Origin: Gracilibacillus suaedae
GTDB taxonomy: Bacteria > Bacillota > Bacilli > Bacillales > Amphibacillaceae
Length of the DNA stretch: 64,000 nucleotides
Direction: 5' to 3'
Assembly: GCF_017599345.1 (NCBI RefSeq)
Contig: NZ_JAGFVL010000020.1
Coordinates: 124,001 to 188,000, forward strand
This document shows, one piece after another, positions 1 through 64,000 of this stretch (position 1 is its first letter; each line of letters begins with the position of its first letter). A model generated the notes under the pieces. The model saw only the letters and a program-made list of their open reading frames with translations. It was not told the DNA's origin and searched no databases. Made by a program: the position numbers and the translations under genes.

Positions 1-1
1 C

Positions 2-277
2 TCTCGTATCTTTAACGCTATTAAAGAGGAATATACGCAAACTAAAGAAATCGTCTTAACTATCACAGGACAAGAGGAATTACTTGATAACCGTCACAAC
101 ATCAAAGACTCTGTAAGATTACGTAATCCATTGGTTGATCCATTGAATTTATTACAAGTTCAACTCGTTTCACAATTACGCAATCAGGGAGAGGAAAGCG
201 AGCAATATGATGAACTGTTAATGGAAGCTCTGCTTACCATTAATGGTGTTGCTGCCGGACTGCGTAATACAGGTTAA
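2..277 (+). CDS. ppc: Phosphoenolpyruvate carboxylase, C-terminal end (partial)
   Basis: The reading frame enters from the left edge and ends at TAA 275-277, giving 91 residues. The stretch RLRNPLVDPLNLLQVQLVSQ and the terminal AAGLRNTG match the conserved C-terminus of phosphoenolpyruvate carboxylase, which forms oxaloacetate from PEP and bicarbonate to refill the TCA cycle. The terminal Asn-Thr-Gly is the usual end of this enzyme family. Only the last tenth of the protein is present, so catalytic residues cannot be checked. A good terminator follows directly, so it is the last gene of its transcript. Confidence 0.93.
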   Translation, partial: SRIFNAIKEEYTQTKEIVLTITGQEELLDNRHNIKDSVRLRNPLVDPLNLLQVQLVSQLRNQGEESEQYDELLMEALLTINGVAAGLRNTG

Positions 278-290
278 AATATTCTTGAGA

Positions 291-327
291 AAGCCTTTAA
301 GTACACATTGCTTAGAGGCTTTTTTTC
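291..327 (+). terminator. Rho-independent terminator after ppc
   Basis: The stem AAGCCTTTAAG / CTTAGAGGCTT (11 bp, one G-U type mismatch) with a 9-nt loop is followed by a run of T, 14 nt after the ppc stop codon. Confidence 0.85.
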
Positions 328-657
328 ATGGTATAGGAAAATTGATACGCTCGGACGATTTGAATAAAGATAGTGGCGTTTAAAGCCCCGTCCAAAAACT
401 AAGTGATTTTCACTCAAACGTCCTGATAGGCAAAAATCAACTTCGAGTCGTTTCTCTTAGTGATACCTTTATCCCTTTGATTCTCAAGTTGTTATGTTTC
501 TAATCTTGTGGCTTTATTCTTATAAACGGGTTTAACGTTCCATTAATCATGGTAAAGGGTTAGTAAATCCATCAAATTTCATATACTTTACCTTAAACAA
601 ACCACGTACTCTACTCCGTTCCATCCAGAAATTTGTGTCTAAAATATGAACTAATTG
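328..657. other. Gene-free stretch, no feature recognised
   Basis: About 330 bp between the ppc terminator and the next promoter. No open frame with a ribosome binding site is visible on either strand. It could be an intergenic repeat or the remains of a mobile element, but no transposase motif or terminal inverted repeat was found. Confidence 0.4.
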
Positions 658-686
658 TTACAAAAATATGAACCTTATGTTATACT
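658..686 (+). promoter_or_regulatory. Sigma-A-like promoter for the small membrane protein gene
   Basis: TTACAA at 658-663 and TATACT at 681-686 with a 17-bp spacer lie 45 bp upstream of the start at 732. Confidence 0.5.
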
Positions 687-731
687 AATGTTGAAAACAC
701 TTACAAACTTTAAAACTTGAGGTGACTCAGT

Positions 732-1013
732 ATGGATATACTATTAACTTTCTTGCTGATTTTTAGCTTCACTCCTTTTTTACTTTGGGGCGACAACTGG
801 AAGAAAACTGCGATAGGCCAAATACCTTTTGTTATAGGTGCATGGTTTACCTTTGTAAAATATGTAACCGCTGGAATAGGACCTGGAGAGGCCTATTTAT
901 GGGGGATATTCATTGCCAATCTGGTATACGGTCATATTGCCTTTACTATCGTGTTACTTGAAATGCGAAAATCTATTAAAATACGTCAACCAATGGTACA
1001 ACAAAATAATTAA
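732..1013 (+). CDS. Small integral membrane protein, function unknown
   Basis: A 93-residue protein with a plausible promoter, a Shine-Dalgarno (GAGGTG about 9 nt upstream) and its own terminator, so it looks like a real monocistronic gene. Residues about 1-20, 28-46 and 54-76 are hydrophobic and could form two or three membrane helices. The C-terminal 17 residues are charged and polar (RKSIKIRQP) and probably cytosolic. I recognise no family. Its position between ppc and glycerate kinase gives no functional hint. Confidence 0.7.
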   Translation: MDILLTFLLIFSFTPFLLWGDNWKKTAIGQIPFVIGAWFTFVKYVTAGIGPGEAYLWGIFIANLVYGHIAFTIVLLEMRKSIKIRQPMVQQNN

Positions 1014-1015
1014 TC

Positions 1016-1048
1016 AAGATGATGTGATTGTTGCATCATCTTTTTTTT
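1016..1048 (+). terminator. Rho-independent terminator after the small membrane protein gene
   Basis: Perfect 9-bp stem AAGATGATG / CATCATCTT with a 9-nt loop, running into eight T residues just after the stop codon. Confidence 0.88.
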
Positions 1049-1102
1049 ATAAGAAAAGTATATAATCTGCGGTACCAAAGTATCCTCTCTCCCATTTTAA
1101 GA

Positions 1103-1131
1103 TTGATTGAAAGCGGTATCTCCTTTATACT
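1103..1131 (+). promoter_or_regulatory. Sigma-A-like promoter for glycerate kinase
   Basis: TTGATT at 1103-1108 and TATACT at 1126-1131, 17-bp spacer, 36 bp before the start codon. Confidence 0.55.
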
Positions 1132-1167
1132 TTACTAAAAAGTATCTTATTTATTGGAGGAAGTGTT

Positions 1168-2298
1168 ATGAAAATTGTTGTTGCACCTGATTCTTATAAA
1201 GGAAGTCTTTCCGCTACGGAAGTCGCAAATGCGATAAAGACAGCAATTCAAGCAAGTGGAAATCATGAAGTTATCACAAAACCAATGGCAGATGGTGGTG
1301 AAGGCACGATCGAGGCAATTTTATCAGCTACATCTGGAGAACAAGTCCAGATCTCTACACTCGGACCATTAGGCACTACAATTCAGACGAGCTACGCTAT
1401 TATTAACAAGACTACTGCTGTCATTGAAACAGCCATGCATGCAGGATTGTATCAAGTTCCAACTGAAAAGCGAAACCCGGATTTAACAACAACTTTCGGT
1501 ATGGGACAAGCGATTCTCGATGCATTAGATAAAGGCTGTCAGGAAATCATTGTCGGTCTCGGTGGTAGTGCTACGAATGATGGTGGTTTAGGTTTATTAC
1601 AAGCACTTGGATTAAAAGCATTTGATAAAAATGGTAATGCTGTCGATAAATTCGGCAAAGACCTATTACGTATTGACACTGTTCAACTGGATGATTTAGA
1701 CCCTCGTATTCAAGATGTTGATTTTCGAATTGCATGTGATGTCGATAATCCTTTATGTGGAAAGCTTGGTGCAAGTGCTATATACGGTCCACAAAAAGGC
1801 GCATCCTCGGAACAAATCCGCTTATATGATAATGCTCTAAACAAGTTTGCTCATCTGATAGAAGATCAATTACATCATCGTTGGCAGCAGGTTCCCGGTG
1901 CTGGTGCTGCTGGTGGTCTAGGATTCGCATTCCTGGCACTTGGTGGTCAATTAGAATCTGGAGCCTCTTTAATTGCTGATGCTATCCATCTAGAACAAAG
2001 TATCAAAGCAGCTGACCTTATTTTTACTGGTGAGGGTCAAAGTGATGAACAAACCTTATATGGAAAAGCACCCGGTTTTGTGGCAGAAACTGCTAATAAC
2101 TATAACACACCAACCATTTTATTATCTGGCAGTTTGGGAGGTAATACCGCAAAATTAAGACAACATTTCGCAGGCTGTTTTTCCATTGTTAATCAGCCCT
2201 TAAGCCTGGCGGAATGTATGGAAAACACCTCGACTTTGTTAAAGGAACAAATACTGCAAATTATGTCATTGATTCAAGCAATAAAGAAAGAGAGATAA
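1168..2298 (+). CDS. glxK: Glycerate kinase (GarK/GlxK family)
   Basis: A 376-residue protein of the usual family length. It phosphorylates glycerate with ATP, feeding it into glycolysis. The N-terminus (MKIVVAPDSYKGSLSA), the MADGGEGT motif near residue 46 and the IVGLGGSATNDGGLGLLQAL motif near residues 128-147 are diagnostic of the type-1 glycerate kinase fold; PGAGAAGGLGFA and FTGEGQSDEQT are further conserved blocks. The start is ATG after TTGGAGGAAG. It has its own promoter and lies 64 bp before the PRPP synthetase gene, so the two may be co-transcribed. Whether the product is 2- or 3-phosphoglycerate cannot be read from sequence alone. Confidence 0.93.
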   Translation: MKIVVAPDSYKGSLSATEVANAIKTAIQASGNHEVITKPMADGGEGTIEAILSATSGEQVQISTLGPLGTTIQTSYAIINKTTAVIETAMHAGLYQVPTEKRNPDLTTTFGMGQAILDALDKGCQEIIVGLGGSATNDGGLGLLQALGLKAFDKNGNAVDKFGKDLLRIDTVQLDDLDPRIQDVDFRIACDVDNPLCGKLGASAIYGPQKGASSEQIRLYDNALNKFAHLIEDQLHHRWQQVPGAGAAGGLGFAFLALGGQLESGASLIADAIHLEQSIKAADLIFTGEGQSDEQTLYGKAPGFVAETANNYNTPTILLSGSLGGNTAKLRQHFAGCFSIVNQPLSLAECMENTSTLLKEQILQIMSLIQAIKKER

Positions 2299-2362
2299 CT
2301 TGTTTCATTTGTCGCTTTTTGCGATAATGTAAGAGACATACATTAATTAGGAGGTCTTTTGC

Positions 2363-3313
2363 TTGAACGATACATACAATGATACCAAATTGAAAGTTTT
2401 TTCTTTAAACTCCAACTTGCCTCTCGCTGAAGAAATCGCTCATCATATTGGTATTGAATTAGGTAAGTCATCTGTCAAAACATTTAGTGACGGAGAAATT
2501 CAAATTAATATTGAAGAAAGCATCCGAGGTTGTGATGTTTTCGTTATTCAATCAACGTGTGATCCTGTTGAAGACCATATGATGGAATTATTAATTATGA
2601 TAGATGCTTTGAAGAGGGCTTCTGCAGCATCCATTAATGTTGTGATTCCTTATTATGGTTATGCGCGTCAGGATCGAAAATCTCGTGCACGCGAACCAAT
2701 CACAGCTAAGCTGATCGCAGACTTAATTCAGAAAGCTGGTGCAGACCGAATTATATCCATTGATTTACATGCACCCCAAGCTCAGGGCTTTTTCAATATT
2801 CCTGTAGACCCCATTACAGCTGTCCCTATTATCGGAAGCTATTTGGATGCAAAACAATTAGAGAATATTGTTGTAGTAGCACCTGACCATAGCAGTGTAT
2901 CACGGGCCAGACATTTAGCTGATCAGTTAAAAGCACCGATAGCTATTGTAGACCGCAGAGGTCCAAGAGACAGTGCATCTACTATCAATATCGTAGGTGA
3001 TGTTGAAAACAAAACAGCAATTATTATAGATGATATTATTGATACTGGGCGACGTATTACGACCAGTGCAGAGGCATTAAGAAAACATGGCGCAAATCTG
3101 GTATATGCGTGTACAACACACCCTGTACTTTCGGGTATAGCCGTCAATAAAATTGCTGAATCCGATATAAGAGAATTAATTGTTACGAATACAATTCCTT
3201 TATCCGAAGAAAAACAAATCGATAAAATTACACAATTAACTGTAGCCCCTGTTGCTGCCGAAGCAATTATCCGTTTATATGAACATCAATCTGTCAGCTC
3301 ACTGTATAACTAA
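2363..3313 (+). CDS. prs: Ribose-phosphate pyrophosphokinase paralog with altered PRPP-binding loops
   Basis: A 316-residue protein close to Bacillus PRPP synthetase along its whole length; the reaction is ribose 5-phosphate plus ATP to PRPP. The start is TTG after AGGAGGTCTTTTGC. Intact elements are [20 protein letters not shown], the catalytic loop [18 protein letters not shown] and the active-site [11 protein letters not shown]. Other normally near-invariant positions differ: the usual PDHGGVTRAR reads [15 protein letters not shown] reads DRRGP, and the PRPP-binding loop DDIIDTAGTI reads [10 protein letters not shown]. The housekeeping prs of Bacillaceae usually sits beside glmU, so this is probably a second, specialised or regulatory copy. 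A terminator follows. Enzymatic activity is uncertain. Confidence 0.88.
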
Positions 3314-3327
3314 AGCATAAACTAATG

Positions 3328-3369
3328 ATATAGCAGCTGGTATGTAGAAAACCAGTTGCTATATTTTAT
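3328..3369 (+). terminator. Rho-independent terminator after prs
   Basis: Stem ATATAGCAGCTGGT / ACCAGTTGCTATAT (14 bp, one mismatch) followed by a T-rich tail, 14 nt after the prs stop. Confidence 0.82.
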
Positions 3370-3704
3370 TGCCTGACATTTCTTGTTATTTCCACCCTAA
3401 TTCATCACCACACTTTTGATTTAACCAATTCTTCATATGATTCTTCCATAGTCGCAACGTCCATCATTGCATCCCCACTTTAATTATCGATTGATTTACA
3501 ACAATTAACTTTCTCCTATTCTTCTAGCCAATAGTAATAGCTGAGTCAACATACTAACACATCGTAAAACAGCGAAGAACATAGATGAGTCATTACCGTT
3601 TTCACGTTTTCCTTCTTTTCTTGTCAGCTTATCATACTGACTTTTTTTTGCACACCTTCTGGGCGAATACATATGATAGCCATATAAAGAGAGGAAGAGA
3701 TGTC
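3370..3704 (+). other. Long leader region before the ABC importer, with a weak hairpin
   Basis: About 335 bp without a supported gene. At 3623-3641 a short stem GTCAG / CTGAC precedes eight T residues (to 3649), about 55 bp before the permease start, so it could be an attenuator or the end of an untranslated leader. The TPP-box pattern CTGAGA plus ACCTGA was looked for and is not present. Confidence 0.35.
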
Positions 3705-4460
3705 ATGCGAAAAAAAGTAACTATACCACAATTGATTACCATCTCCTCCCCGATCTGCTTACTTCTATTATGGGAGTTTTGTTCACAATTCGAGATATTA
3801 GACCCTCGTTTCTTTCCAGCACCCTCTTTAATCATACAAACTCTTATGCAGATGGGAGAGACTGGGGAGCTTTTTACACACGTCACTGTTAGTTTAACCC
3901 GGATTGTATTTGGGTTCTTACTAGGGGTTATTCCTGCAATATGTATTGGGCTGTTAATGGGAATGTACCGGTATTTCAGACATTTTTTCTCACCAATCAT
4001 CATGATTTTTATGCCGATTCCAACTTTAGCGATGCTTCCAATTATCCTTATTTTATTCGGGATCGGGGAATTCTCAAAAATGATTACCATTGCGATTAGT
4101 GTCTTTTTTCCAGTGGCTATCAATACCGCAGCAGGTGTAGCGAATATCGATAAGATCTACGTGGACGTTGCCAAGAATTATCAAGCCAATGCAAAAGACT
4201 TCTTTTTCAAAATTGCACTTCCCGGTTCATTACCAGTTATGCTTGAAGGGATCCAAATGGGTCAGGCGATTGCATTGCTGACAATAGTAGCAGCAGAAAT
4301 GATTGGTGCTAACTCGGGAATCGGCTATCTAATTTGGATGAATTACAAAGCCTTTTTACTGCCACAAATGTATGTCGGCTTATTGCTTATTTCGTTTTTT
4401 GGTTACTTTTTCTCCTTATTACTAAGAGGAATAGAACGAAAATTATTGCTCTGGAAATAA
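3705..4460 (+). CDS. ABC importer permease, SsuC/TauC/ThiX type
   Basis: A 251-residue membrane protein with about six hydrophobic helices and the EAA-type loop of BPD permeases (VAKNYQANAKDFFFKIALPGSLPVMLEGI, about residues 154-182). Start: an upstream in-frame start at 3585 exists, but ATG 3705 is preceded by GAGAGGAAGAG and begins MRKKVTIPQLI, a typical N-terminus. The family transports aliphatic sulfonates, taurine, thiamine precursors or similar small molecules. The ATPase gene follows after 20 bp and the binding lipoprotein gene after that, so this is a complete importer operon. The substrate is not determined by sequence. Confidence 0.88.
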   Translation: MRKKVTIPQLITISSPICLLLLWEFCSQFEILDPRFFPAPSLIIQTLMQMGETGELFTHVTVSLTRIVFGFLLGVIPAICIGLLMGMYRYFRHFFSPIIMIFMPIPTLAMLPIILILFGIGEFSKMITIAISVFFPVAINTAAGVANIDKIYVDVAKNYQANAKDFFFKIALPGSLPVMLEGIQMGQAIALLTIVAAEMIGANSGIGYLIWMNYKAFLLPQMYVGLLLISFFGYFFSLLLRGIERKLLLWK

Positions 4461-4480
4461 CGTAGAAAAGAGGGATAAAG

Positions 4481-5251
4481 TTGTCAAAAATTGAGATTAA
4501 TCAGCTTTCGAAAAAATTTATTAAACGAGATAAGTTTATTGAAGCTTTACAGGACATCACATTATCGATTCAACCAGGGGAATTCGTTTGTTTACTAGGT
4601 CCAAGTGGCTGTGGAAAAACAACCTTACTTAGAATTTTAGCTAATTTAGAAAAACCAAGTTCTGGTGAAGTAATGATTCACCAAAAAGATAAAGAAAAGC
4701 CGTTACAATCGATGGTTTTTCAGGAGAATGGAATTATTCCTTGGCTCACTGTGGAAGAAAATGTTGCATTCGGGTTAAAAATGAGACATTTACCAAGTGC
4801 TTATATAAAAGAGCGCACTGAATATTATTTATATAAAGTCGGTTTAACTAATTTCAAACGATTGTATCCGAAAGAACTATCTGGCGGTATGAAGCAGCGA
4901 GTTAGTATTGCGCGTGCTTTTGCGAATGACCCGGAAATTTTGTTAATGGATGAACCATTTGCAGCCTTAGATGAACAGAACAAATTCATTTTGCAAGAAG
5001 AATTACTTTCGATTTGGCAGGAAACAAAGAAAACGGTTCTTTTTATCACCCATAGTATTGATGAAGCATTACTGCTTAGTGATCGAATTTTGCTAATGAG
5101 CTCACAACCCGGAAGAATTGTGAAAGACATTAACATTGAAATGGAACGATCACGGTCAATTGAAAAAGTGCGATCCGATTCAGCCATGACAGACATTTTC
5201 TTAGATGTATGGGAGCATCTACAAAATGAAGTAAAGCAAGCCAGGTTATAG
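4481..5251 (+). CDS. ABC importer ATPase, SsuB/TauB/ThiZ type
   Basis: A 256-residue nucleotide-binding subunit. It shows Walker [10 protein letters not shown] near residues 40-48, the ABC signature LSGGMKQR, Walker [13 protein letters not shown] and the switch histidine in [25 protein letters not shown] is the Q-loop region characteristic of sulfonate/taurine/nitrate-type importers. The start is TTG after AAAGAGGGATAAAG. It energises uptake through the preceding permease. The stop codon is followed within 30 bp by the start of the binding protein. Confidence 0.92.
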
Positions 5252-5277
5252 TGAGTAATTGTAATGGAGGAATAACA

Positions 5278-6348
5278 ATGAAAAAATTTCTATTTTCAAT
5301 TATGGCAGTTGCTGCGTTTTTGGTTGTAAGTGGTTGTCAATCATCCGGTTCCGGTCAACAAAATGACGGCGAAAATTCTGATTCTTTAACACCTCTTGAA
5401 GAAAGCGCCAAAGTTGTAATCGCAGAGGATGGATCTGCTTCTGGAGCAGGCTTTTACATCGCTAAGGATAAAGGTTATTTTGAGGAGTATAACATTGAAG
5501 TAGAATTCGCAACTTTCGGCAACAGTGATGAAATGTTGCCTGCTGTTGCAGCTGGTGAAGTTGATGTAGCCGGAGGTATATCTTCTGCTTCCTTCTTCAA
5601 TTCAATCGCACAAGGTATTGATGTTCGCTTTATTGCTGACAAAGGTCATAACAATCAAGGCAGTTCCTATTTTACCTTTGTTGTAAGAGAAGATTTAAAA
5701 GATGACATTAAAGCTTATTCTGATGTAAAAGGTAAAAAAATTGCTGTTTCCACAGAAAACGGTGTTGATCATTATATTTACAATGAAATGCTGAAACATG
5801 CCGAGGTTTCTCCAGATGAAGTAGAATTTGTCTTGATGAGTGACTTTGGTAATATGATGTCTGCGATGGGAAATGAACAAATAGATCTTGCTTTACAGAT
5901 TGAACCTCTTATTACACAAGGGGAGAACCAAGGCATACACCAGCGTTTCCACGATGCAACAGACTATGCTCCGGAGGCTCAAATTGCAATGGTTTTAGGT
6001 TCACCAAAATTTTTAACAGAACGACGAGATGTTGCAGTTCGATTTATGGCAGCATACTTAAGAGGAGTTCGTGATTACCATGACGTCTTTATAAAGGATA
6101 ACGATGACGACGGTGAAGTTATCTCTATTATGGCCAATCACACAGCACTTAAAGATGAAAAGCTATGGGAAGAAGTCGGTGTAACTGGCTTAAACCCAAA
6201 TGGCTACATTTTTGAAGAAGATGTCGAAAAACAATACCAATTCTACAAAGAAAATGGTGCGATTCAAGGAGAATTAGATTTCGATCAAATTATTGATATG
6301 TCGCTTGTTGAGGAAGCACTAGATTTAATTGGAACATATGAAGAATAA
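5278..6348 (+). CDS. ABC importer substrate-binding lipoprotein (NMT1/THI5-SsuA fold)
   Basis: A 356-residue lipoprotein. The ATG at 5278 is chosen because GGAGG lies 9 nt upstream and the protein then starts with a proper signal peptide (MKKFLFSIMAVAAFLVVSGC); the in-frame GTG at 5251 would add nine residues in front of it. The lipobox is VVSGC with Cys20. The mature part (GAGFYIAKDKGYFEEYNIEV, LPAVAAGEVDVAGG) is typical of NMT1/THI5-like and SsuA-like receptors for pyrimidine precursors or sulfonates. It captures substrate outside the membrane for the two preceding subunits. Confidence 0.88.
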   Translation: MKKFLFSIMAVAAFLVVSGCQSSGSGQQNDGENSDSLTPLEESAKVVIAEDGSASGAGFYIAKDKGYFEEYNIEVEFATFGNSDEMLPAVAAGEVDVAGGISSASFFNSIAQGIDVRFIADKGHNNQGSSYFTFVVREDLKDDIKAYSDVKGKKIAVSTENGVDHYIYNEMLKHAEVSPDEVEFVLMSDFGNMMSAMGNEQIDLALQIEPLITQGENQGIHQRFHDATDYAPEAQIAMVLGSPKFLTERRDVAVRFMAAYLRGVRDYHDVFIKDNDDDGEVISIMANHTALKDEKLWEEVGVTGLNPNGYIFEEDVEKQYQFYKENGAIQGELDFDQIIDMSLVEEALDLIGTYEE

Positions 6349-6447
6349 TAATTCCCCTTCCTATTTCAATCTAATAAATGGTTATTACAGGAAATTATTG
6401 ATAGAATGTAATAAACATTAATTAGTAAATGGAGTAGGAGGGATTGT

Positions 6448-6975
6448 ATGGACGTATTAGAAGCTATTAAAAACAGAAGAGAAATTACAAGATACCTAGA
6501 TCGTGAGATTGATAAGGAAGTATTGGAAGCAGTAGTTGATGCTACCTATTTTGCTCCTACAGGAAATAATTTACCATCCAAAGATATTATCGTTATCACT
6601 GATTCAGAAAAATTAGTTGCTCTAAAAGACACCACACCATTTATGCCATGGATTGCCGACGCTAAAGCTGCTATTGCAATCACGGGTCGACCGGATATTA
6701 GTAAGTATTGGTTACAGGACAGTTCGATTGCAGCCGGATATTGCTGGCTAGCAGCGGTAGAACAAGGATTAGTTGGTGCTTTCGGCGCCATCTATCACGC
6801 TGAAGATCCAGAAGAATCAGAGAAACGTGAAAGTCATGCCAGAAAAGTCTTAGCTATTCCTGAAGATCGACGAGTAGTGGCCATCATCGGTCTTGGTTAT
6901 CCAGCTGAGACAAAACCACCGAAAAAGCATATACCAAAAGAAGAAATGGTACATTATGAATATTTTGGGGATTAA
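6448..6975 (+). CDS. Nitroreductase-family flavoprotein
   Basis: A 175-residue protein of the FMN-dependent nitroreductase fold. The N-terminal block AIKNRREITRYLDREIDKEVLEAVVDATYFAPTGNN, with the RR of the FMN phosphate site and the APTGNN loop, is diagnostic, and VVAIIGLGYPAE near the C-terminus is conserved. The start follows GTAGGAGGGATTGT. It lies 99 bp after the importer genes on the same strand with no clear terminator between, so it may reduce the imported compound or a derivative. The physiological substrate is unknown. Confidence 0.85.
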   Translation: MDVLEAIKNRREITRYLDREIDKEVLEAVVDATYFAPTGNNLPSKDIIVITDSEKLVALKDTTPFMPWIADAKAAIAITGRPDISKYWLQDSSIAAGYCWLAAVEQGLVGAFGAIYHAEDPEESEKRESHARKVLAIPEDRRVVAIIGLGYPAETKPPKKHIPKEEMVHYEYFGD

Positions 6976-7061
6976 TGATTGTTGGTTTTGACAGTTTACT
7001 TTCTCAACTTTTTACACTTACCGTAACTTCACATTCATGCGTGACTATGATTTCAAGAACA

Positions 7062-7115
7062 TTTACTGGCAACTTTTTGATTTTACTGGCAACTCTGGAC
7101 CTTTTACTGGCAACT
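7062..7115. repeat. Three 13-bp direct repeats spaced 20-21 bp
   Basis: TTTACTGGCAACT occurs at 7062-7074, 7082-7094 and 7103-7115. Start-to-start distances are 20 and 21 bp, about two helical turns, so all three lie on one face of DNA. They sit between the converging nitroreductase and DUF2264 genes. Confidence 0.85.
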
Positions 7116-7120
7116 ATATC

Positions 7121-7153
7121 AATAGAAGCGGGGATTATCCCCGCTTCTCTATT
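7121..7153. terminator. Strong hairpin between convergent genes, possible bidirectional terminator
   Basis: Perfect stem AGAAGCGGGG / CCCCGCTTCT with a 5-nt loop, extended by AAT/ATT pairs. The stop codon of the DUF2264 gene lies in the loop region. No long T run follows on either strand, so termination is plausible but unproven. Confidence 0.5.
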
Positions 7154-8925
7154 AAATCAGCCAATTTCCACTCTTTGTCTTCTAGATAAATGATCCCGTT
7201 CTCTAATCTTGGCAACTCTGCTTTCGCTTGTGTCGGTGATCCGTAAAAGGCATGCATAAATAGATGAGTTCCCTTGTTTAATGATTTCGTTAGTGTTGGG
7301 ATTACGGTCCGTTTCTGCATCAAATTCGTATTGGCATTTGGAAAAATATGCTTATATTCAGCTCCTCCAGTAAGAGCAAGAGCTGATACTTTGCCATGCT
7401 CTGTTACCACTGCATTTTCATCTAAATCATTTTCGGAATCTGTTAATCCAAGTGCAAAGCCTCCATCAGCTATGTCGAGTGGTCGTTTGGAGGTAATTTC
7501 ATGAATACGTACGTGCCAAGGTAATCCAGGAATGATCCATGTGTGGATGACAACATCTTGCCACGGTGCCCACCTCATATAGATATAATCATTTTCCACC
7601 TTTTTTTCCATGACTTGTCTCTTAACACGATACAAATGATCTTGTTCACTGATTGCTAACATATTATCAAAGGCACCTTGATCCAGTCCCCACTCTCCTC
7701 GCGGTACACTAAAACCAAAATAATTCGAGTAAGCAAACTTCTCATATTTAGCAGAGGTATGAGTATGAGCATTTGTGTGCTTATAACCAGAAGTAAAAGC
7801 TACAACATGTTCGTCATGACGTTTGATTAATAAGGAAGCTTTTGCAAGTCGTTTTGATTTTGGCAGCGAAGGCATTGGCTGCTCATCCACTTGCCAAAAA
7901 GGATGATCCTCAGGCAAAGCTAATAGAAAAAAAGATTTAAATGCCCAATACGGTGAGCCTGGTGCATTATAGTTTTCTGCCATAAAAAGATTTGGATAAT
8001 GATAGCCAATCGATAAAGTACCATCAGGCAGAAAAATATCTTGTTTACACCAGTAGCGAAAATGTCTGAGAATGATTCCTTTGACAGTACCTAAAGGAAT
8101 GTCTTCCAAACCCGCATAGACATAAGCACTCCAGAACGAACATTGGGCAAATCGATAGGTTAGACTACGTCCATATGGAAGTGCCCGTCCATCCTCACTA
8201 AACCAGTGGAGAAAATCCCTTGCGAACAAAATAGCTCTTTCTTTATAGACCTTCGCACGTTCAGGGTCATCTTTTTCCATGACGGTAGCATAGAATAATC
8301 CATAATAATGAAGTGCAAAAGGTGTGTAATAATCGACATGAGCTACTTCGCCATCCTTATACCAACCTTCACCTAAGTAAAAATCATCAATCCTGTTTAA
8401 ATTTTGTTCAATGGTTGTTTGATCGTAAGGTGCTCCAACTTGTTTCAAACCGATGTTCACGATCACTGCGAAAAATAACCAGTTACAATCATGGGCAGCG
8501 TGCTGATTGATTTGAGATAACCAGTTTACCAGATTTTCTTGTTGATCTTCGCTTAATGGTTCCCAAAATTGTTCCGGAGCTAGACACAAGGCATATCCGA
8601 AAGCTGCCATCTCGACAATACGCTGGTCATAGTCATGGATTTCGCCCCAGTAACCTTCACTTTCTCGATTTGTACCATTAATAATTCCTTGCAAATGTTT
8701 CGACCATAAAGCAGTACGGCCACTAGATGCAAGGAAAGGTGCCGCTCCCCATAAAACTCTTGAAAAACATTCAAGTCCCGCTACATTTCCCGAGTAGGCT
8801 GCAGCTGTCTGCCCCACTCTTATCCGTGAGTTTGTTTGATCATAATGTGGCTCAAGCGGTGCCCACATATCTAGTAATACTTTCTCTAAATCTTTTTTCG
8901 AACGTAAAGGATTCTGCTGCAACAT
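7135..8925 (-). CDS. DUF2264 family protein, probable carbohydrate-active enzyme
   Basis: A 596-residue protein without a signal peptide, hence cytoplasmic. It looks like DUF2264 (COG4289): LWAPLEPHYD-type opening, GQTAAAYSGNVAGLECFSRVLWGAAPFLAS, HDCNWLFFAVIVNIGLKQVG and GEWGLDQGAFDNMLAISEQ. Many Trp, Tyr and Phe and helix-rich repeats suggest an (alpha/alpha)6 toroid followed by a beta-rich part. The start is the second of two adjacent ATGs, 6 nt after TAGGAGGA; that ribosome binding site overlaps the stop of the preceding gene. It is the last gene of a long operon with a heparinase II/III-like gene, two-component regulator and sugar importer. From memory, some DUF2264 proteins are assigned to CAZy GH154 (exo-beta-glucuronidases); I could not verify this here. 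Confidence 0.82.
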   Translation of the reverse strand: MLQQNPLRSKKDLEKVLLDMWAPLEPHYDQTNSRIRVGQTAAAYSGNVAGLECFSRVLWGAAPFLASSGRTALWSKHLQGIINGTNRESEGYWGEIHDYDQRIVEMAAFGYALCLAPEQFWEPLSEDQQENLVNWLSQINQHAAHDCNWLFFAVIVNIGLKQVGAPYDQTTIEQNLNRIDDFYLGEGWYKDGEVAHVDYYTPFALHYYGLFYATVMEKDDPERAKVYKERAILFARDFLHWFSEDGRALPYGRSLTYRFAQCSFWSAYVYAGLEDIPLGTVKGIILRHFRYWCKQDIFLPDGTLSIGYHYPNLFMAENYNAPGSPYWAFKSFFLLALPEDHPFWQVDEQPMPSLPKSKRLAKASLLIKRHDEHVVAFTSGYKHTNAHTHTSAKYEKFAYSNYFGFSVPRGEWGLDQGAFDNMLAISEQDHLYRVKRQVMEKKVENDYIYMRWAPWQDVVIHTWIIPGLPWHVRIHEITSKRPLDIADGGFALGLTDSENDLDENAVVTEHGKVSALALTGGAEYKHIFPNANTNLMQKRTVIPTLTKSLNKGTHLFMHAFYGSPTQAKAELPRLENGIIYLEDKEWKLADLIEKRG

Positions 8926-8935
8926 CATGTTCCTC

Positions 8936-10639
8936 CTAAAACTTAAATTCAAATCGAAGTGTAATATCTTTATCTAGGCTGATAACTTCGCATAATATGT
9001 GTAAATAATATTCGATTTTACCCTGATGATTTCGAAAACTTTTCCTTTCCACACTGGATTGTACTTTATCTTTATCAAACGTTATTTCCAATGTTTCCTG
9101 ATCGCCTTTTAAATAAATTCTATCTTCTTGCCGTTCAAAAGGAAGATCCGCTGCAATAAAAGATTCCACCAAAGAAGATGGTTCCCTCTCAAATGCAAAT
9201 TCGTCGCTAACTACTAACTTTGGTCTATCTGATTTATCCCAATTAAACTTGCGAATAAATTGTAGTTGTTCTGTGTATGCATCGCTTAAATCTAATGCAA
9301 GCTCGTCATTACCGCTGCTTTCTCTGATTTGAGTGATTTCACCAGAAAATTGTGCACCTTCTTGTTGATAGACTCCATTAATAACAGGAACGGAATGACC
9401 TGCTGCACTATTGCAGATAAATTGATAGCGTTTATCACTAAAATAATCTTTATGATACTCACCAGATCCTAAATCTCGCAAAAACACATATCCATTACCA
9501 TAAAGGATAAAATGTCCGATATCATTATGGTTGTGTGGTTCGTCATTATGACCAGCCTTGCAAGCAAATGCATATTGGTCGATTCGCGATAAAAAGATAG
9601 AGGCATGTTCCATCAAATAGTTCCCCTGTGGCCATTCCCTTCCTTTGAGATTTGGGTCATACCAGCTTAACTCGCGGATAGCAGGTGCCCACCTGCCACA
9701 ATGATCAACAACATTTGTCAACGCCACACTCTCTTGTGGTACATGTACTTCGGGGAATTTTTTATGCAAAAAATGGCTGAATCCAAGCATCGGAGCAGCA
9801 GTTGGTTCGGCATCTGAGAAGTTGGCTACGTAATTGCCAGCCAAAAATATTTTTTGTTGAAAAGAAGCAATCGCTTTTACTTTGGGACGGGTGAAGAAAT
9901 CTATGTTAAGGAAACGCTCTAATAGATCAGCGAAATAGACAAAATAACCGAAGCCATATTGCCAGTAGCCGTAGCCTTCTGTACAAGCACCGTCATCTTC
10001 AAACCCTGTAAAATAATATTCCATCGTTTGGACCACTCTATTGATTATTTGGCTTTGTCTACGATCACCGTTTAGAATATATAACGCTGCTGCTCCAATA
10101 GATCCACCGCAGACAGATGCCCAATTATGTGTGGCTTTCTCCCAATGAAAGGAACGTTCTAGAAAAGGAGTGAACACCCGGCGATCGATCTCAATTTTCA
10201 TCTTCTCTACTAGAAAATCATCCAGTTGTTCATCAAATAGATCAATAAGCTCGGCTAGTGTAAAAGCTGTCTCTGCCGCAAAAAGGTCAACAGAATATTG
10301 CAATTGATCGGTTTGTCGATATCTTTTATAATCTTGTTCTTCGAATTGTCTGTCTAGGTGTGCAGGCAAACACCACGTAAATTCATTACACACTTGCCAT
10401 ATCTCATTTTCAAACGCAGCTATATACGTTTTCACTTCTGGGTACAGGTAGTGAAGTAAACCAAATGTCGTTAATCTTTTTCGCCGCAGAAAATACTGTG
10501 CTTCGTAACTTTGCCGATCGCCGTTTCGCATAAATTGCCGGTACGTATCAAAATTGATGTTATCTGCTCGCGTGTGCAGAAAATACTCGGCATCTTTCTC
10601 TAGCTGTGCTATAACGCTGTTTCTCCATCCTGTATTCAT
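8936..10639 (-). CDS. Heparinase II/III-like protein (probable polysaccharide lyase)
   Basis: A 567-residue protein without a signal peptide. The N-terminal 300 residues are aromatic-rich and helical, including a segment at about 220-240 dense in Tyr and Gly; the C-terminal half contains the heparinase II/III pattern FACKAGHNDEPHNHNDIGHF and VFLRDLGSGEYHKDYFSDKRYQF, with clustered His and Asp-Tyr residues as in PF07940. Lyases of this fold cleave uronic-acid-containing glycans (heparin, alginate, rhamnosyl-glucuronate) by beta-elimination. A cytoplasmic location suggests it acts on imported oligosaccharides. It overlaps the response regulator gene by 4 bp upstream and is coupled to DUF2264 downstream. 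The exact substrate is not readable from sequence. Confidence 0.82.
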   Translation of the reverse strand: MNTGWRNSVIAQLEKDAEYFLHTRADNINFDTYRQFMRNGDRQSYEAQYFLRRKRLTTFGLLHYLYPEVKTYIAAFENEIWQVCNEFTWCLPAHLDRQFEEQDYKRYRQTDQLQYSVDLFAAETAFTLAELIDLFDEQLDDFLVEKMKIEIDRRVFTPFLERSFHWEKATHNWASVCGGSIGAAALYILNGDRRQSQIINRVVQTMEYYFTGFEDDGACTEGYGYWQYGFGYFVYFADLLERFLNIDFFTRPKVKAIASFQQKIFLAGNYVANFSDAEPTAAPMLGFSHFLHKKFPEVHVPQESVALTNVVDHCGRWAPAIRELSWYDPNLKGREWPQGNYLMEHASIFLSRIDQYAFACKAGHNDEPHNHNDIGHFILYGNGYVFLRDLGSGEYHKDYFSDKRYQFICNSAAGHSVPVINGVYQQEGAQFSGEITQIRESSGNDELALDLSDAYTEQLQFIRKFNWDKSDRPKLVVSDEFAFEREPSSLVESFIAADLPFERQEDRIYLKGDQETLEITFDKDKVQSSVERKSFRNHQGKIEYYLHILCEVISLDKDITLRFEFKF

Positions 10640-12243
10640 TTCACTTTAGCTCCATTCCATTTGCGCCATCTATATTCTAGTGGTGTACACCCTGCCTGTT
10701 TTTTGAAAATTTTAATAAAATAACTTTGATTATCGTAACCGAGTTGTGCACATATTTGTCCAACCGAGTCATTGGTTAATTCCAATAACTCTTTAGCCCT
10801 CTCTACTTTTCTCTGTTTAACATATTCTACAAAAGTAATCTGCATTTCTTTTTTGAAAAGTCTGCTAAAATAACTAGCATTTAAATATAAATATTCTGCC
10901 ACTTCATCTAGGGATAATTTTTTCTCAATATTATCAGCAACATAATAACAAGCATTAACAACATCTTGATGATAGTTGTTTTTTAATTGCTGTGTCGTTT
11001 CTTTTAGGCATTTTTCGGCATAGTTATTCAGCCAGTCGCGCAGTTCATATATCGTATCTAATAGAAAAATCTCTTCCTGTATGGACTCCACATGGTAATT
11101 AGATTGAAAATACGGAATCGTTCGCAATCTTATGTTCAAGTCTAAAATCATTCGGAGAAACCATTCTTTAACAACCTTTGGCTCATACTGCTTTGCAATA
11201 CAAAATTCTATCCATTTGGACAAGTTTTCTTTGAACAACACAAGATCACGTTGGAACATTGCCTTTTTCAATTCGTTTGCCACATCCTGATAATATTGAA
11301 AAATCTCTTGTCCATGATAAGTGGTAGTTATTTCCTCTGCATTCACTATGGTATGGTTACGAGTGAAAAAAATCTGTTTCTCACTATTCACTAAAGAGAT
11401 AATTGCTGATTTTAATAAACTCACATCCGTTTTATTTCCTATCAAGAAGCTTACTTGTATATTTAAAAAATGGTTCAGCGAATGTTGTAACTCTTTCAAT
11501 AAGTCACGTAACTCTCCGAAAATATCATATTTGATGGTTAAGTAATCAGGATAGAAGAGAAAACCTTTATTTTGCTCATAATGAATACATAAAATCTTAT
11601 TCATTTCTTTTTTATTGATTATTTCTCTCATAATGTTATAAATTGCAAATTGTAAGGTATCATCCGAAATAAAGTTTTTCTTCACTTGATAATAATCATT
11701 TACATAAAAATATACAGGAATATATGGCACACTTTGATCGAGCATTACCAATAATTTACTGGAAGAGCCTTGCATGAGCTGTCGCAATAGTTTTTGATTT
11801 TCGATATCATAATTCATTTTCACTTTATGTCTTAATTGTTTTACTTCTATTACTTTGGAAGTATCGTTATCCAATCGCCTTTTACAAGCTATTAAAACCT
11901 CTTCAAGATCTTCTGGATTGAGTGATTCCTTTAATATATAGTCCTGGACATCTAATTTAATCGCTTGCTGAGCATAAGAAAATTCGTTATGACAGGAGAT
12001 GATTGCTACTTGAATATTAGGATTCCATTTTTTCATTTCTTTAGTAAGCTCGATGCCATCCATCTTTGGCATTCCTATATCCGTAATTAAAATATCAGGC
12101 ATGTCTTTTTTCGCATATTGAAAGGCATGTAACCCATTCTCATGTGTACTGCATAATTGTAATCCTAACTTCTCCCAATTAATCGTTTCAGATAAAAACT
12201 CAATTGTTGGATAATCATCATCAACTAACATGACTTTGTACAT
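10636..12243 (-). CDS. YesN-type response regulator with AraC DNA-binding domain
   Basis: A 535-residue protein. The N-terminal receiver has the acidic pair in MLVDDDYP, the phospho-acceptor Asp55 in ILITDIGMPKMDG and a conserved Lys in DYILKES. A middle region of about 250 residues follows. The C-terminus has two AraC helix-turn-helix motifs (LSLDEVAEYLYLNASYFSRLFKK and VGQICAQLGYDNQSYFIKIFKK). ATG 12243 is preferred over GTG 12255 because GGTGGTGAAGG precedes it at a usual distance. It overlaps the kinase gene by 23 bp. In this family the regulator activates the adjacent importer and glycanase genes when the kinase senses sugar. Confidence 0.9.
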   Translation of the reverse strand: MYKVMLVDDDYPTIEFLSETINWEKLGLQLCSTHENGLHAFQYAKKDMPDILITDIGMPKMDGIELTKEMKKWNPNIQVAIISCHNEFSYAQQAIKLDVQDYILKESLNPEDLEEVLIACKRRLDNDTSKVIEVKQLRHKVKMNYDIENQKLLRQLMQGSSSKLLVMLDQSVPYIPVYFYVNDYYQVKKNFISDDTLQFAIYNIMREIINKKEMNKILCIHYEQNKGFLFYPDYLTIKYDIFGELRDLLKELQHSLNHFLNIQVSFLIGNKTDVSLLKSAIISLVNSEKQIFFTRNHTIVNAEEITTTYHGQEIFQYYQDVANELKKAMFQRDLVLFKENLSKWIEFCIAKQYEPKVVKEWFLRMILDLNIRLRTIPYFQSNYHVESIQEEIFLLDTIYELRDWLNNYAEKCLKETTQQLKNNYHQDVVNACYYVADNIEKKLSLDEVAEYLYLNASYFSRLFKKEMQITFVEYVKQRKVERAKELLELTNDSVGQICAQLGYDNQSYFIKIFKKQAGCTPLEYRWRKWNGAKVK

Positions 12244-14041
12244 GACCTTCACCACCTAAAGGAATCTTTATCGTTATCATTGTACCTACCTTCAACTCAC
12301 TATCTATGTTCATTTCTGGACTCACGCGATAAGAAAGCTGCAATCGTTCATATACATTTGCCATACCAATACTCGAAAATCCCGTATTCGAACGTTTTGT
12401 CGTTGTGGATGAACGTAATGCCTGATTCAATTTAGCTAATTGTTGTGGACTAATCCCTACTCCATTATCATGTATGCTAAGTTGAAGCACCTCATCGTTT
12501 ACATCCGCTTTGATGACAATTTGACCGGATCCTTGATTCAGACCATGAATAATTGAATTCTCAATCAAAGGCTGTAATAAAAATCTTGGCACGAGTTGCT
12601 GATAGGCTTTGTCTGTTACATCTACCTCTAATACTACTTTATTTCTCTGTCTCATATTCATTAGATTAACGTAATCTTTCATTAAACTTATTTCATCGAA
12701 TAAGGTGATTTGATCTTCTTTATTATCAATGGTCCAGCGTAACAATTTAGAAAGAGACTGAATCATGCCGGCACTTTCCTTATCACCAAACGTAAAAACT
12801 TTCATGCGAATCGAATTCAACACATTGAACAAAAAGTGTGGATTTATCTGGGCCTGAAGCATTGCCAATTCTGCTTTTCGTTTTCTTTTATGCGTTTGAT
12901 TTACTTCATCAATCATCGTATTGACTCGATCGAGCATATGATTCAACGATTGAGAGAATTGACCAATTTCATCATGACTGTTTACGTTTGCTCGGACACT
13001 CAAATCACCTGTTTGTACCTTCTTCACCACTTTATCCAAATGTCTTAATGGTTTGGTAATTCTGTTCATTAAATATGCTAAGAAAACGAAAAATATTGCA
13101 AAGGAAACAGCTAATAATAAAAATACTTCTGAGAAAATCGAATTAATATTGGAAGTAGCCGCTTTATATGGAATAACGGATACTAATCTCCAATCATTAA
13201 ATGTTAATGATTTATGGGTCATCACGTATTTTTTTCCGTTCCATTCTGCTATTTGCGAACTATCCGTTAAAGGGATATCTGCTAATATGGTTGCTTGTTC
13301 ACCTATCAGTTCGGGATCTTTATGGGATAATATTTGATCTTGGTCATCAATAAGCATGATTTCCTCAGATGGGTTCTGGTTGTTTAAAATATTTCGAATC
13401 TTAGTTTCCAGTAAGGTGACAATGACATATCCATAAATGCTACTGTTACTGTCACGTAACGTTCTGGCAACAGATAGTTGATATGGACTTTGGATTCGTT
13501 CATACGACAGCATCGTTGGTTCCACACCAGACCAGTAAGATTCAAAGCCATTTAATGAACTCAATTCCTGAAACCATTGCTCTTGATAGAATGAATTAGG
13601 ATCAAATTGTCCGGTAGAATAATTCGTATAGTACTGGCCATTTTTCAACAATATCGTTACATAGGATTTTTCGCCTAACAACGTTATATTTTCAATCGTT
13701 TTCCGTACTTGACGGTCTTCTAAATATTCCGTATAACTCTGATTGTCGATTTCATTAAAGGTTAGATTCGATTTATTCTTCAGGATCGTATTCAATTCTG
13801 AATCAATCTGAACAAAGTTAGAAGCATTAATCACATCATCTATTACTCTAGCAACATTTTCTTCGGTTAAATCAAGCTCTTTCTTTGCATTTTGCATTGC
13901 TTGTTCTTCTACTGCATCTCTCGTTAAGTAGCTGTATATTGATAATGTCATTAATACGGGAATCCCAATACATATAAAAGATGCGAGAAATACTTTGGAA
14001 CGAAAAGAAGGAGACGTTAATCTCCGGTAATCAGTCCACAT
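12221..14041 (-). CDS. YesM-type sensor histidine kinase
   Basis: A membrane kinase of about 606 residues. A first helix near residues 15-37, an extracellular sensor of about 260 residues (dCACHE-like, ending YVMTHKSLTFNDWRLVSVIPYK) and a second helix near 300-325 are followed by a HAMP domain (LDKVVKKVQTGDLSVRANV). The phospho-acceptor block is AQINPHFLFNVLNSIRMK and the ATPase domain has LQPLIENSIIHGL and VHDNGVGIS-like (IHDNGVGIS) motifs. Three ATGs in a row follow AGGAGG; the third (14041) has the best spacing. It is the partner of the overlapping response regulator. Confidence 0.9.
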   Translation of the reverse strand: MWTDYRRLTSPSFRSKVFLASFICIGIPVLMTLSIYSYLTRDAVEEQAMQNAKKELDLTEENVARVIDDVINASNFVQIDSELNTILKNKSNLTFNEIDNQSYTEYLEDRQVRKTIENITLLGEKSYVTILLKNGQYYTNYSTGQFDPNSFYQEQWFQELSSLNGFESYWSGVEPTMLSYERIQSPYQLSVARTLRDSNSSIYGYVIVTLLETKIRNILNNQNPSEEIMLIDDQDQILSHKDPELIGEQATILADIPLTDSSQIAEWNGKKYVMTHKSLTFNDWRLVSVIPYKAATSNINSIFSEVFLLLAVSFAIFFVFLAYLMNRITKPLRHLDKVVKKVQTGDLSVRANVNSHDEIGQFSQSLNHMLDRVNTMIDEVNQTHKRKRKAELAMLQAQINPHFLFNVLNSIRMKVFTFGDKESAGMIQSLSKLLRWTIDNKEDQITLFDEISLMKDYVNLMNMRQRNKVVLEVDVTDKAYQQLVPRFLLQPLIENSIIHGLNQGSGQIVIKADVNDEVLQLSIHDNGVGISPQQLAKLNQALRSSTTTKRSNTGFSSIGMANVYERLQLSYRVSPEMNIDSELKVGTMITIKIPLGGEGHVQSHVS

Positions 14042-14103
14042 CATCATCCTCCTCTAATACAAGAATGTCAGGGGACAACGGAATCAACGTCCCTTACTTT
14101 AAT

Positions 14104-14117
14104 TGTAAACGCTTTAA
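14104..14117. promoter_or_regulatory. cre-like site upstream of the kinase gene
   Basis: TGTAAACGCTTTAA differs at one position from the CcpA consensus TGWNANCGNTNWCA. It lies between the binding-protein stop and the kinase start, so CcpA may repress or attenuate the distal half of the operon. Confidence 0.4.
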
Positions 14118-14133
14118 CTAAGTCAGTTCAAGA

Positions 14134-15537
14134 TTATTGATTGTTTTCGATGATTTCCTGAGCTTGCTCATGCATAGCATCAACCGTTTCATCGATATTT
14201 TGTTCTTCATAAATTAGTTTCTCATATTCATCATTTGCCATCTGATAAATTTCTGCCTGGTACGGAGCCGGTGGAATTAGTTTAGATGCTTTTGAATTTT
14301 GTAATACGGAAATAAGTGCCTCTTTATCAACTTTCTCCGGATTATTAGTATCGTCTAAAATAATATCGACAATATTCTCTAATTCATCATCACCTACACC
14401 ATTCCAAGAAGGAATATTTTTGCCTTGAACGATTTGACCCTCCGTTGTATACCAACGAATGAACTCGTAAGCTGCTTCCTTGTGTTCAGAATTAGAAGCG
14501 ACAGCCATATAGTCGGTTGTAACTGGTGTATAGCCACCTTCGTCATCTGGATTATTTTTCGGATATGGTGCTATTCCTACATTAAAATCGAGAGGGAACT
14601 GATCAGTACCACCAAGTTCTGTATTCATCCAGCTACCGATCATAACGAGACTTGCATCTTGATTAAAGAAGGTATCGCGATAGTGTAATTGTTGAGACAT
14701 TATGTCTGTATATGGTGTAGCTGATTGATCTTCTTTCTCCATTTGCCAACGAAGCTCTAGTGTCTTCTTAAACATTGGATCCTCAAAGTTAGAACTTCCA
14801 TCCGCTTTTAGTAGTTCCGTTTCCTCTGGTTTACTTGCTAAAGCTAATTTTAAATATTCCATCCATCCGCCATTTTGCGGTCCATGGAAAAACGTTCCAT
14901 AATGTTCATCTGTTGTTAATTGATTGGCATAGTCTGCAAATTCATCCCAAGTCCAATCTGTAGGCATTTCTAAGCCTGCTTCATCTAAATGGTCTTGGTT
15001 GACTAATACATACCATGGGTTAAATTTACCTGGTAGGGCATAATACTGATCTCCCAATTGTGTATTTACTTTGTACTCCTCTGTTACATCATATCCTTCT
15101 TCTTCAATAAATTCATCAATCGGTGCAACCATACCTAAGTCAACGCGTTGCGCATAAGAAGCAGGATCACTAAACATCAACACATCTAATTGTTCGCCCG
15201 AGGACGCTGCAAGGTCTAATTTCTGTAGTGCTTCATTTGTGTCCCCTTTTTCACTTAAAATGACTAGCTCCACTTCAATATTTGGATGTTCTTCTTCAAA
15301 TGCTGGAATGGTTTCCGACCAGTTATAGGATGCTTCATTGCCATGCGTATGGAACATGATTTTCACTGGTTCGTCAGAGCTCGCTTCTTCGCCTTCATTA
15401 TCACTTGCTTGTTGTTCGGTATTATCTTCTTCTGAATCAGAGCTTGTAGCTGGTTCGTCCTCACTACTGCTACAAGCTGCCAAGATACCGAGGAATAATG
15501 TCATACTTAATAATAAGAGCAGTAACTTATTTTTCAT
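14134..15537 (-). CDS. Sugar ABC transporter substrate-binding lipoprotein (CUT1)
   Basis: A 467-residue lipoprotein. The second ATG (15537) is chosen because ACAGGGGGT lies 7-8 nt before it and gives the signal peptide MKNKLLLLLLSMTLFLGILAAC with lipobox LAAC. A very acidic Ser/Glu/Asp linker of about 35 residues follows, then the family 1 solute-binding fold (VKIMFHTHGNEASYNW, EALQKLDLAASSGEQLDVLMF, AAYEFIRWYTTEGQ). It delivers an oligosaccharide to the two permeases encoded just upstream. No ATPase gene is present, so it probably uses a shared MsmX-like ATPase encoded elsewhere. Confidence 0.9.
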   Translation of the reverse strand: MKNKLLLLLLSMTLFLGILAACSSSEDEPATSSDSEEDNTEQQASDNEGEEASSDEPVKIMFHTHGNEASYNWSETIPAFEEEHPNIEVELVILSEKGDTNEALQKLDLAASSGEQLDVLMFSDPASYAQRVDLGMVAPIDEFIEEEGYDVTEEYKVNTQLGDQYYALPGKFNPWYVLVNQDHLDEAGLEMPTDWTWDEFADYANQLTTDEHYGTFFHGPQNGGWMEYLKLALASKPEETELLKADGSSNFEDPMFKKTLELRWQMEKEDQSATPYTDIMSQQLHYRDTFFNQDASLVMIGSWMNTELGGTDQFPLDFNVGIAPYPKNNPDDEGGYTPVTTDYMAVASNSEHKEAAYEFIRWYTTEGQIVQGKNIPSWNGVGDDELENIVDIILDDTNNPEKVDKEALISVLQNSKASKLIPPAPYQAEIYQMANDEYEKLIYEEQNIDETVDAMHEQAQEIIENNQ

Positions 15538-15560
15538 TTTCATACCCCCTGTAATTTTAT

Positions 15561-15574
15561 TGAAAACCCTTACA
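15561..15574. promoter_or_regulatory. cre-like sequence before the binding-protein gene
   Basis: TGAAAACCCTTACA matches the CcpA consensus except that the central CG is CC. It lies 24 bp upstream of the start codon in the gap after the permease gene. Confidence 0.3.
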
Positions 15575-15645
15575 CTATTGATGCTAACAAAATACTCTTC
15601 AGCATACATATCACTATTTTTACCTCTGACAACACTTTTTTTACT

Positions 15646-16485
15646 TTACCCTTTTACTCCACCTAAAGCAATACCATCAATTACATGTTTTTGACCTAAG
15701 ATAAAGACAATTAAAAGTGGTAAAATAGCTGATACGGCAGCTGCCATTATCAAAGTATAAAAGCTGCCATTTATAGTTGTAAATTTTTGCATCGCTAATT
15801 GAATCGTATACAATGCATCTGTACGTAGGAAAATTAACGGATTTTGATAATCGTTCCACGTCCAGATAAAACGAAGAATGGCATATGTTGCGACTGCTGG
15901 TCTTACAATTGGCAAAGCGATTCGCCAAAAAATCCGCCAATGTCCTGCACCATCAATTTTGGCTGCATCGATAAAGTCATTATGAATACCTATAAAAAAC
16001 TGCCGAAGCATAAAGGTTCCTAACACGCTAAAGCTACCTAATAGTATTAAACCAATATGGGTATCAAACAGCCCTAAGTAACGATACAAAATAAATTGAG
16101 GTACCAAACTTGCTTGTGGAGGCACCATATATGTTGCCAGCACAATCATAAATAGCCATGCTCCTGCGGGAAATCTTACTTTTGAAAAACCGTAAGCAGC
16201 TAACGATGATACGACTACGGATATTAAAGTAGTGCAAACAGCAACTTTAATCGAATTCCAATAATATAAATAAAACGGATGATCACCAAACCAGACTTCC
16301 TGATAATTGCTTACCGCGTTCCATCTCGATGGAATCCATTCAATAGGGTATTTAAAGACATCCGCTTCAATTTTTAATGACGTTGATAGCATCCAGATAA
16401 ATGGTAATAAGAATGCTATACTACAAAAGAATAAGATAATCGTACTGATAATTTTCTTGGGGTCCCATTTTCTTTGCCTTTGCAT
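15646..16485 (-). CDS. Sugar ABC transporter permease (MalG/CUT1 type)
   Basis: A 279-residue membrane protein with six predicted helices and the EAA loop FIDAAKIDGAGHWRIFWRIALPIVRPA near residues 170-196, typical of CUT1 permeases. N-terminal residues 16-36 form the first helix and LSTSLKIEADVFKYPIEWIP is the usual periplasm-side segment. The start follows AAAGGATGTGTTTGG. It pairs with the permease encoded 18 bp upstream and with the downstream binding protein. Confidence 0.92.
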   Translation of the reverse strand: MQRQRKWDPKKIISTIILFFCSIAFLLPFIWMLSTSLKIEADVFKYPIEWIPSRWNAVSNYQEVWFGDHPFYLYYWNSIKVAVCTTLISVVVSSLAAYGFSKVRFPAGAWLFMIVLATYMVPPQASLVPQFILYRYLGLFDTHIGLILLGSFSVLGTFMLRQFFIGIHNDFIDAAKIDGAGHWRIFWRIALPIVRPAVATYAILRFIWTWNDYQNPLIFLRTDALYTIQLAMQKFTTINGSFYTLIMAAAVSAILPLLIVFILGQKHVIDGIALGGVKG

Positions 16486-16503
16486 CCAAACACATCCTTT
16501 CTC

Positions 16504-17445
16504 TTAATAATTCACCCATTTTTTCTGTCCGATCCATTGGATAATTGTGATCGAAAATACAAATAAAAACAATACAACAGCTATCGCAGAAGCATAACCA
16601 ACATCTAAATCAAGGAACGCTCTTTCATATAAATGCCATACCAGCATTGTCGTTGAGTTTAGCGGTCCACCTTCTGTTAACACAGCTATAAGATCAAACA
16701 CTTTAAAGGAAGCAATAATGCCTGTAATTAGCAGGAAGAATGATGTTGGCGATATTAACGGAAACGTTATATTTCTAAATTTGTACCAACTATTGGCACC
16801 ATCAATATCAGCAGCTTCATATAATTCTTTCGGTATCGACTGCAATCCTGCAATATAGACTATCAGGCTAAAACCAATCGAAATCCAAATATGAATAATC
16901 ATTAACGAAATAAGCGCAAAATTAGGGTCAGAAATCCATGTTGGCGGATTCTCAATTCCCAATGTCATTAATACTTGATTAATAGGTCCCTGAGATGGAT
17001 GAAAAAGCACCTGCCACACAACAGCGATTGCGACAACACTTGAAATGTACGGCATAAAAAAGGCTACTTTAAAATAACTTTTTAAATAGACATTTTTATC
17101 AATAATGATCGCTAAGAAAAGCGCACATATCATCGTGATCGGGACAGTAAAAATGAAGATCGCATTATTGATCACAGATTTTATAAATTTCTCATCATTT
17201 GTTAAGGCGATAAAGTTATCAAATCCAATCCATTGTAACTGATCAATCCCGGTGACAAACTTCCAATCTGCGAAAGCTAAGATAAATGTGGCAACAATTG
17301 GGAATAAAACTATAACAGATATTCCTAGTAACATTGGCGAAACAAATAATAAACCAACGAGATTTTCACTTTTTTCGATTTTTGATTTTCTTGTTTTTTT
17401 CGATTGATGTAATTCCTCTGTTGTTGAAACGGAGTTACTCGCCAT
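16504..17445 (-). CDS. Sugar ABC transporter permease (MalF/CUT1 type)
   Basis: A 313-residue membrane protein. Its N-terminus is cytosolic and charged (residues about 8-30, many Lys/Ser), followed by six helices and the EAA loop LYEAADIDGANSWYKFRNITFPLISPT near residues 210-236. ATG 17445 is preferred over an in-frame GTG three codons upstream because AAAGAGG lies 8-9 nt before it. It overlaps the YesL-like gene by 11 bp, showing tight translational coupling. Confidence 0.92.
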   Translation of the reverse strand: MASNSVSTTEELHQSKKTRKSKIEKSENLVGLLFVSPMLLGISVIVLFPIVATFILAFADWKFVTGIDQLQWIGFDNFIALTNDEKFIKSVINNAIFIFTVPITMICALFLAIIIDKNVYLKSYFKVAFFMPYISSVVAIAVVWQVLFHPSQGPINQVLMTLGIENPPTWISDPNFALISLMIIHIWISIGFSLIVYIAGLQSIPKELYEAADIDGANSWYKFRNITFPLISPTSFFLLITGIIASFKVFDLIAVLTEGGPLNSTTMLVWHLYERAFLDLDVGYASAIAVVLFLFVFSITIIQWIGQKKWVNY

Positions 17446-18103
17446 GAAAAACACCTCTTTCTTCTAAAATTGTCTTTTGGGATGGTGACATGTTGTACTT
17501 GTCCAACCTTTTCAGAGCGTAATTGCTAAAATACATGGCAATAAAGGTTAAACCACTTCCTAAATATAAGAAAGAAAACCCAGGAATCACCCAACAGATA
17601 AAAAGAAAGCTAACTAATGACAGCCCCATCCAGATCGTTTGTATTGGAAATAGTGTACTCAGCTGTATAGCTCTTCTCATTTGTTTGATCAAGCCTAATC
17701 CCGGAAATGTAATCATGAAACTAAAGACATATAATAAAACAACAACACTTAAAATTGATACTGTTGAACTGCTGCTAAGGATTAAATAATATAGCATTCC
17801 ACTAAAGTTCTGAACTAGCGCAAAATCAATGTATAAGGCTATCGCGGTGACTACTATAAGACCTCCAAGTAAATTGCTTTTCACAAAGTGCTTCTTATAT
17901 GCTTTCCAGAATTCTTTTATGACAGGAAACTCTTCGGCTTGAATCCATTTATTATTTAATGCGAACATAGCGGTGATTGCTGGGAACAATCCGAGTACAA
18001 TCCCACCTAGCAAGGTAAATCCAATCGCTATCACATTGAGCAATGCAAGACGATACAGCCATTCACAAATTTTGAATAAACCACTTGATGTATCAAACTG
18101 CAT
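17435..18103 (-). CDS. YesL-like DUF624 membrane protein, first gene of the operon
   Basis: A 222-residue membrane protein with about five hydrophobic helices. The opening FKICEWLYRLALLNVIAIGFTLLGGIVLGLFPAITAMF is characteristic of the DUF624/YesL family, regularly encoded with CUT1 sugar importers and YesMN regulators. Its role is unknown; an accessory function in transport or signalling has been assumed. ATG 18103 is used because AAAGGGGGAAGC precedes it; the longer frame from 18145 has no ribosome binding site. Confidence 0.85.
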   Translation of the reverse strand: MQFDTSSGLFKICEWLYRLALLNVIAIGFTLLGGIVLGLFPAITAMFALNNKWIQAEEFPVIKEFWKAYKKHFVKSNLLGGLIVVTAIALYIDFALVQNFSGMLYYLILSSSSTVSILSVVVLLYVFSFMITFPGLGLIKQMRRAIQLSTLFPIQTIWMGLSLVSFLFICWVIPGFSFLYLGSGLTFIAMYFSNYALKRLDKYNMSPSQKTILEERGVFHGE

Positions 18104-18130
18104 ATGGCTTCCCCCTTTCCTTACCCAAAT

Positions 18131-18144
18131 TATAAACGCTTTCA
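18131..18144. promoter_or_regulatory. cre-like site in front of the yesL-importer operon
   Basis: TATAAACGCTTTCA (reverse strand TGAAAGCGTTTATA) has one mismatch to the CcpA consensus. It lies 27 bp before the first gene, consistent with catabolite repression of the whole operon. Confidence 0.5.
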
Positions 18145-18329
18145 TTTTGGTGAAAATAGCACTATTTTTACTTTTATCGATAGATATTTGACTTTCATGA
18201 TGAACATCTATTCCTGCTTACTTAGTATGTAAGACGAACTTCATAATCATTTTCCTCTCCCACCAAGTCCTTATCATTAAATGTTAAGTGGAATGCAATT
18301 GCCTTGGTAGTAATTATGAATTTTTTCGA

Positions 18330-18470
18330 CAGCATAACCATCACTCCGGCTGCCCACTTCCCTTTCCGTGGGGTTTGGCCTTCAGCTAACTTTTTCGAGC
18401 AAAACCCGCTCGAAAAAGTGGATCTTCAGGTCAAACAATTCCCACAGTAGTGGAAATGGGCTGCCTTCGT
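18330..18470. repeat. Large imperfect palindrome, dispersed intergenic element
   Basis: The centre is a perfect 12-bp stem ACTTTTTCGAGC / GCTCGAAAAAGT (18389-18419, 7-nt loop). Outer arms also pair partly (GTTTGGCCT with AGGTCAAAC). The left part from about 18330 to 18371 recurs, with a few changes, at 60794-60835. No open frame. It behaves like a small repeated palindromic element. Confidence 0.65.
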
Positions 18471-18589
18471 TAAGGTCTGCTATACAACACTAGCATGAAG
18501 TAATACGGTTGCTTTTATAATTACATAAGCATTTTTGCTCTTTGTCCATTGTAAAAAGTCAACCTATTACTTATGACAAAAATTGTTGC

Positions 18590-18735
18590 ACCTTCTCCCA
18601 ACGGAGACTAATTACGAAAGACTCCTGCGGGAATAGCACGAGTCGAATCCGCTTTGCAACTTGTTTTTCTTTGCAAAATTAGTTGAGGCCGTGCCCGTGG
18701 AAAGCGAAGTAATTAGTCGGAGCGTTGCCAATACA
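18590..18735. repeat. Second imperfect palindromic intergenic element
   Basis: The ends are inverted (ACTAATTAC near 18607 and GTAATTAGT near 18710), and inner segments also pair (CCTGCGGGAATAGCAC with GTGCCCGTGG). Its wording resembles palindromic repeats I remember from intergenic regions of Bacillaceae genomes, though this was not searched. It could fold into a long RNA hairpin if transcribed. Confidence 0.6.
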
Positions 18736-18863
18736 CATATAACATTTCAAAATAACTACTTCGCTATATCTACCGTTTGACCACCACTCCAGCGGCCTAC
18801 GCTAAAATCTGCTCTACAACATTTGTCAGACCTAGAAATTTAGGTTATTAGCTCTGTGAAAGT

Positions 18864-19002
18864 GCAAGATATGGCATGCGAAATCACTAATAATAGTTAT
18901 AAAGAGAGACTATGATCAGTGGGGCTTATCATTAGCAAAACTTATCAGGGTGTTAGCGTCTGTTATCCCTAAACTTATCCTTGTGTTACTTGAAGCTTGA
19001 AA
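18864..19002. repeat. Dispersed repeat, copy A (inverted relative to copy B at 30930)
   Basis: Blocks CAAGATATG, AGACTATGATCAG, GGTGTTAGCGTCTGTT and TGTGTTACTTGAAGCTTGAA occur in this order and recur, with small gaps, on the opposite strand at 30930-31029. No coding potential. The remaining gaps of the 18.1-19.1 kb region show nothing else. Confidence 0.65.
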
Positions 19003-19068
19003 CGAGGGCTTAAAGACAATTAGCACCGTGATAAAAGTTGTGATACCAATGGTTATATGCTTTCTTAT

Positions 19069-19112
19069 AAAATAGAGGCTAGCTAAACATGTCGTTAGCT
19101 AGCCCCTATTTT
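19069..19112 (-). terminator. Terminator after the GH30 gene
   Basis: An 18-bp stem AAAATAGAGGCTAGCTAA / TTAGCTAGCCCCTATTTT with one mismatch and an 8-nt loop begins two bases past the stop codon of the GH30 gene. It is followed on the minus strand by ATAAG rather than a clean T run beyond the stem's own TTTT. Confidence 0.75.
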
Positions 19113-19114
19113 CG

Positions 19115-22100
19115 TTATGATATTGATTTTCTTCGTATGATCCATACACTGATTCCGACAACTAATAGTAAAATACCTACCAATAGAATGTTGAATTGAT
19201 TCGTTGCCGTATCCGGTAAATCATTTTTTTCCTTTTGCTGCACTTTCTTTTCTTCCCCAGCAATTCCCGACTCCGTTTCTTCAGAAGCATTCGCTAATAC
19301 AGCATAACTTGAGAAATGAGAAACATCTATGGTTAATGTTTGGTTTTCGCCATATTTTGCAGTTTGGGCCATCCATTGATCATTTTCTTCCTGGTAATAA
19401 TATATATCTTTTTCACCTTGAACCTCTTCTTCATAACCTAATGAAAGAGTATAAGGTTCTGAAGGCTGCTCGGATCCTTCTGGAAAATCAAATGTAAACG
19501 TAAAACTGTCTCCAGCAAGCGTTAATCCTTGATGATCTGTATCCTCGATCGATTTCTCTGATACAGCAAGCTTTGTATCAGGCGGTAAGTCACCAGGCAT
19601 TTTAATTGTACTTCTTGTACCTTTGATTTGATAGAGTTGATTCGCTTCCACCTCAAGAAATTGTAAGTCGTTAATAGTACTAATCGGAAGCTCATTTTCA
19701 CTATGCCCAGGAGATTGCTCATCCTCAGTTTCATTTGGGCTTTCTTCATCTGTTCCTTCTTCATTCTCAGGTTCTTCTTCATTTATTAGTTTCTCCATGA
19801 AATCAATTGTATAAGTGTTACTTTGCTCCTCGTTTTCCGCTGTTACTGTAACTTTTGCTTCCCCTGGCAATGACTCTGGAAGTTCGATTTCGTAGGTTGC
19901 AAATAAATCATTTGTTTCCACTTCAACAGCCGGAATATCTGATCCTTTTTCCATTTCCACTTCATAACGGAAATTATCAGCCTTGAAATTTTCTAATACT
20001 CTATGATTAATCCAAATATTTTTCAGTGTCGCATCTTCACCAATTACTGGTGTTTCTCCGAATCCATATACTTCGATTTCTACAATAGCAATACACGTAT
20101 CTGGCATAGCTGTTAATTGCGTTCTAACTTTGTCAGTTGTAATTGCGTCGAAAGCAATGTTTATTTCATCTTCGGCATCTACTTCTACATCTGAATTGTC
20201 TATTTTAACCCAGTCCGACCCATTCCAATACTCTAAAAATAAAGATTCTGGAGGTCTTGTTCCACCTTGGTCATCATAAAATGTAAATTTAACTTCAGAA
20301 ATCTCCCGTTCTTGGCCAAAATCAATTTCAACCCAATCTGTCTCCCGCCATTCATTCGGATCCCAGTTAGTCCAGCGATTACTGGAATAATCCCCGTCAT
20401 TTACTCGATTAACATCATCCCATTGACCAGTGAAGGAAGCTGTTGCTTTTGGATATTCAGCATTTGTATTGCTTAGCGCAAGATTTTCAAGCACACTTTC
20501 TGCTACTTGCACAAGTGCAACGGCTTTATCACCTGTCCCTTCTACTTGGCCATTAACCTTAAACTGACCATACGTTGCATAATCGGAAGTTTCTACTTCA
20601 TCCCAATTGACAGGCACTTTGATTTCTCTACCACTTGACAACTCTGCTGTTACTGTATTTGGTAGTTCAGGTGCCATACCTTTTACCGTCTTTACCTTTG
20701 TATCTGTTAATTGAACAATCTCACCTACATATACTACTGCCTCTGCTTTTAATGATGTTTGCTCCACAGTGCCCTCTACTACAAAATCCCCTTCTTTATC
20801 GTATTGTTCAGGAGAAATATCGTCCCATATAACCTCTACTTCCCGTTTTTCACCGTCACCATATTTAGCAGTGACTGTATCTGGTAGTGAAGGCGCATTT
20901 CCAATAGTAGTCCAGGTTGTAACATTATCAATAGTTGTTATACCAGCTTCTACTATTGCCCATTGTTGATTCGTTCCTGCATTAGCCTGCCAAACTCCGA
21001 CTGTAGCACCTTCTTCAGTCGATTGGCCACCTACCTCTAATAAGGTACCACTTTCTTTATTGATCAATGTATAGTCACCATTACCAGAGGTAGAAATGAT
21101 CCATTTTTGCGCGTCAATACGTTGATAAGGTGACAAGATCACATCTCCATCCTGATGTGTCAGTACTTCATTTGTTTCTGCGTTAATTATTTGATATTCT
21201 TCTTTATTTGTGTAGCCATCTGTCACTTTCTTAAATTTCCATTCCTGACTTGTATTTTCACGTTCTGCTGTATATTGAACAAGGGATTGATCATTTAAAT
21301 CAAGTACTTTTTCACTATTTTGATTTTCTATTTTATATGTCTTATTCTCTTGAAAGAAGGCATCCTCTTCATCTACACCAGCTACACCTGAGATCACAAA
21401 TGTTGTAACTGATTTCGGTTCTACCGCAGTTGTCAGACTCTTTTCCTCTATGTTAATGGTTTCGCCCTCAGCAAGATTATGCTCTGCTGAAGTAACATGC
21501 GTTGATGCGGTAGCAGATTGATCTACTGCTCCGAAACCAGATAAATCAATATCAATGGATTTCTCTGATGCTGACGTATTCGTATAAACAACAACGGCCT
21601 CGTTATCTGCTTTATTAATGGCAGCTAGTGTATTTTCATTATCAGAGTTAATCATTCGGAATCCCGGACGAATGAATTTCGTATAGTTTGCCATGGTGTA
21701 ATATTTTTTGTTCTTGTGCCATTTTAGTTCCTCAAAGTTCTCTGGATCAAAGTCAACATGGATTAGTCCCCAGTTCATATTCTCATTTTCTGCATTCATA
21801 TTAACTTGATCTTCAATTGCTTGCCAAAGTACCCAGGCTTTCGGTTCAAGACTCATAATATCTGATGTGATTCGTTCTGATAGAGCTAAGCCTGGTTCTA
21901 TATTGTCAAAATCCTGAGGAATGCCACTTGGACCTAAGTCTACTTCTGACATCCATAATCGTTTGTTTTCTCCCTTAGCAATATCTCTAATAGGAGTTCG
22001 TTCACTCGGCCCGTACGTATGTACATTCATTTGGCCAATGTTATTTATAGTGTCTTGTCTGTATTGATACCAATTCTCCCTAAATTTAGTTGGATTTGTT

Positions 22101-22954
22101 TCATCCATTGCTGAGACTACGGTTTTTAAATTTAGTGCTTCTAATTCTGTACTTACCTCTTCTATAATTCTAGCTTGTGATGCAGGATCCCAATGTGAAC
22201 CTTCCTGTCTACCTTGTGCTCCCCAATAATTTGTATTAGGTTCATTTACAGGAGACAAAGTTTGAAATGAGATACCTTTTTCTTCTGCAAAATATTCTAC
22301 CACTCTCGTAAGATATGTGGCGAAGTTCTCATATTGATCCTCTTGTAAATTATCTTCAGCTGAATTCCAATTACCAGAAGTATATCCACTGTTTGTCATA
22401 AAATATGGTGGTGAATTCGAAAATGCTTCAAATAAATTGGCTCCTCTTTGTTTAGCGGCTTCTAACCACCATTGCTGATTTTTATCCTTGTCCCAATCCC
22501 AATGGTTAGGATTATCTGGATCCCACCAGTCCTCTTGCTCTTCCCAATCTTCATCTGCATCATCTGGTGGACCAAATTCATCTGGACGATTCCAATAGCC
22601 TGGAACTGCCCCTCCAAGACGCATGTATGGTTCGGTCTCTGGCGAATCTTCGCCTCCGATATTATATCTAGCAATATTTAAATTCAAGCCACTTACTCCA
22701 AAAAGCTCATCAGCTAACTCATTCTTAACCTCCTCTGGCCATCCACCTGTGACATTCGCAAACCAAACTAATGCTGTTCCCCAACCATCAAAGGAAGAAT
22801 GTTGATAACTTGGATCTAACTTTATGATAGTATCGCTGCTATCTTCTGTATTATTAGCTGAATATTGTGCATGTGTAGAAACAGGACTAAGTGTAGTTAC
22901 CAAAAGTAAAATAATACTCCCTATTAAGGCTAGCTTCCTTATCGACTGCTTCAA
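19115..22954 (-). CDS. Wall-anchored multidomain GH30 glycanase with lectin and CBM-like modules
   Basis: A 1279-residue secreted protein. Order: signal peptide 1-29; GH30 catalytic domain about 45-540 with likely acid/base Glu238 (PVNEPNTNYWG) and nucleophile Glu337 (LWMSEVDLGPSG); ricin-type beta-trefoil about 550-690 (NQQWAIVEAG); two Ig-like repeats (each ending with an ALVQV- or VVYVG-like strand) about 695-850; discoidin/CBM32-like domain about 855-990; a cadherin-like beta-sandwich from about 1000; an acidic Glu/Pro linker; and a C-terminal sorting signal LPDTA (1246-1250), hydrophobic helix and RRKS tail. The start is TTG after GAGAGGATG. The sequence around FDGWGTALVWFANVTGG recalls GH30 endo-beta-1,6-galactanases, but other GH30 activities are possible. 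It is monocistronic, with a cre site upstream. Confidence 0.88.
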   Translation of the reverse strand: MKQSIRKLALIGSIILLLVTTLSPVSTHAQYSANNTEDSSDTIIKLDPSYQHSSFDGWGTALVWFANVTGGWPEEVKNELADELFGVSGLNLNIARYNIGGEDSPETEPYMRLGGAVPGYWNRPDEFGPPDDADEDWEEQEDWWDPDNPNHWDWDKDKNQQWWLEAAKQRGANLFEAFSNSPPYFMTNSGYTSGNWNSAEDNLQEDQYENFATYLTRVVEYFAEEKGISFQTLSPVNEPNTNYWGAQGRQEGSHWDPASQARIIEEVSTELEALNLKTVVSAMDETNPTKFRENWYQYRQDTINNIGQMNVHTYGPSERTPIRDIAKGENKRLWMSEVDLGPSGIPQDFDNIEPGLALSERITSDIMSLEPKAWVLWQAIEDQVNMNAENENMNWGLIHVDFDPENFEELKWHKNKKYYTMANYTKFIRPGFRMINSDNENTLAAINKADNEAVVVYTNTSASEKSIDIDLSGFGAVDQSATASTHVTSAEHNLAEGETINIEEKSLTTAVEPKSVTTFVISGVAGVDEEDAFFQENKTYKIENQNSEKVLDLNDQSLVQYTAERENTSQEWKFKKVTDGYTNKEEYQIINAETNEVLTHQDGDVILSPYQRIDAQKWIISTSGNGDYTLINKESGTLLEVGGQSTEEGATVGVWQANAGTNQQWAIVEAGITTIDNVTTWTTIGNAPSLPDTVTAKYGDGEKREVEVIWDDISPEQYDKEGDFVVEGTVEQTSLKAEAVVYVGEIVQLTDTKVKTVKGMAPELPNTVTAELSSGREIKVPVNWDEVETSDYATYGQFKVNGQVEGTGDKAVALVQVAESVLENLALSNTNAEYPKATASFTGQWDDVNRVNDGDYSSNRWTNWDPNEWRETDWVEIDFGQEREISEVKFTFYDDQGGTRPPESLFLEYWNGSDWVKIDNSDVEVDAEDEINIAFDAITTDKVRTQLTAMPDTCIAIVEIEVYGFGETPVIGEDATLKNIWINHRVLENFKADNFRYEVEMEKGSDIPAVEVETNDLFATYEIELPESLPGEAKVTVTAENEEQSNTYTIDFMEKLINEEEPENEEGTDEESPNETEDEQSPGHSENELPISTINDLQFLEVEANQLYQIKGTRSTIKMPGDLPPDTKLAVSEKSIEDTDHQGLTLAGDSFTFTFDFPEGSEQPSEPYTLSLGYEEEVQGEKDIYYYQEENDQWMAQTAKYGENQTLTIDVSHFSSYAVLANASEETESGIAGEEKKVQQKEKNDLPDTATNQFNILLVGILLLVVGISVWIIRRKSIS

Positions 22955-23045
22955 AATATTTCATCCTCTCTAATTATTAGGCATTTCAAACATCAAGGTC
23001 TTGACCGTATTGTTTAGAAAGTTTGGCTGTAACGATCACCCTTTA

Positions 23046-23059
23046 AGTAAACGTTTACA
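23046..23059. promoter_or_regulatory. cre-like palindrome upstream of the GH30 gene
   Basis: AGTAAACGTTTACA (reverse TGTAAACGTTTACT) is a near-perfect inverted repeat that fits the CcpA consensus except for one end base; a LacI-family operator is an alternative. It lies 92 bp before the GH30 start. Confidence 0.5.
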
Positions 23060-23172
23060 TCCACTGATGCAAAATCCCTCCTTTACAGCTATTATATTTA
23101 TCATTATGGATAGCAAAATAGTAAAATGGAATATAATATTTTTCTCATTTATTGCAATTTTTTTATTCTTTT

Positions 23173-23209
23173 AGAAAAGCTCCTAGGAAAAATCCTTAGG
23201 AGCTTTTCT
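23173..23209. terminator. Symmetrical hairpin between the GH59-GH43 and GH30 genes
   Basis: A perfect 13-bp stem AGAAAAGCTCCTA / TAGGAGCTTTTCT with an 11-nt loop lies 110 bp after the stop of the GH59-GH43 gene. The stem ends supply TTTTCT on both strands. It may stop transcription from the upstream gene before the GH30 promoter. The rest of 22955-23319 holds only the cre site and no supported gene. Confidence 0.6.
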
Positions 23210-23319
23210 GTTAAACTTGATATCTAAATTCAGATTCAATTCTATGGTTCCGTTAGTTGTATAGTCTTTGATCTGCTTCATGATGATCTATATTACCCCC
23301 AACTACCGATAAACCAGAA

Positions 23320-26300
23320 CTACTCTTTTATTTCACTTGGTACATTTTCAAGTAATGTATCATATTCTTCCTGTGTAATTGGTAAAACGGTGCCGTGACG
23401 TGGATGACTAGGTAAATCGTAATCTTCGGCTACTGTCCATTCCCCGGAAGCTAAATCGGTTGTTTCAAAAGGTACATAGCCTTGGCCACCAAACTCGTCA
23501 ATAAATAAGTACCATTTTTCTTCTGTATTGGACTTAAATATTGCTGGTCCTTCCCCTTGGCTAATCGTTCCTTTACCAATTCCTTCTGTAATCATTTCAA
23601 AATCAGGGTCAAGTACAGAATCTCCTACCTCTTGGAAAATAAATTTACCATTTGGTGACGTTTCTTCATTGTTTACTCGTTCATCCTTCGTGAAACGATA
23701 AATCTTGTCATCATGTTCTACCATGGTTGTATCAATAATCGAGTAACCATAATCCAAGTAAACCTCAGGTTCACTAAAAGTATGGAAGTCTCTTGTTGTT
23801 GTATACATCATACGTTGATAACTATCTCCTGAGTTTCTATCTTCTTCATTGTCATACAGTTTCGATGCCCAGAATACGACATACTTACCGATCGTATCAT
23901 CATAAAAGATCTCTGGAGCCCATGTATTTCCTGCCTCCTCAGGCGCTACCTCTACTAATCGTTGTTCGGACCAATTCACCAGATCAGTCGACTCCCAAAC
24001 CATGATTGACCTGCTTCCTTCTGTTTGCGCTCTATTCCAATCCCAATTACCATTGATTTTTAAATCAGTCGCAATCATGTAAAATTTATCGCCTTCTGGA
24101 GAACGAATAATAAACGGATCTCTTAAACCTTTTTCACCTAATTTAGATGTGATGACGGGTTCTCCATCATTAAGCTGTTGCCAGTGAAGAGGATCATTTC
24201 CTTCACTCAAGGCAAAATATATTTGTTCACCATTTTCGGAACCTTCACCAGTAAAATAACTAAACAAATATCCTTGATAATCGAGCGGTTCCGGCATTTC
24301 TTTTACATTCGCCACAAATTCTTTGGTTGCTTTCTTACCATTGAGTGCTACAGTTGCTGCTAATGTTATTTCTACGTCGCCTTCGCCATGTTCAGGGCGT
24401 GTCACTTCACCTGTTGTCGTGATAACCGATGGATTTTCTGACACCCAAGAGATCGTTGTTTCGTGCTCTCCTTCGGTTGGTAATGACAAATTACCACGAA
24501 CATCATCAATATTATAAACCTTTAACGCCTCTACTGCTTCTTTCACTAAATCTTTATCTTTGTTCTTGTCTTTTTTACTTTTGTCTTTCTCCTTATCTTT
24601 ATTTTTGTTCTTATCTTTTTTACTTTTGTCCTTCTTTTTTTCTTTATCCTTATTTTTTTCTGCTGGACTAGCACCTGTAATAATATCGATTCCATCTAGC
24701 ACATAGTTACCAGCTTTCACTACTATTTTAGCTGTATGCTTCTGCTTTTTCAGACCTCGAATGTGATAAGAGGTTTGTCTGTCTCCTCTTGGATATACTC
24801 GATAGTCCTCCTCCACTAATTGATCATCAATATACACATCTATTAATGCGTCAGATGTTGCACCAAATAGATTAAAGCCATTTCCTTTAAAATCAAAGAG
24901 TATCATATCTTCACTTTCTTCAGGTGTACTGTAAATGTTGACACCGCGATAATCCATATATTGTTCTTTTACTTCATTGTCACCTAAAGAAACTTTTAAC
25001 GTATGGGCTTTATCTTCTAATCCTCTGACTGAATATCTGATACCGTCATCCTCTACGTCAAAATTACCGACACTTTCACCATCCAATTCCACATGGTAAG
25101 TGGTTTCATTTTCTGCACCTGCAAGATAATCAATTCCCGTACCTGTGAAGTTGATGAAGATATAAGGATTATCATTAAAGTCAGCCCAAGCATTGGTGCT
25201 GTTAGCTCCCCAGGTATTGCCATTCTCACGGTATGCATACACTGTATTTTCCTCATTTCCAATTTCTGAATCATCAGCTATTGCGGTAAAGTCATTGGGA
25301 GCTAATGTTGTTACTGCTTCAAAGTCAATCGGATCATTTGTCTCTATTTCAGCTCGAACAAAACTTGTATAAGCTTCTTTAGCAACCACTTTCAATGTGT
25401 GCTCAGTTTCTTCCAGATCTGTCGCTTCCCAAACCTTTTTTACGATCGAACTATTATTCAAATAATCAGCTTCACCGACAAGTTCACCGTCTAAATAAAT
25501 ATCTGCCGTACCATTCGACGGATTTGCTTCACCATACAATCGGATAGCATTTCCTTTAAAGGTAATTTCATAAGAATCACCCTCATTTCCCCAAGCATTA
25601 CCACTATTGGAGCCCCAATCTCCTGAATAGTAAACCTTGTTTAATGTTCCTTGCTGATTGGTAGTATCTGTATGCTCCACAGTAATGCCATTCCAAACCG
25701 GATAGTCACTTGATGCGCTCATTTGTGTACGATTATAGTGTCCATATCCAGCCTGGATAAATTCCCAGTCACCAACATATCCAATTGGGTTCCATTGATC
25801 ATCGTTTTCTAATGCCTCTTCCTCTGTGTCGTAAATTTCACCTTGCGCATTATCCAGTTTCCATGATTCATATGCATAACCCTTAATTGGCTCAATTTTC
25901 AAATTATCGATAAGTGTTTCGTAATAGCCTGAGCCTAATGTCACTCTACCAGACATGACAGTTGAATCCTCATCCGTGTAAGAGGCTATTTCTTCATCAT
26001 CAAGATAAAGGGTAAAGATATTTCCTTTTGCTTCAAATGCTAAGTTGTGCCATCTAGTATTATCAAACGATTCTATTGTTCCTTCTTCAACCACATCACC
26101 AAGTTTCAAAATCTCGTACTTTCCATCCTTGTAGATCCGGGCATTATAAGGTGCCTGAGAATCAGACCAGTCAGATTTTACTTGGCGAACACCGATTAAA
26201 GCATAATTCTCTCTGCCTTCTGCTTCTGGAGTATGCGTATCTAATAAAAAGTCATATGATACTTTATAATTTGCCCAGCGGAAATCTCCGATATTGGTGT

Positions 26301-28248
26301 TAGGATTAACATTTGCTTCAGATCCGTCTGTTCCACCCCAAACAGCCCAATCTGCTCCGATAATATCTGGCGTGATTTTTTGTTGCAGCATACTGCCGTG
26401 TTCTTCTGCGTCCGGGATTTCGCGTTCTGTTCTTTCAAAGCTGCCACTTCCCACTGGTTTTGTTGCTTCTTTCACTACCTCAAAAGCCCCGATTTGATCT
26501 GTTGTATACCTTGGTGTACCTCCACGTCGTTCTATATAGTCTCTTCCTTGTTCATCTTCAGGATATTCATCATACTCAAAATCATCTGTATATGGTAAAG
26601 GCATAATCGTATCTTCTGATAAATCTACCGGATCTGATTGATAAGCAAAATCATCGATTTTCGCTTCTTTATCTAACGTAGAAATGGTCACGATCGAATA
26701 GGGTTTTACCTCAATCTCATACGTTCCATCTTCCGGTTGAATCGTTTCTATATGTTGAAACCAATTTTCATCATAATCTTGTCCTTCTTCAGGCCCACGA
26801 GTCTCCCAAACAAATACTTCTGCATCCTCTTTTCCATCCAAGTTTTCTAAATCAATCGTATATTTACGTGTATCTTTCGTGTTGTTGGCAAATACAGTAG
26901 TGTAATCGTCTGTTTTCGGATCTTTCAATGTCATATAATTATGTGTACTGGTATCTACATCTACTCCTCCGTCAAAGAAATTACCATCACTGTAGGTGGC
27001 ATTCTTTATATATTGCCATCTTTCATTTTCCTTTGTGGAAGGATCATCATAACCAACAAAATTCATGACATGTCTGACACCCTGAAGACCACCATCTACT
27101 TCATAAAAACCTGACCAAGGATCAAATGCACTAATTAAATGCTTCGGATTGTATTGTGCACCTTGGTAAAAAGCAGCAACAGATGGCTGAAAATCAAATG
27201 AAACTGCATTTAATGGCAGATTACCTGCTCCTTCCCACGAATAGACAGAAATGATTCGTGATGTCACATCAATAATACCAGCACGTCCACCAAGGCCATT
27301 GTAATGTGGTTCCATGTTCTCACGATATCTAGCATTAATCATGGGTGCGATCCCTTCTGAAACCCAAACCTCTTTTGGTTCTTTATCTTCTGCAATTAAT
27401 TGGTCTTGTAATTCTGAAAGTTCATTAGAACCTGTCAGACCATAATGAGAACTGATCACACCAATTTCTTCGATCAAGTCTGGGTTATCTAATAACGTAC
27501 GACTAATTGTCTCGGTATCCCGATATCCATCAGCAGCAACTAGCTTTATATCTTGATAATCTTCTTCATAATTGGGTTCTTCCTTTATTCTTGAAGTAAA
27601 ATACTCAAGCCATTCTACATCAATTCTCCCATTACCATTTTGTGCTCTCTCGTTTTGCGATATGCCGATATAATCTAATTGGAAGCCATACTCTTCATTA
27701 ACAGCATCGATCGTTTGTTTGTACCACTGATAGCGATTTTCATAATCTTGATCAGCCGCACCATTCCAAGTCCAGCGAGGTTCACCCCATCGTAAAATCT
27801 CGGTTGTGATTGCTGGATTAATAGATTTCGCGTCAGCAGCAAATTGAAAGCCTGCACCTCTTAATACGTTGGCAGGTTCATCTTTGTAACGCATTGTTGC
27901 TGGTTCAGTACCAGAGGAAGAATTGATATCTCCACCTAATTCTACTTTTACATGAGTTAATCCTGCTCCTGTCTCTTTATTAAATAGTTGATTCATAATC
28001 TCCCAATACTTTTCAGGGTGCTCTTCTTTGTAATCGAGTAATAAGCGAGATGTATTATTGCCTGATACCGTACCAAAACCTTTAAAGCGATTGTGTTCAT
28101 CAACATCGTTACCATCGATCGTTATCGTTTTTGTTATTTCTTCTGCTTGCGACTGATTAATTCCGATAATTGTGCCAAGTCCTAACAAAGTCAGTGTTAT
28201 CGCTAAAAGAACGATAAATTGTTTAAAAGAACTGCTTTTACCTGTCAT
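23320..28248 (-). CDS. Secreted GH59-GH43 fusion enzyme with Lys-rich linker
   Basis: A 1642-residue secreted protein from ATG 28248 (GGTGGTAAAC precedes). Order: signal peptide about 1-35 ending near SQAEE; GH59 (galactocerebrosidase-like) domain about 40-540, recognised by FKGFGTVSGNNTSRLLLDY, VKVELGGDINSSSGTEP, IGISQNERAQNG (likely acid/base Glu200), EVWVSEG (likely nucleophile Glu298) and DPWSGFYEVDGGLQG; a concanavalin/lectin-like domain about 590-790; three beta-sandwich repeats containing DGELVG- or DGESVG-like turns to about 1185; a 40-residue Lys/Asp/Asn linker about 1194-1234; an Ig-like domain; and a GH43 beta-propeller about 1319-1642 (LRDPFIIRSPEG, NTWAPEIFYDD, GEGPAIFKS). GH59 members known to me are galactosidases. 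There is no sorting signal, so the protein is probably released or held by binding modules. Confidence 0.85.
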   Translation of the reverse strand: MTGKSSSFKQFIVLLAITLTLLGLGTIIGINQSQAEEITKTITIDGNDVDEHNRFKGFGTVSGNNTSRLLLDYKEEHPEKYWEIMNQLFNKETGAGLTHVKVELGGDINSSSGTEPATMRYKDEPANVLRGAGFQFAADAKSINPAITTEILRWGEPRWTWNGAADQDYENRYQWYKQTIDAVNEEYGFQLDYIGISQNERAQNGNGRIDVEWLEYFTSRIKEEPNYEEDYQDIKLVAADGYRDTETISRTLLDNPDLIEEIGVISSHYGLTGSNELSELQDQLIAEDKEPKEVWVSEGIAPMINARYRENMEPHYNGLGGRAGIIDVTSRIISVYSWEGAGNLPLNAVSFDFQPSVAAFYQGAQYNPKHLISAFDPWSGFYEVDGGLQGVRHVMNFVGYDDPSTKENERWQYIKNATYSDGNFFDGGVDVDTSTHNYMTLKDPKTDDYTTVFANNTKDTRKYTIDLENLDGKEDAEVFVWETRGPEEGQDYDENWFQHIETIQPEDGTYEIEVKPYSIVTISTLDKEAKIDDFAYQSDPVDLSEDTIMPLPYTDDFEYDEYPEDEQGRDYIERRGGTPRYTTDQIGAFEVVKEATKPVGSGSFERTEREIPDAEEHGSMLQQKITPDIIGADWAVWGGTDGSEANVNPNTNIGDFRWANYKVSYDFLLDTHTPEAEGRENYALIGVRQVKSDWSDSQAPYNARIYKDGKYEILKLGDVVEEGTIESFDNTRWHNLAFEAKGNIFTLYLDDEEIASYTDEDSTVMSGRVTLGSGYYETLIDNLKIEPIKGYAYESWKLDNAQGEIYDTEEEALENDDQWNPIGYVGDWEFIQAGYGHYNRTQMSASSDYPVWNGITVEHTDTTNQQGTLNKVYYSGDWGSNSGNAWGNEGDSYEITFKGNAIRLYGEANPSNGTADIYLDGELVGEADYLNNSSIVKKVWEATDLEETEHTLKVVAKEAYTSFVRAEIETNDPIDFEAVTTLAPNDFTAIADDSEIGNEENTVYAYRENGNTWGANSTNAWADFNDNPYIFINFTGTGIDYLAGAENETTYHVELDGESVGNFDVEDDGIRYSVRGLEDKAHTLKVSLGDNEVKEQYMDYRGVNIYSTPEESEDMILFDFKGNGFNLFGATSDALIDVYIDDQLVEEDYRVYPRGDRQTSYHIRGLKKQKHTAKIVVKAGNYVLDGIDIITGASPAEKNKDKEKKKDKSKKDKNKNKDKEKDKSKKDKNKDKDLVKEAVEALKVYNIDDVRGNLSLPTEGEHETTISWVSENPSVITTTGEVTRPEHGEGDVEITLAATVALNGKKATKEFVANVKEMPEPLDYQGYLFSYFTGEGSENGEQIYFALSEGNDPLHWQQLNDGEPVITSKLGEKGLRDPFIIRSPEGDKFYMIATDLKINGNWDWNRAQTEGSRSIMVWESTDLVNWSEQRLVEVAPEEAGNTWAPEIFYDDTIGKYVVFWASKLYDNEEDRNSGDSYQRMMYTTTRDFHTFSEPEVYLDYGYSIIDTTMVEHDDKIYRFTKDERVNNEETSPNGKFIFQEVGDSVLDPDFEMITEGIGKGTISQGEGPAIFKSNTEEKWYLFIDEFGGQGYVPFETTDLASGEWTVAEDYDLPSHPRHGTVLPITQEEYDTLLENVPSEIKE

Positions 28249-28353
28249 GTTTACCACCATTCCTTTCGAAGGTATTAAGACCAGTCAAATTCCTTTATAC
28301 ATCATTAGCTGTTTATCATGTTGTGTAAGATACAATACCTCCTCCCACAAGAT

Positions 28354-28367
28354 TGAATACGCTTACA
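28354..28367. promoter_or_regulatory. cre-like site upstream of the GH59-GH43 gene
   Basis: TGAATACGCTTACA (reverse TGTAAGCGTATTCA) has one mismatch to the CcpA consensus and lies about 105 bp before the start codon. The rest of 28249-28534 shows no gene. Confidence 0.45.
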
Positions 28368-28534
28368 TTATTTCATATGAGCTTTCGGCTTTTTGATAAA
28401 ATTTTTACTATTTTTAATGTTAATTTGACTTATTAATAGTTTAATTCGTAAATCTACAGACATTGATCACGAGATAACACCTTTCCTCAGAGAGATAAAC
28501 TTGTATACTCGAACAGAAAACATATCATGAAATA

Positions 28535-28569
28535 AAAAACAGCCAAACCAAAAGATTTGACTGTTTTTT
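28535..28569 (-). terminator. Terminator after the small unknown gene
   Basis: Stem AAAAACAGCCAAA / TTTGACTGTTTTT with one mismatch ends in T residues on the minus strand, directly after the stop at 28570. Confidence 0.82.
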
Positions 28570-28941
28570 CTATCTCACAACCATTGGCCCTATTAACATC
28601 TCAATCTCTTTACCTAATAATAGTTTACAAATGTGATCATAACTAGCTTCTTTATAGTTCGCTAACAGCTGTTGTACTTTGTCCATAGAATGTTCTTGTT
28701 TTATTTTATCTATTTCTCTTTCATAAATGGATAATACATAACTATCTTTTACTTCTGGTAAAAAATCACTCGTCTCTTCATCCATAAGAAGACATCCTAA
28801 ATATTGAAAACTGTATTGCAACTGTCGAGTTAGCATTATAATATTTCTGAATTGTTCAAATTGTGCCGGATGTTCTGTTTTCAATTGTCTAATTGCATAT
28901 TGAAGGTCTTGCAATTTCTGTTTATTTACTGAAATAAGCAT
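28570..28941 (-). CDS. Small alpha-helical protein of unknown function
   Basis: A 123-residue soluble protein. ATG 28941 is chosen because AAGGAGAGGAATT lies just before it; the longer frame from 28962 overlaps no better signal. The sequence is Leu/Gln/Glu/Lys-rich and predicted almost entirely helical (for example KQKLQDLQYAIRQLKTEHP and REIDKIKQEHSMDKVQQLL). I recognise no family. It follows the thioesterase gene by 11 bp and shares its terminator, so the two form an operon. Confidence 0.7.
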   Translation of the reverse strand: MLISVNKQKLQDLQYAIRQLKTEHPAQFEQFRNIIMLTRQLQYSFQYLGCLLMDEETSDFLPEVKDSYVLSIYEREIDKIKQEHSMDKVQQLLANYKEASYDHICKLLLGKEIEMLIGPMVVR

Positions 28942-28952
28942 AATTCCTCTCC

Positions 28953-29468
28953 TTAATCCCATGGTTTTTCCAATGATATATTAGAAATCAATTCTTTATT
29001 TTGCTGTCTTTTTAAATCTCTAATCTTTACACGTTCACTGCTTGTTTCATATAAAAATTGTTCTTCCGCAGATTCGGGTTCTACTTTTGGAACTTGGACT
29101 GGCTTCTTATCCGGTCCGATTGCCACAAACGTAAAGAATGCCGTTGCAGCGAAACGTCTCTCTCCAGTATCTAAATCTTCGGCAATTACCTTGCAAAAAA
29201 TCTCCATTGAACTTGTACCTGTATATGTGACAAAAGACTCGATACAAACCGAATCCGATTGGCGAATTGGCGCAATAAAATGAACAGAATCAGTGGATGC
29301 TGTTACACACTCTTTAACTCGTGATAGTCTTCTTGCTGATAATGTCGCACATCCATCCATCTTTTTCATTAACACACCACCAAAAAGTGAATGATAATTA
29401 TTTAAATCATTGATCAAAACTTGGTCAGTTTGAACAACGCGTGTGTCTTTCATTTTTTTTGTTTCCAT
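28953..29468 (-). CDS. Acyl-CoA thioesterase (hotdog fold, YkhA-like)
   Basis: A 171-residue cytoplasmic enzyme that hydrolyses acyl-CoA thioesters. VLINDLNNYHSLFGGVLMKKMDGCATLSARRLS carries the Asn-x-x-x-x-Leu-Phe-Gly-Gly active-site pattern of the bacterial YciA/YkhA hotdog family, and SVCIESFVTYTGTSSMEIFCKV is the second conserved strand region. The ATG follows AGGGGTGACAAT. Substrate chain length cannot be told from the sequence. It is unrelated to the surrounding glycan genes. Confidence 0.9.
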   Translation of the reverse strand: METKKMKDTRVVQTDQVLINDLNNYHSLFGGVLMKKMDGCATLSARRLSRVKECVTASTDSVHFIAPIRQSDSVCIESFVTYTGTSSMEIFCKVIAEDLDTGERRFAATAFFTFVAIGPDKKPVQVPKVEPESAEEQFLYETSSERVKIRDLKRQQNKELISNISLEKPWD

Positions 29469-29660
29469 ATTGTCACCCCTGCTAATTTTCTCTAAATTTA
29501 TCCCTTACTTCTAAATTATAATCCCATAGAGTGAGCAAAGTACAATTCCGATCTAGTATGTCAAAGATAACAAAAATGCATGTAAACGATTCAAAAAAAA
29601 GAGCCCACATCGAGACTAACTCAACTGAGATATTACGGTGAGGCTCGCTCGTTTGCTAGA

Positions 29661-29897
29661 TTTGTTCTTTATTTCGATTTATTCAACAAATCTTTAATGA
29701 GGCTGCTCAGATTTGTTCTTTATCCTTGGTTATTCAACAAATCTCTAATAAGGTTACTCAGTTTTGTTCTTTATCCTTGGTTATTCAACAAATCTCTAAT
29801 AAGGTTACTCAGTTTTGTTCTTTATCCTTGGTTATTCAACAAATCTCTAATAAGGTTACTCAGTTTTGTTCTTTATCCTTGGTTATTCAACAAATCT
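29661..29897. repeat. Tandem array of about five 51-bp units
   Basis: Copies start at 29661, 29712, 29763, 29814 and 29865, exactly 51 bp apart. Copy 1 is more diverged, copies 2-4 are nearly identical, and copy 5 ends after about 33 bp. Each unit contains an inverted pair TTTGTT ... AACAAA able to form a hairpin. Since 51 is a multiple of three, a spurious open frame runs through it. The rest of the 29469-29993 gap has a possible cre-like site (TGTAAACGATTCAA, 29581-29594). Confidence 0.9.
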
Positions 29898-29993
29898 ATT
29901 AAAATTTTACTTGGATTTGTTGATTAAAATTTTATGATCTAGACTTAGCTATCTCGACAAGACAAAAAATAACCTGCCCCAATAAGGACAGAT

Positions 29994-30884
29994 TCAGTCT
30001 TCTTTCTGTTTGATTAATTTTTCTTTCGTAAACGTAATAAATTGTTTGTTGATTTGAGAAAGATAAGTCTCTTTTTTCCAAATAAATGCGAGATTCCAAG
30101 AAATAATTGGATTAACAATCGGAATTCTTTCAATATTCTTTGTAAATGATTGACTTGTACTATCTGGTAAGAGGGTAACTCCTAAATTCGTTGCCACCAT
30201 TTCTTCTAAAAAGTCAATTTGTGATGTTTCGGACACTATCTTCGGTTCAAACCCAGCGTTCTTGCATGCTTGGATGATAATGTTCCTGGATTCAAAATCC
30301 TGATTGAACATTATAAATGATTGATCTTTTAAATCTTGTATTTGTATCTGATGTTCAATTGCTAGTGGATGCTGATTAGACACAACTAGATTTAAATTAT
30401 CTTCGACAAAGGTGTAGTAATCTGCCGTCAAATGATTATTTAACACGACTACACCACAATCCAGCTCCCCATCCAACACCTTCTCTTCGATTACTTTTGA
30501 TCCGTTTTCTTCTAAATGAAAAGTAACACCTGGATACCGGTGATGAAAATCAGCTATTAATTGAGAGAAAAAGAAAGAATTAACGACAGTTGGTAAACCA
30601 ATTCGCACATGGCCAGTTTTCAAGGTCCGGATTTGATCGATTTCCTGCTCCATTTCTGTTATTTGATCTGCAATTTTTGATGCATGCATATGTAGTACTT
30701 TCCCAGCATCTGTAAGTGTAATTTTCTTTCTTGAACGGTGAAATAAAGCAACACCTAAGTCACTTTCTAACGTTTTCACAATTCGACTAAGTGCTGGCTG
30801 GGTAATATATAGGTTTTCTGCTGCTTGGGTAAAATTTTCAGTTTTACTTACTTCTAAAAAATATTGTAGGTGCTTGATATCCAA
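29994..30884 (-). CDS. LysR-family transcriptional regulator
   Basis: A 296-residue regulator. The N-terminal winged helix-turn-helix is clear (MDIKHLQYFLEVSKTENFTQAAENLYITQPALSRIVKTLE), followed by the usual linker helix and a two-lobed effector domain (GHVRIGLPTVVNSFFFSQLI, LDGELDCGVVVLN). The start is TTG after AGAGGAGGATCCAGC. No divergently transcribed target lies next to it; its neighbours are the repeat array and the GH1 gene on the same strand, so its target and inducer are unknown. Confidence 0.9.
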   Translation of the reverse strand: MDIKHLQYFLEVSKTENFTQAAENLYITQPALSRIVKTLESDLGVALFHRSRKKITLTDAGKVLHMHASKIADQITEMEQEIDQIRTLKTGHVRIGLPTVVNSFFFSQLIADFHHRYPGVTFHLEENGSKVIEEKVLDGELDCGVVVLNNHLTADYYTFVEDNLNLVVSNQHPLAIEHQIQIQDLKDQSFIMFNQDFESRNIIIQACKNAGFEPKIVSETSQIDFLEEMVATNLGVTLLPDSTSQSFTKNIERIPIVNPIISWNLAFIWKKETYLSQINKQFITFTKEKLIKQKED

Positions 30885-30929
30885 GCTGGATCCTCCTCTG
30901 ATAATTTGTCACGTCTGTAAAGAATCCCA

Positions 30930-31029
30930 CTTCAAGCTTCAAGTAACACAGGGAAGCTAAGTGGTGGGAACAGACGCTAACACCTGTTCATAGTCTTACT
31001 TTATACATAAATATTATCATATCTTGTAG
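30930..31029. repeat. Dispersed repeat, copy B
   Basis: Reverse-strand counterpart of 18864-19002: TTCAAGCTTCAAGTAACACA at 30931-30950, AACAGACGCTAACACC at 30969-30984, then blocks matching AGACTATGA and CAAGATATG. Shorter than copy A by about 40 bp. It lies upstream of the LysR gene. Confidence 0.65.
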
Positions 31030-31060
31030 AGTGATGTGGGATTGCCTTACTCTGATGTAA

Positions 31061-31093
31061 TAAAAAAGGACCTCCATTGAAGGAAGCCCTTAC
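31061..31093 (-). terminator. Probable terminator after the GH1 gene
   Basis: On the minus strand, AAGGGCTTCC / GGAGGTCCTT (imperfect stem, 6-nt loop) is followed by six T residues, just after the GH1 stop. Confidence 0.6.
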
Positions 31094-31097
31094 CATT

Positions 31098-32441
31098 TTA
31101 ATTCTCAAACCAATTATTTGCGATGGTTTGTTTATACCAATAAAAACTGTCTTTCTTGGTACGTTCTAATGTGCGGTAGTTGACGTGTACAATACCAAAG
31201 CGCATCGTATAACCTTCCGCCCATTCGAAGTTATCCATAAGTGACCACGTAATATAACCTTTTACATTCACACCTGATGCGATTGCTCGACTTAGTGCTG
31301 TTAAATGTTGCTCGAGATAATTAATACGACCAGTATCCTTTATACTACCATTCTCTGGTTCATCATTATAACAAGAACCATTTTCCGTAATATAAATGGG
31401 AATATCACCGTAACTATCCTTAATACGCATCAAAACGTTATAAAATCCTTCAGGGAAGATTGGCCAGCCGATATCTGTACGATCATAATTCATTTCAACC
31501 ATTTCCCAATCGAGCAATCCTTCATTTTCCTTATAACGAGCAATATGACCAGTGTAATAGTTAATACCAAGGAAATCTACTGGTTGATTGATTGTTTCCA
31601 TATCGCCATCCTCTATGTCTAATTCGACACCTTTTTTCTTAAACCAATCGACCATAAACTCTGGATAGGTACCTTTAAACACTGGATCCATAAACCATTC
31701 AATATACCAACCGATTTCACGATTACATGCATCAATATCTTCTTGACGATTACTATAAGGCTCCAGCCATGTCGTATTCGGCGCAAAACCAATTTCGCCA
31801 TCATTTCCAAGCTCACGGAATTTTTGTACAGTTTTTCCGTGGGCTACCAGTAAGTGGTGAGAAATTTGCGTTGCTAATTGCAGATCTTGATGACCTGGTG
31901 CATGGACCCCGATGAAGTTGGATAAAAAGGAGATACACCATGGCTCATTTAATGTTAGCCATTTTTTGATTTTCCCAGAAAACTCTTTAAACATTAGTTC
32001 TGCATAATCTACAAATGCATCAATCGTATCACGGTTACCCCAACCACCGTTATCCTGTAATGCTTGTGGCAGATCCCAGTGATAGAGCGTACACATCGGC
32101 TCAATGCCATTTTCTAATAATTTATCAACTAAACGGTGATAATAGTCTAACCCTTCTTGGTTGACTTCACCTGTACCATTAGGGAAAATTCTCGGCCATG
32201 CTACCGAAAAACGATACACATCAATGCCAAGGTCCTTCATTAACTCTACGTCTTCTTCATAACGGTGATAGCTGTCACAAGCTACATCTCCATTATCCCC
32301 GTTTACGACATTGCCAGGTGTTTTTGAAAACGTATCCCAAATTGAAACACCGCGACCACCCTCATTAGCCGCACCTTCGATTTGGTAAGATGCTGTAGCT
32401 GTACCCCATTGCATATCTTTCGGAAACTGAATAATTGCCAT
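31098..32441 (-). CDS. GH1 beta-glycosidase (beta-glucosidase or beta-mannosidase)
   Basis: A 447-residue cytoplasmic enzyme of full GH1 length. The N-terminal signature FPKDMQWGTATASYQIEGA, the acid/base motif LNEPWCISFLS and the nucleophile motif YITENGS are present, and SLMDNFEWAEGY near the C-terminus lines the sugar site. The start follows GGAGGGGTATAAC. It is the last gene of a three-gene operon with an acetyl esterase and an aldo/keto reductase under a predicted LacI operator. In this setting it probably releases glucose or mannose from imported (gluco)mannan oligosaccharides. Confidence 0.93.
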   Translation of the reverse strand: MAIIQFPKDMQWGTATASYQIEGAANEGGRGVSIWDTFSKTPGNVVNGDNGDVACDSYHRYEEDVELMKDLGIDVYRFSVAWPRIFPNGTGEVNQEGLDYYHRLVDKLLENGIEPMCTLYHWDLPQALQDNGGWGNRDTIDAFVDYAELMFKEFSGKIKKWLTLNEPWCISFLSNFIGVHAPGHQDLQLATQISHHLLVAHGKTVQKFRELGNDGEIGFAPNTTWLEPYSNRQEDIDACNREIGWYIEWFMDPVFKGTYPEFMVDWFKKKGVELDIEDGDMETINQPVDFLGINYYTGHIARYKENEGLLDWEMVEMNYDRTDIGWPIFPEGFYNVLMRIKDSYGDIPIYITENGSCYNDEPENGSIKDTGRINYLEQHLTALSRAIASGVNVKGYITWSLMDNFEWAEGYTMRFGIVHVNYRTLERTKKDSFYWYKQTIANNWFEN

Positions 32442-32461
32442 TGTTATACCCCTCCAAATAT

Positions 32462-33418
32462 CTATAATCTAGTTAAAAATTGTTGAAAAGCTTGATCGGC
32501 ATGATGTGGTAAATGTTCATGCCCATACTCATGATAAAGTGTCATCTGTTTGTCAGAACGAATTTTGTTATATACGGCAAACTGTGTAGATGGTGGACAA
32601 ATGTGATCCCTCATAGCCGTTACCCATTGTACAGATGCTTGAATTCGGTCTGCTAAATGTTGAATATCAATATATCCTAATTTCGCGAAAATTTCTTGAT
32701 GCCGCTGGTGTGTTGGATCAAAACACCGGAAAAAATAGGCAATTTCCTCATAAGCACTGTTTTGTACATCCATATTCCATGCTCTTTCATAATCAGATAG
32801 AAAAGGATAGACTGCATATAAATGTTTAACCGTCGGCTCCAGCGCTGCACAAGCAGTAGCCAGTGCCCCACCCTGTGATTGTCCATAGACACCGATGCGG
32901 TTTTTATCTACTCCTTCTATCGATTGTAAGATCCTAACTGTCTGTACGGTATCAAGAAATACGTGCCGATAATACAGTTGGTCAGGATTTCTATCTTCTA
33001 ACCCTCTAATAATATGACCTCTTAATGTAGGGCCTTTCGTTTGGAGTGTATCCTCTGATAAACCACCCTGCCCTCGGCAATCTAAAGCCAGGACAGTAAT
33101 TCCTTGCGCTGCATAAGCTAATTTATCAAGCCAATCACCACTATCTACTGAATAACCATGAAAGATAGCAATTGCTTGACTTGTTGGATGCTTAGGTTTA
33201 ACTAATTTAGCGTGGACCCGTGCTCCTCCAACCCCTGAAAAATATAAATGATAGCAGTTTGCAAAATCAGGGGTGATATCCGCTTCCTCCAAATCATAAG
33301 CTAATGAATACTGCGCCAATTCTTCTAAAGCTCGCTTCCAGTAGGCATCAAAATCTTCAGGTTTCGGATTGGTGCCATGATAGTTTTCTAATTCCTCGAG
33401 TGGCATATCTATGTGCAT
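32462..33418 (-). CDS. CE7 acetyl esterase (acetylxylan esterase/cephalosporin-C deacetylase type)
   Basis: A 318-residue cytoplasmic alpha/beta hydrolase. The N-terminus MPLEELENYHGTNPKPEDFDAYW is typical of CE7. The nucleophile Ser lies in GVYGQSQGGALA, and the acid and His are in AMRDHICPPST and YHEYGHEHLP. It removes acetyl groups from short sugar esters; with no signal peptide it would act on imported acetylated manno-oligosaccharides. It lies 20 bp before the GH1 gene and 18 bp after the aldo/keto reductase gene. Confidence 0.92.
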   Translation of the reverse strand: MHIDMPLEELENYHGTNPKPEDFDAYWKRALEELAQYSLAYDLEEADITPDFANCYHLYFSGVGGARVHAKLVKPKHPTSQAIAIFHGYSVDSGDWLDKLAYAAQGITVLALDCRGQGGLSEDTLQTKGPTLRGHIIRGLEDRNPDQLYYRHVFLDTVQTVRILQSIEGVDKNRIGVYGQSQGGALATACAALEPTVKHLYAVYPFLSDYERAWNMDVQNSAYEEIAYFFRCFDPTHQRHQEIFAKLGYIDIQHLADRIQASVQWVTAMRDHICPPSTQFAVYNKIRSDKQMTLYHEYGHEHLPHHADQAFQQFLTRL

Positions 33419-33436
33419 CGGTGTTCCCCCTTTATG

Positions 33437-34426
33437 CTAAGTTAATATACAGTTAATCGCTTGGTCTTCTTCATTGGTGAATGATAGATTTTCTACTGTT
33501 TTCCTATTTTCAATGAGTTGCTCGACATTTCGAACACCAATTAACGCCGAAGAAACCGATTTCCTTTTTAGCGCCCAAGCAATTGCCAATTGTGGAACGG
33601 ATTGACCTCTGTTATCTGCTATTTCTTTTAATTGTTGTACTTTTGCTATTCGGTCGTGTGTAATCTGATCACTAGAAATCGAGTCCACGTTTTGAGCAAT
33701 CCGGGAATCTTCTGGAATCCCATCTTGATATTTGGTACTTAAAAGCCCCTGAAATAACGGTTGATAAACAATTGCTCCAAGGCCTTCCTTTTCTAATAAA
33801 GGAAATAAACGCTTCTCCGGTTCTCTCAAAAACATCGAATATTGGACTTGATGCACAATAAAAGGCGTTCGGTATTGCTTGAATAAAGCAATGGCCTCCT
33901 CCATAATGTCGGCTGGATAATTAGAAACACCGGCATATAAGGCTTTACCTTGTTTAACAGCAGTGTCTAACGCCGAGATCGATTCCTCTAATGGCGTATC
34001 AGGATCATAACGATGTGAGTAATAAATATCTACATAATCTAAGCCTAATCTATGTAAACTCTGATCCAGGCTAGCGAGCATATATTTCCTTGAACCGCCA
34101 TCACCATATGGTCCAGGCCACATATCATAACCTGCTTTAGTTGCGATAACCATTTCATCACGATACGTCGGTAACTCTTTTCGTAAAATTTGGCCAAATA
34201 ATGTTTCAGCACTTCCATTTGGCTCACCATAATTATTCGCTAAATCAAAATGAGTAATACCATTATTAAAAGCAGTTAACAGAATGTCTTTGGCTTGTTG
34301 ATATGGAGTGTCTTCACCAAAATTACGATACAAGCCCAATGATATAGCTGAAAGTATTAAGCCACTATCACCACAACGGTTGTAAGTCATTTGTTGATAG
34401 CGTTCTTGATTTGCTATGTATGGCAT
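33437..34426 (-). CDS. Aldo/keto reductase (YghZ-like)
   Basis: A 329-residue NADPH-dependent reductase. Catalytic-type residues appear in HFDLANNYGEPNGSAETLFGQIL (Asp and Tyr), ATKAGYDMWPGPYGDGGSRKYM (Lys) and VDIYYSHRYDPDTPLEES (His). The GDGGSRKYM insert resembles the L-glyceraldehyde-3-phosphate reductase/YghZ branch. First gene of the operon, directly behind a promoter overlapped by a predicted LacI operator. Its role in mannan use is unclear; reduction of a sugar or detoxification of an aldehyde are options. Confidence 0.88.
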   Translation of the reverse strand: MPYIANQERYQQMTYNRCGDSGLILSAISLGLYRNFGEDTPYQQAKDILLTAFNNGITHFDLANNYGEPNGSAETLFGQILRKELPTYRDEMVIATKAGYDMWPGPYGDGGSRKYMLASLDQSLHRLGLDYVDIYYSHRYDPDTPLEESISALDTAVKQGKALYAGVSNYPADIMEEAIALFKQYRTPFIVHQVQYSMFLREPEKRLFPLLEKEGLGAIVYQPLFQGLLSTKYQDGIPEDSRIAQNVDSISSDQITHDRIAKVQQLKEIADNRGQSVPQLAIAWALKRKSVSSALIGVRNVEQLIENRKTVENLSFTNEEDQAINCILT

Positions 34427-34459
34427 AATCGCCCTCCTCTATTTTAGGATACCGGTTTC

Positions 34460-34493
34460 ATTATACCACACAGTTAAGTTATCGTTAACTTAA
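34460..34493 (-). promoter_or_regulatory. Promoter with overlapping LacI-type operator (reductase-esterase-GH1 operon)
   Basis: On the minus strand, -35 TTAACG (34483-34488) and -10 TATAAT (34460-34465) have a 17-bp spacer. The operator TTAAGTTATCGTTAACTTAA (34474-34493), a 20-bp palindrome with one mismatched pair, covers the -35 box. The same motif occurs at four other promoters in the window. Confidence 0.72.
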
Positions 34494-34568
34494 ACGATTT
34501 AAAACGTTGATTAATTTTATTATTATATAATTGTATGAAAATTGCAAACGTTTTTTTATGATATTTCC

Positions 34569-35012
34569 TCACAAATTCTTCTTGATAACAACTCTTTCTT
34601 TATTTTCCACATAATTATTTTTTATATAAAAGGCTTCTGCAGATCCGCCCTTAGCTGTTAATAGATAAAGACTTTGAATATCTCTTTCCTTTAATTCATT
34701 CTCCAAATATTGCAGTAATCTAGATCCATAACCTTTGCCTTGGACTTGATTATGAATACATAATTCAGCTACATAAAAAGTTAACCCTTTATCTGATTGT
34801 TTACTGTTTCCAGCAATGAACCCGATTAAATCGTCCTTTTCATATAATAGAAAGCCCAGAAATTTAGGTGTTTTCACTAAATCTACCAGTCTTTCTTTCG
34901 CATCTTCAACTGTCCACGTCTCATTCCATGGTTCATTGTTAAAAACATTTATATATAGGTCGATGCACTGTTCCACCGTATTCATATTCATTGGTACAAT
35001 TAGTTCCGCCAC
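34569..35012 (-). CDS. GNAT-family N-acetyltransferase
   Basis: A 147-residue acetyltransferase. The acetyl-CoA-binding motif is VQGKGYGSRLLQYLENEL (about residues 92-109), followed by QSLYLLTAKGGSAEAFYIKNNYVENKE. The start is GTG, with TAGGAG 8 nt upstream. It is monocistronic, placed between the mannan operon terminator and the reductase operon. The acceptor substrate is unknown. Confidence 0.85.
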   Translation of the reverse strand: MAELIVPMNMNTVEQCIDLYINVFNNEPWNETWTVEDAKERLVDLVKTPKFLGFLLYEKDDLIGFIAGNSKQSDKGLTFYVAELCIHNQVQGKGYGSRLLQYLENELKERDIQSLYLLTAKGGSAEAFYIKNNYVENKERVVIKKNL

Positions 35013-35120
35013 TTTAAACGCTCCTATCTATATTAGGGATTGATGTTCCCAAGCGTATATGATGTCCACCATTTTTGCAACAAACTGATTTACTTCATAT
35101 AATAAATAATACGTTAACGC

Positions 35121-35179
35121 AAAAAAAGTAGTTCGTTTTGGAACAATTAATTGTTTGTACTCCAAAACGGAACTACTTT
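35121..35179 (-). terminator. Long terminator closing the mannan operon
   Basis: On the minus strand, AAAGTAGTTCCGTTTTGGA pairs with a nearly matching arm (CCAAAACGAACTACTTT) across an 18-20 nt loop and ends in seven T residues, 7 nt after the SGNH hydrolase stop. Confidence 0.85.
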
Positions 35180-35185
35180 CTCCTA

Positions 35186-35803
35186 CTATTTTGCTCGTTT
35201 TTCTACCGCTTCGATCCACGTTTTTGCCATCAACATATTTCCGGCACTATTCATATGAACACCATCTGTTGTCAGTCCGTAACTGCTATTTGCCGCTAAA
35301 TACTGGACAAATGCTCTATGTGCAGGGACTAATACGGCCTGGTATTCATTAGCTAATTGGTTGACGATCTCCACATACTTTTTAAGTAATTGATTTCCTT
35401 CTGATTGGAGATTCTCTTCAATAACAGTCGGTTCCATTAAAATCAATTGACATGACTTTACTTGATCTAATAACTGACGATAGGTCGCCTCAAATGCTTC
35501 CGGTGATACTTGTTCCATTCCCGGATGATCTAATTGACGCCAAACATCATTAATCCCAATCGAGATCGATACAACGTCAGGCGTTAAATTAGTAACATCC
35601 TGTTGCCATCGCTCTGTCAAATCGATAATCCGATCGCCACCAACACCTTTGTTAAATATCTCAAAATTCTTCTCAGGTGCACTTACACGCAAATAATCAT
35701 GTAGTAGTCTTACATAACCAGTGCCAATTCCTTCTGAATCCTCATATCTTCCCCATTCCGTTATACTGTCACCAATAAAAACTATTCGTTTTCCTAGTTC
35801 CAT
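35186..35803 (-). CDS. SGNH/GDSL hydrolase, probable oligosaccharide acetylesterase
   Basis: A 205-residue cytoplasmic esterase. The four SGNH blocks are visible: FIGDSITEWG (Ser), GVGGDRI (Gly), SIGINDVW (Asn) and TDGVHMNSAG (Asp-x-x-His). ATG 35803 is preferred over 35809 because AAGGAG lies 7 nt upstream. Last gene of the seven-gene mannan operon, 11 bp after the GH113 stop region. It probably removes acetyl groups from imported mannan oligosaccharides, complementing the CE7 esterase. Confidence 0.9.
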   Translation of the reverse strand: MELGKRIVFIGDSITEWGRYEDSEGIGTGYVRLLHDYLRVSAPEKNFEIFNKGVGGDRIIDLTERWQQDVTNLTPDVVSISIGINDVWRQLDHPGMEQVSPEAFEATYRQLLDQVKSCQLILMEPTVIEENLQSEGNQLLKKYVEIVNQLANEYQAVLVPAHRAFVQYLAANSSYGLTTDGVHMNSAGNMLMAKTWIEAVEKRAK

Positions 35804-35814
35804 TACCATTCTCC

Positions 35815-36798
35815 TTACGGTTTACTAACGAGTGTCTTTTCTTTATTATACCATTTTTTTACAATATACTCTGCTCTTTTACCGTAAATATCAAAATCGA
35901 GATCTTTTTTGGCATCTTCTAAAGGATACATTGTAGTTTTCCAGTCCCACCAGAAGAATCCTGCGAACCACGGTTTATCCCAAAATACTTGAAAGACAGA
36001 CTCATAAAAGTTTGCCTGTTCATCTTCATCAAAAGGTAAATGTGTATGCTCAAAATCCCAAGGCATGGTGGCACAACCTAATGCACTGCGACAACCGATT
36101 TCCATGAAAATGATCTGTTTGTTGTATTGTTGAGAAAGTTTTTCTAGCTTAACACTTATTTGTTCCCACTTTTTCACCATATTTTCTACCGAATCACCAG
36201 GCTTGTCTGCTACTGGATAATAAGCACTTGTCCCGATAAAATCAACGGCATCAAACCATTCGACACCTTCTTCTTTTCCATGATTCGCATTATATATAAT
36301 CGGTCCATTATACAGACGTCGAACCTGTTCAATCACCAGTCGCCATCTGTCAACTTGATGTTCTGTGTTTATCATTTCACAGCCAATACAGAACATTTCA
36401 CATTCAAGCTCTTCTGCTAGTTCTGCATAATGTATTAAGAAATTAGTGTAAGATTTGAACCATTGATTCCAGTCACTTTCAGCTTCCTCTGGAAAACCAA
36501 TTCGCGCTCTCCATATACCGTCACGACAATTCACAACCGGTTTCAAGCAAACTTTCAAACCTAATGATTTAGCCTGTTTTACCGCAAATATGATATCACG
36601 ATCTGTCATCGTATGGCCGTAATCAAAATGAATATCTGTGGAATGATACGTATCTTGCAAGGCAAAAAATGATAACGCAATCCATTCACTGCCTGTAGCT
36701 TTTAGTTTTGTTAAGGAATCAACAGCAGCTTCTGTTTGATAAGCCCCTCTTGTCGTATTCCAACCATATGTCATACCTTTAATAAAAATTTCCTGCAT
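35815..36798 (-). CDS. GH113 beta-mannanase-type enzyme, copy 1
   Basis: A 327-residue cytoplasmic glycosidase. FIKGMTYGWNTTRGAY at the N-terminus, GLKVCLKPVVNCRDGIWRA, CIGCEMINTEHQVDRWR (likely acid/base Glu) and IIFMEIGCRSALG (likely nucleophile Glu) fit GH113, whose members cleave beta-1,4-mannan. ATG 36798 is preferred (GAGG 9 nt upstream); in-frame TTG 36813 and ATG 36807 overlap the end of the GH2 gene. No signal peptide, so it probably trims imported oligosaccharides. A paralog lies on the other side of the GH2 gene. Confidence 0.9.
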   Translation of the reverse strand: MQEIFIKGMTYGWNTTRGAYQTEAAVDSLTKLKATGSEWIALSFFALQDTYHSTDIHFDYGHTMTDRDIIFAVKQAKSLGLKVCLKPVVNCRDGIWRARIGFPEEAESDWNQWFKSYTNFLIHYAELAEELECEMFCIGCEMINTEHQVDRWRLVIEQVRRLYNGPIIYNANHGKEEGVEWFDAVDFIGTSAYYPVADKPGDSVENMVKKWEQISVKLEKLSQQYNKQIIFMEIGCRSALGCATMPWDFEHTHLPFDEDEQANFYESVFQVFWDKPWFAGFFWWDWKTTMYPLEDAKKDLDFDIYGKRAEYIVKKWYNKEKTLVSKP

Positions 36799-36809
36799 GT
36801 TACTCATCC

Positions 36810-39254
36810 TCAATGTGTAATATGGTAAACACTTCTTATGCTGAGTGTTCTTTCTAATGCAGCCTTTGTAACTGACTTTGGAAGCCTGTTTTTAGCTATT
36901 GTCACGTTTTTCGGCTCATCTGGTGATAAATCAAAGAAATTATCTGATAATACTACGTCCTGTTCTAATTGTATTTCTACGTATTTCGTGTACGCTTTTG
37001 CACTTACTTGAATAGTAAATTGCTGATTCCCTTCCTCCACTTGGAAGTTCAATTGTGGATTTAAGAAGTCAAAATGCTTTGGCTTAGTAAAAATAACAGA
37101 CGTATTACTATAACGATTTCCATCTATATATAGGGTTGCTTCTAAGTAAGTTCGATATTTTGTTTTTTCACTAATCTCATCCGAAAAATCTAAGTATTGA
37201 CAAGCTTTCGCCGATAAACCATCGACCTTCACTTCTTTCCAACCTTCCCGAATAACTTGTGATTGATTATCACGTAGTTTCCATTCAATACGGCCAACAA
37301 TTGCTTCTAAATGATCATTAGTAACATAGATGGAAGCATCTTTTTCCCCTTCTTCTATCGATAGAAGGATAGGATCATAGAATTTTTTAGCGTAATAATG
37401 TAATGCTTTCCAACGACCGTAATAATCAACACTGGACCATGAAGCTACCGGCCAACAATCATTTAATTGCCAATATAGTGATCCCATACATCTACCTAAA
37501 TGTCGTCTCCAATGCTCGACACCGTATTTAATTGCTTCCGCTTGTAACAGTTGGGAAGTGTAAAGCAGTGCATCAAAGTTTTTCGGATAAAGGAAGTTTT
37601 CAGATAAATAATAAAGAATCATACCATTTGCAGCATCATTTTTCTGATGTTGTTCCATTACTCTTGAGAAAATATTGCGATCTTCCGGTTTGGTGAAACT
37701 TTCTATCGTTTTCACCGATGGGAATGACTGAAAACCAAATTCAGAACAAAAACGGAAATAATAGTTTCGATAGTCTGTAAATGGTTTCTGACCATGCCAT
37801 ACTTCCCAATAGTGAACATCTCCAATGTTCGGATCACGCGGTTTATCAAAACCTCCACCTGATGATGGTGACGAGGACCAATAAAAGGTTTGTGGATCAT
37901 TTTCCGCAACAATATCAGGTAAAATGATTTCGAATAATTTGATATAATCACGGCGCCAGTCCGCTTTCTTCGGCCAACCCCAATGCTCCATGGCTTCCTC
38001 GACTTCATTATTTCCGCACCATATTCCTAGACAAGCATGATGACGAATCCGCTTGATTTGATCGATTGCTTCTTGGCGCACACTTTGCTCAAACTGTTCT
38101 GTTAAACGATAAACACTACAAGCAAACATAAAATCCTGCCAAACAATAATGCCGTACCTGTCACATAAATCATAGAAATAATCTTCCGGATAATGTCCCC
38201 CACCCCAGACACGAATCATGTTAAAGTTGGCATCCACTGAATCTTGAATCAAACGTTCTGTTCGCTCTTTCGATGTTCGTGGCAATAAATTATCCTCTGG
38301 AATATAGTTAGCACCTTTCATAAAAATCGGATAACCATTTATGATAAACGCAAATGACTTTCCCCACTCATCTGGTTCATGCTTTACTTCAATCGTTCTT
38401 AGTCCGATACTTTTTGTCAGACTATCAATTTGCTCGCCATCCTTGTTAAGTGAAACCTCCAGCGTATATAATGATTGTTCACCATAACCAACAGGCCACC
38501 ATAGTTGTGGGTCATCCATTTCAAATAGAAAGGAATCTTTTCCAACATCCTTACTTACCACTTGACCAGCAGGATCTTTTAACATAACTGTTGTTTCACA
38601 GCTGTCCATTTGATTTTCTACTGTTACATCCACCCTCACTTGTACTTGATTACTCTTGTGAATTTGATGAATATGAATATCCTCTAATCGGTTGTCGTTC
38701 CATGCTTTTAGTTCGACATCTCGCCACAAACCTAAATCGGGTATTTTCGGCCCCCAGTCCCAGCCATACATACTGTGTGCTTTACGTAAATGCTGATACC
38801 CATCTACGGCATGATCAACGCCAGCTAAACGATCTTTTGCTTGCTTTTCCTCAATATATTTTAACGGGGAGAATAGCGTGACGTAGATCTCATTTTCCCC
38901 CTCAACTAACAGTTCTTTCACATTCCATTCATAAATACGGTGCATATTTTCTGTAGTTGCTAATTTTTGTCCATTTATTGTAATTTCTGCAATGGTATCG
39001 ATGCCATGAAAAGTAATCGTAACCTTCTCATGTGCAAGTAATGTCTGATCTACTTCAAATCTTTTATAAAATAGATAATCCTTATTCGCCACTTCTAATG
39101 CCTGCTCTTCATTATCACGGTAAAAAGGGTCCGCTATTTCATGCGCGTCTAATAAAGTATTCATTACAGAAGCAGGCAATCTGACATGATATTCTTTCTC
39201 TGTTTGTAAATCCTTCAGTGTCCAATTGTCGTTAAAATTAACCTTTAGCATCAT
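36810..39254 (-). CDS. GH2 beta-mannosidase
   Basis: An 814-residue cytoplasmic enzyme of typical GH2 mannosidase length. An N-terminal sugar-binding domain (1-160), an Ig-like domain and a TIM barrel carry the motifs: acid/base Glu in IWCGNNEVEEAMEHWGWP and nucleophile Glu in FRFCSEFGFQSFPS. MKGANYIPEDNLLPR and HYYAKKFYDPILLSIEEGEKDASIYVTNDH-like sequences are characteristic of beta-mannosidases. It removes single mannose units from non-reducing ends. Two adjacent ATGs follow GGGTGGTGTA; either may be used. It sits between two GH113 genes in the main mannan operon. Confidence 0.93.
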   Translation of the reverse strand: MMLKVNFNDNWTLKDLQTEKEYHVRLPASVMNTLLDAHEIADPFYRDNEEQALEVANKDYLFYKRFEVDQTLLAHEKVTITFHGIDTIAEITINGQKLATTENMHRIYEWNVKELLVEGENEIYVTLFSPLKYIEEKQAKDRLAGVDHAVDGYQHLRKAHSMYGWDWGPKIPDLGLWRDVELKAWNDNRLEDIHIHQIHKSNQVQVRVDVTVENQMDSCETTVMLKDPAGQVVSKDVGKDSFLFEMDDPQLWWPVGYGEQSLYTLEVSLNKDGEQIDSLTKSIGLRTIEVKHEPDEWGKSFAFIINGYPIFMKGANYIPEDNLLPRTSKERTERLIQDSVDANFNMIRVWGGGHYPEDYFYDLCDRYGIIVWQDFMFACSVYRLTEQFEQSVRQEAIDQIKRIRHHACLGIWCGNNEVEEAMEHWGWPKKADWRRDYIKLFEIILPDIVAENDPQTFYWSSSPSSGGGFDKPRDPNIGDVHYWEVWHGQKPFTDYRNYYFRFCSEFGFQSFPSVKTIESFTKPEDRNIFSRVMEQHQKNDAANGMILYYLSENFLYPKNFDALLYTSQLLQAEAIKYGVEHWRRHLGRCMGSLYWQLNDCWPVASWSSVDYYGRWKALHYYAKKFYDPILLSIEEGEKDASIYVTNDHLEAIVGRIEWKLRDNQSQVIREGWKEVKVDGLSAKACQYLDFSDEISEKTKYRTYLEATLYIDGNRYSNTSVIFTKPKHFDFLNPQLNFQVEEGNQQFTIQVSAKAYTKYVEIQLEQDVVLSDNFFDLSPDEPKNVTIAKNRLPKSVTKAALERTLSIRSVYHITH

Positions 39255-39274
39255 TACACCACCCTATTTATAGA

Positions 39275-39305
39275 AGAAGCCGTACTATCTGATAGCACGA
39301 CTTCT
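39275..39305 (-). other. Intercistronic hairpin between GH113 copy 2 and GH2
   Basis: AGAAGCCGTACTATC / GATAGCACGACTTCT, 15 bp with two wobble-type mismatches and a one-base centre, lies in the 57-bp gap. It may stabilise the upstream RNA or reduce read-through. Confidence 0.55.
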
Positions 39306-39311
39306 GTTGTT

Positions 39312-40241
39312 TTACATCGATTGATAGAAGTTTTTTATCACCTTTTCTGCCGCTTTTCCATAAACGGCATAATCATCGTCCTGGTTCGCTTGAGATTCAG
39401 GATAAAGAATTGCTTTCCAGTCCCAAAGACCGAAACCTTTCACCCAATCACGTTTTGCTGTTTTTTCAAACATATCTTGATAAAAGGTTTTTTGCTCCTC
39501 TTGGTTAATCGCACCTGCTAGTCCCCAATCATTAGGAATATGGGCTGATCCCGTTCTACTCGGGCAACCTGCCTCCGCAAAGAAAAACGGTTTATTGAAA
39601 GGTTTGATAATCTGCTCTATTCGATCTAACTGATTATCCCAGTCCCCTAACGGATAATAGCCACTGGAAGAAATAACATCTACTTCATCCCACCATGCTA
39701 CATTCGCTTCCTGGTATTTATCTGTGTTATAGGTAATCAAACCGGAATATACTTCACGTACATCTCTAACTAAGCTGCGCCATTCTTTTCCACGACGCTC
39801 TGTCTGCACCATCTCACAGCCAACAATAAACATTTCAGCTTCTTTTTCTTCTGCTATTTTGGCATAATGTAGCTGATAGTCTGTATAACTTTTAAACCAA
39901 TCACTCCATTTCGGTTCACAAGGTACATCAATGTCAAAGAAATTAATATGGGCCCGCCAAATCCCATCAGCAGGATTGACGGTAGGTTTAATCATAACTT
40001 TTAAGCCTATGCTTCGTGCATAATCAATCATATCTTTTAATTCTTCATCTGTTACGATATGTTCACCTTGGTAGATCACATCGGTAGAAAAAGCAGTTTC
40101 TTGTGTGGCAGCTAAAGCAAAAATAACATAATTACTCGCTGTTCTTTCTTTCATTAATTGTAAAGATTGTTTTGCTTCTAGTTTGGTAAAATCTCCACGT
40201 TTCGCTCCCCAGCCAAACGTGAATCCTTTAATATACTCCAT
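39312..40241 (-). CDS. GH113 beta-mannanase-type enzyme, copy 2
   Basis: A 309-residue paralog of the GH113 enzyme at 35815, aligning over the whole length (IKGFTFGWGAKRGDF, GLKVMIKPTVNPADGIWRAH, IVGCEMVQTERRGKEWR with the likely acid/base Glu, FFAEAGCPSRTGS with the likely nucleophile Glu). No signal peptide. The start follows GGAGGTATTT. It directly follows the two permease genes. Divergence between the copies suggests different chain-length or substitution preferences rather than a recent duplication. Confidence 0.9.
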   Translation of the reverse strand: MEYIKGFTFGWGAKRGDFTKLEAKQSLQLMKERTASNYVIFALAATQETAFSTDVIYQGEHIVTDEELKDMIDYARSIGLKVMIKPTVNPADGIWRAHINFFDIDVPCEPKWSDWFKSYTDYQLHYAKIAEEKEAEMFIVGCEMVQTERRGKEWRSLVRDVREVYSGLITYNTDKYQEANVAWWDEVDVISSSGYYPLGDWDNQLDRIEQIIKPFNKPFFFAEAGCPSRTGSAHIPNDWGLAGAINQEEQKTFYQDMFEKTAKRDWVKGFGLWDWKAILYPESQANQDDDYAVYGKAAEKVIKNFYQSM

Positions 40242-40252
40242 AAATACCTCCG

Positions 40253-41083
40253 TTATTTTACTGATCCTGATGTTAAGCCATTATAGATGTGTTTTTGCAA
40301 GGAAATAAATGCAATAAATGTTGGAATAATGGCAAGCATGATCCCAGCACAGATAACTTCCCACTCTGACCCGTATGGTCCTTGGAATTTAAACAGTGCT
40401 GTTGAAATAACATGCAACTCTGTCTTCGGCATGTATAGGAATGGTGTATAAAAATCGTTATATACAAAGATACCTCTTACGATAATCACCGTAACAATTG
40501 CCGGTTTTAGTAACGGTAAAATGATTTTTGTATAAATGGTAAAATAAGATGCCCCATCCAACATCGCTGATTCGTCTAATGATACCGAGATTGAATTCAT
40601 AAATTGCAGGAAAATATAGATAGCGATAATATCCGTACCTAAGTAAAGTACAATCGCTGCCCACATCGTATTAAATAAACCTAGTGCATTTACAATTTGA
40701 AATGTTGCTACCTGTGTTGTTACTCCTGGGATCAGTGTCGCCAGTAAGAAAGCACCTAAAATTAATTTACTTCCTCTGAACTTAAAACGATTTAAAACAA
40801 AGGCAACCATTGATCCGATAAGTGTAGTACCAATAATCGAGATCACTAGTATAATGACGGTATTCTTAAAACCGTTTAACATGTTTCCTTCTACAAAGGC
40901 ACGTTTAAAGTTTTCGAAATTCGTCCAGTCACTCGGAGGAGTAAGTGGACCTGTTGTTGTATATTCTGTACCTGTTTTAAAAGAGGCAAAAAATACAACT
41001 AAAATAGGTAATATAGCAGCAATTACTCCTAAAATTAATGACCCATACTTTAAAATGCTTCCCGCCGCATATTTCGATTTCAT
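40253..41083 (-). CDS. Sugar ABC transporter permease (MalG/CUT1 type), mannan operon
   Basis: A 276-residue membrane protein with six helices and the EAA loop LDESAMLDGASYFTIYTKIILPLLKPA near residues 165-195. It forms the channel with the permease encoded one base upstream, using the lipoprotein at 42136. No ATPase gene is nearby, as is usual where a shared MsmX-like ATPase exists. The start follows GAGGATTAAG. Confidence 0.92.
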   Translation of the reverse strand: MKSKYAAGSILKYGSLILGVIAAILPILVVFFASFKTGTEYTTTGPLTPPSDWTNFENFKRAFVEGNMLNGFKNTVIILVISIIGTTLIGSMVAFVLNRFKFRGSKLILGAFLLATLIPGVTTQVATFQIVNALGLFNTMWAAIVLYLGTDIIAIYIFLQFMNSISVSLDESAMLDGASYFTIYTKIILPLLKPAIVTVIIVRGIFVYNDFYTPFLYMPKTELHVISTALFKFQGPYGSEWEVICAGIMLAIIPTFIAFISLQKHIYNGLTSGSVK

Positions 41084-41084
41084 C

Positions 41085-41957
41085 TTAATCCTCCTCCGAA
41101 AAGAATCGTTTTTGTAGGACAGTTACAATAATGACGATAAACAAGAGAATAACTGCCATCGCTGATGCTAGACCAATTTTTCCATATTTAAACGCTGTGT
41201 CTACTGTTTGAATAACAAATGTCGCACTTCCATTTGCTCCACCAGTCATGATATATGGAATTTCAAAAGCACTTAAAGCACCACTAATTGCTAATACTAG
41301 ATTTAAAGAAATAATGATGCGAATACTCGGCATAATAATGTAGCGAAATTGTTGCCAGCGATTCGCACCGTCAATTTCAGCTGCTTCATAAATTTCTCCA
41401 GATATAGATGAGATCGCACCTAAGAAAATAATGAAGTTAAAACCCATGTATCTCCAGATCGATGTACCAGCTAAAGATACATTGATAATATCCGGATTAC
41501 CTAGCCAATGCATGGCAAAATCCCCTAGTCCGATCATCTGCAAGACCGTATCCAATGCACCATCTGGTCTGAAGAAGAATAAAAACATAAACCCAATTGC
41601 TACCCCATTAAGAAGATAAGGGAAGAAAATAACCCCTTTAAAAAAGTTTTTAAATCGAACTTTAAAGCTTAATATTGTTGCAAAGTACAATGCAATTCCC
41701 ATTTGTACGAATGTTGCAAAGAAATAGTACAAACTGACACCAAATACTCGGAAATATTCTGGATCTGTAAATACCGTAATATAATTTTCCAGGCCTACAA
41801 ATTCTTTTTCACTGTAGCCATTCCAATCTGTCACACTGTACCAGAACATATTGGCAACAGGTAAAAAGGAAAAAATAGCTAGTAATGTGAGTGGTACTAT
41901 TAAAAAGGAAACAATAATAATGATTCGTTGCGTTCTATAGGATAATTTGGAAAACAT
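41085..41957 (-). CDS. Sugar ABC transporter permease (MalF/CUT1 type), mannan operon
   Basis: A 290-residue membrane protein with six helices and the EAA loop IYEAAEIDGANRWQQFRYIIMPSIRI near residues 190-216. Its stop is separated from the next start by one base. The start follows GGAGGTGCGACAATCAG. It forms a heterodimer with the MalG-type subunit for uptake of mannan-derived oligosaccharides; the substrate is inferred from the operon only. Confidence 0.92.
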   Translation of the reverse strand: MFSKLSYRTQRIIIIVSFLIVPLTLLAIFSFLPVANMFWYSVTDWNGYSEKEFVGLENYITVFTDPEYFRVFGVSLYYFFATFVQMGIALYFATILSFKVRFKNFFKGVIFFPYLLNGVAIGFMFLFFFRPDGALDTVLQMIGLGDFAMHWLGNPDIINVSLAGTSIWRYMGFNFIIFLGAISSISGEIYEAAEIDGANRWQQFRYIIMPSIRIIISLNLVLAISGALSAFEIPYIMTGGANGSATFVIQTVDTAFKYGKIGLASAMAVILLFIVIIVTVLQKRFFSEED

Positions 41958-42089
41958 CTGATTGTCGCACCTCCTGGTAAAAACTAAATGAAACTAAGAA
42001 GTAAGTAATCTACTTCCAAGATTTCATTTAATTTTCACTTTTTTCTCTATTTATCTATTATGGCAGTAGAGATAGAATGATTTGAAAAG

Positions 42090-42123
42090 GAACACTACTC
42101 ACCACTATTGGTGAATAGTGTTC
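42090..42123 (-). other. Stable intercistronic hairpin after the binding-protein gene
   Basis: GAACACTACTCACCA / TGGTGAATAGTGTTC, 15 bp with one mismatch and a 4-nt loop, followed on the minus strand by CCTTTTC. Such hairpins often protect the abundant binding-protein mRNA and partly terminate before the permease genes. Confidence 0.65.
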
Positions 42124-42135
42124 AACTTTCATATT

Positions 42136-43494
42136 TTATTCGTTAACAATTTTTTCATAAGCAGCAGACCAATCTTCATTCCACTTGTTCATTAAATCAT
42201 CAAATGAGTCGTCACGGTTACCAATTGCTGCTTCGATTAAAATTTGTTTTCGAGGCTCTAACCAAAGACCAACTTCTGATTCTTTGTCAATCTCATCTAA
42301 TAAACCTTTCTTGTCGTCTGGAGAAGGTGTTAACATAGAGAATTGCCAGCCTTCTTCTTCACCTGCCGCTAAAGCTTCTGGTAATGGTACATCTTTAGCT
42401 GCACTAATACCGCCTGCCTGTTCTACTGAGTATCCTGATTCATGAATAAACCAATCAACCCAAGCAAAAGCTGCTTCTTTATTTTCACTATGTTTGTTAA
42501 TAGAAATATTTAAATCAGCACCTAAAGAGAAAATGGTTTCTTCTGCATCGGATGGAAACGGCATAATCGCAATGTCATCGGCATTTTCTCCAGCACCTTG
42601 GACTTGCTCAAGCGCCCACGAACCTAATACCATCGTTGCAATTTCACCATTATTCATTCTAACTTTAGAAGATTCCCAATCTGTTGTTAATGGATCTTCT
42701 TCAATTAATCCTTGTTCAGCAAGATCATACATTAATTTATAGTGTTCATAGTGTGGATCCCCTTCATCAAATGGAGTCGGATCATCAAGCATGTCCACAT
42801 TGTAATAATCAACATCTCCAGCAGTTGTCGTTACCGCACCTTCCCATTGTGTTAACGGCCAACCATCTGCATAGTTTGTATAAAGCGGAATTGCATCTGT
42901 GTTATCTTTAATTTGTTGCATAGCATCGATAAACTCTTCTTGAGTAGCTGGAATTCCTTCTACACCAGCTTCTTCAAATACTGCTTTATTATAAATAACA
43001 CCTGTGTAGGTTACGGCAATCGGAATACCATAAACTGTGTTGTCAACTGCACGTTCTTCTACACCTAAGTAATTCTCTTCCATTTCATCTAATTTACCAA
43101 TTGGTTCAAAGAAGTTTGGAATATCTGCAATTGGAACCTCAACTGGTAGGTATTGTACATCCCCATAATCTTGTGTGTTCATACGTGGCATAATTTCTCC
43201 ACCGTAATCAGTTAGTGCTTCAAACTCTACATTTACATTCGGATATTTTTCATTGAATTGATCTTTATAGTCTTGGTAGACAGAATCTACAATATCCGTT
43301 CTGTGTGTGATGACAGTAAGGTCTCCTTCAATTTCTTCTGGATCTTTGTCTTTCCAGGTTTCATAAAGTGGTGCGTCAGAGCCTGTGTCTTCACCATTGT
43401 CATTGCTAGTATCTTCACTATCTGATGAGCATCCTGCAATGATACCTAAAACGATTAACATACTTGCAAAAAACACTAATAACTTTTTACTCAT
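42136..43494 (-). CDS. Sugar-binding lipoprotein of the mannan ABC importer
   Basis: A 452-residue lipoprotein. ATG 43494 is used because AAAGGGGTC precedes it and the protein then begins with MSKKLLVFFASMLIVLGIIAGC, a signal peptide with lipobox IAGC. The mature part is a family 1 solute-binding protein (ITHRTDIVDSVYQDYKDQFNEKYPNVNVEFE, GIPIAVTYTGVIYNKAVFEEAGV, GSWALEQVQGAGE). First gene of the operon importer-GH113-GH2-GH113-SGNH, with promoter, cre-like site and LacI operator directly upstream. Confidence 0.92.
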   Translation of the reverse strand: MSKKLLVFFASMLIVLGIIAGCSSDSEDTSNDNGEDTGSDAPLYETWKDKDPEEIEGDLTVITHRTDIVDSVYQDYKDQFNEKYPNVNVEFEALTDYGGEIMPRMNTQDYGDVQYLPVEVPIADIPNFFEPIGKLDEMEENYLGVEERAVDNTVYGIPIAVTYTGVIYNKAVFEEAGVEGIPATQEEFIDAMQQIKDNTDAIPLYTNYADGWPLTQWEGAVTTTAGDVDYYNVDMLDDPTPFDEGDPHYEHYKLMYDLAEQGLIEEDPLTTDWESSKVRMNNGEIATMVLGSWALEQVQGAGENADDIAIMPFPSDAEETIFSLGADLNISINKHSENKEAAFAWVDWFIHESGYSVEQAGGISAAKDVPLPEALAAGEEEGWQFSMLTPSPDDKKGLLDEIDKESEVGLWLEPRKQILIEAAIGNRDDSFDDLMNKWNEDWSAAYEKIVNE

Positions 43495-43520
43495 GTTTTT
43501 TGACCCCTTTCTCAAATTCG

Positions 43521-43540
43521 TTAAGTTAACGTTAAGTTAA
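43521..43540. promoter_or_regulatory. LacI-type operator of the main mannan operon
   Basis: TTAAGTTAACGTTAAGTTAA, a 20-bp palindrome with one mismatched pair, lies 26 bp before the start codon and just downstream of the -10 box, a classic repressor position. Confidence 0.72.
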
Positions 43541-43550
43541 TAACAACTTA

Positions 43551-43579
43551 ATAATAACCTGAAAACGCTTGCTAGTCAA
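43551..43579 (-). promoter_or_regulatory. Promoter of the main mannan operon with embedded cre-like site
   Basis: Minus-strand -35 TTGACT (43574-43579), 17-bp spacer, -10 TATTAT (43551-43556). The spacer holds a cre-like sequence (43560-43573, reverse of AGCAAGCGTTTTCA, two mismatches), so CcpA could block the same promoter. Confidence 0.65.
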
Positions 43580-43757
43580 TACGTTTTTTGTTTTTTTATA
43601 AGTGGTTTTTATCATGTTTTATTACTCTATTTAACCTATAGTAGGTTACTATTGTTCTGTAAATTCAGACAGACATGATTAATTTAGCGTTAAAGTTATA
43701 TTGATTTGTTAACGTTTTATCTAGTTTCAATCGAAATATTACGCTTTCCAAATGCGC

Positions 43758-43788
43758 AAAAAAATCCCTTGAGAAAAAACTCAAGGGT
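43758..43788 (-). terminator. Terminator after the second YesL-like gene
   Basis: Perfect 8-bp stem CCCTTGAG / CTCAAGGG with a 6-nt loop, followed by seven T residues on the minus strand, 19 nt after the stop codon. Confidence 0.88.
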
Positions 43789-43805
43789 ATAACCTTTTTC
43801 TAATC

Positions 43806-44402
43806 CTATTTTTCTAAAAACGGAGGCGAAAATTTGATAAAGCTCGTTGTGATACCACAGCCATATATACAAGGAGCGAGTGCGATAAATGCAACAAGGT
43901 TCCAAGTAAACAAAAAGGATAAGATCGCTACGATAAACAATATATATATGGACCTTAACGGGTATTTAATGGAAGAAACAAAAGCTAACGCCAACAACTT
44001 TTTCCACGCTTTGATACCCTTAGTCAGATAATACAATATAAAAGTATAGTTAATCACAAATAGAATCATAAAGTAGACACTAACTATCACCAATGCAAGA
44101 CTAAACGAATGGTCAGATCTGTTCGCAAAAAATAAGGCAGTATAACTTAAAATCACAAACATCACACTTAAGAAAGATGCAAAATAATACGATTGATAAC
44201 TTTGATAATTTTCTTTGAACAATAATCCGATATCTTCTGGATTTTCATTGATTAGAAATTGCTCACTCGTCTTCAACAATGATGCAGTTGCCGGTATAAA
44301 ACTGTAAATAACGACTCCTTTTAGCAGGTAGAGCCAATAATAAAAACTAATTAAAAAAAGTTTATAACAAAACTGAAATACTTTTTGAATGGAACCACTC
44401 AT
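43806..44402 (-). CDS. YesL-like DUF624 membrane protein, second copy
   Basis: A 198-residue membrane protein with about five helices (residues about 12-35, 70-92, 105-130, 150-175). IQKVFQFCYKLFLISFYYWLYLLKGVVIYSFIPATASL matches the opening of the DUF624/YesL family. It has its own terminator and lies between the LacI gene and the mannan operon. A YesL-like gene also heads the uronate-type operon, so each CUT1 importer in the window has one. The biochemical role is unknown. Confidence 0.8.
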   Translation of the reverse strand: MSGSIQKVFQFCYKLFLISFYYWLYLLKGVVIYSFIPATASLLKTSEQFLINENPEDIGLLFKENYQSYQSYYFASFLSVMFVILSYTALFFANRSDHSFSLALVIVSVYFMILFVINYTFILYYLTKGIKAWKKLLALAFVSSIKYPLRSIYILFIVAILSFLFTWNLVAFIALAPCIYGCGITTSFIKFSPPFLEK

Positions 44403-44467
44403 CCCTCATCATCCTTTGTCTACATTTCAACAGAAAAACCAATCAGTAACGCGAGCATTTTATGGAA

Positions 44468-44647
44468 CGGACATTTAGTACCTTATTTGAATGAAAATCA
44501 CCTGTTTTTCCATGTTGGCGGACATTGAATCCCTTATTTGGTTCATTTCAGACTCCATTAGAACTATTTTCGGTGAATAGCGGAATAGATGTCCGCTGAC
44601 AGCCTAAAAAGGCCACTTTTGTCACAAATAACGGAACAAATGTCCGT
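44468..44647. repeat. Four copies of a 21-23 bp motif, two direct and two inverted
   Basis: Motif GCGGACATYTATTCCGYTATT: forward variants at 44468-44489 and 44518-44541, reverse-complement variants at 44576-44596 and 44627-44647. The set forms a large dyad in the 345-bp gap between the YesL-like and LacI genes. No coding potential. Confidence 0.75.
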
Positions 44648-44715
44648 ACTCAATCCCCCAAAGTTTACCAGAGGGTAATCTCTTTCCACTATCCAAACTT
44701 TCTGTCTTTGCAAAC

Positions 44716-44741
44716 AAAACCAAGGCTATCACCTTGGTTTT
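44716..44741 (-). terminator. Terminator after the LacI-family gene
   Basis: Perfect 10-bp stem AAAACCAAGG / CCTTGGTTTT with a 6-nt loop, 6 nt past the stop codon; T-rich tail (TTTTGTTTG) on the minus strand. Confidence 0.88.
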
Positions 44742-44747
44742 GTTCGT

Positions 44748-45755
44748 TTATTTGATCGCTTTTACTGAATCGCGGTAGATAATTTTACCTTTTACTGCGA
44801 CTCTTCCGAATTTCACTTCTGGATTATCCATTTTATCGCAAATAAATTTAACCGTGTTTTTGGCCATTTCTTCGATATCCACTTCTACTGTTGTTAGGTG
44901 AGGCGTGGTCAGCGTGGCATAGATATCATTATCGAATCCGACTACTGAGCAATCTTCTGGTACCCGATACCCTTCTTTATTTAGTCTTTCGATAAGTAAA
45001 TGTGCTACTTGGTCACAGTTACAAACGAAAGCGGTTGGCATTTGTTCGGGTAAATCCATTTCGATAAAAGCTCCCCGCTCATCCCGATCACTAATGACAT
45101 ATTCCTGTTTCAAATGAATTTTATGCTCTAACAATGACTTATAATATCCTAGAAAACGGTCCTGAATACTACTTGTAGAAAATAGATTGCCGACATAGGC
45201 AACTTCCTTGTGCCCCTGTTGAATTAATGAATTCGTAATTTCATAAGCTCCATAAAAGTTATCGGTAATGACTGCATCTACATTATCATTCTCGTCATAG
45301 AAATCAAGGAAAACTAAAGGCATTTCAACACTTTGCATTAATTCTATATATGCTTTGCTAGGTTGTCCAAGCATTATGAAGCCATCTACTCTGCGCTCGT
45401 GATAAATGCGTGGCAACTTTAACTGATCTTCGTCTTCATTAGGTAAAATATGAATAATTCCATAATAACCACGGTCTTCTAAAATCTGTGCAATTGCTTG
45501 ATACACTTTTAAATAAAAAGATTGCGTCATTCCGGTATAACGTTCAGGGATAATAACACACACGTTATATGACTTACCGTCTTTCATCGATTTCGCCATC
45601 GTATTGTAGCGATACCCCATTTTATCCGCTAACGTTTTAATTTTTTCCTTTAATTCTTCACTGACGCCTTCTTTATCGTTCAGTGCTTTAGAAACCGTGA
45701 CACTACTAACATTTAATTTTTCGGCAATATCTTTCATCGTGACATTGGACTTCAT
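44748..45755 (-). CDS. LacI-family repressor, probable regulator of the mannan genes
   Basis: A 335-residue regulator. Helix-turn-helix and hinge helix are at the N-terminus (VTMKDIAEKLNVSSVTVSKALNDKEGVSEELKEKI), followed by a periplasmic-binding-like effector domain (VDGFIMLGQPSKAYIELMQ, AFVCNCDQVAHLLIERLN, SVVGFDNDIYATLTTPHLTTVEVD). ATG 45755 has GGGGTG 6 nt upstream; GTG 45764 is an alternative. It lies 133 bp after the GH130 gene and may be read from the same promoter. The repeated 20-bp palindromes in front of five units nearby are its likely operators. The inducer is probably a manno-oligosaccharide or mannosylglucose. Confidence 0.9.
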   Translation of the reverse strand: MKSNVTMKDIAEKLNVSSVTVSKALNDKEGVSEELKEKIKTLADKMGYRYNTMAKSMKDGKSYNVCVIIPERYTGMTQSFYLKVYQAIAQILEDRGYYGIIHILPNEDEDQLKLPRIYHERRVDGFIMLGQPSKAYIELMQSVEMPLVFLDFYDENDNVDAVITDNFYGAYEITNSLIQQGHKEVAYVGNLFSTSSIQDRFLGYYKSLLEHKIHLKQEYVISDRDERGAFIEMDLPEQMPTAFVCNCDQVAHLLIERLNKEGYRVPEDCSVVGFDNDIYATLTTPHLTTVEVDIEEMAKNTVKFICDKMDNPEVKFGRVAVKGKIIYRDSVKAIK

Positions 45756-45888
45756 TTTGTTCACCCCATACTCTAACTTCCCATTTCTAATATCATAACA
45801 TTTTTAAAGAAAAATTACTTAATAATTTAACTTAATTCGTGTTTATTTTACCCTAATCGATATGAAGAGAAAAGAGTGAACTATGATG

Positions 45889-47064
45889 TCACCCTTTTAA
45901 TAAGGCTTCATTCTGTTCGATTAACGCTTTACGTTGTTGTGCATTTTCTAGAGACCGATACGGATCTTCAGGTGTATGGAACGTGTAATCTACTAATTGA
46001 TCTACAGTTGTTTTTGCCACATGAATTCTCGTATCACTAGATGCATAGTAAACAAAAACTTCATTTTCATCATTAACGACTACACCATTACAGAAAATAA
46101 CATTAGACACATCACCTGTCCGTTCGTCATCGTATGGTGCAATGAAATGACCACCTGGTAACGCAATTAGTTTTGTAGGATCAGCTAAACTCGTCGCAAA
46201 AGTATAGAGAACATAACGCAGGCCAGCCGCAGTGTTACGAACACCATGAGCAATATGAATCCAACCTTGATCTGTTTTAATTGGTGCAGGTCCTTGTCCG
46301 TTTTTGACTTCATAAATCGTATGATATTTCTTGCCGTGAATCACTTGTTCATCTTTAATAATTGGGTTTGTAATATCTGCTGTTAATCCGAATGCAATTC
46401 CTCCGCCAGAGCCAGTTGAAATAAAACCGTCTTGCGGTCGAGTATAGAATGCATACTGTCCGTCAACCAATTCAGGATGTAATACAACATTTCGCTGTTG
46501 AGGTGATGGTGTCTTAATATTCGGCAAACGTTCCCAGCTCCTGAGGTCTTTGGTACGAACAAGACCAGCTTGTGCCACTGCGCTGGATGTATCAAATTCA
46601 TCTGCATCCGCATCCTTACTCTCTGAACAATAAATACCGTAAATCCAGCCATCTTCATGCTTCACTAATCGCATATCATACATATTTGTTTCTTCTTGAT
46701 CAATATCTGCCCAAACGAGTGGAGAATCGATAAACCGGAATTGATCTACACCATTGTCACTTACTGCTAAAGCAAAAATTGATTTACGATCTAAACCTTC
46801 TAACCGTACAACCATATAATATTTCCCTTCATGATAGATCGCTCCAGGATTAAACGTCGCATTGACACCTAAACGTTCCATAAAGAATGGATTCGTTTTC
46901 TTATTCAAATCAAAACGCCAATGGAGTGGCACATGATGTCTTGTTATGGCAGGATATTGATATTTCGTATAAACACCATTGTAAAATTGCTTGTTTTCTG
47001 GATTTTTACGTTGAATTAATTTTTCATGTTCTTCCAAAAGCTGATAGTATTTTTCATGAATCAT
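45889..47064 (-). CDS. GH130 mannosylglucose phosphorylase
   Basis: A 391-residue cytoplasmic enzyme. The five-bladed propeller motifs of GH130 are present: GVNATFNPGAIYHEGKYYMVVRLEG, YDMRLVKHEDGWIYGIYCSES, VVLHPELVDGQYAFYTRPQDGF and HIAHGVRNTAAGLRYVLYTF. The sequence looks closest to the 4-O-beta-mannosyl-glucose phosphorylase subgroup, which makes alpha-mannose 1-phosphate plus glucose. ATG 47064 follows GAAAGGGTGAAGCAATC and overlaps the stop of the epimerase gene, so the two are translationally coupled. That pairing is the strongest evidence for the mannobiose to mannosylglucose route. Confidence 0.92.
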   Translation of the reverse strand: MIHEKYYQLLEEHEKLIQRKNPENKQFYNGVYTKYQYPAITRHHVPLHWRFDLNKKTNPFFMERLGVNATFNPGAIYHEGKYYMVVRLEGLDRKSIFALAVSDNGVDQFRFIDSPLVWADIDQEETNMYDMRLVKHEDGWIYGIYCSESKDADADEFDTSSAVAQAGLVRTKDLRSWERLPNIKTPSPQQRNVVLHPELVDGQYAFYTRPQDGFISTGSGGGIAFGLTADITNPIIKDEQVIHGKKYHTIYEVKNGQGPAPIKTDQGWIHIAHGVRNTAAGLRYVLYTFATSLADPTKLIALPGGHFIAPYDDERTGDVSNVIFCNGVVVNDENEVFVYYASSDTRIHVAKTTVDQLVDYTFHTPEDPYRSLENAQQRKALIEQNEALLKG

Positions 47065-48236
47065 GATTGCTTCACCCTTTCGATAAATTCTAAACAAAAT
47101 CTACTATTATGATAAGATGTCTTCCACGGTTCCCCGATTGCTCTTTCCGCTGGCTTTCCATCAGGCTCTATTGACCAATACCATTCTCCATTTTCACGAT
47201 TATCCACTATATGTTTTTTTATATAGCTCCAAAGATTTTCGATTAATTGTTTGAATTTCGGATCTTGTGTATGTTCAAATGCATTTAAATAGCCGACCAT
47301 TGCTTCTGCCTGTACCCACCAAATTCTCGTTTCATCATAATGGTCATCAACCTGTTCGTTGATTAATGAACCATCTGCCTGCATCGCATATTCAGCAATA
47401 TTATAAGCAATATCAAGCACCATTTGATCATACCTTTTATCACTTAACCCTATTGTTTTAATGGTTTCATCCATTAACCAGCTCGCTTCAATATCATGAC
47501 CGAATGATTTCATATTGACTAATGAATTCCATTGCTTATCGAAAAAAACACTTAAAAATTTGGTATTTGGGTTATAAATCTTCTCATAATGCACTTCTAA
47601 TAAATCTAGTATTCTTTGTTTTAATGCATCCGTAGGGTTTGCTTTATACAAATTGGTATACGCTTCCAACACATGAATATGCGTATTCATTGTAATTTCT
47701 GCAACCACACCATTTTCACTTAACATTTCGTTCGATACTGGATTCCAAAATTGATCAAACTCTTCACCATAAGCACGATTTTCCTGGTCATAGCCTTTCT
47801 CTTCAATTAAATGATAGATTTCATTTGCCAATACTAACGCTTCCTCTGTTTTCGTGACTCGATAATATTCACTTAATGCATAAATCGCAAATGATTGGGC
47901 GTATACATGTTTTCTCGTATCTTTCGGTTGCCCTTGATAATCTACTAACCAATAGATGCCTAGATATTCCTGATCATATAGTTTGTCACGAAGAAAGTGA
48001 TAAAGATGATGAGCATGCTCTAAGTATTCTTCTTTCCCAGTTACTCGATATGCGGCTGAAAAAGTCCAGAGGAATCTTGCAGTTGCAATCCCTCCTTTAT
48101 CTGCCTGCTGATCAATTTCTAAATGATAGTCTACTCCCCCATAAAAACCACCATGTTGCTCATCCTTCAACTGCATCCAAAACGGGAGGATTTTTTGTTC
48201 TAAATGTTGTTGGATTTCGCTTGTTATTTCTTTCAT
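47061..48236 (-). CDS. Cellobiose 2-epimerase-like enzyme (AGE family)
   Basis: A 391-residue (alpha/alpha)6-barrel protein of the N-acylglucosamine/cellobiose 2-epimerase family. WMQLKDEQHGGFYGGVDYHLEID, KGGIATARFLWTFSAAYRVTG, YGEEFDQFWNPVSNEMLSENG, MNTHIHVLEAYTNLY and RIWWVQAEAMVGYLNAFEHT include the His and Glu/Asp residues that line the site. It would convert beta-1,4-mannobiose into mannosylglucose for the coupled GH130 phosphorylase. The start follows AGAGGAGGTTCTATTC. It has its own promoter with a predicted LacI operator. Confidence 0.92.
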   Translation of the reverse strand: MKEITSEIQQHLEQKILPFWMQLKDEQHGGFYGGVDYHLEIDQQADKGGIATARFLWTFSAAYRVTGKEEYLEHAHHLYHFLRDKLYDQEYLGIYWLVDYQGQPKDTRKHVYAQSFAIYALSEYYRVTKTEEALVLANEIYHLIEEKGYDQENRAYGEEFDQFWNPVSNEMLSENGVVAEITMNTHIHVLEAYTNLYKANPTDALKQRILDLLEVHYEKIYNPNTKFLSVFFDKQWNSLVNMKSFGHDIEASWLMDETIKTIGLSDKRYDQMVLDIAYNIAEYAMQADGSLINEQVDDHYDETRIWWVQAEAMVGYLNAFEHTQDPKFKQLIENLWSYIKKHIVDNRENGEWYWSIEPDGKPAERAIGEPWKTSYHNSRFCLEFIERVKQS

Positions 48237-48252
48237 GAATAGAACCTCCTCT

Positions 48253-48309
48253 TTAAGTTTATCGATAACTTAATAATATAATAATAATTAACTTGTTAAC
48301 GTTTGTCAA
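48253..48309 (-). promoter_or_regulatory. Promoter and operator of the epimerase-phosphorylase operon
   Basis: Minus-strand -35 TTGACA (48304-48309), 17-bp spacer, -10 TATTAT (48281-48286). Downstream, 48253-48273 is the operator palindrome TTAAGTT-ATCGAT-AACTTAA with one extra T in the left arm. A second half-site-like AACGTTAAC lies in the spacer. Confidence 0.68.
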
Positions 48310-48341
48310 TTACTTAACTTGAGATTGATTCCAATCAAAAT

Positions 48342-48380
48342 CCCCCCCCCCTCCTTACCGATTATTAGAAAAGGAGGGGG
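48342..48380 (-). terminator. GC-rich hairpin with C10 tract after the GH26 gene
   Basis: CCCCCTCCTT / AAGGAGGGGG (10 bp, 14-nt loop) 120 bp after the GH26 stop. Ten consecutive C residues (48342-48351) form the outer side. On the minus strand GATTTTG follows, so termination is plausible. The rest of 48310-48500 shows nothing else. Confidence 0.55.
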
Positions 48381-48500
48381 TAGAGTTTAAGCGATTACCT
48401 TGTTCACTTCACAGTTCAACTTTATGTGAAAAATTCCATATCAATTTTCCTAAATAATGTTGTACTAGTTTCCTATTCTGATGCAGTCTGTAATAATATA

Positions 48501-51035
48501 CTAATTTACTTTTTTCCTTGTGAAAACTAAACTCCCTATTCCTAACACAAGGACAATAAAACCCAGTAATAACCAATTATATGTTGATGAAGCAGTGTCC
48601 GGAAGATTACTTTTGGCTTTTGGATATTTTATTGTATGCGAGTCATTTGTTTTGTTATTATTTAGATTCTCGTCGCTGTTTTTAGTTTGTTCATCTATTG
48701 GTTGCTCTTGCTGTTTATTTGTATCCTTATTCTCTTGATTTTCTTTATCTATCCCCATATTACCAACATCAAATACTGAAAAAATGGTAAAATGGTCCGT
48801 CCTGGCAGTTATCCAGTTATTTTCGATAGTTCCTCCAATTTCTTCCCATATCGACTCTTGTACATCCCAATAATAGATTTTTTGATTTTCGTTAGAGTTC
48901 TCTACTAAAAAGGACAGTTGAATGCCTGAAGAAAATTGAGAGATTGTCTGACTATTTTGTTTAAAAGTCAAATCATATAATTTCGTAGCTGCAAGATCAC
49001 CCTTTTCTAGCTCAGGTGCTTCTATTTTAGCTATTCTTAATGTTAGTGGTGAACCCGTTTCAAAGGATAGCAAATCAAAATTTATTTTCAGATCCTTCTT
49101 CACTATCTGGATTTCAGTATTTTTCTCCAGTAACATTTCTAATTGCTCAGAGTAAAACACAACTTCTATATCATTCTTGTCATTCGGTACCGATAATTCA
49201 AGCAAACCATCGTCTGCTAGATTATTTATTTCATCCTCTGGTAACACAAGATGATTCTTTCCTTGTACAAGCTCTGTAGAAATAAAGCTTGCCAACCTTT
49301 TCACATGCAGCAAATAACTCGACTTCGTTCCATCTTCTGCTGTAACTTCGACATTTATGACGTTATCTCCTAAGCTGAGTTTAATAGCACTCGTCAAATC
49401 CTCATTACCATTTATAGTGATGGTTGCACCGTCTGAGCTAGCTACTGGCGTAAGTGTTATTTCTTCTACTGTCTCGGTTACCTCTAGATAATACTCTTTC
49501 ACATCCTTAGAAAAGGTTGGGGTAAGTACACCTTTATTAACTGTTAAAGCTTGGAGGCTAGCATCTGAACTGTTCTCTACCCCATATGTCTTTAAATCTG
49601 GCAGTTCCTCTAAGGTAATAACCTTTTCGTGATTATAAATTTTTTGTAAATGTTCACTGCTGTTGTTGCTTGTTACTAGACCAATCCAAGTTGTAAAATA
49701 ACTATACATGGAATTATAAATGTTTAACATGTCCGGGTCTGGGATGGGTCCATTTTCCGTCATTGCAATTAACTTTCTGTTTGATGAAAGATCTACAAGT
49801 GCTTCATATTTATCATTTTGTGGGGAATAATTATACTCTCCAGGATAGGAGTCAAAACTAACAACATCAACATAATCATCACCTGGGTACCACTCTGGAT
49901 CAATTGAATTCCATACCCATATTAAATTATTTAAATGATGATAATTGGTTAATCGATCGTACATTAGTTTCCATAGCCTTATAGTAGGATCTGGTCCTTT
50001 AGCTCCCCACCAGAACCAACCTCCTTCTGCTTCATGTAATGGTCTCCATAGAACAGGCACATTAGCATCTTGTAATCTTTTTAATTCATCTGCAATCGTA
50101 TCGATATCTCTAATAAGCACTTGATAGTCTTCTGATTCTGGGTCATTCATTGCATATTTCACATCAAATGTTGTTGCATCTGTATAGAAACCACTCCACC
50201 AAGGTTGATCTTCTGTATCAAGAAGATCTTTTGGCGCGTTCCAATGCCAGGCAAATGCTACGATTCCCCCTTGCTCATCCCATTCAAGCGCAAGGTCAAC
50301 ATCATGAGATTCTGCTCCCCTTTCGACACGTGATGGGCTATAATCCATCAAATCTAAACCTAAAATGGCTGGTGTTTTCCCTGTTAATTCTTTAATATAT
50401 TTGACATCAGCTAAATCATTATTAGCATCATCTTGTTGACCTGATATTATATTTTCACCAAAGTTATCCACTAAATAGTTAAATAAAGCCTTCGTTTCTT
50501 TCGTTGCATTAGGATTAATTAACTGTTTCTTGACTTCATGTTCATTTGGCGGTGGTGCCAAGGATAACTTAATATAGTCAATTGCGAAATGTGTCCAATT
50601 AGGTGTAACAGTGATTGTGTTCGTCCCCTCATTTAATAACACTTTTCCTATTGATGCTTCTCCAAAACCATCCCCCATTTTGAAGTTAGTATAAGCTTCT
50701 CCATTCAATCGTAGATTTGCGTGTTTACCTTCTCCATACAATCCACCATAGCCCACCCTTAAGGTATATAAAGCAGTATCAGGCACCGTAATGGTAAATG
50801 TCACACTAGCATCTTCTTCAGAGAAATTACCAACATATCCTGTTCCTGAATAACCAGGAACTTCATCTTGCACTGTTAATCCGGTTAATGTAGCTTCTTC
50901 CGCCTCAAGCTTCAATTCTTCACCTTCATTATCTCTTTCATTATTTGCTGCAAATACACTTGCTTCAGATAAGCTCAGTAAAAAAGTGCCAATTAATAGA
51001 AAAATAATTGTTCTAATTAATGAATACCTTCTCAA
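48501..51035 (-). CDS. Wall-anchored GH26 beta-mannanase with CBM35-like module
   Basis: An 844-residue secreted enzyme. Order: signal peptide 1-29; CBM35-like domain about 40-160 (EEATLTG, GTGYVGNFSEEDASVTF, FAIDYIKLSLAP); GH26 catalytic domain about 170-490 with likely acid/base Glu335 (WRPLHEAEGGWFWWG) and nucleophile Glu427 (MTENGPIPDP); cadherin-like beta-sandwich about 500-590 (ASLQALTVNKG ... SSYLLHVKRL); a further beta-rich stalk; a polar linker; and LPDTA (811-815), hydrophobic helix and RKKVN tail. The start is TTG after GGAGGTAGTTAATA. It would be fixed to peptidoglycan and cut mannan into oligosaccharides for the importers. No LacI operator was seen upstream. Confidence 0.92.
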   Translation of the reverse strand: MRRYSLIRTIIFLLIGTFLLSLSEASVFAANNERDNEGEELKLEAEEATLTGLTVQDEVPGYSGTGYVGNFSEEDASVTFTITVPDTALYTLRVGYGGLYGEGKHANLRLNGEAYTNFKMGDGFGEASIGKVLLNEGTNTITVTPNWTHFAIDYIKLSLAPPPNEHEVKKQLINPNATKETKALFNYLVDNFGENIISGQQDDANNDLADVKYIKELTGKTPAILGLDLMDYSPSRVERGAESHDVDLALEWDEQGGIVAFAWHWNAPKDLLDTEDQPWWSGFYTDATTFDVKYAMNDPESEDYQVLIRDIDTIADELKRLQDANVPVLWRPLHEAEGGWFWWGAKGPDPTIRLWKLMYDRLTNYHHLNNLIWVWNSIDPEWYPGDDYVDVVSFDSYPGEYNYSPQNDKYEALVDLSSNRKLIAMTENGPIPDPDMLNIYNSMYSYFTTWIGLVTSNNSSEHLQKIYNHEKVITLEELPDLKTYGVENSSDASLQALTVNKGVLTPTFSKDVKEYYLEVTETVEEITLTPVASSDGATITINGNEDLTSAIKLSLGDNVINVEVTAEDGTKSSYLLHVKRLASFISTELVQGKNHLVLPEDEINNLADDGLLELSVPNDKNDIEVVFYSEQLEMLLEKNTEIQIVKKDLKINFDLLSFETGSPLTLRIAKIEAPELEKGDLAATKLYDLTFKQNSQTISQFSSGIQLSFLVENSNENQKIYYWDVQESIWEEIGGTIENNWITARTDHFTIFSVFDVGNMGIDKENQENKDTNKQQEQPIDEQTKNSDENLNNNKTNDSHTIKYPKAKSNLPDTASSTYNWLLLGFIVLVLGIGSLVFTRKKVN

Positions 51036-51109
51036 TATTAACTACCTCCACAAAAATAGTTTTAAAACGTGAGTTTAGTGCGCGTTGAAAAACACTTTTC
51101 ATCTAAATT

Positions 51110-51516
51110 TCATATTTGGCACTTTATAATTACAAATTCATGATTATATATAGCGCTTAAATAATTTGGTGTATTTTGTTCCTTAACGTGTATAGTATGC
51201 CAGGTTAGAAACCACACCCATTTCGCCCCATTATTTATCATTTCAACAGGATTTGGAACCATTCTATTGATCTCTTATTGACACCTTCATAATCATCATT
51301 GATATAATCAAGACCACGAATAGCAGGTAGTCTTCCTGTTTTCTCCTTTATATAATCTAGCTCGTCATCTGCAGGTGCTTTCCAATCTGATTCCTGTTGT
51401 CCGGAAAGAATCTTATTTCCATAAATACTACAGATATATTGAAATAATTTTTTTGCTTCATAACTTGCATTTGAGTTAGATAAATGATTGTTTCTTACAT
51501 TCACATTACCCACCAT
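51110..51516 (-). pseudogene. Remnant of a second GH26 mannanase with an internal deletion
   Basis: From ATG 51516 (GAAGGATTAAAA upstream) the frame encodes a GH26 N-terminus without signal peptide (KLFQYICSIYGNKILSGQQE, DELDYIKEKTGRLPAIRGLD, VNKRSIEWF) and stops at 51238. Shifting frame at about 51258 continues a GH26 C-terminus: PNPVEMINNGAKWVWFLTWH ... NTPNYLSAIYNHEFVI, ending at TGA 51110-51112. The central 200 or so residues, including both catalytic Glu, are missing and the junction is out of frame. It therefore cannot be active. It lies directly upstream of the intact GH26 gene. Confidence 0.85.
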
Positions 51517-51669
51517 TTTTAATCCTTCTTTCATTTCGGTATATCCTAATATTCTCTTATTCTAAACACTTCATATGGTTAAACTCTGTTAATTTAGCAC
51601 TGGAATAATTCCGCTTTAAAAAGTTTATGCATAATCTTAGCCATGGCGATTACATTCTTACCGTATAAG

Positions 51670-51704
51670 TAATCCTCGGAGACTTCATTCTTCTCCGAGG
51701 ATTA
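51670..51704 (-). terminator. Terminator-like hairpin after the LplA-type binding-protein gene
   Basis: Perfect 13-bp stem TAATCCTCGGAGA / TCTCCGAGGATTA with a 9-nt loop, 12 nt after the stop codon. The T tail on the minus strand is weak. Confidence 0.7.
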
Positions 51705-51715
51705 AATTAATAAGT

Positions 51716-53434
51716 TTAATTACTCCATAATTCCACTTTCTCTTGAATAAGTTTTGTATATTCTTCCTCTGCTTTCTCAATATTTGCAGATTCTAAAGCT
51801 TGCATATATTCATCCCACACCGCGTCAAATTGATCCGGCTTTTCTAATATAGCTTTTGGAACCAATTGTTTAGTAATATCTAGAGCTCTTTGATTAATTG
51901 TTTGTAACTCAGAATTTGCTGGAATGGAAATATTATATGCTGCTCCCCATGGTTTTACGGGAAATTCATCAGATAATGGAAATAAATCCTGCCATAATTC
52001 AACGCCATAGGCTTCAAGCACTTCTTTTTCTACATCTGTTTGATTCTCCATAGCTAATTCACGAGTATTAATTGTAAATGGTTGACCTGTTGAATCTAAT
52101 ACTCCATCACCATAACGTGGTGCAAATCGAGCAAAGTTATATCCCATCCCTGTTTTCTTTAAATAGTCTTGATCAGAGTTTCGTTTCTCCCATTCTTCCT
52201 CTGGAATAACACGTTCCCCATCAACGATTTCATGGTGTTCACCTTCAATTCCCCAATTAAGCATTATTTGCGTCTCTTCAGATGCCAAATAATCCAGGAA
52301 TTTAATTGCACGCACTGGGTCCTCACAATCCTCGGTAATACTGATTCCCCAACCTACCTGCAAGCCATTGCTTTGATACGTATGGCTTTTATAATCCTCA
52401 CTTAAAGTAACTGGATACACTCCATACATTCGCTCTTCCATTCCCGATTCACGTAAGGCTTCTTGTGCACTGTTCATTAAATAATCAGGACCAATAGTTG
52501 CTAACACCCTTCCAGAGGAAAGCTTTGAATCAAATTGATCACTTTTCTGTACAAACATTTCGGAATCAAGTAAACCTTCTGCATTCATTTCATTCCACCA
52601 TTTAAATACTTCTTTTTCGACTGGACGTCGATAATGCAAAGTTGCTTCATACGATGTCGGATCTATATAATATTCTCCGTCATCACTTGCACCAGTCATC
52701 ATAAAGCCTGAATTTAAGAAAGAGGATTGAATTCTCCAACTGTCGGTATTCATTGTTAAAGGAATGGTAGGTTGACCATCGATTTCTGGGTGTAGTTCTT
52801 TATATTCTTTTAGCACATTTTTTAAATCATCCAATGTTGTAATTTCTGGGTATCCTAATTCCTTTACTACTGCATGCTGTATCCACGCACCGTAACCTGG
52901 TGTCAATGCTTGATTGTCTACAGGAGATGTTGTCAACACATAAATAGAAGGGTCGTCTTCACTCCATTTTAAGCGGTTAATGCCATCTTCCCCTAGCATT
53001 TCTTTGATGTTGGGAGCATGCTCCTCAATTAACGGTGCAAGATCAATCAAAGCATTAGCATCCACTAATTGACTAGCACCTTTCGATACAATTAAATCGG
53101 GGTAATCTCCACTAGCTGTCATTAATGGAATCTTCGTTTCTCCTCCTTCAATGTCAAACTCTGCTTCTAAGGTTACTCCGGTATCTTCCTTAATTTTGCG
53201 ACCAACCGGAGTATCCATGTCCTCTACCCAATCAGGATTCGTATCAGAATCAAACACTGTCAAGGTAACTGGTTCTAATTCATTGAAAGAACTATTCTTT
53301 TCTTCTGTGTTCTCTTCATTTGTCTGATCACCTTCAGCAGAACCATCACTTTCCTCAGAATTTTGACATGCAGCAAGCCATGATAGGAATAACAAAATAA
53401 AAATCAATTGCAAACTTCTTTTCCATATCCCCAC
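51716..53434 (-). CDS. LplA/YtcQ-type oligosaccharide-binding lipoprotein
   Basis: A 572-residue lipoprotein, the larger size typical of the LplABC/YtcQ-type importers. Signal peptide MGIWKRSLQLIFILLFLSWL with lipobox LAAC (Cys23), then an acidic linker and the solute-binding fold (VTLTVFDSDTNPDWVEDMDTPVGRKI, GDYPDLIVSKGASQLVDANALIDL, CEDPVRAIKFLDYLASEETQIMLNWG). The start is GTG after GGGAGGAATAAGAA. Third gene of the operon behind two permeases. Substrate inferred: a mannan or galactomannan oligosaccharide. Confidence 0.9.
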   Translation of the reverse strand: MGIWKRSLQLIFILLFLSWLAACQNSEESDGSAEGDQTNEENTEEKNSSFNELEPVTLTVFDSDTNPDWVEDMDTPVGRKIKEDTGVTLEAEFDIEGGETKIPLMTASGDYPDLIVSKGASQLVDANALIDLAPLIEEHAPNIKEMLGEDGINRLKWSEDDPSIYVLTTSPVDNQALTPGYGAWIQHAVVKELGYPEITTLDDLKNVLKEYKELHPEIDGQPTIPLTMNTDSWRIQSSFLNSGFMMTGASDDGEYYIDPTSYEATLHYRRPVEKEVFKWWNEMNAEGLLDSEMFVQKSDQFDSKLSSGRVLATIGPDYLMNSAQEALRESGMEERMYGVYPVTLSEDYKSHTYQSNGLQVGWGISITEDCEDPVRAIKFLDYLASEETQIMLNWGIEGEHHEIVDGERVIPEEEWEKRNSDQDYLKKTGMGYNFARFAPRYGDGVLDSTGQPFTINTRELAMENQTDVEKEVLEAYGVELWQDLFPLSDEFPVKPWGAAYNISIPANSELQTINQRALDITKQLVPKAILEKPDQFDAVWDEYMQALESANIEKAEEEYTKLIQEKVELWSN

Positions 53435-53494
53435 TTCTTATTCCTCCCTCATTAGTCATTATTGTATAAACAGGTACAAAACCTGAAAACACCA

Positions 53495-54409
53495 TCATTG
53501 TTTCACTGCCCCGAGAGTCATCCCCTGAATAAAATATCGTTGCACAAATGGATATACCATGATAATTGGGATAACAGTTACCATCGTGATTGCCATCTTT
53601 ATTGATTGTGGCGAGACCCTGTTCATTTGTTGTTCATCATTTGGACGCATCGAATTAGCATCCTGACTTCCTCCCATGGATGTGTTATCTAAGATTTTCA
53701 TTAGCTCATATTGCAATGTCGTTAAACTTTCATTCATACTGTTATATAAATACGTATCAAACCATGAATTCCATTGACCTACTGCGACAAATAAAGCGAT
53801 AGTAGCTAACACTGGTTTACAGAGTGGTAAAATAATCCGATAAAAAATTACAAAGTCATTTGCTCCGTCCATCTTCGCTGATTCTTGCAAAGAAAAAGGT
53901 AAACCATCCATAAACGAGCGAATAATAATAATATTAAAAGCGCTTACTAATCCAGGTAAGATATATACCCAAAACGAATTGATTAATCCCAAATCTCTTA
54001 TTAACATGTATCCCGGAATCAATCCTCCAGAGAAATACATCGTGAGCACAATAACTGTGGAGACAAATCTTCTTCCTTGAAAATCTGTTCTGCTTAGCGT
54101 GAAAGCAACCATAGCTTGAATAAATACACCTAATACCGTTCCAATTACTGTCCTTAAAACTGAATTTACAAACCCGGTTACGAGATTGTCATATTTCATA
54201 ATTTCTAAATAGTTGTTTAAGGTAAACTCCCTCGGCCAAATATATATACCACCTCTAACCGTGTCCGTAGAATCATTTAAGGAAATTGCCAACACATTCA
54301 AAAACGGATATAACGTGATAACGATAACAATACTTAAAAAAAGATAATTTAAAACATCAAAAATTTTTTCTCTTACAGTTGTTTGATAAAGATCTGATGG
54401 ATTTGCCAA
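53495..54409 (-). CDS. LplC/YtcP-type ABC permease
   Basis: A 304-residue membrane protein with six helices. FTLNNYLEIMKYDNLVTGFVNSVLRT and the EAA loop LQESAKMDGANDFVIFYRIILPLCKPVLA near residues 185-215 are typical of the YtcP/LplC branch, as is the ending RYFIQGMTLGAVKQ. The start is TTG after GAGGGGAGTCGA. It works with the YteP/LplB-type permease encoded 12 bp upstream. Confidence 0.92.
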   Translation of the reverse strand: MANPSDLYQTTVREKIFDVLNYLFLSIVIVITLYPFLNVLAISLNDSTDTVRGGIYIWPREFTLNNYLEIMKYDNLVTGFVNSVLRTVIGTVLGVFIQAMVAFTLSRTDFQGRRFVSTVIVLTMYFSGGLIPGYMLIRDLGLINSFWVYILPGLVSAFNIIIIRSFMDGLPFSLQESAKMDGANDFVIFYRIILPLCKPVLATIALFVAVGQWNSWFDTYLYNSMNESLTTLQYELMKILDNTSMGGSQDANSMRPNDEQQMNRVSPQSIKMAITMVTVIPIIMVYPFVQRYFIQGMTLGAVKQ

Positions 54410-54421
54410 TCGACTCCCCTC

Positions 54422-55369
54422 CTACATCACACTTTGATTCGAATATCTTCTAAATATGCCATTCGCTAGTAATAATAAGAAAATGCTAACGACTGAATTA
54501 AAAATACCGATTGCTGTTCCATATGAAAATTGCCCCAAGCCGATCCCGTAGTTAAGCGCATACAATTCCAACACTTCTGCATATTCAATGACAAGGGAAT
54601 TACTTAATAGCATTTGTTTTTCAAAGCCAATCTGAATTAAATGACCAATATTCAAAATTAATACAACTAAAATAGTAGGTCGAATTCCCGGAAGTGTAAT
54701 ATGCCAGATCTGTCTAAACCTGCTGGCACCATCAACTTTGGCGGCTTCGTAGAGCTGTGGATCTAATCCAGCTATAGCCGCTAAGAAAATGATGGCGTTC
54801 CATCCCATCTCTTTCCATATATCAGAGATCGTGACAATCGCCCAAAACCATTTACCTTCAGCCATAAATTGATAAGGCTGATCCAAGACTCCGAGCCCTA
54901 CTAACAGATCATTGATAATTCCCCCATCAGTCGACAGAACTTTGGTAACAATACCAGCTACAACAACCCATGAGACAAAATGAGGTAAATACGTGACCGT
55001 TTGCGTTATTCTTTTAAATAAAGAATGTCGTACTTCGTTCAGTAAGATTGCAAATACAATCGGAATAGTAAATCCGAATAATAGTCCGAGAAAACTCATG
55101 GCAAGCGTATTGCGTAGTGCTAGGAAAAACCTCTCATCTTGAAATAATTGTATAAAATGATGAAAGCCTATCCATTCTTGTTGCCAAAAAGGATTTCCAG
55201 GAATATAATTTTGAAAAGCCATTGTCCAGCCCCAGACAGGCAGATAATTAAATACAAACACCCATACAACAAATGGTAACGACATCGCATAAAGCATTTT
55301 TTGACTTTTTAATGTTTTCCAAAACAATCTAGATTTTTTTATTTTTTCTCTTTTTTCAACTACATCCAT
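54422..55369 (-). CDS. LplB/YteP-type ABC permease
   Basis: A 315-residue membrane protein with a charged Lys-rich N-terminus and six helices. MLYAMSLPFVVWVFVFNYLPVWGWTMAFQNY and the EAA loop LYEAAKVDGASRFRQIWHITLPGIRPT near residues 208-235 identify the YteP/LplB branch. First gene of a three-gene importer operon; a predicted LacI operator ends 17 bp before the start codon, overlapping the leader. A YesMN pair lies directly upstream. Confidence 0.92.
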   Translation of the reverse strand: MDVVEKREKIKKSRLFWKTLKSQKMLYAMSLPFVVWVFVFNYLPVWGWTMAFQNYIPGNPFWQQEWIGFHHFIQLFQDERFFLALRNTLAMSFLGLLFGFTIPIVFAILLNEVRHSLFKRITQTVTYLPHFVSWVVVAGIVTKVLSTDGGIINDLLVGLGVLDQPYQFMAEGKWFWAIVTISDIWKEMGWNAIIFLAAIAGLDPQLYEAAKVDGASRFRQIWHITLPGIRPTILVVLILNIGHLIQIGFEKQMLLSNSLVIEYAEVLELYALNYGIGLGQFSYGTAIGIFNSVVSIFLLLLANGIFRRYSNQSVM

Positions 55370-55385
55370 TTGCCCTCCTCCTTTA

Positions 55386-55405
55386 TTAAGTTAATGTTAA
55401 CTTAA
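55386..55405. promoter_or_regulatory. LacI-type operator of the LplBCA-type importer operon
   Basis: TTAAGTTAATGTTAACTTAA, a 20-bp palindrome with one mismatched pair, the same motif as at 34474, 43521, 48253 and 62874. It ties this importer to the mannan genes. Confidence 0.7.
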
Positions 55406-55451
55406 CCAATAACTTTGCAACACCCAAAAAACTAATACTAAATTCATATAA

Positions 55452-55494
55452 AAAATAAAGAAATACACCTTGATGATGTATTCCTTTATTTTTA
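55452..55494 (-). terminator. Terminator after the second response regulator gene
   Basis: AAAAATAAAGAAATACA / TGTATTCCTTTATTTTT, 17 bp with one mismatch and a 9-nt loop, overlaps the stop codon region and ends in T residues on the minus strand. Confidence 0.8.
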
Positions 55495-57006
55495 TTTATG
55501 ATAACGCTTACGAAAATCAGATGGTGATATCCCCTCATACTTCTTAAACTTACTATGGAAATAATCAGAGCTTGTATAACCAACCATTTGAGCAACTTCA
55601 TATATTTTATATTCTTCTTGTAATAATCGCTTACTATTATCGATTCTTACTTTATCTAAATAAGTTCTAAAGTATTCACCTGTAGTCTCTTTAAATATTT
55701 TGCCTAGATAGGCTTTGTGATAATGTAGTAGCTCCGCCATGGTATCTAATTTTATATTTTGATTATAATTTTTTTGAATAAATTGAATCATCCGCTTTAC
55801 TGTTAACTCCGGTTTATCTTCATCTATTAACGAAGATATTTCAGATAAATGTTCATAAGCTAGTGATATTAATTCCTTTACCATGAAACTTTTTTGAATT
55901 TGAACAATATCTCTTAGTTTTGTGGATATTGCGGCGCGGATTTCAGGGTATTTAACCATTAAATTATTATCTATATCAGTTAATAGATTAGCCATTTGTT
56001 CTTTAATTTTTAATTCTGAATATCTTGATTTAGCTAAAAAGACGATGATATCCCTTATCATTTGTTTAATAGTTTCACAATCACTGATCTCTACTGCATA
56101 TAATAATTTTTCGTAATATTCAGCTAATTGCTTTCCTGACCATTTAATATCCCGCTCCTGAATCATAGGAGAATATTTTGTAATCATATTTTGTGCCATA
56201 TAATAAAAACTATTTTGTAAATAAGATTTTGCTTGTTGGTAACAATTAGCTAAGTTATCAATGGAAGTGACACTATCAGATACTGCACTAGTAAACTCTA
56301 GTTTTTTTTCTTTTAAAAACTCATATACAGAATCATATATTTTTTCTGCATTATTTTCAGCAACATTCTCTCTCACTAATATCCCTATATAGCCATCCTT
56401 AATAAACAACTGACCGTCGTTCTTATTTACGTAACGTGTTACTGATTGAAATACCTCTCTTAAGTCCAACTGTTTTGTATCAAAAAATTTTATTAACAAG
56501 ATGGCATAAAAGTCCCAATTAAATTTTTGTTGAAAAAAATCATTAACTTTATTTGATATATTTCGTCGAATAAGTAGATCCATGTTTTTTTGAAAGTGCT
56601 CATTTTCCTTTGCATCTTTCCTTAAGTTTTCTTTAATTATATCGTTATGAATTTTCCGCAAATAATTAATTAATTCTTCCTCTTCCAGTGGCTTTAATAA
56701 ATATCCTTCTACTTGATACTGCATTGCTTGCTTTGCATATTGGAACTCCGCGTAACCACTCAATATAAGGAATTTTACTTTTGTATCTTCTTCTCGAATC
56801 TTTTTTATCGTTTCAATACCTGATAGTTTAGGCATTTTTATATCTATCATAATCAAATCCGGTTCATGTTCCTGATATTTTTCGATAGCGGTATATCCAT
56901 CCGATGCCGTATCTACTACTTCAAAACCTAATTTATCCCAATTAATTAGGTTCATAATTCCTAACCTAGTACGCCTTTCATCATCAACTATTATAACCTT
57001 CAGCAT
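55492..57006 (-). CDS. YesN-type response regulator with AraC domain, second copy
   Basis: A 504-residue regulator. Receiver: VIIVDDERRTR, Asp55 in LIMIDIKMPKLSG and Lys in GYLLKPLEEEE. C-terminal AraC domain: IKLDTMAELLHYHKAYLGKIFKE and YEVAQMVGYTSSDYFHSKFKKYEGISPSDFRKRY. The start follows AGGAGGAGATACTA and overlaps the kinase gene by 23 bp. It probably activates the LplBCA-type importer immediately downstream, giving that operon both inducer-sensing and LacI control. Confidence 0.9.
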   Translation of the reverse strand: MLKVIIVDDERRTRLGIMNLINWDKLGFEVVDTASDGYTAIEKYQEHEPDLIMIDIKMPKLSGIETIKKIREEDTKVKFLILSGYAEFQYAKQAMQYQVEGYLLKPLEEEELINYLRKIHNDIIKENLRKDAKENEHFQKNMDLLIRRNISNKVNDFFQQKFNWDFYAILLIKFFDTKQLDLREVFQSVTRYVNKNDGQLFIKDGYIGILVRENVAENNAEKIYDSVYEFLKEKKLEFTSAVSDSVTSIDNLANCYQQAKSYLQNSFYYMAQNMITKYSPMIQERDIKWSGKQLAEYYEKLLYAVEISDCETIKQMIRDIIVFLAKSRYSELKIKEQMANLLTDIDNNLMVKYPEIRAAISTKLRDIVQIQKSFMVKELISLAYEHLSEISSLIDEDKPELTVKRMIQFIQKNYNQNIKLDTMAELLHYHKAYLGKIFKETTGEYFRTYLDKVRIDNSKRLLQEEYKIYEVAQMVGYTSSDYFHSKFKKYEGISPSDFRKRYHK

Positions 57007-58798
57007 TAGTATCTCCTCCTAATTGAATTGAAAAAGATATACTTGTTCCTACACCCTTTTCACTTTTAATTGTTAGCCCACTATTTTCCCCGTATAAAAG
57101 CTTTAGTCTTTGATGTACATTTCGAAGACCTACTCGGATACCTGATTGTACATCTTGTTTATCTAACTCCTGATAGATTTCCAGCAATTTTTTCTTGCTT
57201 ATTCCAATTCCATTATCATGTACTTTAATTAATAATCGATTTTTTTTCCTTTTACTGATAACGCTTATTTTCCCACCTGCTCTACTATGTTCTAAACCAT
57301 GAATGACACTATTCTCGACTAACGGCTGAATGATCAATGGTGGAATTAATAGTTTCTTCGTAGTAGGATCTATATCGAATGAATAATCTAAACGATCTTC
57401 ATAGCGAAATTTTTGAATATCTAAATACCACTGGCTAACCTCTAGCTCTCTTTCTAACTCTATTTTTCCTGTCCCAACTTCAATATTATTACGCATTAAT
57501 TTACCTAGTAACTTTACAATATTCGCTATTTCTGGTTCACCTTTGTAATGAGCTTCCATTCGGATCGATTCCAAACTATTAAATAAAAAATGAGGGTTTA
57601 TTTGAGAAGCCATCATTTTAAATTTAATTTCATTTTGCTTTCGTTCTAGCAGTGCTTTTTGTTGGTTACTGTGCTCGACTTTTACTATTAAATCTTTAAT
57701 ATTTCTTACCATATGATCAATATTTTTCGCTAAGTTACCCATTTCGTCATTGCCATCTATGACAATACGTGTATTAAAATCTCCTTGTGCCACTCTATCT
57801 ATCTGGTTTTCTAATATTATTAACCGATTAGAGAATAATTTCGATATAATGTAAATAAAAATAATAGCAATAAAAATAGTAATTGATACTAATACAATCC
57901 CTTTACGCCCAAACTGATGAGCATTTTTTATAATTCTGTCATTGTCTATAACCGAAATGATTGTTAATTGATTGTTAGTATTCTGAAGAGGAATCGGTTG
58001 GACGAAAATCCTTCTATGTTGTTCACTTTGTTCTTCATAAAAAATACCAGTTTCACCAGATAATACACCTTCCTCTTGTATATAATTGCTAAGTTTATTT
58101 CCATTTTGTTCTAAATCATTAGATGCTATAATATGATGTTGATCATCAACAATCATCGTCCAAGATGCCTCTTGTGACAAAATGGTTGTTAGCGTTTTCA
58201 AATTAATGTTTACAACTAATACACCAACCGTTTGATAGGATGGGAAGTCAATTCTACGAACAAAACTTAAATACTTTTTATTCTTTTTGGTTTCATCCCT
58301 AATATATACCCATTGTGAATCAGCAGGATTATTGATAGCATTCTTATACCAAGTAGTGGATTTTACTTCATTATCCAAAGGTATAATTTCCCAATTATTA
58401 ATTAACGAAGCATTCTCCATGTAAAAACGAATATTCGAAATTTCGGAATCATATATCTTCTGATACTCTTCGAAAGTATTATAACTCCAATAATCTGCAA
58501 TGACTTGATAAGTTTTTGCATAGTTTTTATTGACTATCTCTTCAAGACGTTGGTCTATCATGATATTATCCGAAATATAAATAGGGACTTTTATTACTTC
58601 AAACAGTCGTTCTTTAACTCGTTCCATATTAACTGCAACTTGGTCTTCTGCATCATCAATTGCTTGATTTTTTAATTCATTCGTTAATAATCCACCGACA
58701 ATTACAACCGGAATAAAAACAACCAATACAAATGTAATAAATAACTTATTTCTCATATTGATATTGTTAACAAAAGATCTAATTTGTTTGATGACCAT
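56984..58798 (-). CDS. YesM-type sensor histidine kinase, second copy
   Basis: A 604-residue membrane kinase. ATG 58798 follows AGAAGGGAGAAA; the frame from 58846 lacks a signal. First helix about 17-37, extracellular sensor to about 290, second helix about 290-312, HAMP (VAQGDFNTRIVIDGNDEMGNL), phospho-acceptor ASQINPHFLFNSLESIRME, ATPase motifs IQPLVENSVIHGL and VHDNGIGIS, and GVGTSISFSI near the end. It forms the signalling pair with the overlapping response regulator and probably senses extracellular mannan fragments, alone or with the binding protein. Confidence 0.9.
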   Translation of the reverse strand: MVIKQIRSFVNNINMRNKLFITFVLVVFIPVVIVGGLLTNELKNQAIDDAEDQVAVNMERVKERLFEVIKVPIYISDNIMIDQRLEEIVNKNYAKTYQVIADYWSYNTFEEYQKIYDSEISNIRFYMENASLINNWEIIPLDNEVKSTTWYKNAINNPADSQWVYIRDETKKNKKYLSFVRRIDFPSYQTVGVLVVNINLKTLTTILSQEASWTMIVDDQHHIIASNDLEQNGNKLSNYIQEEGVLSGETGIFYEEQSEQHRRIFVQPIPLQNTNNQLTIISVIDNDRIIKNAHQFGRKGIVLVSITIFIAIIFIYIISKLFSNRLIILENQIDRVAQGDFNTRIVIDGNDEMGNLAKNIDHMVRNIKDLIVKVEHSNQQKALLERKQNEIKFKMMASQINPHFLFNSLESIRMEAHYKGEPEIANIVKLLGKLMRNNIEVGTGKIELERELEVSQWYLDIQKFRYEDRLDYSFDIDPTTKKLLIPPLIIQPLVENSVIHGLEHSRAGGKISVISKRKKNRLLIKVHDNGIGISKKKLLEIYQELDKQDVQSGIRVGLRNVHQRLKLLYGENSGLTIKSEKGVGTSISFSIQLGGDTNAEGYNS

Positions 58799-58871
58799 TT
58801 TCTCCCTTCTGATCCCTGATAAACTAATCGATAAAGTAATGTTCAAATTTATTATATATCATATAAATAGA

Positions 58872-58918
58872 AAAAATCTATAGGTGAAAGGCTAGTTTAC
58901 TTTCACCTATAGATTTTT
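58872..58918 (-). terminator. Terminator after the chemoreceptor gene
   Basis: Perfect 19-bp stem AAAAATCTATAGGTGAAAG / CTTTCACCTATAGATTTTT with a 9-nt loop. The stop codon of the chemoreceptor gene lies at the edge of the stem. Confidence 0.9.
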
Positions 58919-60704
58919 ATACTTTGAACTTCGCAAATGTTTCTTCTAATTCATGTGCCATTGACGCTAATTCTTGTGAAGAAGCAAGTAATTGCTGCAT
59001 GGCTGCATTTTGTTGTTCTGAACCTGCCGCAATTTGCTCGATACTTTCTGCTGACTTTTCCGAGATTTCTTGAATATTAGTAGTTGCCGCACTTACTTGA
59101 TCTATTTTGTCATTTGTTATGTCTATCATTTGACTAACTTGCTGATTATGGTTATTTAACGTTTGAATTGACCCTGATAAGTGGTCAAATACCGGACCCA
59201 CCTTTTTGACTTTTTCTACTCCTTGATTAACCGATTCTGTACTCATTTCCATCACTTCTACTGCTTGACCGGTATCTTCAATCGAAGTAGCAATTAATGA
59301 TTGAATATTCTCCGTGGCATCTGCCGTTTGCTCGGCAAGTTTACGAACTTCATCTGCAACAACAGCAAATCCTTTGCCATATTCACCGGCTCTGGCAGCC
59401 TCTATCGTCGCATTAAGTGCTAATAAATTGGTTTGCGACGAAATAGAATGAATCATATCTACAATACTGCTAATCTTAGAAGAATGCTCACTTAATGAAT
59501 CAATAATGGTTGCTATTTCATCCACTTGCCTTTTAACCACATCCATCTGCTCTACCGTATCTGTTACATCATCGGTTCCGTTCTCAATCTCCTGTTTCGT
59601 TTCCTTACTTAAGCGAATCGCTTCTTGTATCGTTGTGGTTACTTCAGCCCAGGATTTTTTCATCTCTTCCATTATCTCTGTCGATTTTTGAACTGTTTGA
59701 ACTTGCTCTTCACTACCATTCGCTATATCTACCATCGTAGTAGTGATCTGAGTATTTACATCTGTTGTTTCTTCCGCATTTTCTCTTAAGGTTTTCGACA
59801 TATTCGTTACTGTTTCCGTTGTTTCTAATAACCGGACAATCGAACGTTGCAAATGATCAGCCATTTGATTCATTGCATTTTGGATAACTGCAATTTCATC
59901 TTTACCTTCCGCTTCGATTCGTTCTACCGTTAAGTCACCATCTTCTAATCGTTTCGCAAACAACGCTAAGTTTGCAAACCTGTTAGACATTCTTCTATTT
60001 ACGACTACAAGAATAACAATAGAACTAACCAAAACAAATACAACAAGCGCAACCACTACAAACATGGTGATGGTAGACTGTTTTTGCATGTTGTCTTGTA
60101 AGGCCCTTCGCTCTGATAACATCAATTCCTTTAACTCCATTAGTTCATCGATCGTATAATTGCGGAGTGTTGTTGTTTTTTTATGTAAATCAGTCTGAAC
60201 AAAAATGTCTACTCTTTCTCCGTTGTCTCGATATTCTGCAGTTTTTGGAATGATTTCGTCAAAAAATAATTGATCCATTTGGTCATTATAATCTAACACT
60301 TTTTCATATATTTTTTGTTGTTCCTCTGTTTCTAGTTCTGCTTCAATCATTTCCACAGAGGTTAAAAATGCATCTCCTTCTGCCCGATAATCTTCAACTG
60401 TTGTGGTGGGATGCTGCTCCGTTAAAATATCCGAAATAATAATCGATTTTTGCTTAAAGATCGAAGCTACCTCCACTATTTCTATCGATGCATCACTTTT
60501 TTCATCTACTGCTCGTGATTCTTTTAATACCCCATTCATCGATAAAATCGTAATCAATAAGGAGAGGACAAATAACACTAAAACACCAGTAAACAATAAG
60601 CCATATTTTTGTCCCACTTTACGATCTGTAAAAAAATGATGATTCCAACGCAGTTTTTTAAAATTCCATTTAGGCAAAGATATCTTTTTCCATCTTCTTT
60701 TCAT
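58917..60704 (-). CDS. Methyl-accepting chemotaxis protein
   Basis: A 595-residue chemoreceptor. A basic N-terminus (1-37) precedes helix 1 (about 38-62), a four-helix-bundle sensor of about 145 residues, helix 2 (about 212-235), a HAMP domain ([23 protein letters not shown]) and the cytoplasmic signalling domain with the conserved hairpin tip [39 protein letters not shown]. It passes a signal to CheA/CheW, encoded elsewhere. Its position in the mannan region suggests chemotaxis toward mannan-derived sugars, but this is only positional evidence. Confidence 0.93.
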
Positions 60705-60793
60705 ATGAATCCCCTTTCAACTTATTTAAGAAAAACTGAGCAAACCCGCTCATTATTTATAACTTTTCTCTAGCATCCATTATGAAAAACGTG

Positions 60794-60887
60794 AACAGCT
60801 TGACCACCGCTCCGGCTGCCCACTTCCCTTCCGTACAATAAGAAAATCTACCATCAGCGAGGTTTCATTATTCTACTCACTGATGGT
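60794..60887. repeat. Copy of the 18330-type repeat followed by a hairpin
   Basis: 60794-60835 matches 18330-18371 (shared CTCCGGCTGCCCACTTCCC core). Next to it, ACCATCAGCGAG / CTCACTGATGGT (60850-60887) forms a 12-bp stem with one mismatch, followed by AGATTTTC on the minus strand, and may terminate the ABC exporter gene. Confidence 0.6.
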
Positions 60888-60927
60888 TAGCAACACTTAT
60901 TAGGGCTTCACAGGCAACACAGATGCC

Positions 60928-62730
60928 TCAGGAAATCTGAACTGCATCTGAAGCCATTTTTATTTGATAAAACTCCCCTTTTTTCTCTACTAACTCGTCA
61001 TACGTTCCCATTTCTACGCATTGACCATTTTTCATCACGACGATACGGTCTGCATCTCGTATCGTTGATAAACGATGTGCTACGATAAAGGTTGTTTTTC
61101 CTTTAATTAATTCCTGCATGGCATCCTGAATTAATTTTTCCGAGACGTTATCTAACGCTGAAGTTGCTTCATCTAAAATGACCATTTGCGGTTTTCGAAT
61201 AAATGCTCTAGCAATGGCAATCCGCTGCCGTTGGCCCCCTGACATTCGATCACCGTGTTCCCCGATTTTTGTTTCCAAACCATCTGGTAATTCATCAATG
61301 ATATCCTGCAAATTAGCCATTTGAACCGCTTGCTGTACTTCTTCTTCTGTAACTTCTGCTAAACCGTACGTGACATTATCACGGATCGACCCCGAGAAAA
61401 GAATTGTGTTTTGCGGCACTACTGCGATCTTCTTTCGGAAGCTTCTCATACTTAGATCATCCATCACGACGTCATCTATTAAGATCCTTCCATTACTTGG
61501 CCGATAAAACCCAGTTACTAGATTCAAAATAGTAGATTTACCTGCTCCCGACTCCCCAACGAAAGCAATCGTTTCACCTGGTTTTACATCTAGCTGAAAG
61601 TCTGTTAGGACATGCTTATCTGAATCGCGGTATTTAAAATAAACATGGTCAAAGTCTACCTTACCGTCTAATTTCTTCAACTTCGTTCTTCCTTGGTATT
61701 CTTGTGTTTCTTTTGCAAAAAGGATTTCTGAGATCGAATGAACGGACTCGAAGCCTTTTGCTAATTGAGGATAAATGTTAATCACACCAGATATAGACAT
61801 TAAAATTTGTGTAAAATATGTCTGGTATAACACGACATCCCCAATCGGTATTTGCCCTTGATAAGCAAGGTAAACAGTAAAAAGTAAACATAAAACTTGA
61901 AACAATTGAAATGCTACCCAGTTACTCGCTCCGAAGAATGCCTCAGTAATATCCAAACGATAACCTTTGCCACGGACATGATGTAATAAAGAATCTACTT
62001 TATTAATCTCTACTTTTTCTAATCCATGTGCTCGTGTTACTGGGATCATCTCTACTGTTTCCGCAACTTGACCAGACATTTCTTCTACTTGCTCCCGGAA
62101 TTCCCTGTTTCGTTTCGTTAGCTTCCCACGGAAAAAATAAACAATCAAAATCGAAATCGGTATCGCCACTAAAAAGAAGGATGTTACGGTCCAACTTCTA
62201 TTCGCCGTTACTGCAATCGCCACAATTACATTCATAAATGCCGGCAAAACACCCATCATCGTTTGCTTGGACATAATCTCGATCATTTCAACGTCACGCA
62301 GCACTTTCGCCTGTAACTTACCAGACCTCAATTCACTGTGGAATGAAATGGAGAGATGTTGTAATTTTCGAATTAACGTACTTCTCAAACCAGCTTCTAC
62401 ATGTCGGATCGCCTTACTCATAAAACTGATATGCAAAATTTGACTCGGCAAATTTTGCATAATAACAATGGTTAATACGATAATATTGACCCATAAATAA
62501 CGGACGTCATAGCTACTTGGATCAGACGCAAAATTGATTAGGTTCGCCGTTACAATCGGCAAAATCCAAACCGGTGAATGCTTAAGCAAAAAGAAAATAA
62601 ATGAGACAAATAATTTAAGATAATGACCTCGATACATGACATGTAACGTTCGAAACAGTCGTCCTTTTATATCTTGTTGTTCTTCAAATCGCTTTTCGAA
62701 GTCTAAGGAAATACCCTTTTGGTTAGACAC
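60928..62730 (-). CDS. ABC exporter, fused membrane and ATPase domains
   Basis: A 600-residue half-transporter. The membrane domain (about 30-330) has six helices; the ATPase domain has Walker A VGESGAGKST, Q-loop VVPQNTILFSGSIRDNV, signature MSGGQRQRIAIARAF, Walker B MVILDEATSALD and the His switch VAHRLSTI. It would act as a homodimer to export a drug, lipid or peptide. The start is GTG after GGAGGGATTAT. It is divergent from the alpha-galactosidase gene; similar exporters are common beside glycosidase genes in Bacillota, but the substrate is unknown. Confidence 0.9.
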   Translation of the reverse strand: MSNQKGISLDFEKRFEEQQDIKGRLFRTLHVMYRGHYLKLFVSFIFFLLKHSPVWILPIVTANLINFASDPSSYDVRYLWVNIIVLTIVIMQNLPSQILHISFMSKAIRHVEAGLRSTLIRKLQHLSISFHSELRSGKLQAKVLRDVEMIEIMSKQTMMGVLPAFMNVIVAIAVTANRSWTVTSFFLVAIPISILIVYFFRGKLTKRNREFREQVEEMSGQVAETVEMIPVTRAHGLEKVEINKVDSLLHHVRGKGYRLDITEAFFGASNWVAFQLFQVLCLLFTVYLAYQGQIPIGDVVLYQTYFTQILMSISGVINIYPQLAKGFESVHSISEILFAKETQEYQGRTKLKKLDGKVDFDHVYFKYRDSDKHVLTDFQLDVKPGETIAFVGESGAGKSTILNLVTGFYRPSNGRILIDDVVMDDLSMRSFRKKIAVVPQNTILFSGSIRDNVTYGLAEVTEEEVQQAVQMANLQDIIDELPDGLETKIGEHGDRMSGGQRQRIAIARAFIRKPQMVILDEATSALDNVSEKLIQDAMQELIKGKTTFIVAHRLSTIRDADRIVVMKNGQCVEMGTYDELVEKKGEFYQIKMASDAVQIS

Positions 62731-62841
62731 ATAATCCCTCCTATATATTTATATCGGATCATAACTTAATCCATTAAGTAATATATTAAAACTTTTAGCT
62801 TTTAGTTGTCTAGATATTTATCTTTTTTCTACTAGTCTACT

Positions 62842-62893
62842 TTGACAACTACCTGTATTTTTAATATATTATAATAAGTAAACGTTAACTTAC
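62842..62893 (+). promoter_or_regulatory. Promoter and LacI-type operator of the alpha-galactosidase gene
   Basis: -35 TTGACA (62842-62847), 17-bp spacer, -10 TATATT (62865-62870). The operator variant around AAGTAAACGTTAACTT (62876-62891, core AACGTTAACTT identical to the other sites) lies just downstream of the -10 box. A separate palindrome ACTTAATCCATTAAGT (62764-62779) is closer to the exporter gene. Confidence 0.65.
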
Positions 62894-62917
62894 CATTAAT
62901 CAAAGGGAGGAAAAATC

Positions 62918-64000
62918 ATGCCTATCCAAGTGAACGAGGAGCAATTAGAATTTCATCTATATAACGACAGTGTAAGTTATATTTTCCGTGTATTAGAAAA
63001 AAGCCGCCAGCTTGAACATTTATATTTTGGAAAGCGAATTCATCATAGGGAATCATTTACCCACTTAATCGAACGTGAAATCCGCCCATCAACCAATATG
63101 TTTGAAGGTGATCATACTTCCTCTATGGAACATATTAAACAGGAGTATCCAAGTTATGGATCAACAGACTTTCGTTATCCTGCTCATGCGATTCTAAGAG
63201 AGGATGGCAGTCATATTACGAATTTCACCTATGATAGCTATCGCATCATAAAAGGAAAGAAGACGTTAGCGAACTTACCTGCTACATATGTAGAAAATGA
63301 GGAGGAAGCTGATACACTCGAAATCGAATTAGTAGATGATGTATTGCAATGTCGATTAATTCTTTCTTATACCATTTACCAAAACCGTAGTGTGGTAACG
63401 CGAAATGCGAAATTCATCAATGAAGGTAAAGAAACTTATTATCTTGATCAGGCAATGAGTATGAATATCGATTTAGCTGATGATCAATTTGATATGGTGC
63501 ATTTACAAGGAGCTTGGGCAAGAGAAGGACATGTTGAAACAAAACGGTTATCGAAAGGGATCCAATCGATCTATTCAAACCGTGGTGCAAGTAGCCATGT
63601 TTTTAATCCCTTTGTTGCTTTAAAGCGTTTGAATGCAGATGAACATCAGGGGGAAGTCTACGGTTTCAGTCTCGTATACAGTGGGAACTTCTTAGCTCAA
63701 GTAGAAGTAGACACTTATAACGTGAGCCGCGTTAACATGGGGATTAATCCTTACCGTTTTAAATGGAAATTAGCGAATGGAGATAGTTTCCAAACACCGG
63801 AATGTGTAATGGTTTATTCTGATCAAGGTCTGAATGGCATGAGTCAAACCTTCCACAAGCTTTACCGTGAACGTTTAGTCAGAGGTTATTGGCGAGATAA
63901 AGTTCGTCCTATCTTGATTAATAATTGGGAAGCAACGTATTTCGATTTTAACGAAGATAAAGTACTGGACATTGCCAAAACAGCACGCAACTTAGGCATT
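62918..64000 (+). CDS. GH36-type alpha-galactosidase, N-terminal part (cut by window end)
   Basis: An open frame of 361 residues runs off the right edge. The ATG follows AAAGGGAGGAAAAATC. The N-terminal beta-supersandwich of GH36 is recognisable (FHLYNDSVSYIFRVL, LEHLYFGKRI, EYPSYGSTDFRYPA, GVYGFSLVYSGNF-like EVYGFSLVYSGNFLAQVEVD, NMGINPYRFKWKL), as is the start of the barrel (RPILINNWEATYFDF). Catalytic Asp residues lie beyond the window. It removes alpha-1,6-galactose branches from galactomannan oligosaccharides. The only plus-strand gene in the right half, under its own promoter and operator. Confidence 0.9.
   Translation, partial: MPIQVNEEQLEFHLYNDSVSYIFRVLEKSRQLEHLYFGKRIHHRESFTHLIEREIRPSTNMFEGDHTSSMEHIKQEYPSYGSTDFRYPAHAILREDGSHITNFTYDSYRIIKGKKTLANLPATYVENEEEADTLEIELVDDVLQCRLILSYTIYQNRSVVTRNAKFINEGKETYYLDQAMSMNIDLADDQFDMVHLQGAWAREGHVETKRLSKGIQSIYSNRGASSHVFNPFVALKRLNADEHQGEVYGFSLVYSGNFLAQVEVDTYNVSRVNMGINPYRFKWKLANGDSFQTPECVMVYSDQGLNGMSQTFHKLYRERLVRGYWRDKVRPILINNWEATYFDFNEDKVLDIAKTARNLGI

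What the first reader, a model, noticed from the sequence alone, without database searches (positions are those of the whole stretch)
7135..28248. Possible Gram-positive system for a glucuronate-decorated galactan such as type II arabinogalactan
Seen: a wall-anchored GH30 protein, a secreted GH59-GH43 fusion and, beyond a repeat-rich kilobase, an operon of CUT1 importer, YesMN pair, cytoplasmic heparinase II/III-like protein and DUF2264 protein. All are on the minus strand and four have cre-like sites. Known: GH30 includes beta-1,6-galactanases, GH43 includes beta-1,3-galactosidases, known GH59 members are galactosidases, and arabinogalactans carry glucuronic acid and rhamnose caps that lyases or glucuronidases remove. 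Inference: extracellular galactan cutting followed by import and intracellular removal of uronate. I know of no described Bacillaceae locus with this combination.
Basis: partly seen in the sequence, partly recalled or inferred. Interest (0 to 1): 0.8.

Follow-up and report, generated by a model that had tools for sequence, protein, structure and literature searches.

The report
Arabinogalactan-and-glucuronate locus in Gracilibacillus
A bacterium of the Gracilibacillus group carries genes that most likely let it cut the galactose side chains of plant arabinogalactan outside the cell, import the pieces and work on their acidic sugar inside, with a pair of enzymes that is common in related bacteria but that our paper searches did not turn up for them.

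Summary
Minus strand, 18145 to 7135: one operon for DUF624, CUT1 permeases, binding protein, YesMN, a cytoplasmic PL33-like lyase (HEP) and a two-domain DUF2264 protein; upstream, a wall-anchored GH30 and a secreted GH59-GH43. Cre-like sites precede operon, yesM, GH30 and GH59.

The families favour a beta-1,6-galactan bearing arabinose and glucuronate. GH30 is nearest a GH30_5 endo-beta-1,6-galactanase; GH43 resembles GH43_22 alpha-arabinofuranosidases; HEP keeps the PL33 catalytic residues; DUF2264 is GH154, re-described in 2025 as a glucuronate dehydratase, and keeps 9 of 10 tested residues.

Strong GH59 matches occur in 14 of 159 family genomes; all 14 carry HEP, 11 within 31 kb. Of 73 named HEP loci outside the genus, 47 also hold GH88 unsaturated glucuronyl hydrolase, 31 both GH88 and two-domain DUF2264. 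That fits lyase and dehydratase converging on one product.

The twist: GH88 was found in none of 17 genomes of the window's genus, so the last step there is missing or different. The substrate is untested. New variant of a known kind.

The parts
7135..8952 (-). two-domain DUF2264 protein (GH154 family), predicted uronate dehydratase, probably cytoplasmic
   Evidence: PF10022 1.8e-129 and DUF2264_C 9.5e-38; PDB 8oi4/9o4u/9nwf 1e-26 to 1e-28; 9 of 10 tested BcGDH residues kept; AF2 pLDDT 82.6, Foldseek best GH154 8oi4
8936..10639 (-). PL33-like lyase ('HEP'), probably cytoplasmic
   Evidence: PDB 8r75/8r6z (PL33) 8e-34; catalytic residues kept; AF2 pLDDT 94.1, Foldseek best 8r70 PL33, TM 0.80
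10636..12255 (-). YesN-type response regulator
12221..14047 (-). YesM-type sensor kinase with dCache and HAMP
14104..14117 (-). cre-like site ahead of yesM
   Evidence: one mismatch
14134..15609 (-). CUT1 solute-binding protein
   Evidence: SBP_bac_1 2.1e-23
15646..16485 (-). MalG-type permease
16504..17454 (-). MalF-type permease
17435..18145 (-). DUF624 membrane protein, first gene of the operon; likelier start is the ATG at 18103 behind GGAAAGGGGG
   Evidence: sequence
18131..18144 (-). cre-like site overlapping a promoter-like site (18156-18129) ahead of the operon
19115..22954 (-). wall-anchored GH30 (GH30_5-like, predicted endo-beta-1,6-galactanase) with ricin-type, Big_4 and F5/8-type modules and LPxTATN anchor
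   Evidence: PDB 24td 4.8e-43; E238 and E337 match catalytic E217 and E320; anchor
23046..23059 (-). cre-like site ahead of GH30
23320..28260 (-). secreted GH59 - aBig_2 - GH43_22-like fusion (predicted beta-galactosidase plus alpha-L-arabinofuranosidase)
   Evidence: PF02057 1.1e-75; NCBIfam BAD_1527 1.7e-67; NER motif aligned with galactocerebrosidase
28354..28367 (-). cre-like site ahead of GH59

Best explanation
[quoted passage not shown] Outside: the wall-anchored GH30 cuts beta-1,6-galactan, the GH43_22-like domain removes alpha-arabinofuranose, GH59 trims galactose (inferred from family). The CUT1 importer, controlled by YesMN and cre sites, takes up short acidic galacto-oligosaccharides such as Rha-a1,4-GlcA-b1,6-Gal-b1,6-Gal (inferred). 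Inside, two enzymes attack the terminal glucuronate by the same chemistry: HEP, a PL33-like lyase, eliminates whatever sits on O4 (rhamnose; perhaps methyl), and DUF2264, a GH154-type dehydratase, eliminates water from a bare O4. Both would give the same 4,5-unsaturated glucuronyl-galactose, which GH88 hydrolyses in relatives that have it (47 of 73 named loci outside the genus); GH35 or LacZ beta-galactosidases stand nearby in some. In the window's genus no GH88 was found, so another enzyme must release the uronate, or DUF2264 works differently there. Shown: gene content, residue conservation, predicted folds, linkage. Inferred: substrate, order of steps, all activities.
For: GH30 nearest to GH30_5, catalytic Glu pair kept. 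HEP has the PL33 fold and catalytic residues, with Val at the W242 position that PMC11848413 gives for PL33_2, the mostly Bacillota subfamily. DUF2264; PMC12269599 shows two GH154 members, one of them BT_3677, to be dehydratases, and that GH88 cuts the product of the other. Linkage: strong GH59 matches (E below 1e-70, my threshold) in 14 of 159 family genomes, all 14 with HEP; 9 of the other 145 have HEP; same contig 5-31 kb apart in 11 of 14. GH88 within 10 kb of HEP in 47 of 73 named loci outside the genus, 31 with two-domain DUF2264, which stands without GH88 in 5; p = 0.0002, and on the HEP tree 6.5 against 0.7 of 14 independent pairs, median p 0.07. GH35 in 5 and LacZ-type GH2 in 2 family loci. 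The tetrasaccharide above is the reported limit product of B. longum on gum arabic (PMC8939339, abstract and passages).
Against: No PF07470 protein (GH88; GH105 also falls there, recalled) in the window genome, and no GH88-profile match in 17 of 17 genomes of its genus. Five genomes with intact two-domain DUF2264 lack PF07470 over its cut-off and any PF04962 (KduI) match. Characterised PL33 enzymes act on GAGs and gellan (PMC11848413), and lyase + GH88 + GH154 in B. caccae acts on chondroitin (PMC12269599). GH59 lies within 10 kb of HEP in 13 of 80 named loci, LacZ in 6, GH35 in 0, and GH59 does not vary together with DUF2264 on the tree. GH30 is missing from the closest relative's locus, G028, and seen in 7 of 23 HEP loci. 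Four of 11 GH30_5 residues differ. GH59 also sits in a xylan gene cluster of Ruminiclostridium, with a CBM6 that binds xylose (PMC6556953). BAD_1527 itself does not act on larch arabinogalactan (PMC11264647).
Confidence: 0.57

Rival explanations
1. The importer/HEP/DUF2264 operon serves a different glucuronate polymer (glycosaminoglycan, gellan- or xanthan-like exopolysaccharide) and GH30/GH59 are separate neighbours.
For: Characterised PL33 enzymes cut hyaluronan, chondroitin, heparosan and gellan (PMC11848413); lyase + GH88 + GH154 is the chondroitin set of B. caccae (PMC12269599); the GH88 partner is closest to Bacillus sp. GL1 UGL, 1vd5, 6e-136 (source organism recalled); 67 of 80 named HEP loci have no GH59 within 10 kb.
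Against: 14 of 14 strong-GH59 genomes in the family carry HEP, 11 on the same contig 5-31 kb away; the window's type of binding protein and YesM accompany 11 of the 13 named GH59 loci; none of the 39 window proteins scanned with Pfam is a secreted polysaccharide lyase; HEP lacks W224 and L174 of the BtPL33 platform.
Confidence: 0.2
2. In Gracilibacillus the two-domain DUF2264 does not feed GH88 as a dehydratase but itself frees the uronate (a true beta-1,6-glucuronidase, as first reported for BT_3677) or runs as a hydratase that turns HEP's unsaturated product back to glucuronate for another glucuronidase and UxaC.
For: No GH88/GH105 found in the genome; canonical beta-glucuronidase over cut-off in 0 of 12 HEP genomes with intact two-domain DUF2264 against 5 of 11 without, p = 0.014; UxaC in 23 of 23 HEP genomes against 54 of 136 others; no PF04962 match in 5 of the 12; the dehydratase reaction of the unrelated P29_PDnc could be reversed (PMC8511951).
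Against: Few independent events: on the tree 0 pairs go the same way, 1.6 the other way, 2.4 do not differ (made with the earlier labels); the beta-glucuronidase genes are not beside HEP (70, 72 and 219 kb away, or on other contigs); 9 of 10 dehydratase residues kept and PMC12269599 sees no hydrolase geometry in the family; other isomerases for the keto product exist (recalled) and were not searched.
Confidence: 0.2
3. A xylan or pectin system: GH30 a xylanase, GH43 an arabinoxylan or arabinan enzyme, GH59 a side-chain galactosidase of xylan.
For: GH30's beta-sandwich also matches the XynC model (4e-17, far below cut-off); BAD_1527 works on arabinoxylan and arabinan, not larch arabinogalactan (PMC11264647); a GH59 protein lies in the arabinoxylan cluster of Ruminiclostridium and its CBM6 binds xylose (PMC6556953 passages).
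Against: GH30_5 match 150 bits against 58.7 or less for AcXbh30A and the xylanase entries; lyase and dehydratase chemistry suits terminal or 4-substituted glucuronate; GH35 and LacZ neighbours in some relatives are galactosidase families.
Confidence: 0.1

Closest known systems
Bacteroides arabinogalactan-protein PULs (GH154 BT_3677, GH145 and PL27 rhamnose-glucuronate lyases, GH105)
   Same: Rhamnose-glucuronate caps removed by a lyase, the unsaturated uronate then hydrolysed (PMC8406133 and PMC8377490 passages); GH154 (PMC12269599; its place in the arabinogalactan PUL is recalled).
   Different: GH145 is a beta-propeller; PL27 has a beta-sandwich followed by an (alpha/alpha)6 barrel, and its relation to PL33 was not tested; GH105 in place of GH88; here CUT1 import and YesMN, enzymes probably cytoplasmic.
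B. caccae PUL25 (PL35 + GH88 + GH154 dehydratase)
   Same: Lyase, GH88 and GH154 working together; all three kinds lie together in 31 of 73 named HEP loci outside the window's genus.
   Different: Chondroitin, PL35, a GH154 without the second domain; in the window itself GH88 is missing.
Bifidobacterium longum gum arabic AGP cluster
   Same: Gram-positive, surface-anchored GH43_22 enzymes acting on arabinogalactan side chains (PMC8939339 passages); a GH30 beta-1,6-galactan enzyme (recalled).
   Different: The Rha-GlcA-Gal-Gal tetrasaccharide is left over; GH59 and GH154 have 0 occurrences in that paper's main text.
Ulvan dehydratase pathway (P29_PDnc + GH105)
   Same: Dehydration of a saturated terminal uronate to feed an unsaturated uronyl hydrolase (PMC8511951 passages).
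   Different: Unrelated sequence (PMC12269599), other substrate.
GH59 proteins of other Bacillota (Paenibacillus sp. JDR-2 SLH-anchored GH59; Ruminiclostridium GH59-1238)
   Same: Secreted modular GH59 (PMC4765114 and PMC6556953 passages).
   Different: Named as a list entry or set in a xylan cluster; no HEP/DUF2264 link is mentioned in the passages seen (GH88: 0 occurrences in PMC4765114).

Membership tests
PL33 | Catalytic N238, Y291, H444 (BtPL33HA) | tested here: met
   N172, Y225, H369; invariant in 38 aligned HEP sequences
PL33 | R103, H154, W239, Y470, F475 | tested here: met
   R42, H94, W173, Y395, F400
PL33 | Platform residues L174, W224, W242 (not all family-defining: Val replaces W242 in PL33_2) | tested here: inconclusive
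   Y115, gap, V176
PL33 | (alpha/alpha)6 toroid plus antiparallel beta-sheet fold | tested here: met
   Foldseek best ten all PL33, TM 0.79-0.83
PL33 | Zn site; lyase activity; CAZy family model | not testable with these tools
   no CAZy models or assays; identity about 18%, so a sister family is possible
GH154 (uronate dehydratase) | PF10022 and the ten mutated active-site residues of BcGDH | tested here: met
   9 of 10 kept, N176 is Cys; the related 8oi4 has Thr there
GH154 (uronate dehydratase) | Dehydratase rather than hydrolase activity | not testable with these tools
   needs purified enzyme
GH30_5 | Closest solved relative is GH30_5; catalytic Glu pair | tested here: met
   24td 4.8e-43 against 3clw (GH30_4) 1e-24; E238, E337
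GH30_5 | Other substrate-site residues of Sa16Gal30A | tested here: inconclusive
   N216, Q229, Y294, W350, W359 kept; K114, W222, D354, P355 changed; no subfamily tree made
GH43_22 | Match to a characterised GH43_22 model | tested here: inconclusive
   228 bits over the whole domain, below equivalog cut-off 500; no subfamily tree made
GH59 | Pfam GH59 and acid/base Glu | tested here: met
   255 bits; NER aligned with galactocerebrosidase NER (its catalytic role recalled); nucleophile not mapped
Lyase + GH88 + GH154 module | GH88 present | tested here: not met
   not found in own genome or in any of 17 of the genus; present in 47 of 73 other named loci
Type II arabinogalactan utilisation system | Growth on, or induction by, arabinogalactan | not testable with these tools
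   bench work

The most novel reading that the evidence does not exclude
Gracilibacillus is a natural GH88-less version of a lyase + GH88 + GH154 module, in which the two-domain GH154 protein has taken over uronate release, as a genuine beta-1,6-glucuronidase or as a hydratase that hands saturated glucuronate back; and a cytoplasmic PL33-like enzyme is a new rhamnose-glucuronate (or methanol-eliminating) lyase of arabinogalactan.
Probability: 0.2. Interest if true: 0.75.

Novelty: new variant of a known kind. Interest (0 to 1): 0.52.

Why it matters
If true it gives Bacillota a route for acidic arabinogalactan side chains, including the Rha-GlcA-Gal-Gal tetrasaccharide that bifidobacteria leave behind, and extends PL33-like lyases from polymers to intracellular oligosaccharides. 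It also offers a natural test of an open dispute, whether GH154 is a glucuronidase or a dehydratase: a genus that keeps GH154 but seems to have lost the GH88 needed to use a dehydratase's product.

Tried and rejected
GH43 as exo-beta-1,3-galactanase: the domain alone gave no PDB match below E 0.02 and best fits the GH43_22 model. GH88/GH105 hidden in the own genome: searched with PF07470 and with a ten-sequence GH88 profile, none at 1e-3. A negative association of DUF2264 with PF07470 genes, suspected midway, did not hold (p = 0.20). Beta-glucuronidase and intact DUF2264 excluding each other: p = 0.0037 at first, 0.014 once genomes with interrupted DUF2264 frames (G014, G025; G034 was already counted so) were moved, and untestable on the tree (earlier labels). 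GH59 and two-domain DUF2264 do not change together on the HEP tree (2.1 against 2.1 of 10 pairs). PF04962 covers KduI and, as recalled, IolB: the own genome has two such genes and I did not settle which is KduI; one search counted only the weaker-scoring class. UxaC serves galacturonate too. Both are weak markers. G031 has a weak PF07470 match (362 aa, 1.7e-5, over the cut-off only with its neighbours in the frame) that I did not count. Promoter scan no better than shuffles (57 against 59.1). One search counts 80 loci, 79 with a called HEP frame; flanks cut by contig ends can hide genes. Of 44 HEP genomes outside the family I fetched 30 loci; 8 of the 30 hold no GH88.
Full report
What is there. 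The window is G000:C17:124001-188000 of a 4.65-Mb genome. Named near relatives of the lyase are Gracilibacillus species, for example G. orientalis at 75%, so the window belongs to that genus or very near it. On the minus strand, reading from 18145 to 7135, eight overlapping or closely spaced genes look like one operon: DUF624, MalF, MalG, binding protein, YesM, YesN, HEP, DUF2264. No ATPase is in it; CUT1 importers commonly share one (recalled). About 1 kb upstream lies GH30, then the GH59-GH43 fusion. Cre-like sites stand before the operon, yesM, GH30 and GH59. From 31 to 60 kb follows a separate set of beta-mannan genes.

Outside the cell. GH30 carries a sorting signal above its curated cut-off. 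Its catalytic part is nearest Sa16Gal30A, an endo-beta-1,6-galactanase of GH30_5 (24td, 4.8e-43), ahead of 3clw of GH30_4 (1e-24) and of AcXbh30A and the xylanases (2e-15 or weaker). Both catalytic glutamates and five of nine further residues named in PMC13431644 (passages read) are kept; K114, W222, D354 and P355 differ. GH59 is certain as a family and its NER motif aligns with that of galactocerebrosidase. The C-terminal domain looks like an alpha-arabinofuranosidase of GH43_22 type, a subfamily active on arabinogalactan, arabinan or arabinoxylan (PMC11264647, PMC8939339, passages), not a beta-1,3-galactosidase. Against this, BAD_1527 itself spares larch arabinogalactan, and a GH59 of Ruminiclostridium lies in a xylan cluster (PMC6556953 passages).

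Inside the cell. HEP matches PL33 over 490 residues (8e-34). R103, H154, N238, W239, Y291, H444, Y470 and F475 of BtPL33HA are all kept; W242 is Val, which PMC11848413 states for PL33_2; W224 and L174 are not kept (of that paper I read the outline with abstract, part of the results, and sections 8, 11 and 17). The model (pLDDT 94.1) finds PL33 first, TM about 0.8 at 18% identity. DUF2264 is GH154. PMC12269599 (abstract, passages and the structure section read) shows that a GH154 protein of B. caccae, and BT_3677, dehydrate glucuronate, and that GH88 removes the unsaturated sugar made by the first. Nine of its ten mutated active-site residues are kept here. The model is weaker (pLDDT 82.6) and finds GH154 first.

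Relatives in the family. Of 159 family genomes 23 have HEP. GH59 matches (38 of 159) fall into two groups, E below 1e-70 in 14 genomes and above 1e-25 in the rest; only the first group is counted as GH59 here. All 14 carry HEP, against 9 of 145 others. In 11 the two lie on one contig 5 to 31 kb apart; in G027 each sits near a contig end, in G014 and G035 they are on different contigs. These genomes are related, so the 14 are not independent. GH30 lies in 7 of the 23 fetched HEP loci and not in that of the closest relative, G028. A GH35 with a LacI regulator sits between in 5 genomes (one of the five scanned with Pfam) and LacZ-type GH2 near HEP in 2.

The wider module. In the class, 48 of 398 sampled genomes have HEP. 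Of the 44 outside the family I fetched 30 loci; 22 of the 30 hold a GH88 gene in the stretch, 16 a two-domain DUF2264, 15 both. A profile of ten such GH88 genes finds unsaturated glucuronyl hydrolase 1vd5 at 6e-136 and keeps Asp88 and Asp149 invariant (that these are the catalytic pair is recalled). In 80 named loci, the best 80 of 579 or more relatives, GH88 lies within 10 kb of HEP in 47, two-domain DUF2264 in 38, GH59 in 13, the window's type of binding protein in 40, LacZ in 6, GH35 in 0. Outside Gracilibacillus (73 loci) the split is both 31, GH88 only 16, DUF2264 only 5, neither 21, p = 0.0002; on the HEP tree 6.5 pairs agree, 0.7 disagree and 6.9 do not differ, median p 0.07. So DUF2264 and GH88 tend to go together, as the dehydratase reading predicts, and HEP often shares the place with GH88.

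The gap. The window genome has no PF07470 protein and the GH88 profile finds nothing in any of 17 genomes of the genus. In a set of 28 HEP carriers outside the family, all 28 have a PF07470 match and 27 over the cut-off; the window genome, the 29th, has none. Eight of 12 family genomes with intact two-domain DUF2264 lack PF07470 over the cut-off, five of these also lack any PF04962 match (G031's weak match not counted). Canonical beta-glucuronidase is over its cut-off in 5 of 11 HEP genomes without an intact two-domain DUF2264 and in 0 of 12 with it (p = 0.014), too few events for a tree test and not beside HEP (distances for the three on one contig). UxaC is in 23 of 23 HEP genomes against 54 of 136 others; the own genome has UxaC and UxaE on contig C59 and PF04962 genes on C14 and C59. 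How the uronate is finally released in this genus is unexplained.

Reading. The simplest account is a type II arabinogalactan side-chain system in which a lyase handles 4-substituted and a dehydratase bare glucuronate, converging on one unsaturated product. The same outcome by other families is known in Bacteroides (GH145 lyase plus GH105, PMC8406133 passages). The Rha-GlcA-Gal-Gal tetrasaccharide that B. longum leaves from gum arabic (PMC8939339) is the natural candidate substrate. A glycosaminoglycan or exopolysaccharide target remains possible because characterised PL33 enzymes work on those. Full-text searches (only open-licence papers are held): DUF2264, none; GH59 with GH30, GH43 and arabinogalactan, 7 papers, of which I searched two for these terms; GH154, 30 of 37 listed; arabinogalactan with unsaturated glucuronyl hydrolase, galactanase and GH30, 1; type II arabinogalactan with Bacillus, Paenibacillus and related terms, 15 of 24 listed; BT3677/PL27/GH145, 7. 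No listed title or abstract start describes this combination in Bacillota.

Noticed in passing
window 31098-60704: Beta-mannan gene set: two GH113, GH2 mannosidase-type, GH26-CBM35, GH130, GlcNAc_2-epim, AXE1 and GDSL esterases, GH1, two CUT1 importers, a second YesMN pair and a chemoreceptor; GH36 begins at 62918.
   Followed up: no
window 18146-19114: Intergenic kilobase built largely of dispersed repeats, also at own contigs C3 (L130 14311-14698, 86-94%), C59 (L133, L134) and C17 flanks (L042, L044, L045).
   Followed up: partly
window 29679-29897: Tandem array of 4.3 copies of a 51-bp unit; a related array (about 69%) lies at L133 4303-4733 on contig C59.
   Followed up: partly
L134 (G000:C59:309604-310678): A DUF2264 gene lies in three pieces in different frames; an intact single-domain copy on C36 lies among importer genes and a 2-hydroxyacid dehydrogenase.
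   Followed up: partly
L148 / L035 (Aquibacillus salsiterrae): In the HEP operon the two-domain DUF2264 is replaced by Gfo/Idh/MocA, AP_endonuc_2, single-domain DUF2264 and 2-hydroxyacid dehydrogenase genes, perhaps a redox route to the same end.
   Followed up: no
L043 1851-4265 (about 18 kb left of the window): An 804-aa protein with CBM6 and CBM4_9 that scores about equally on the GH59 and one GH30 model (66 and 65 bits).
   Followed up: partly
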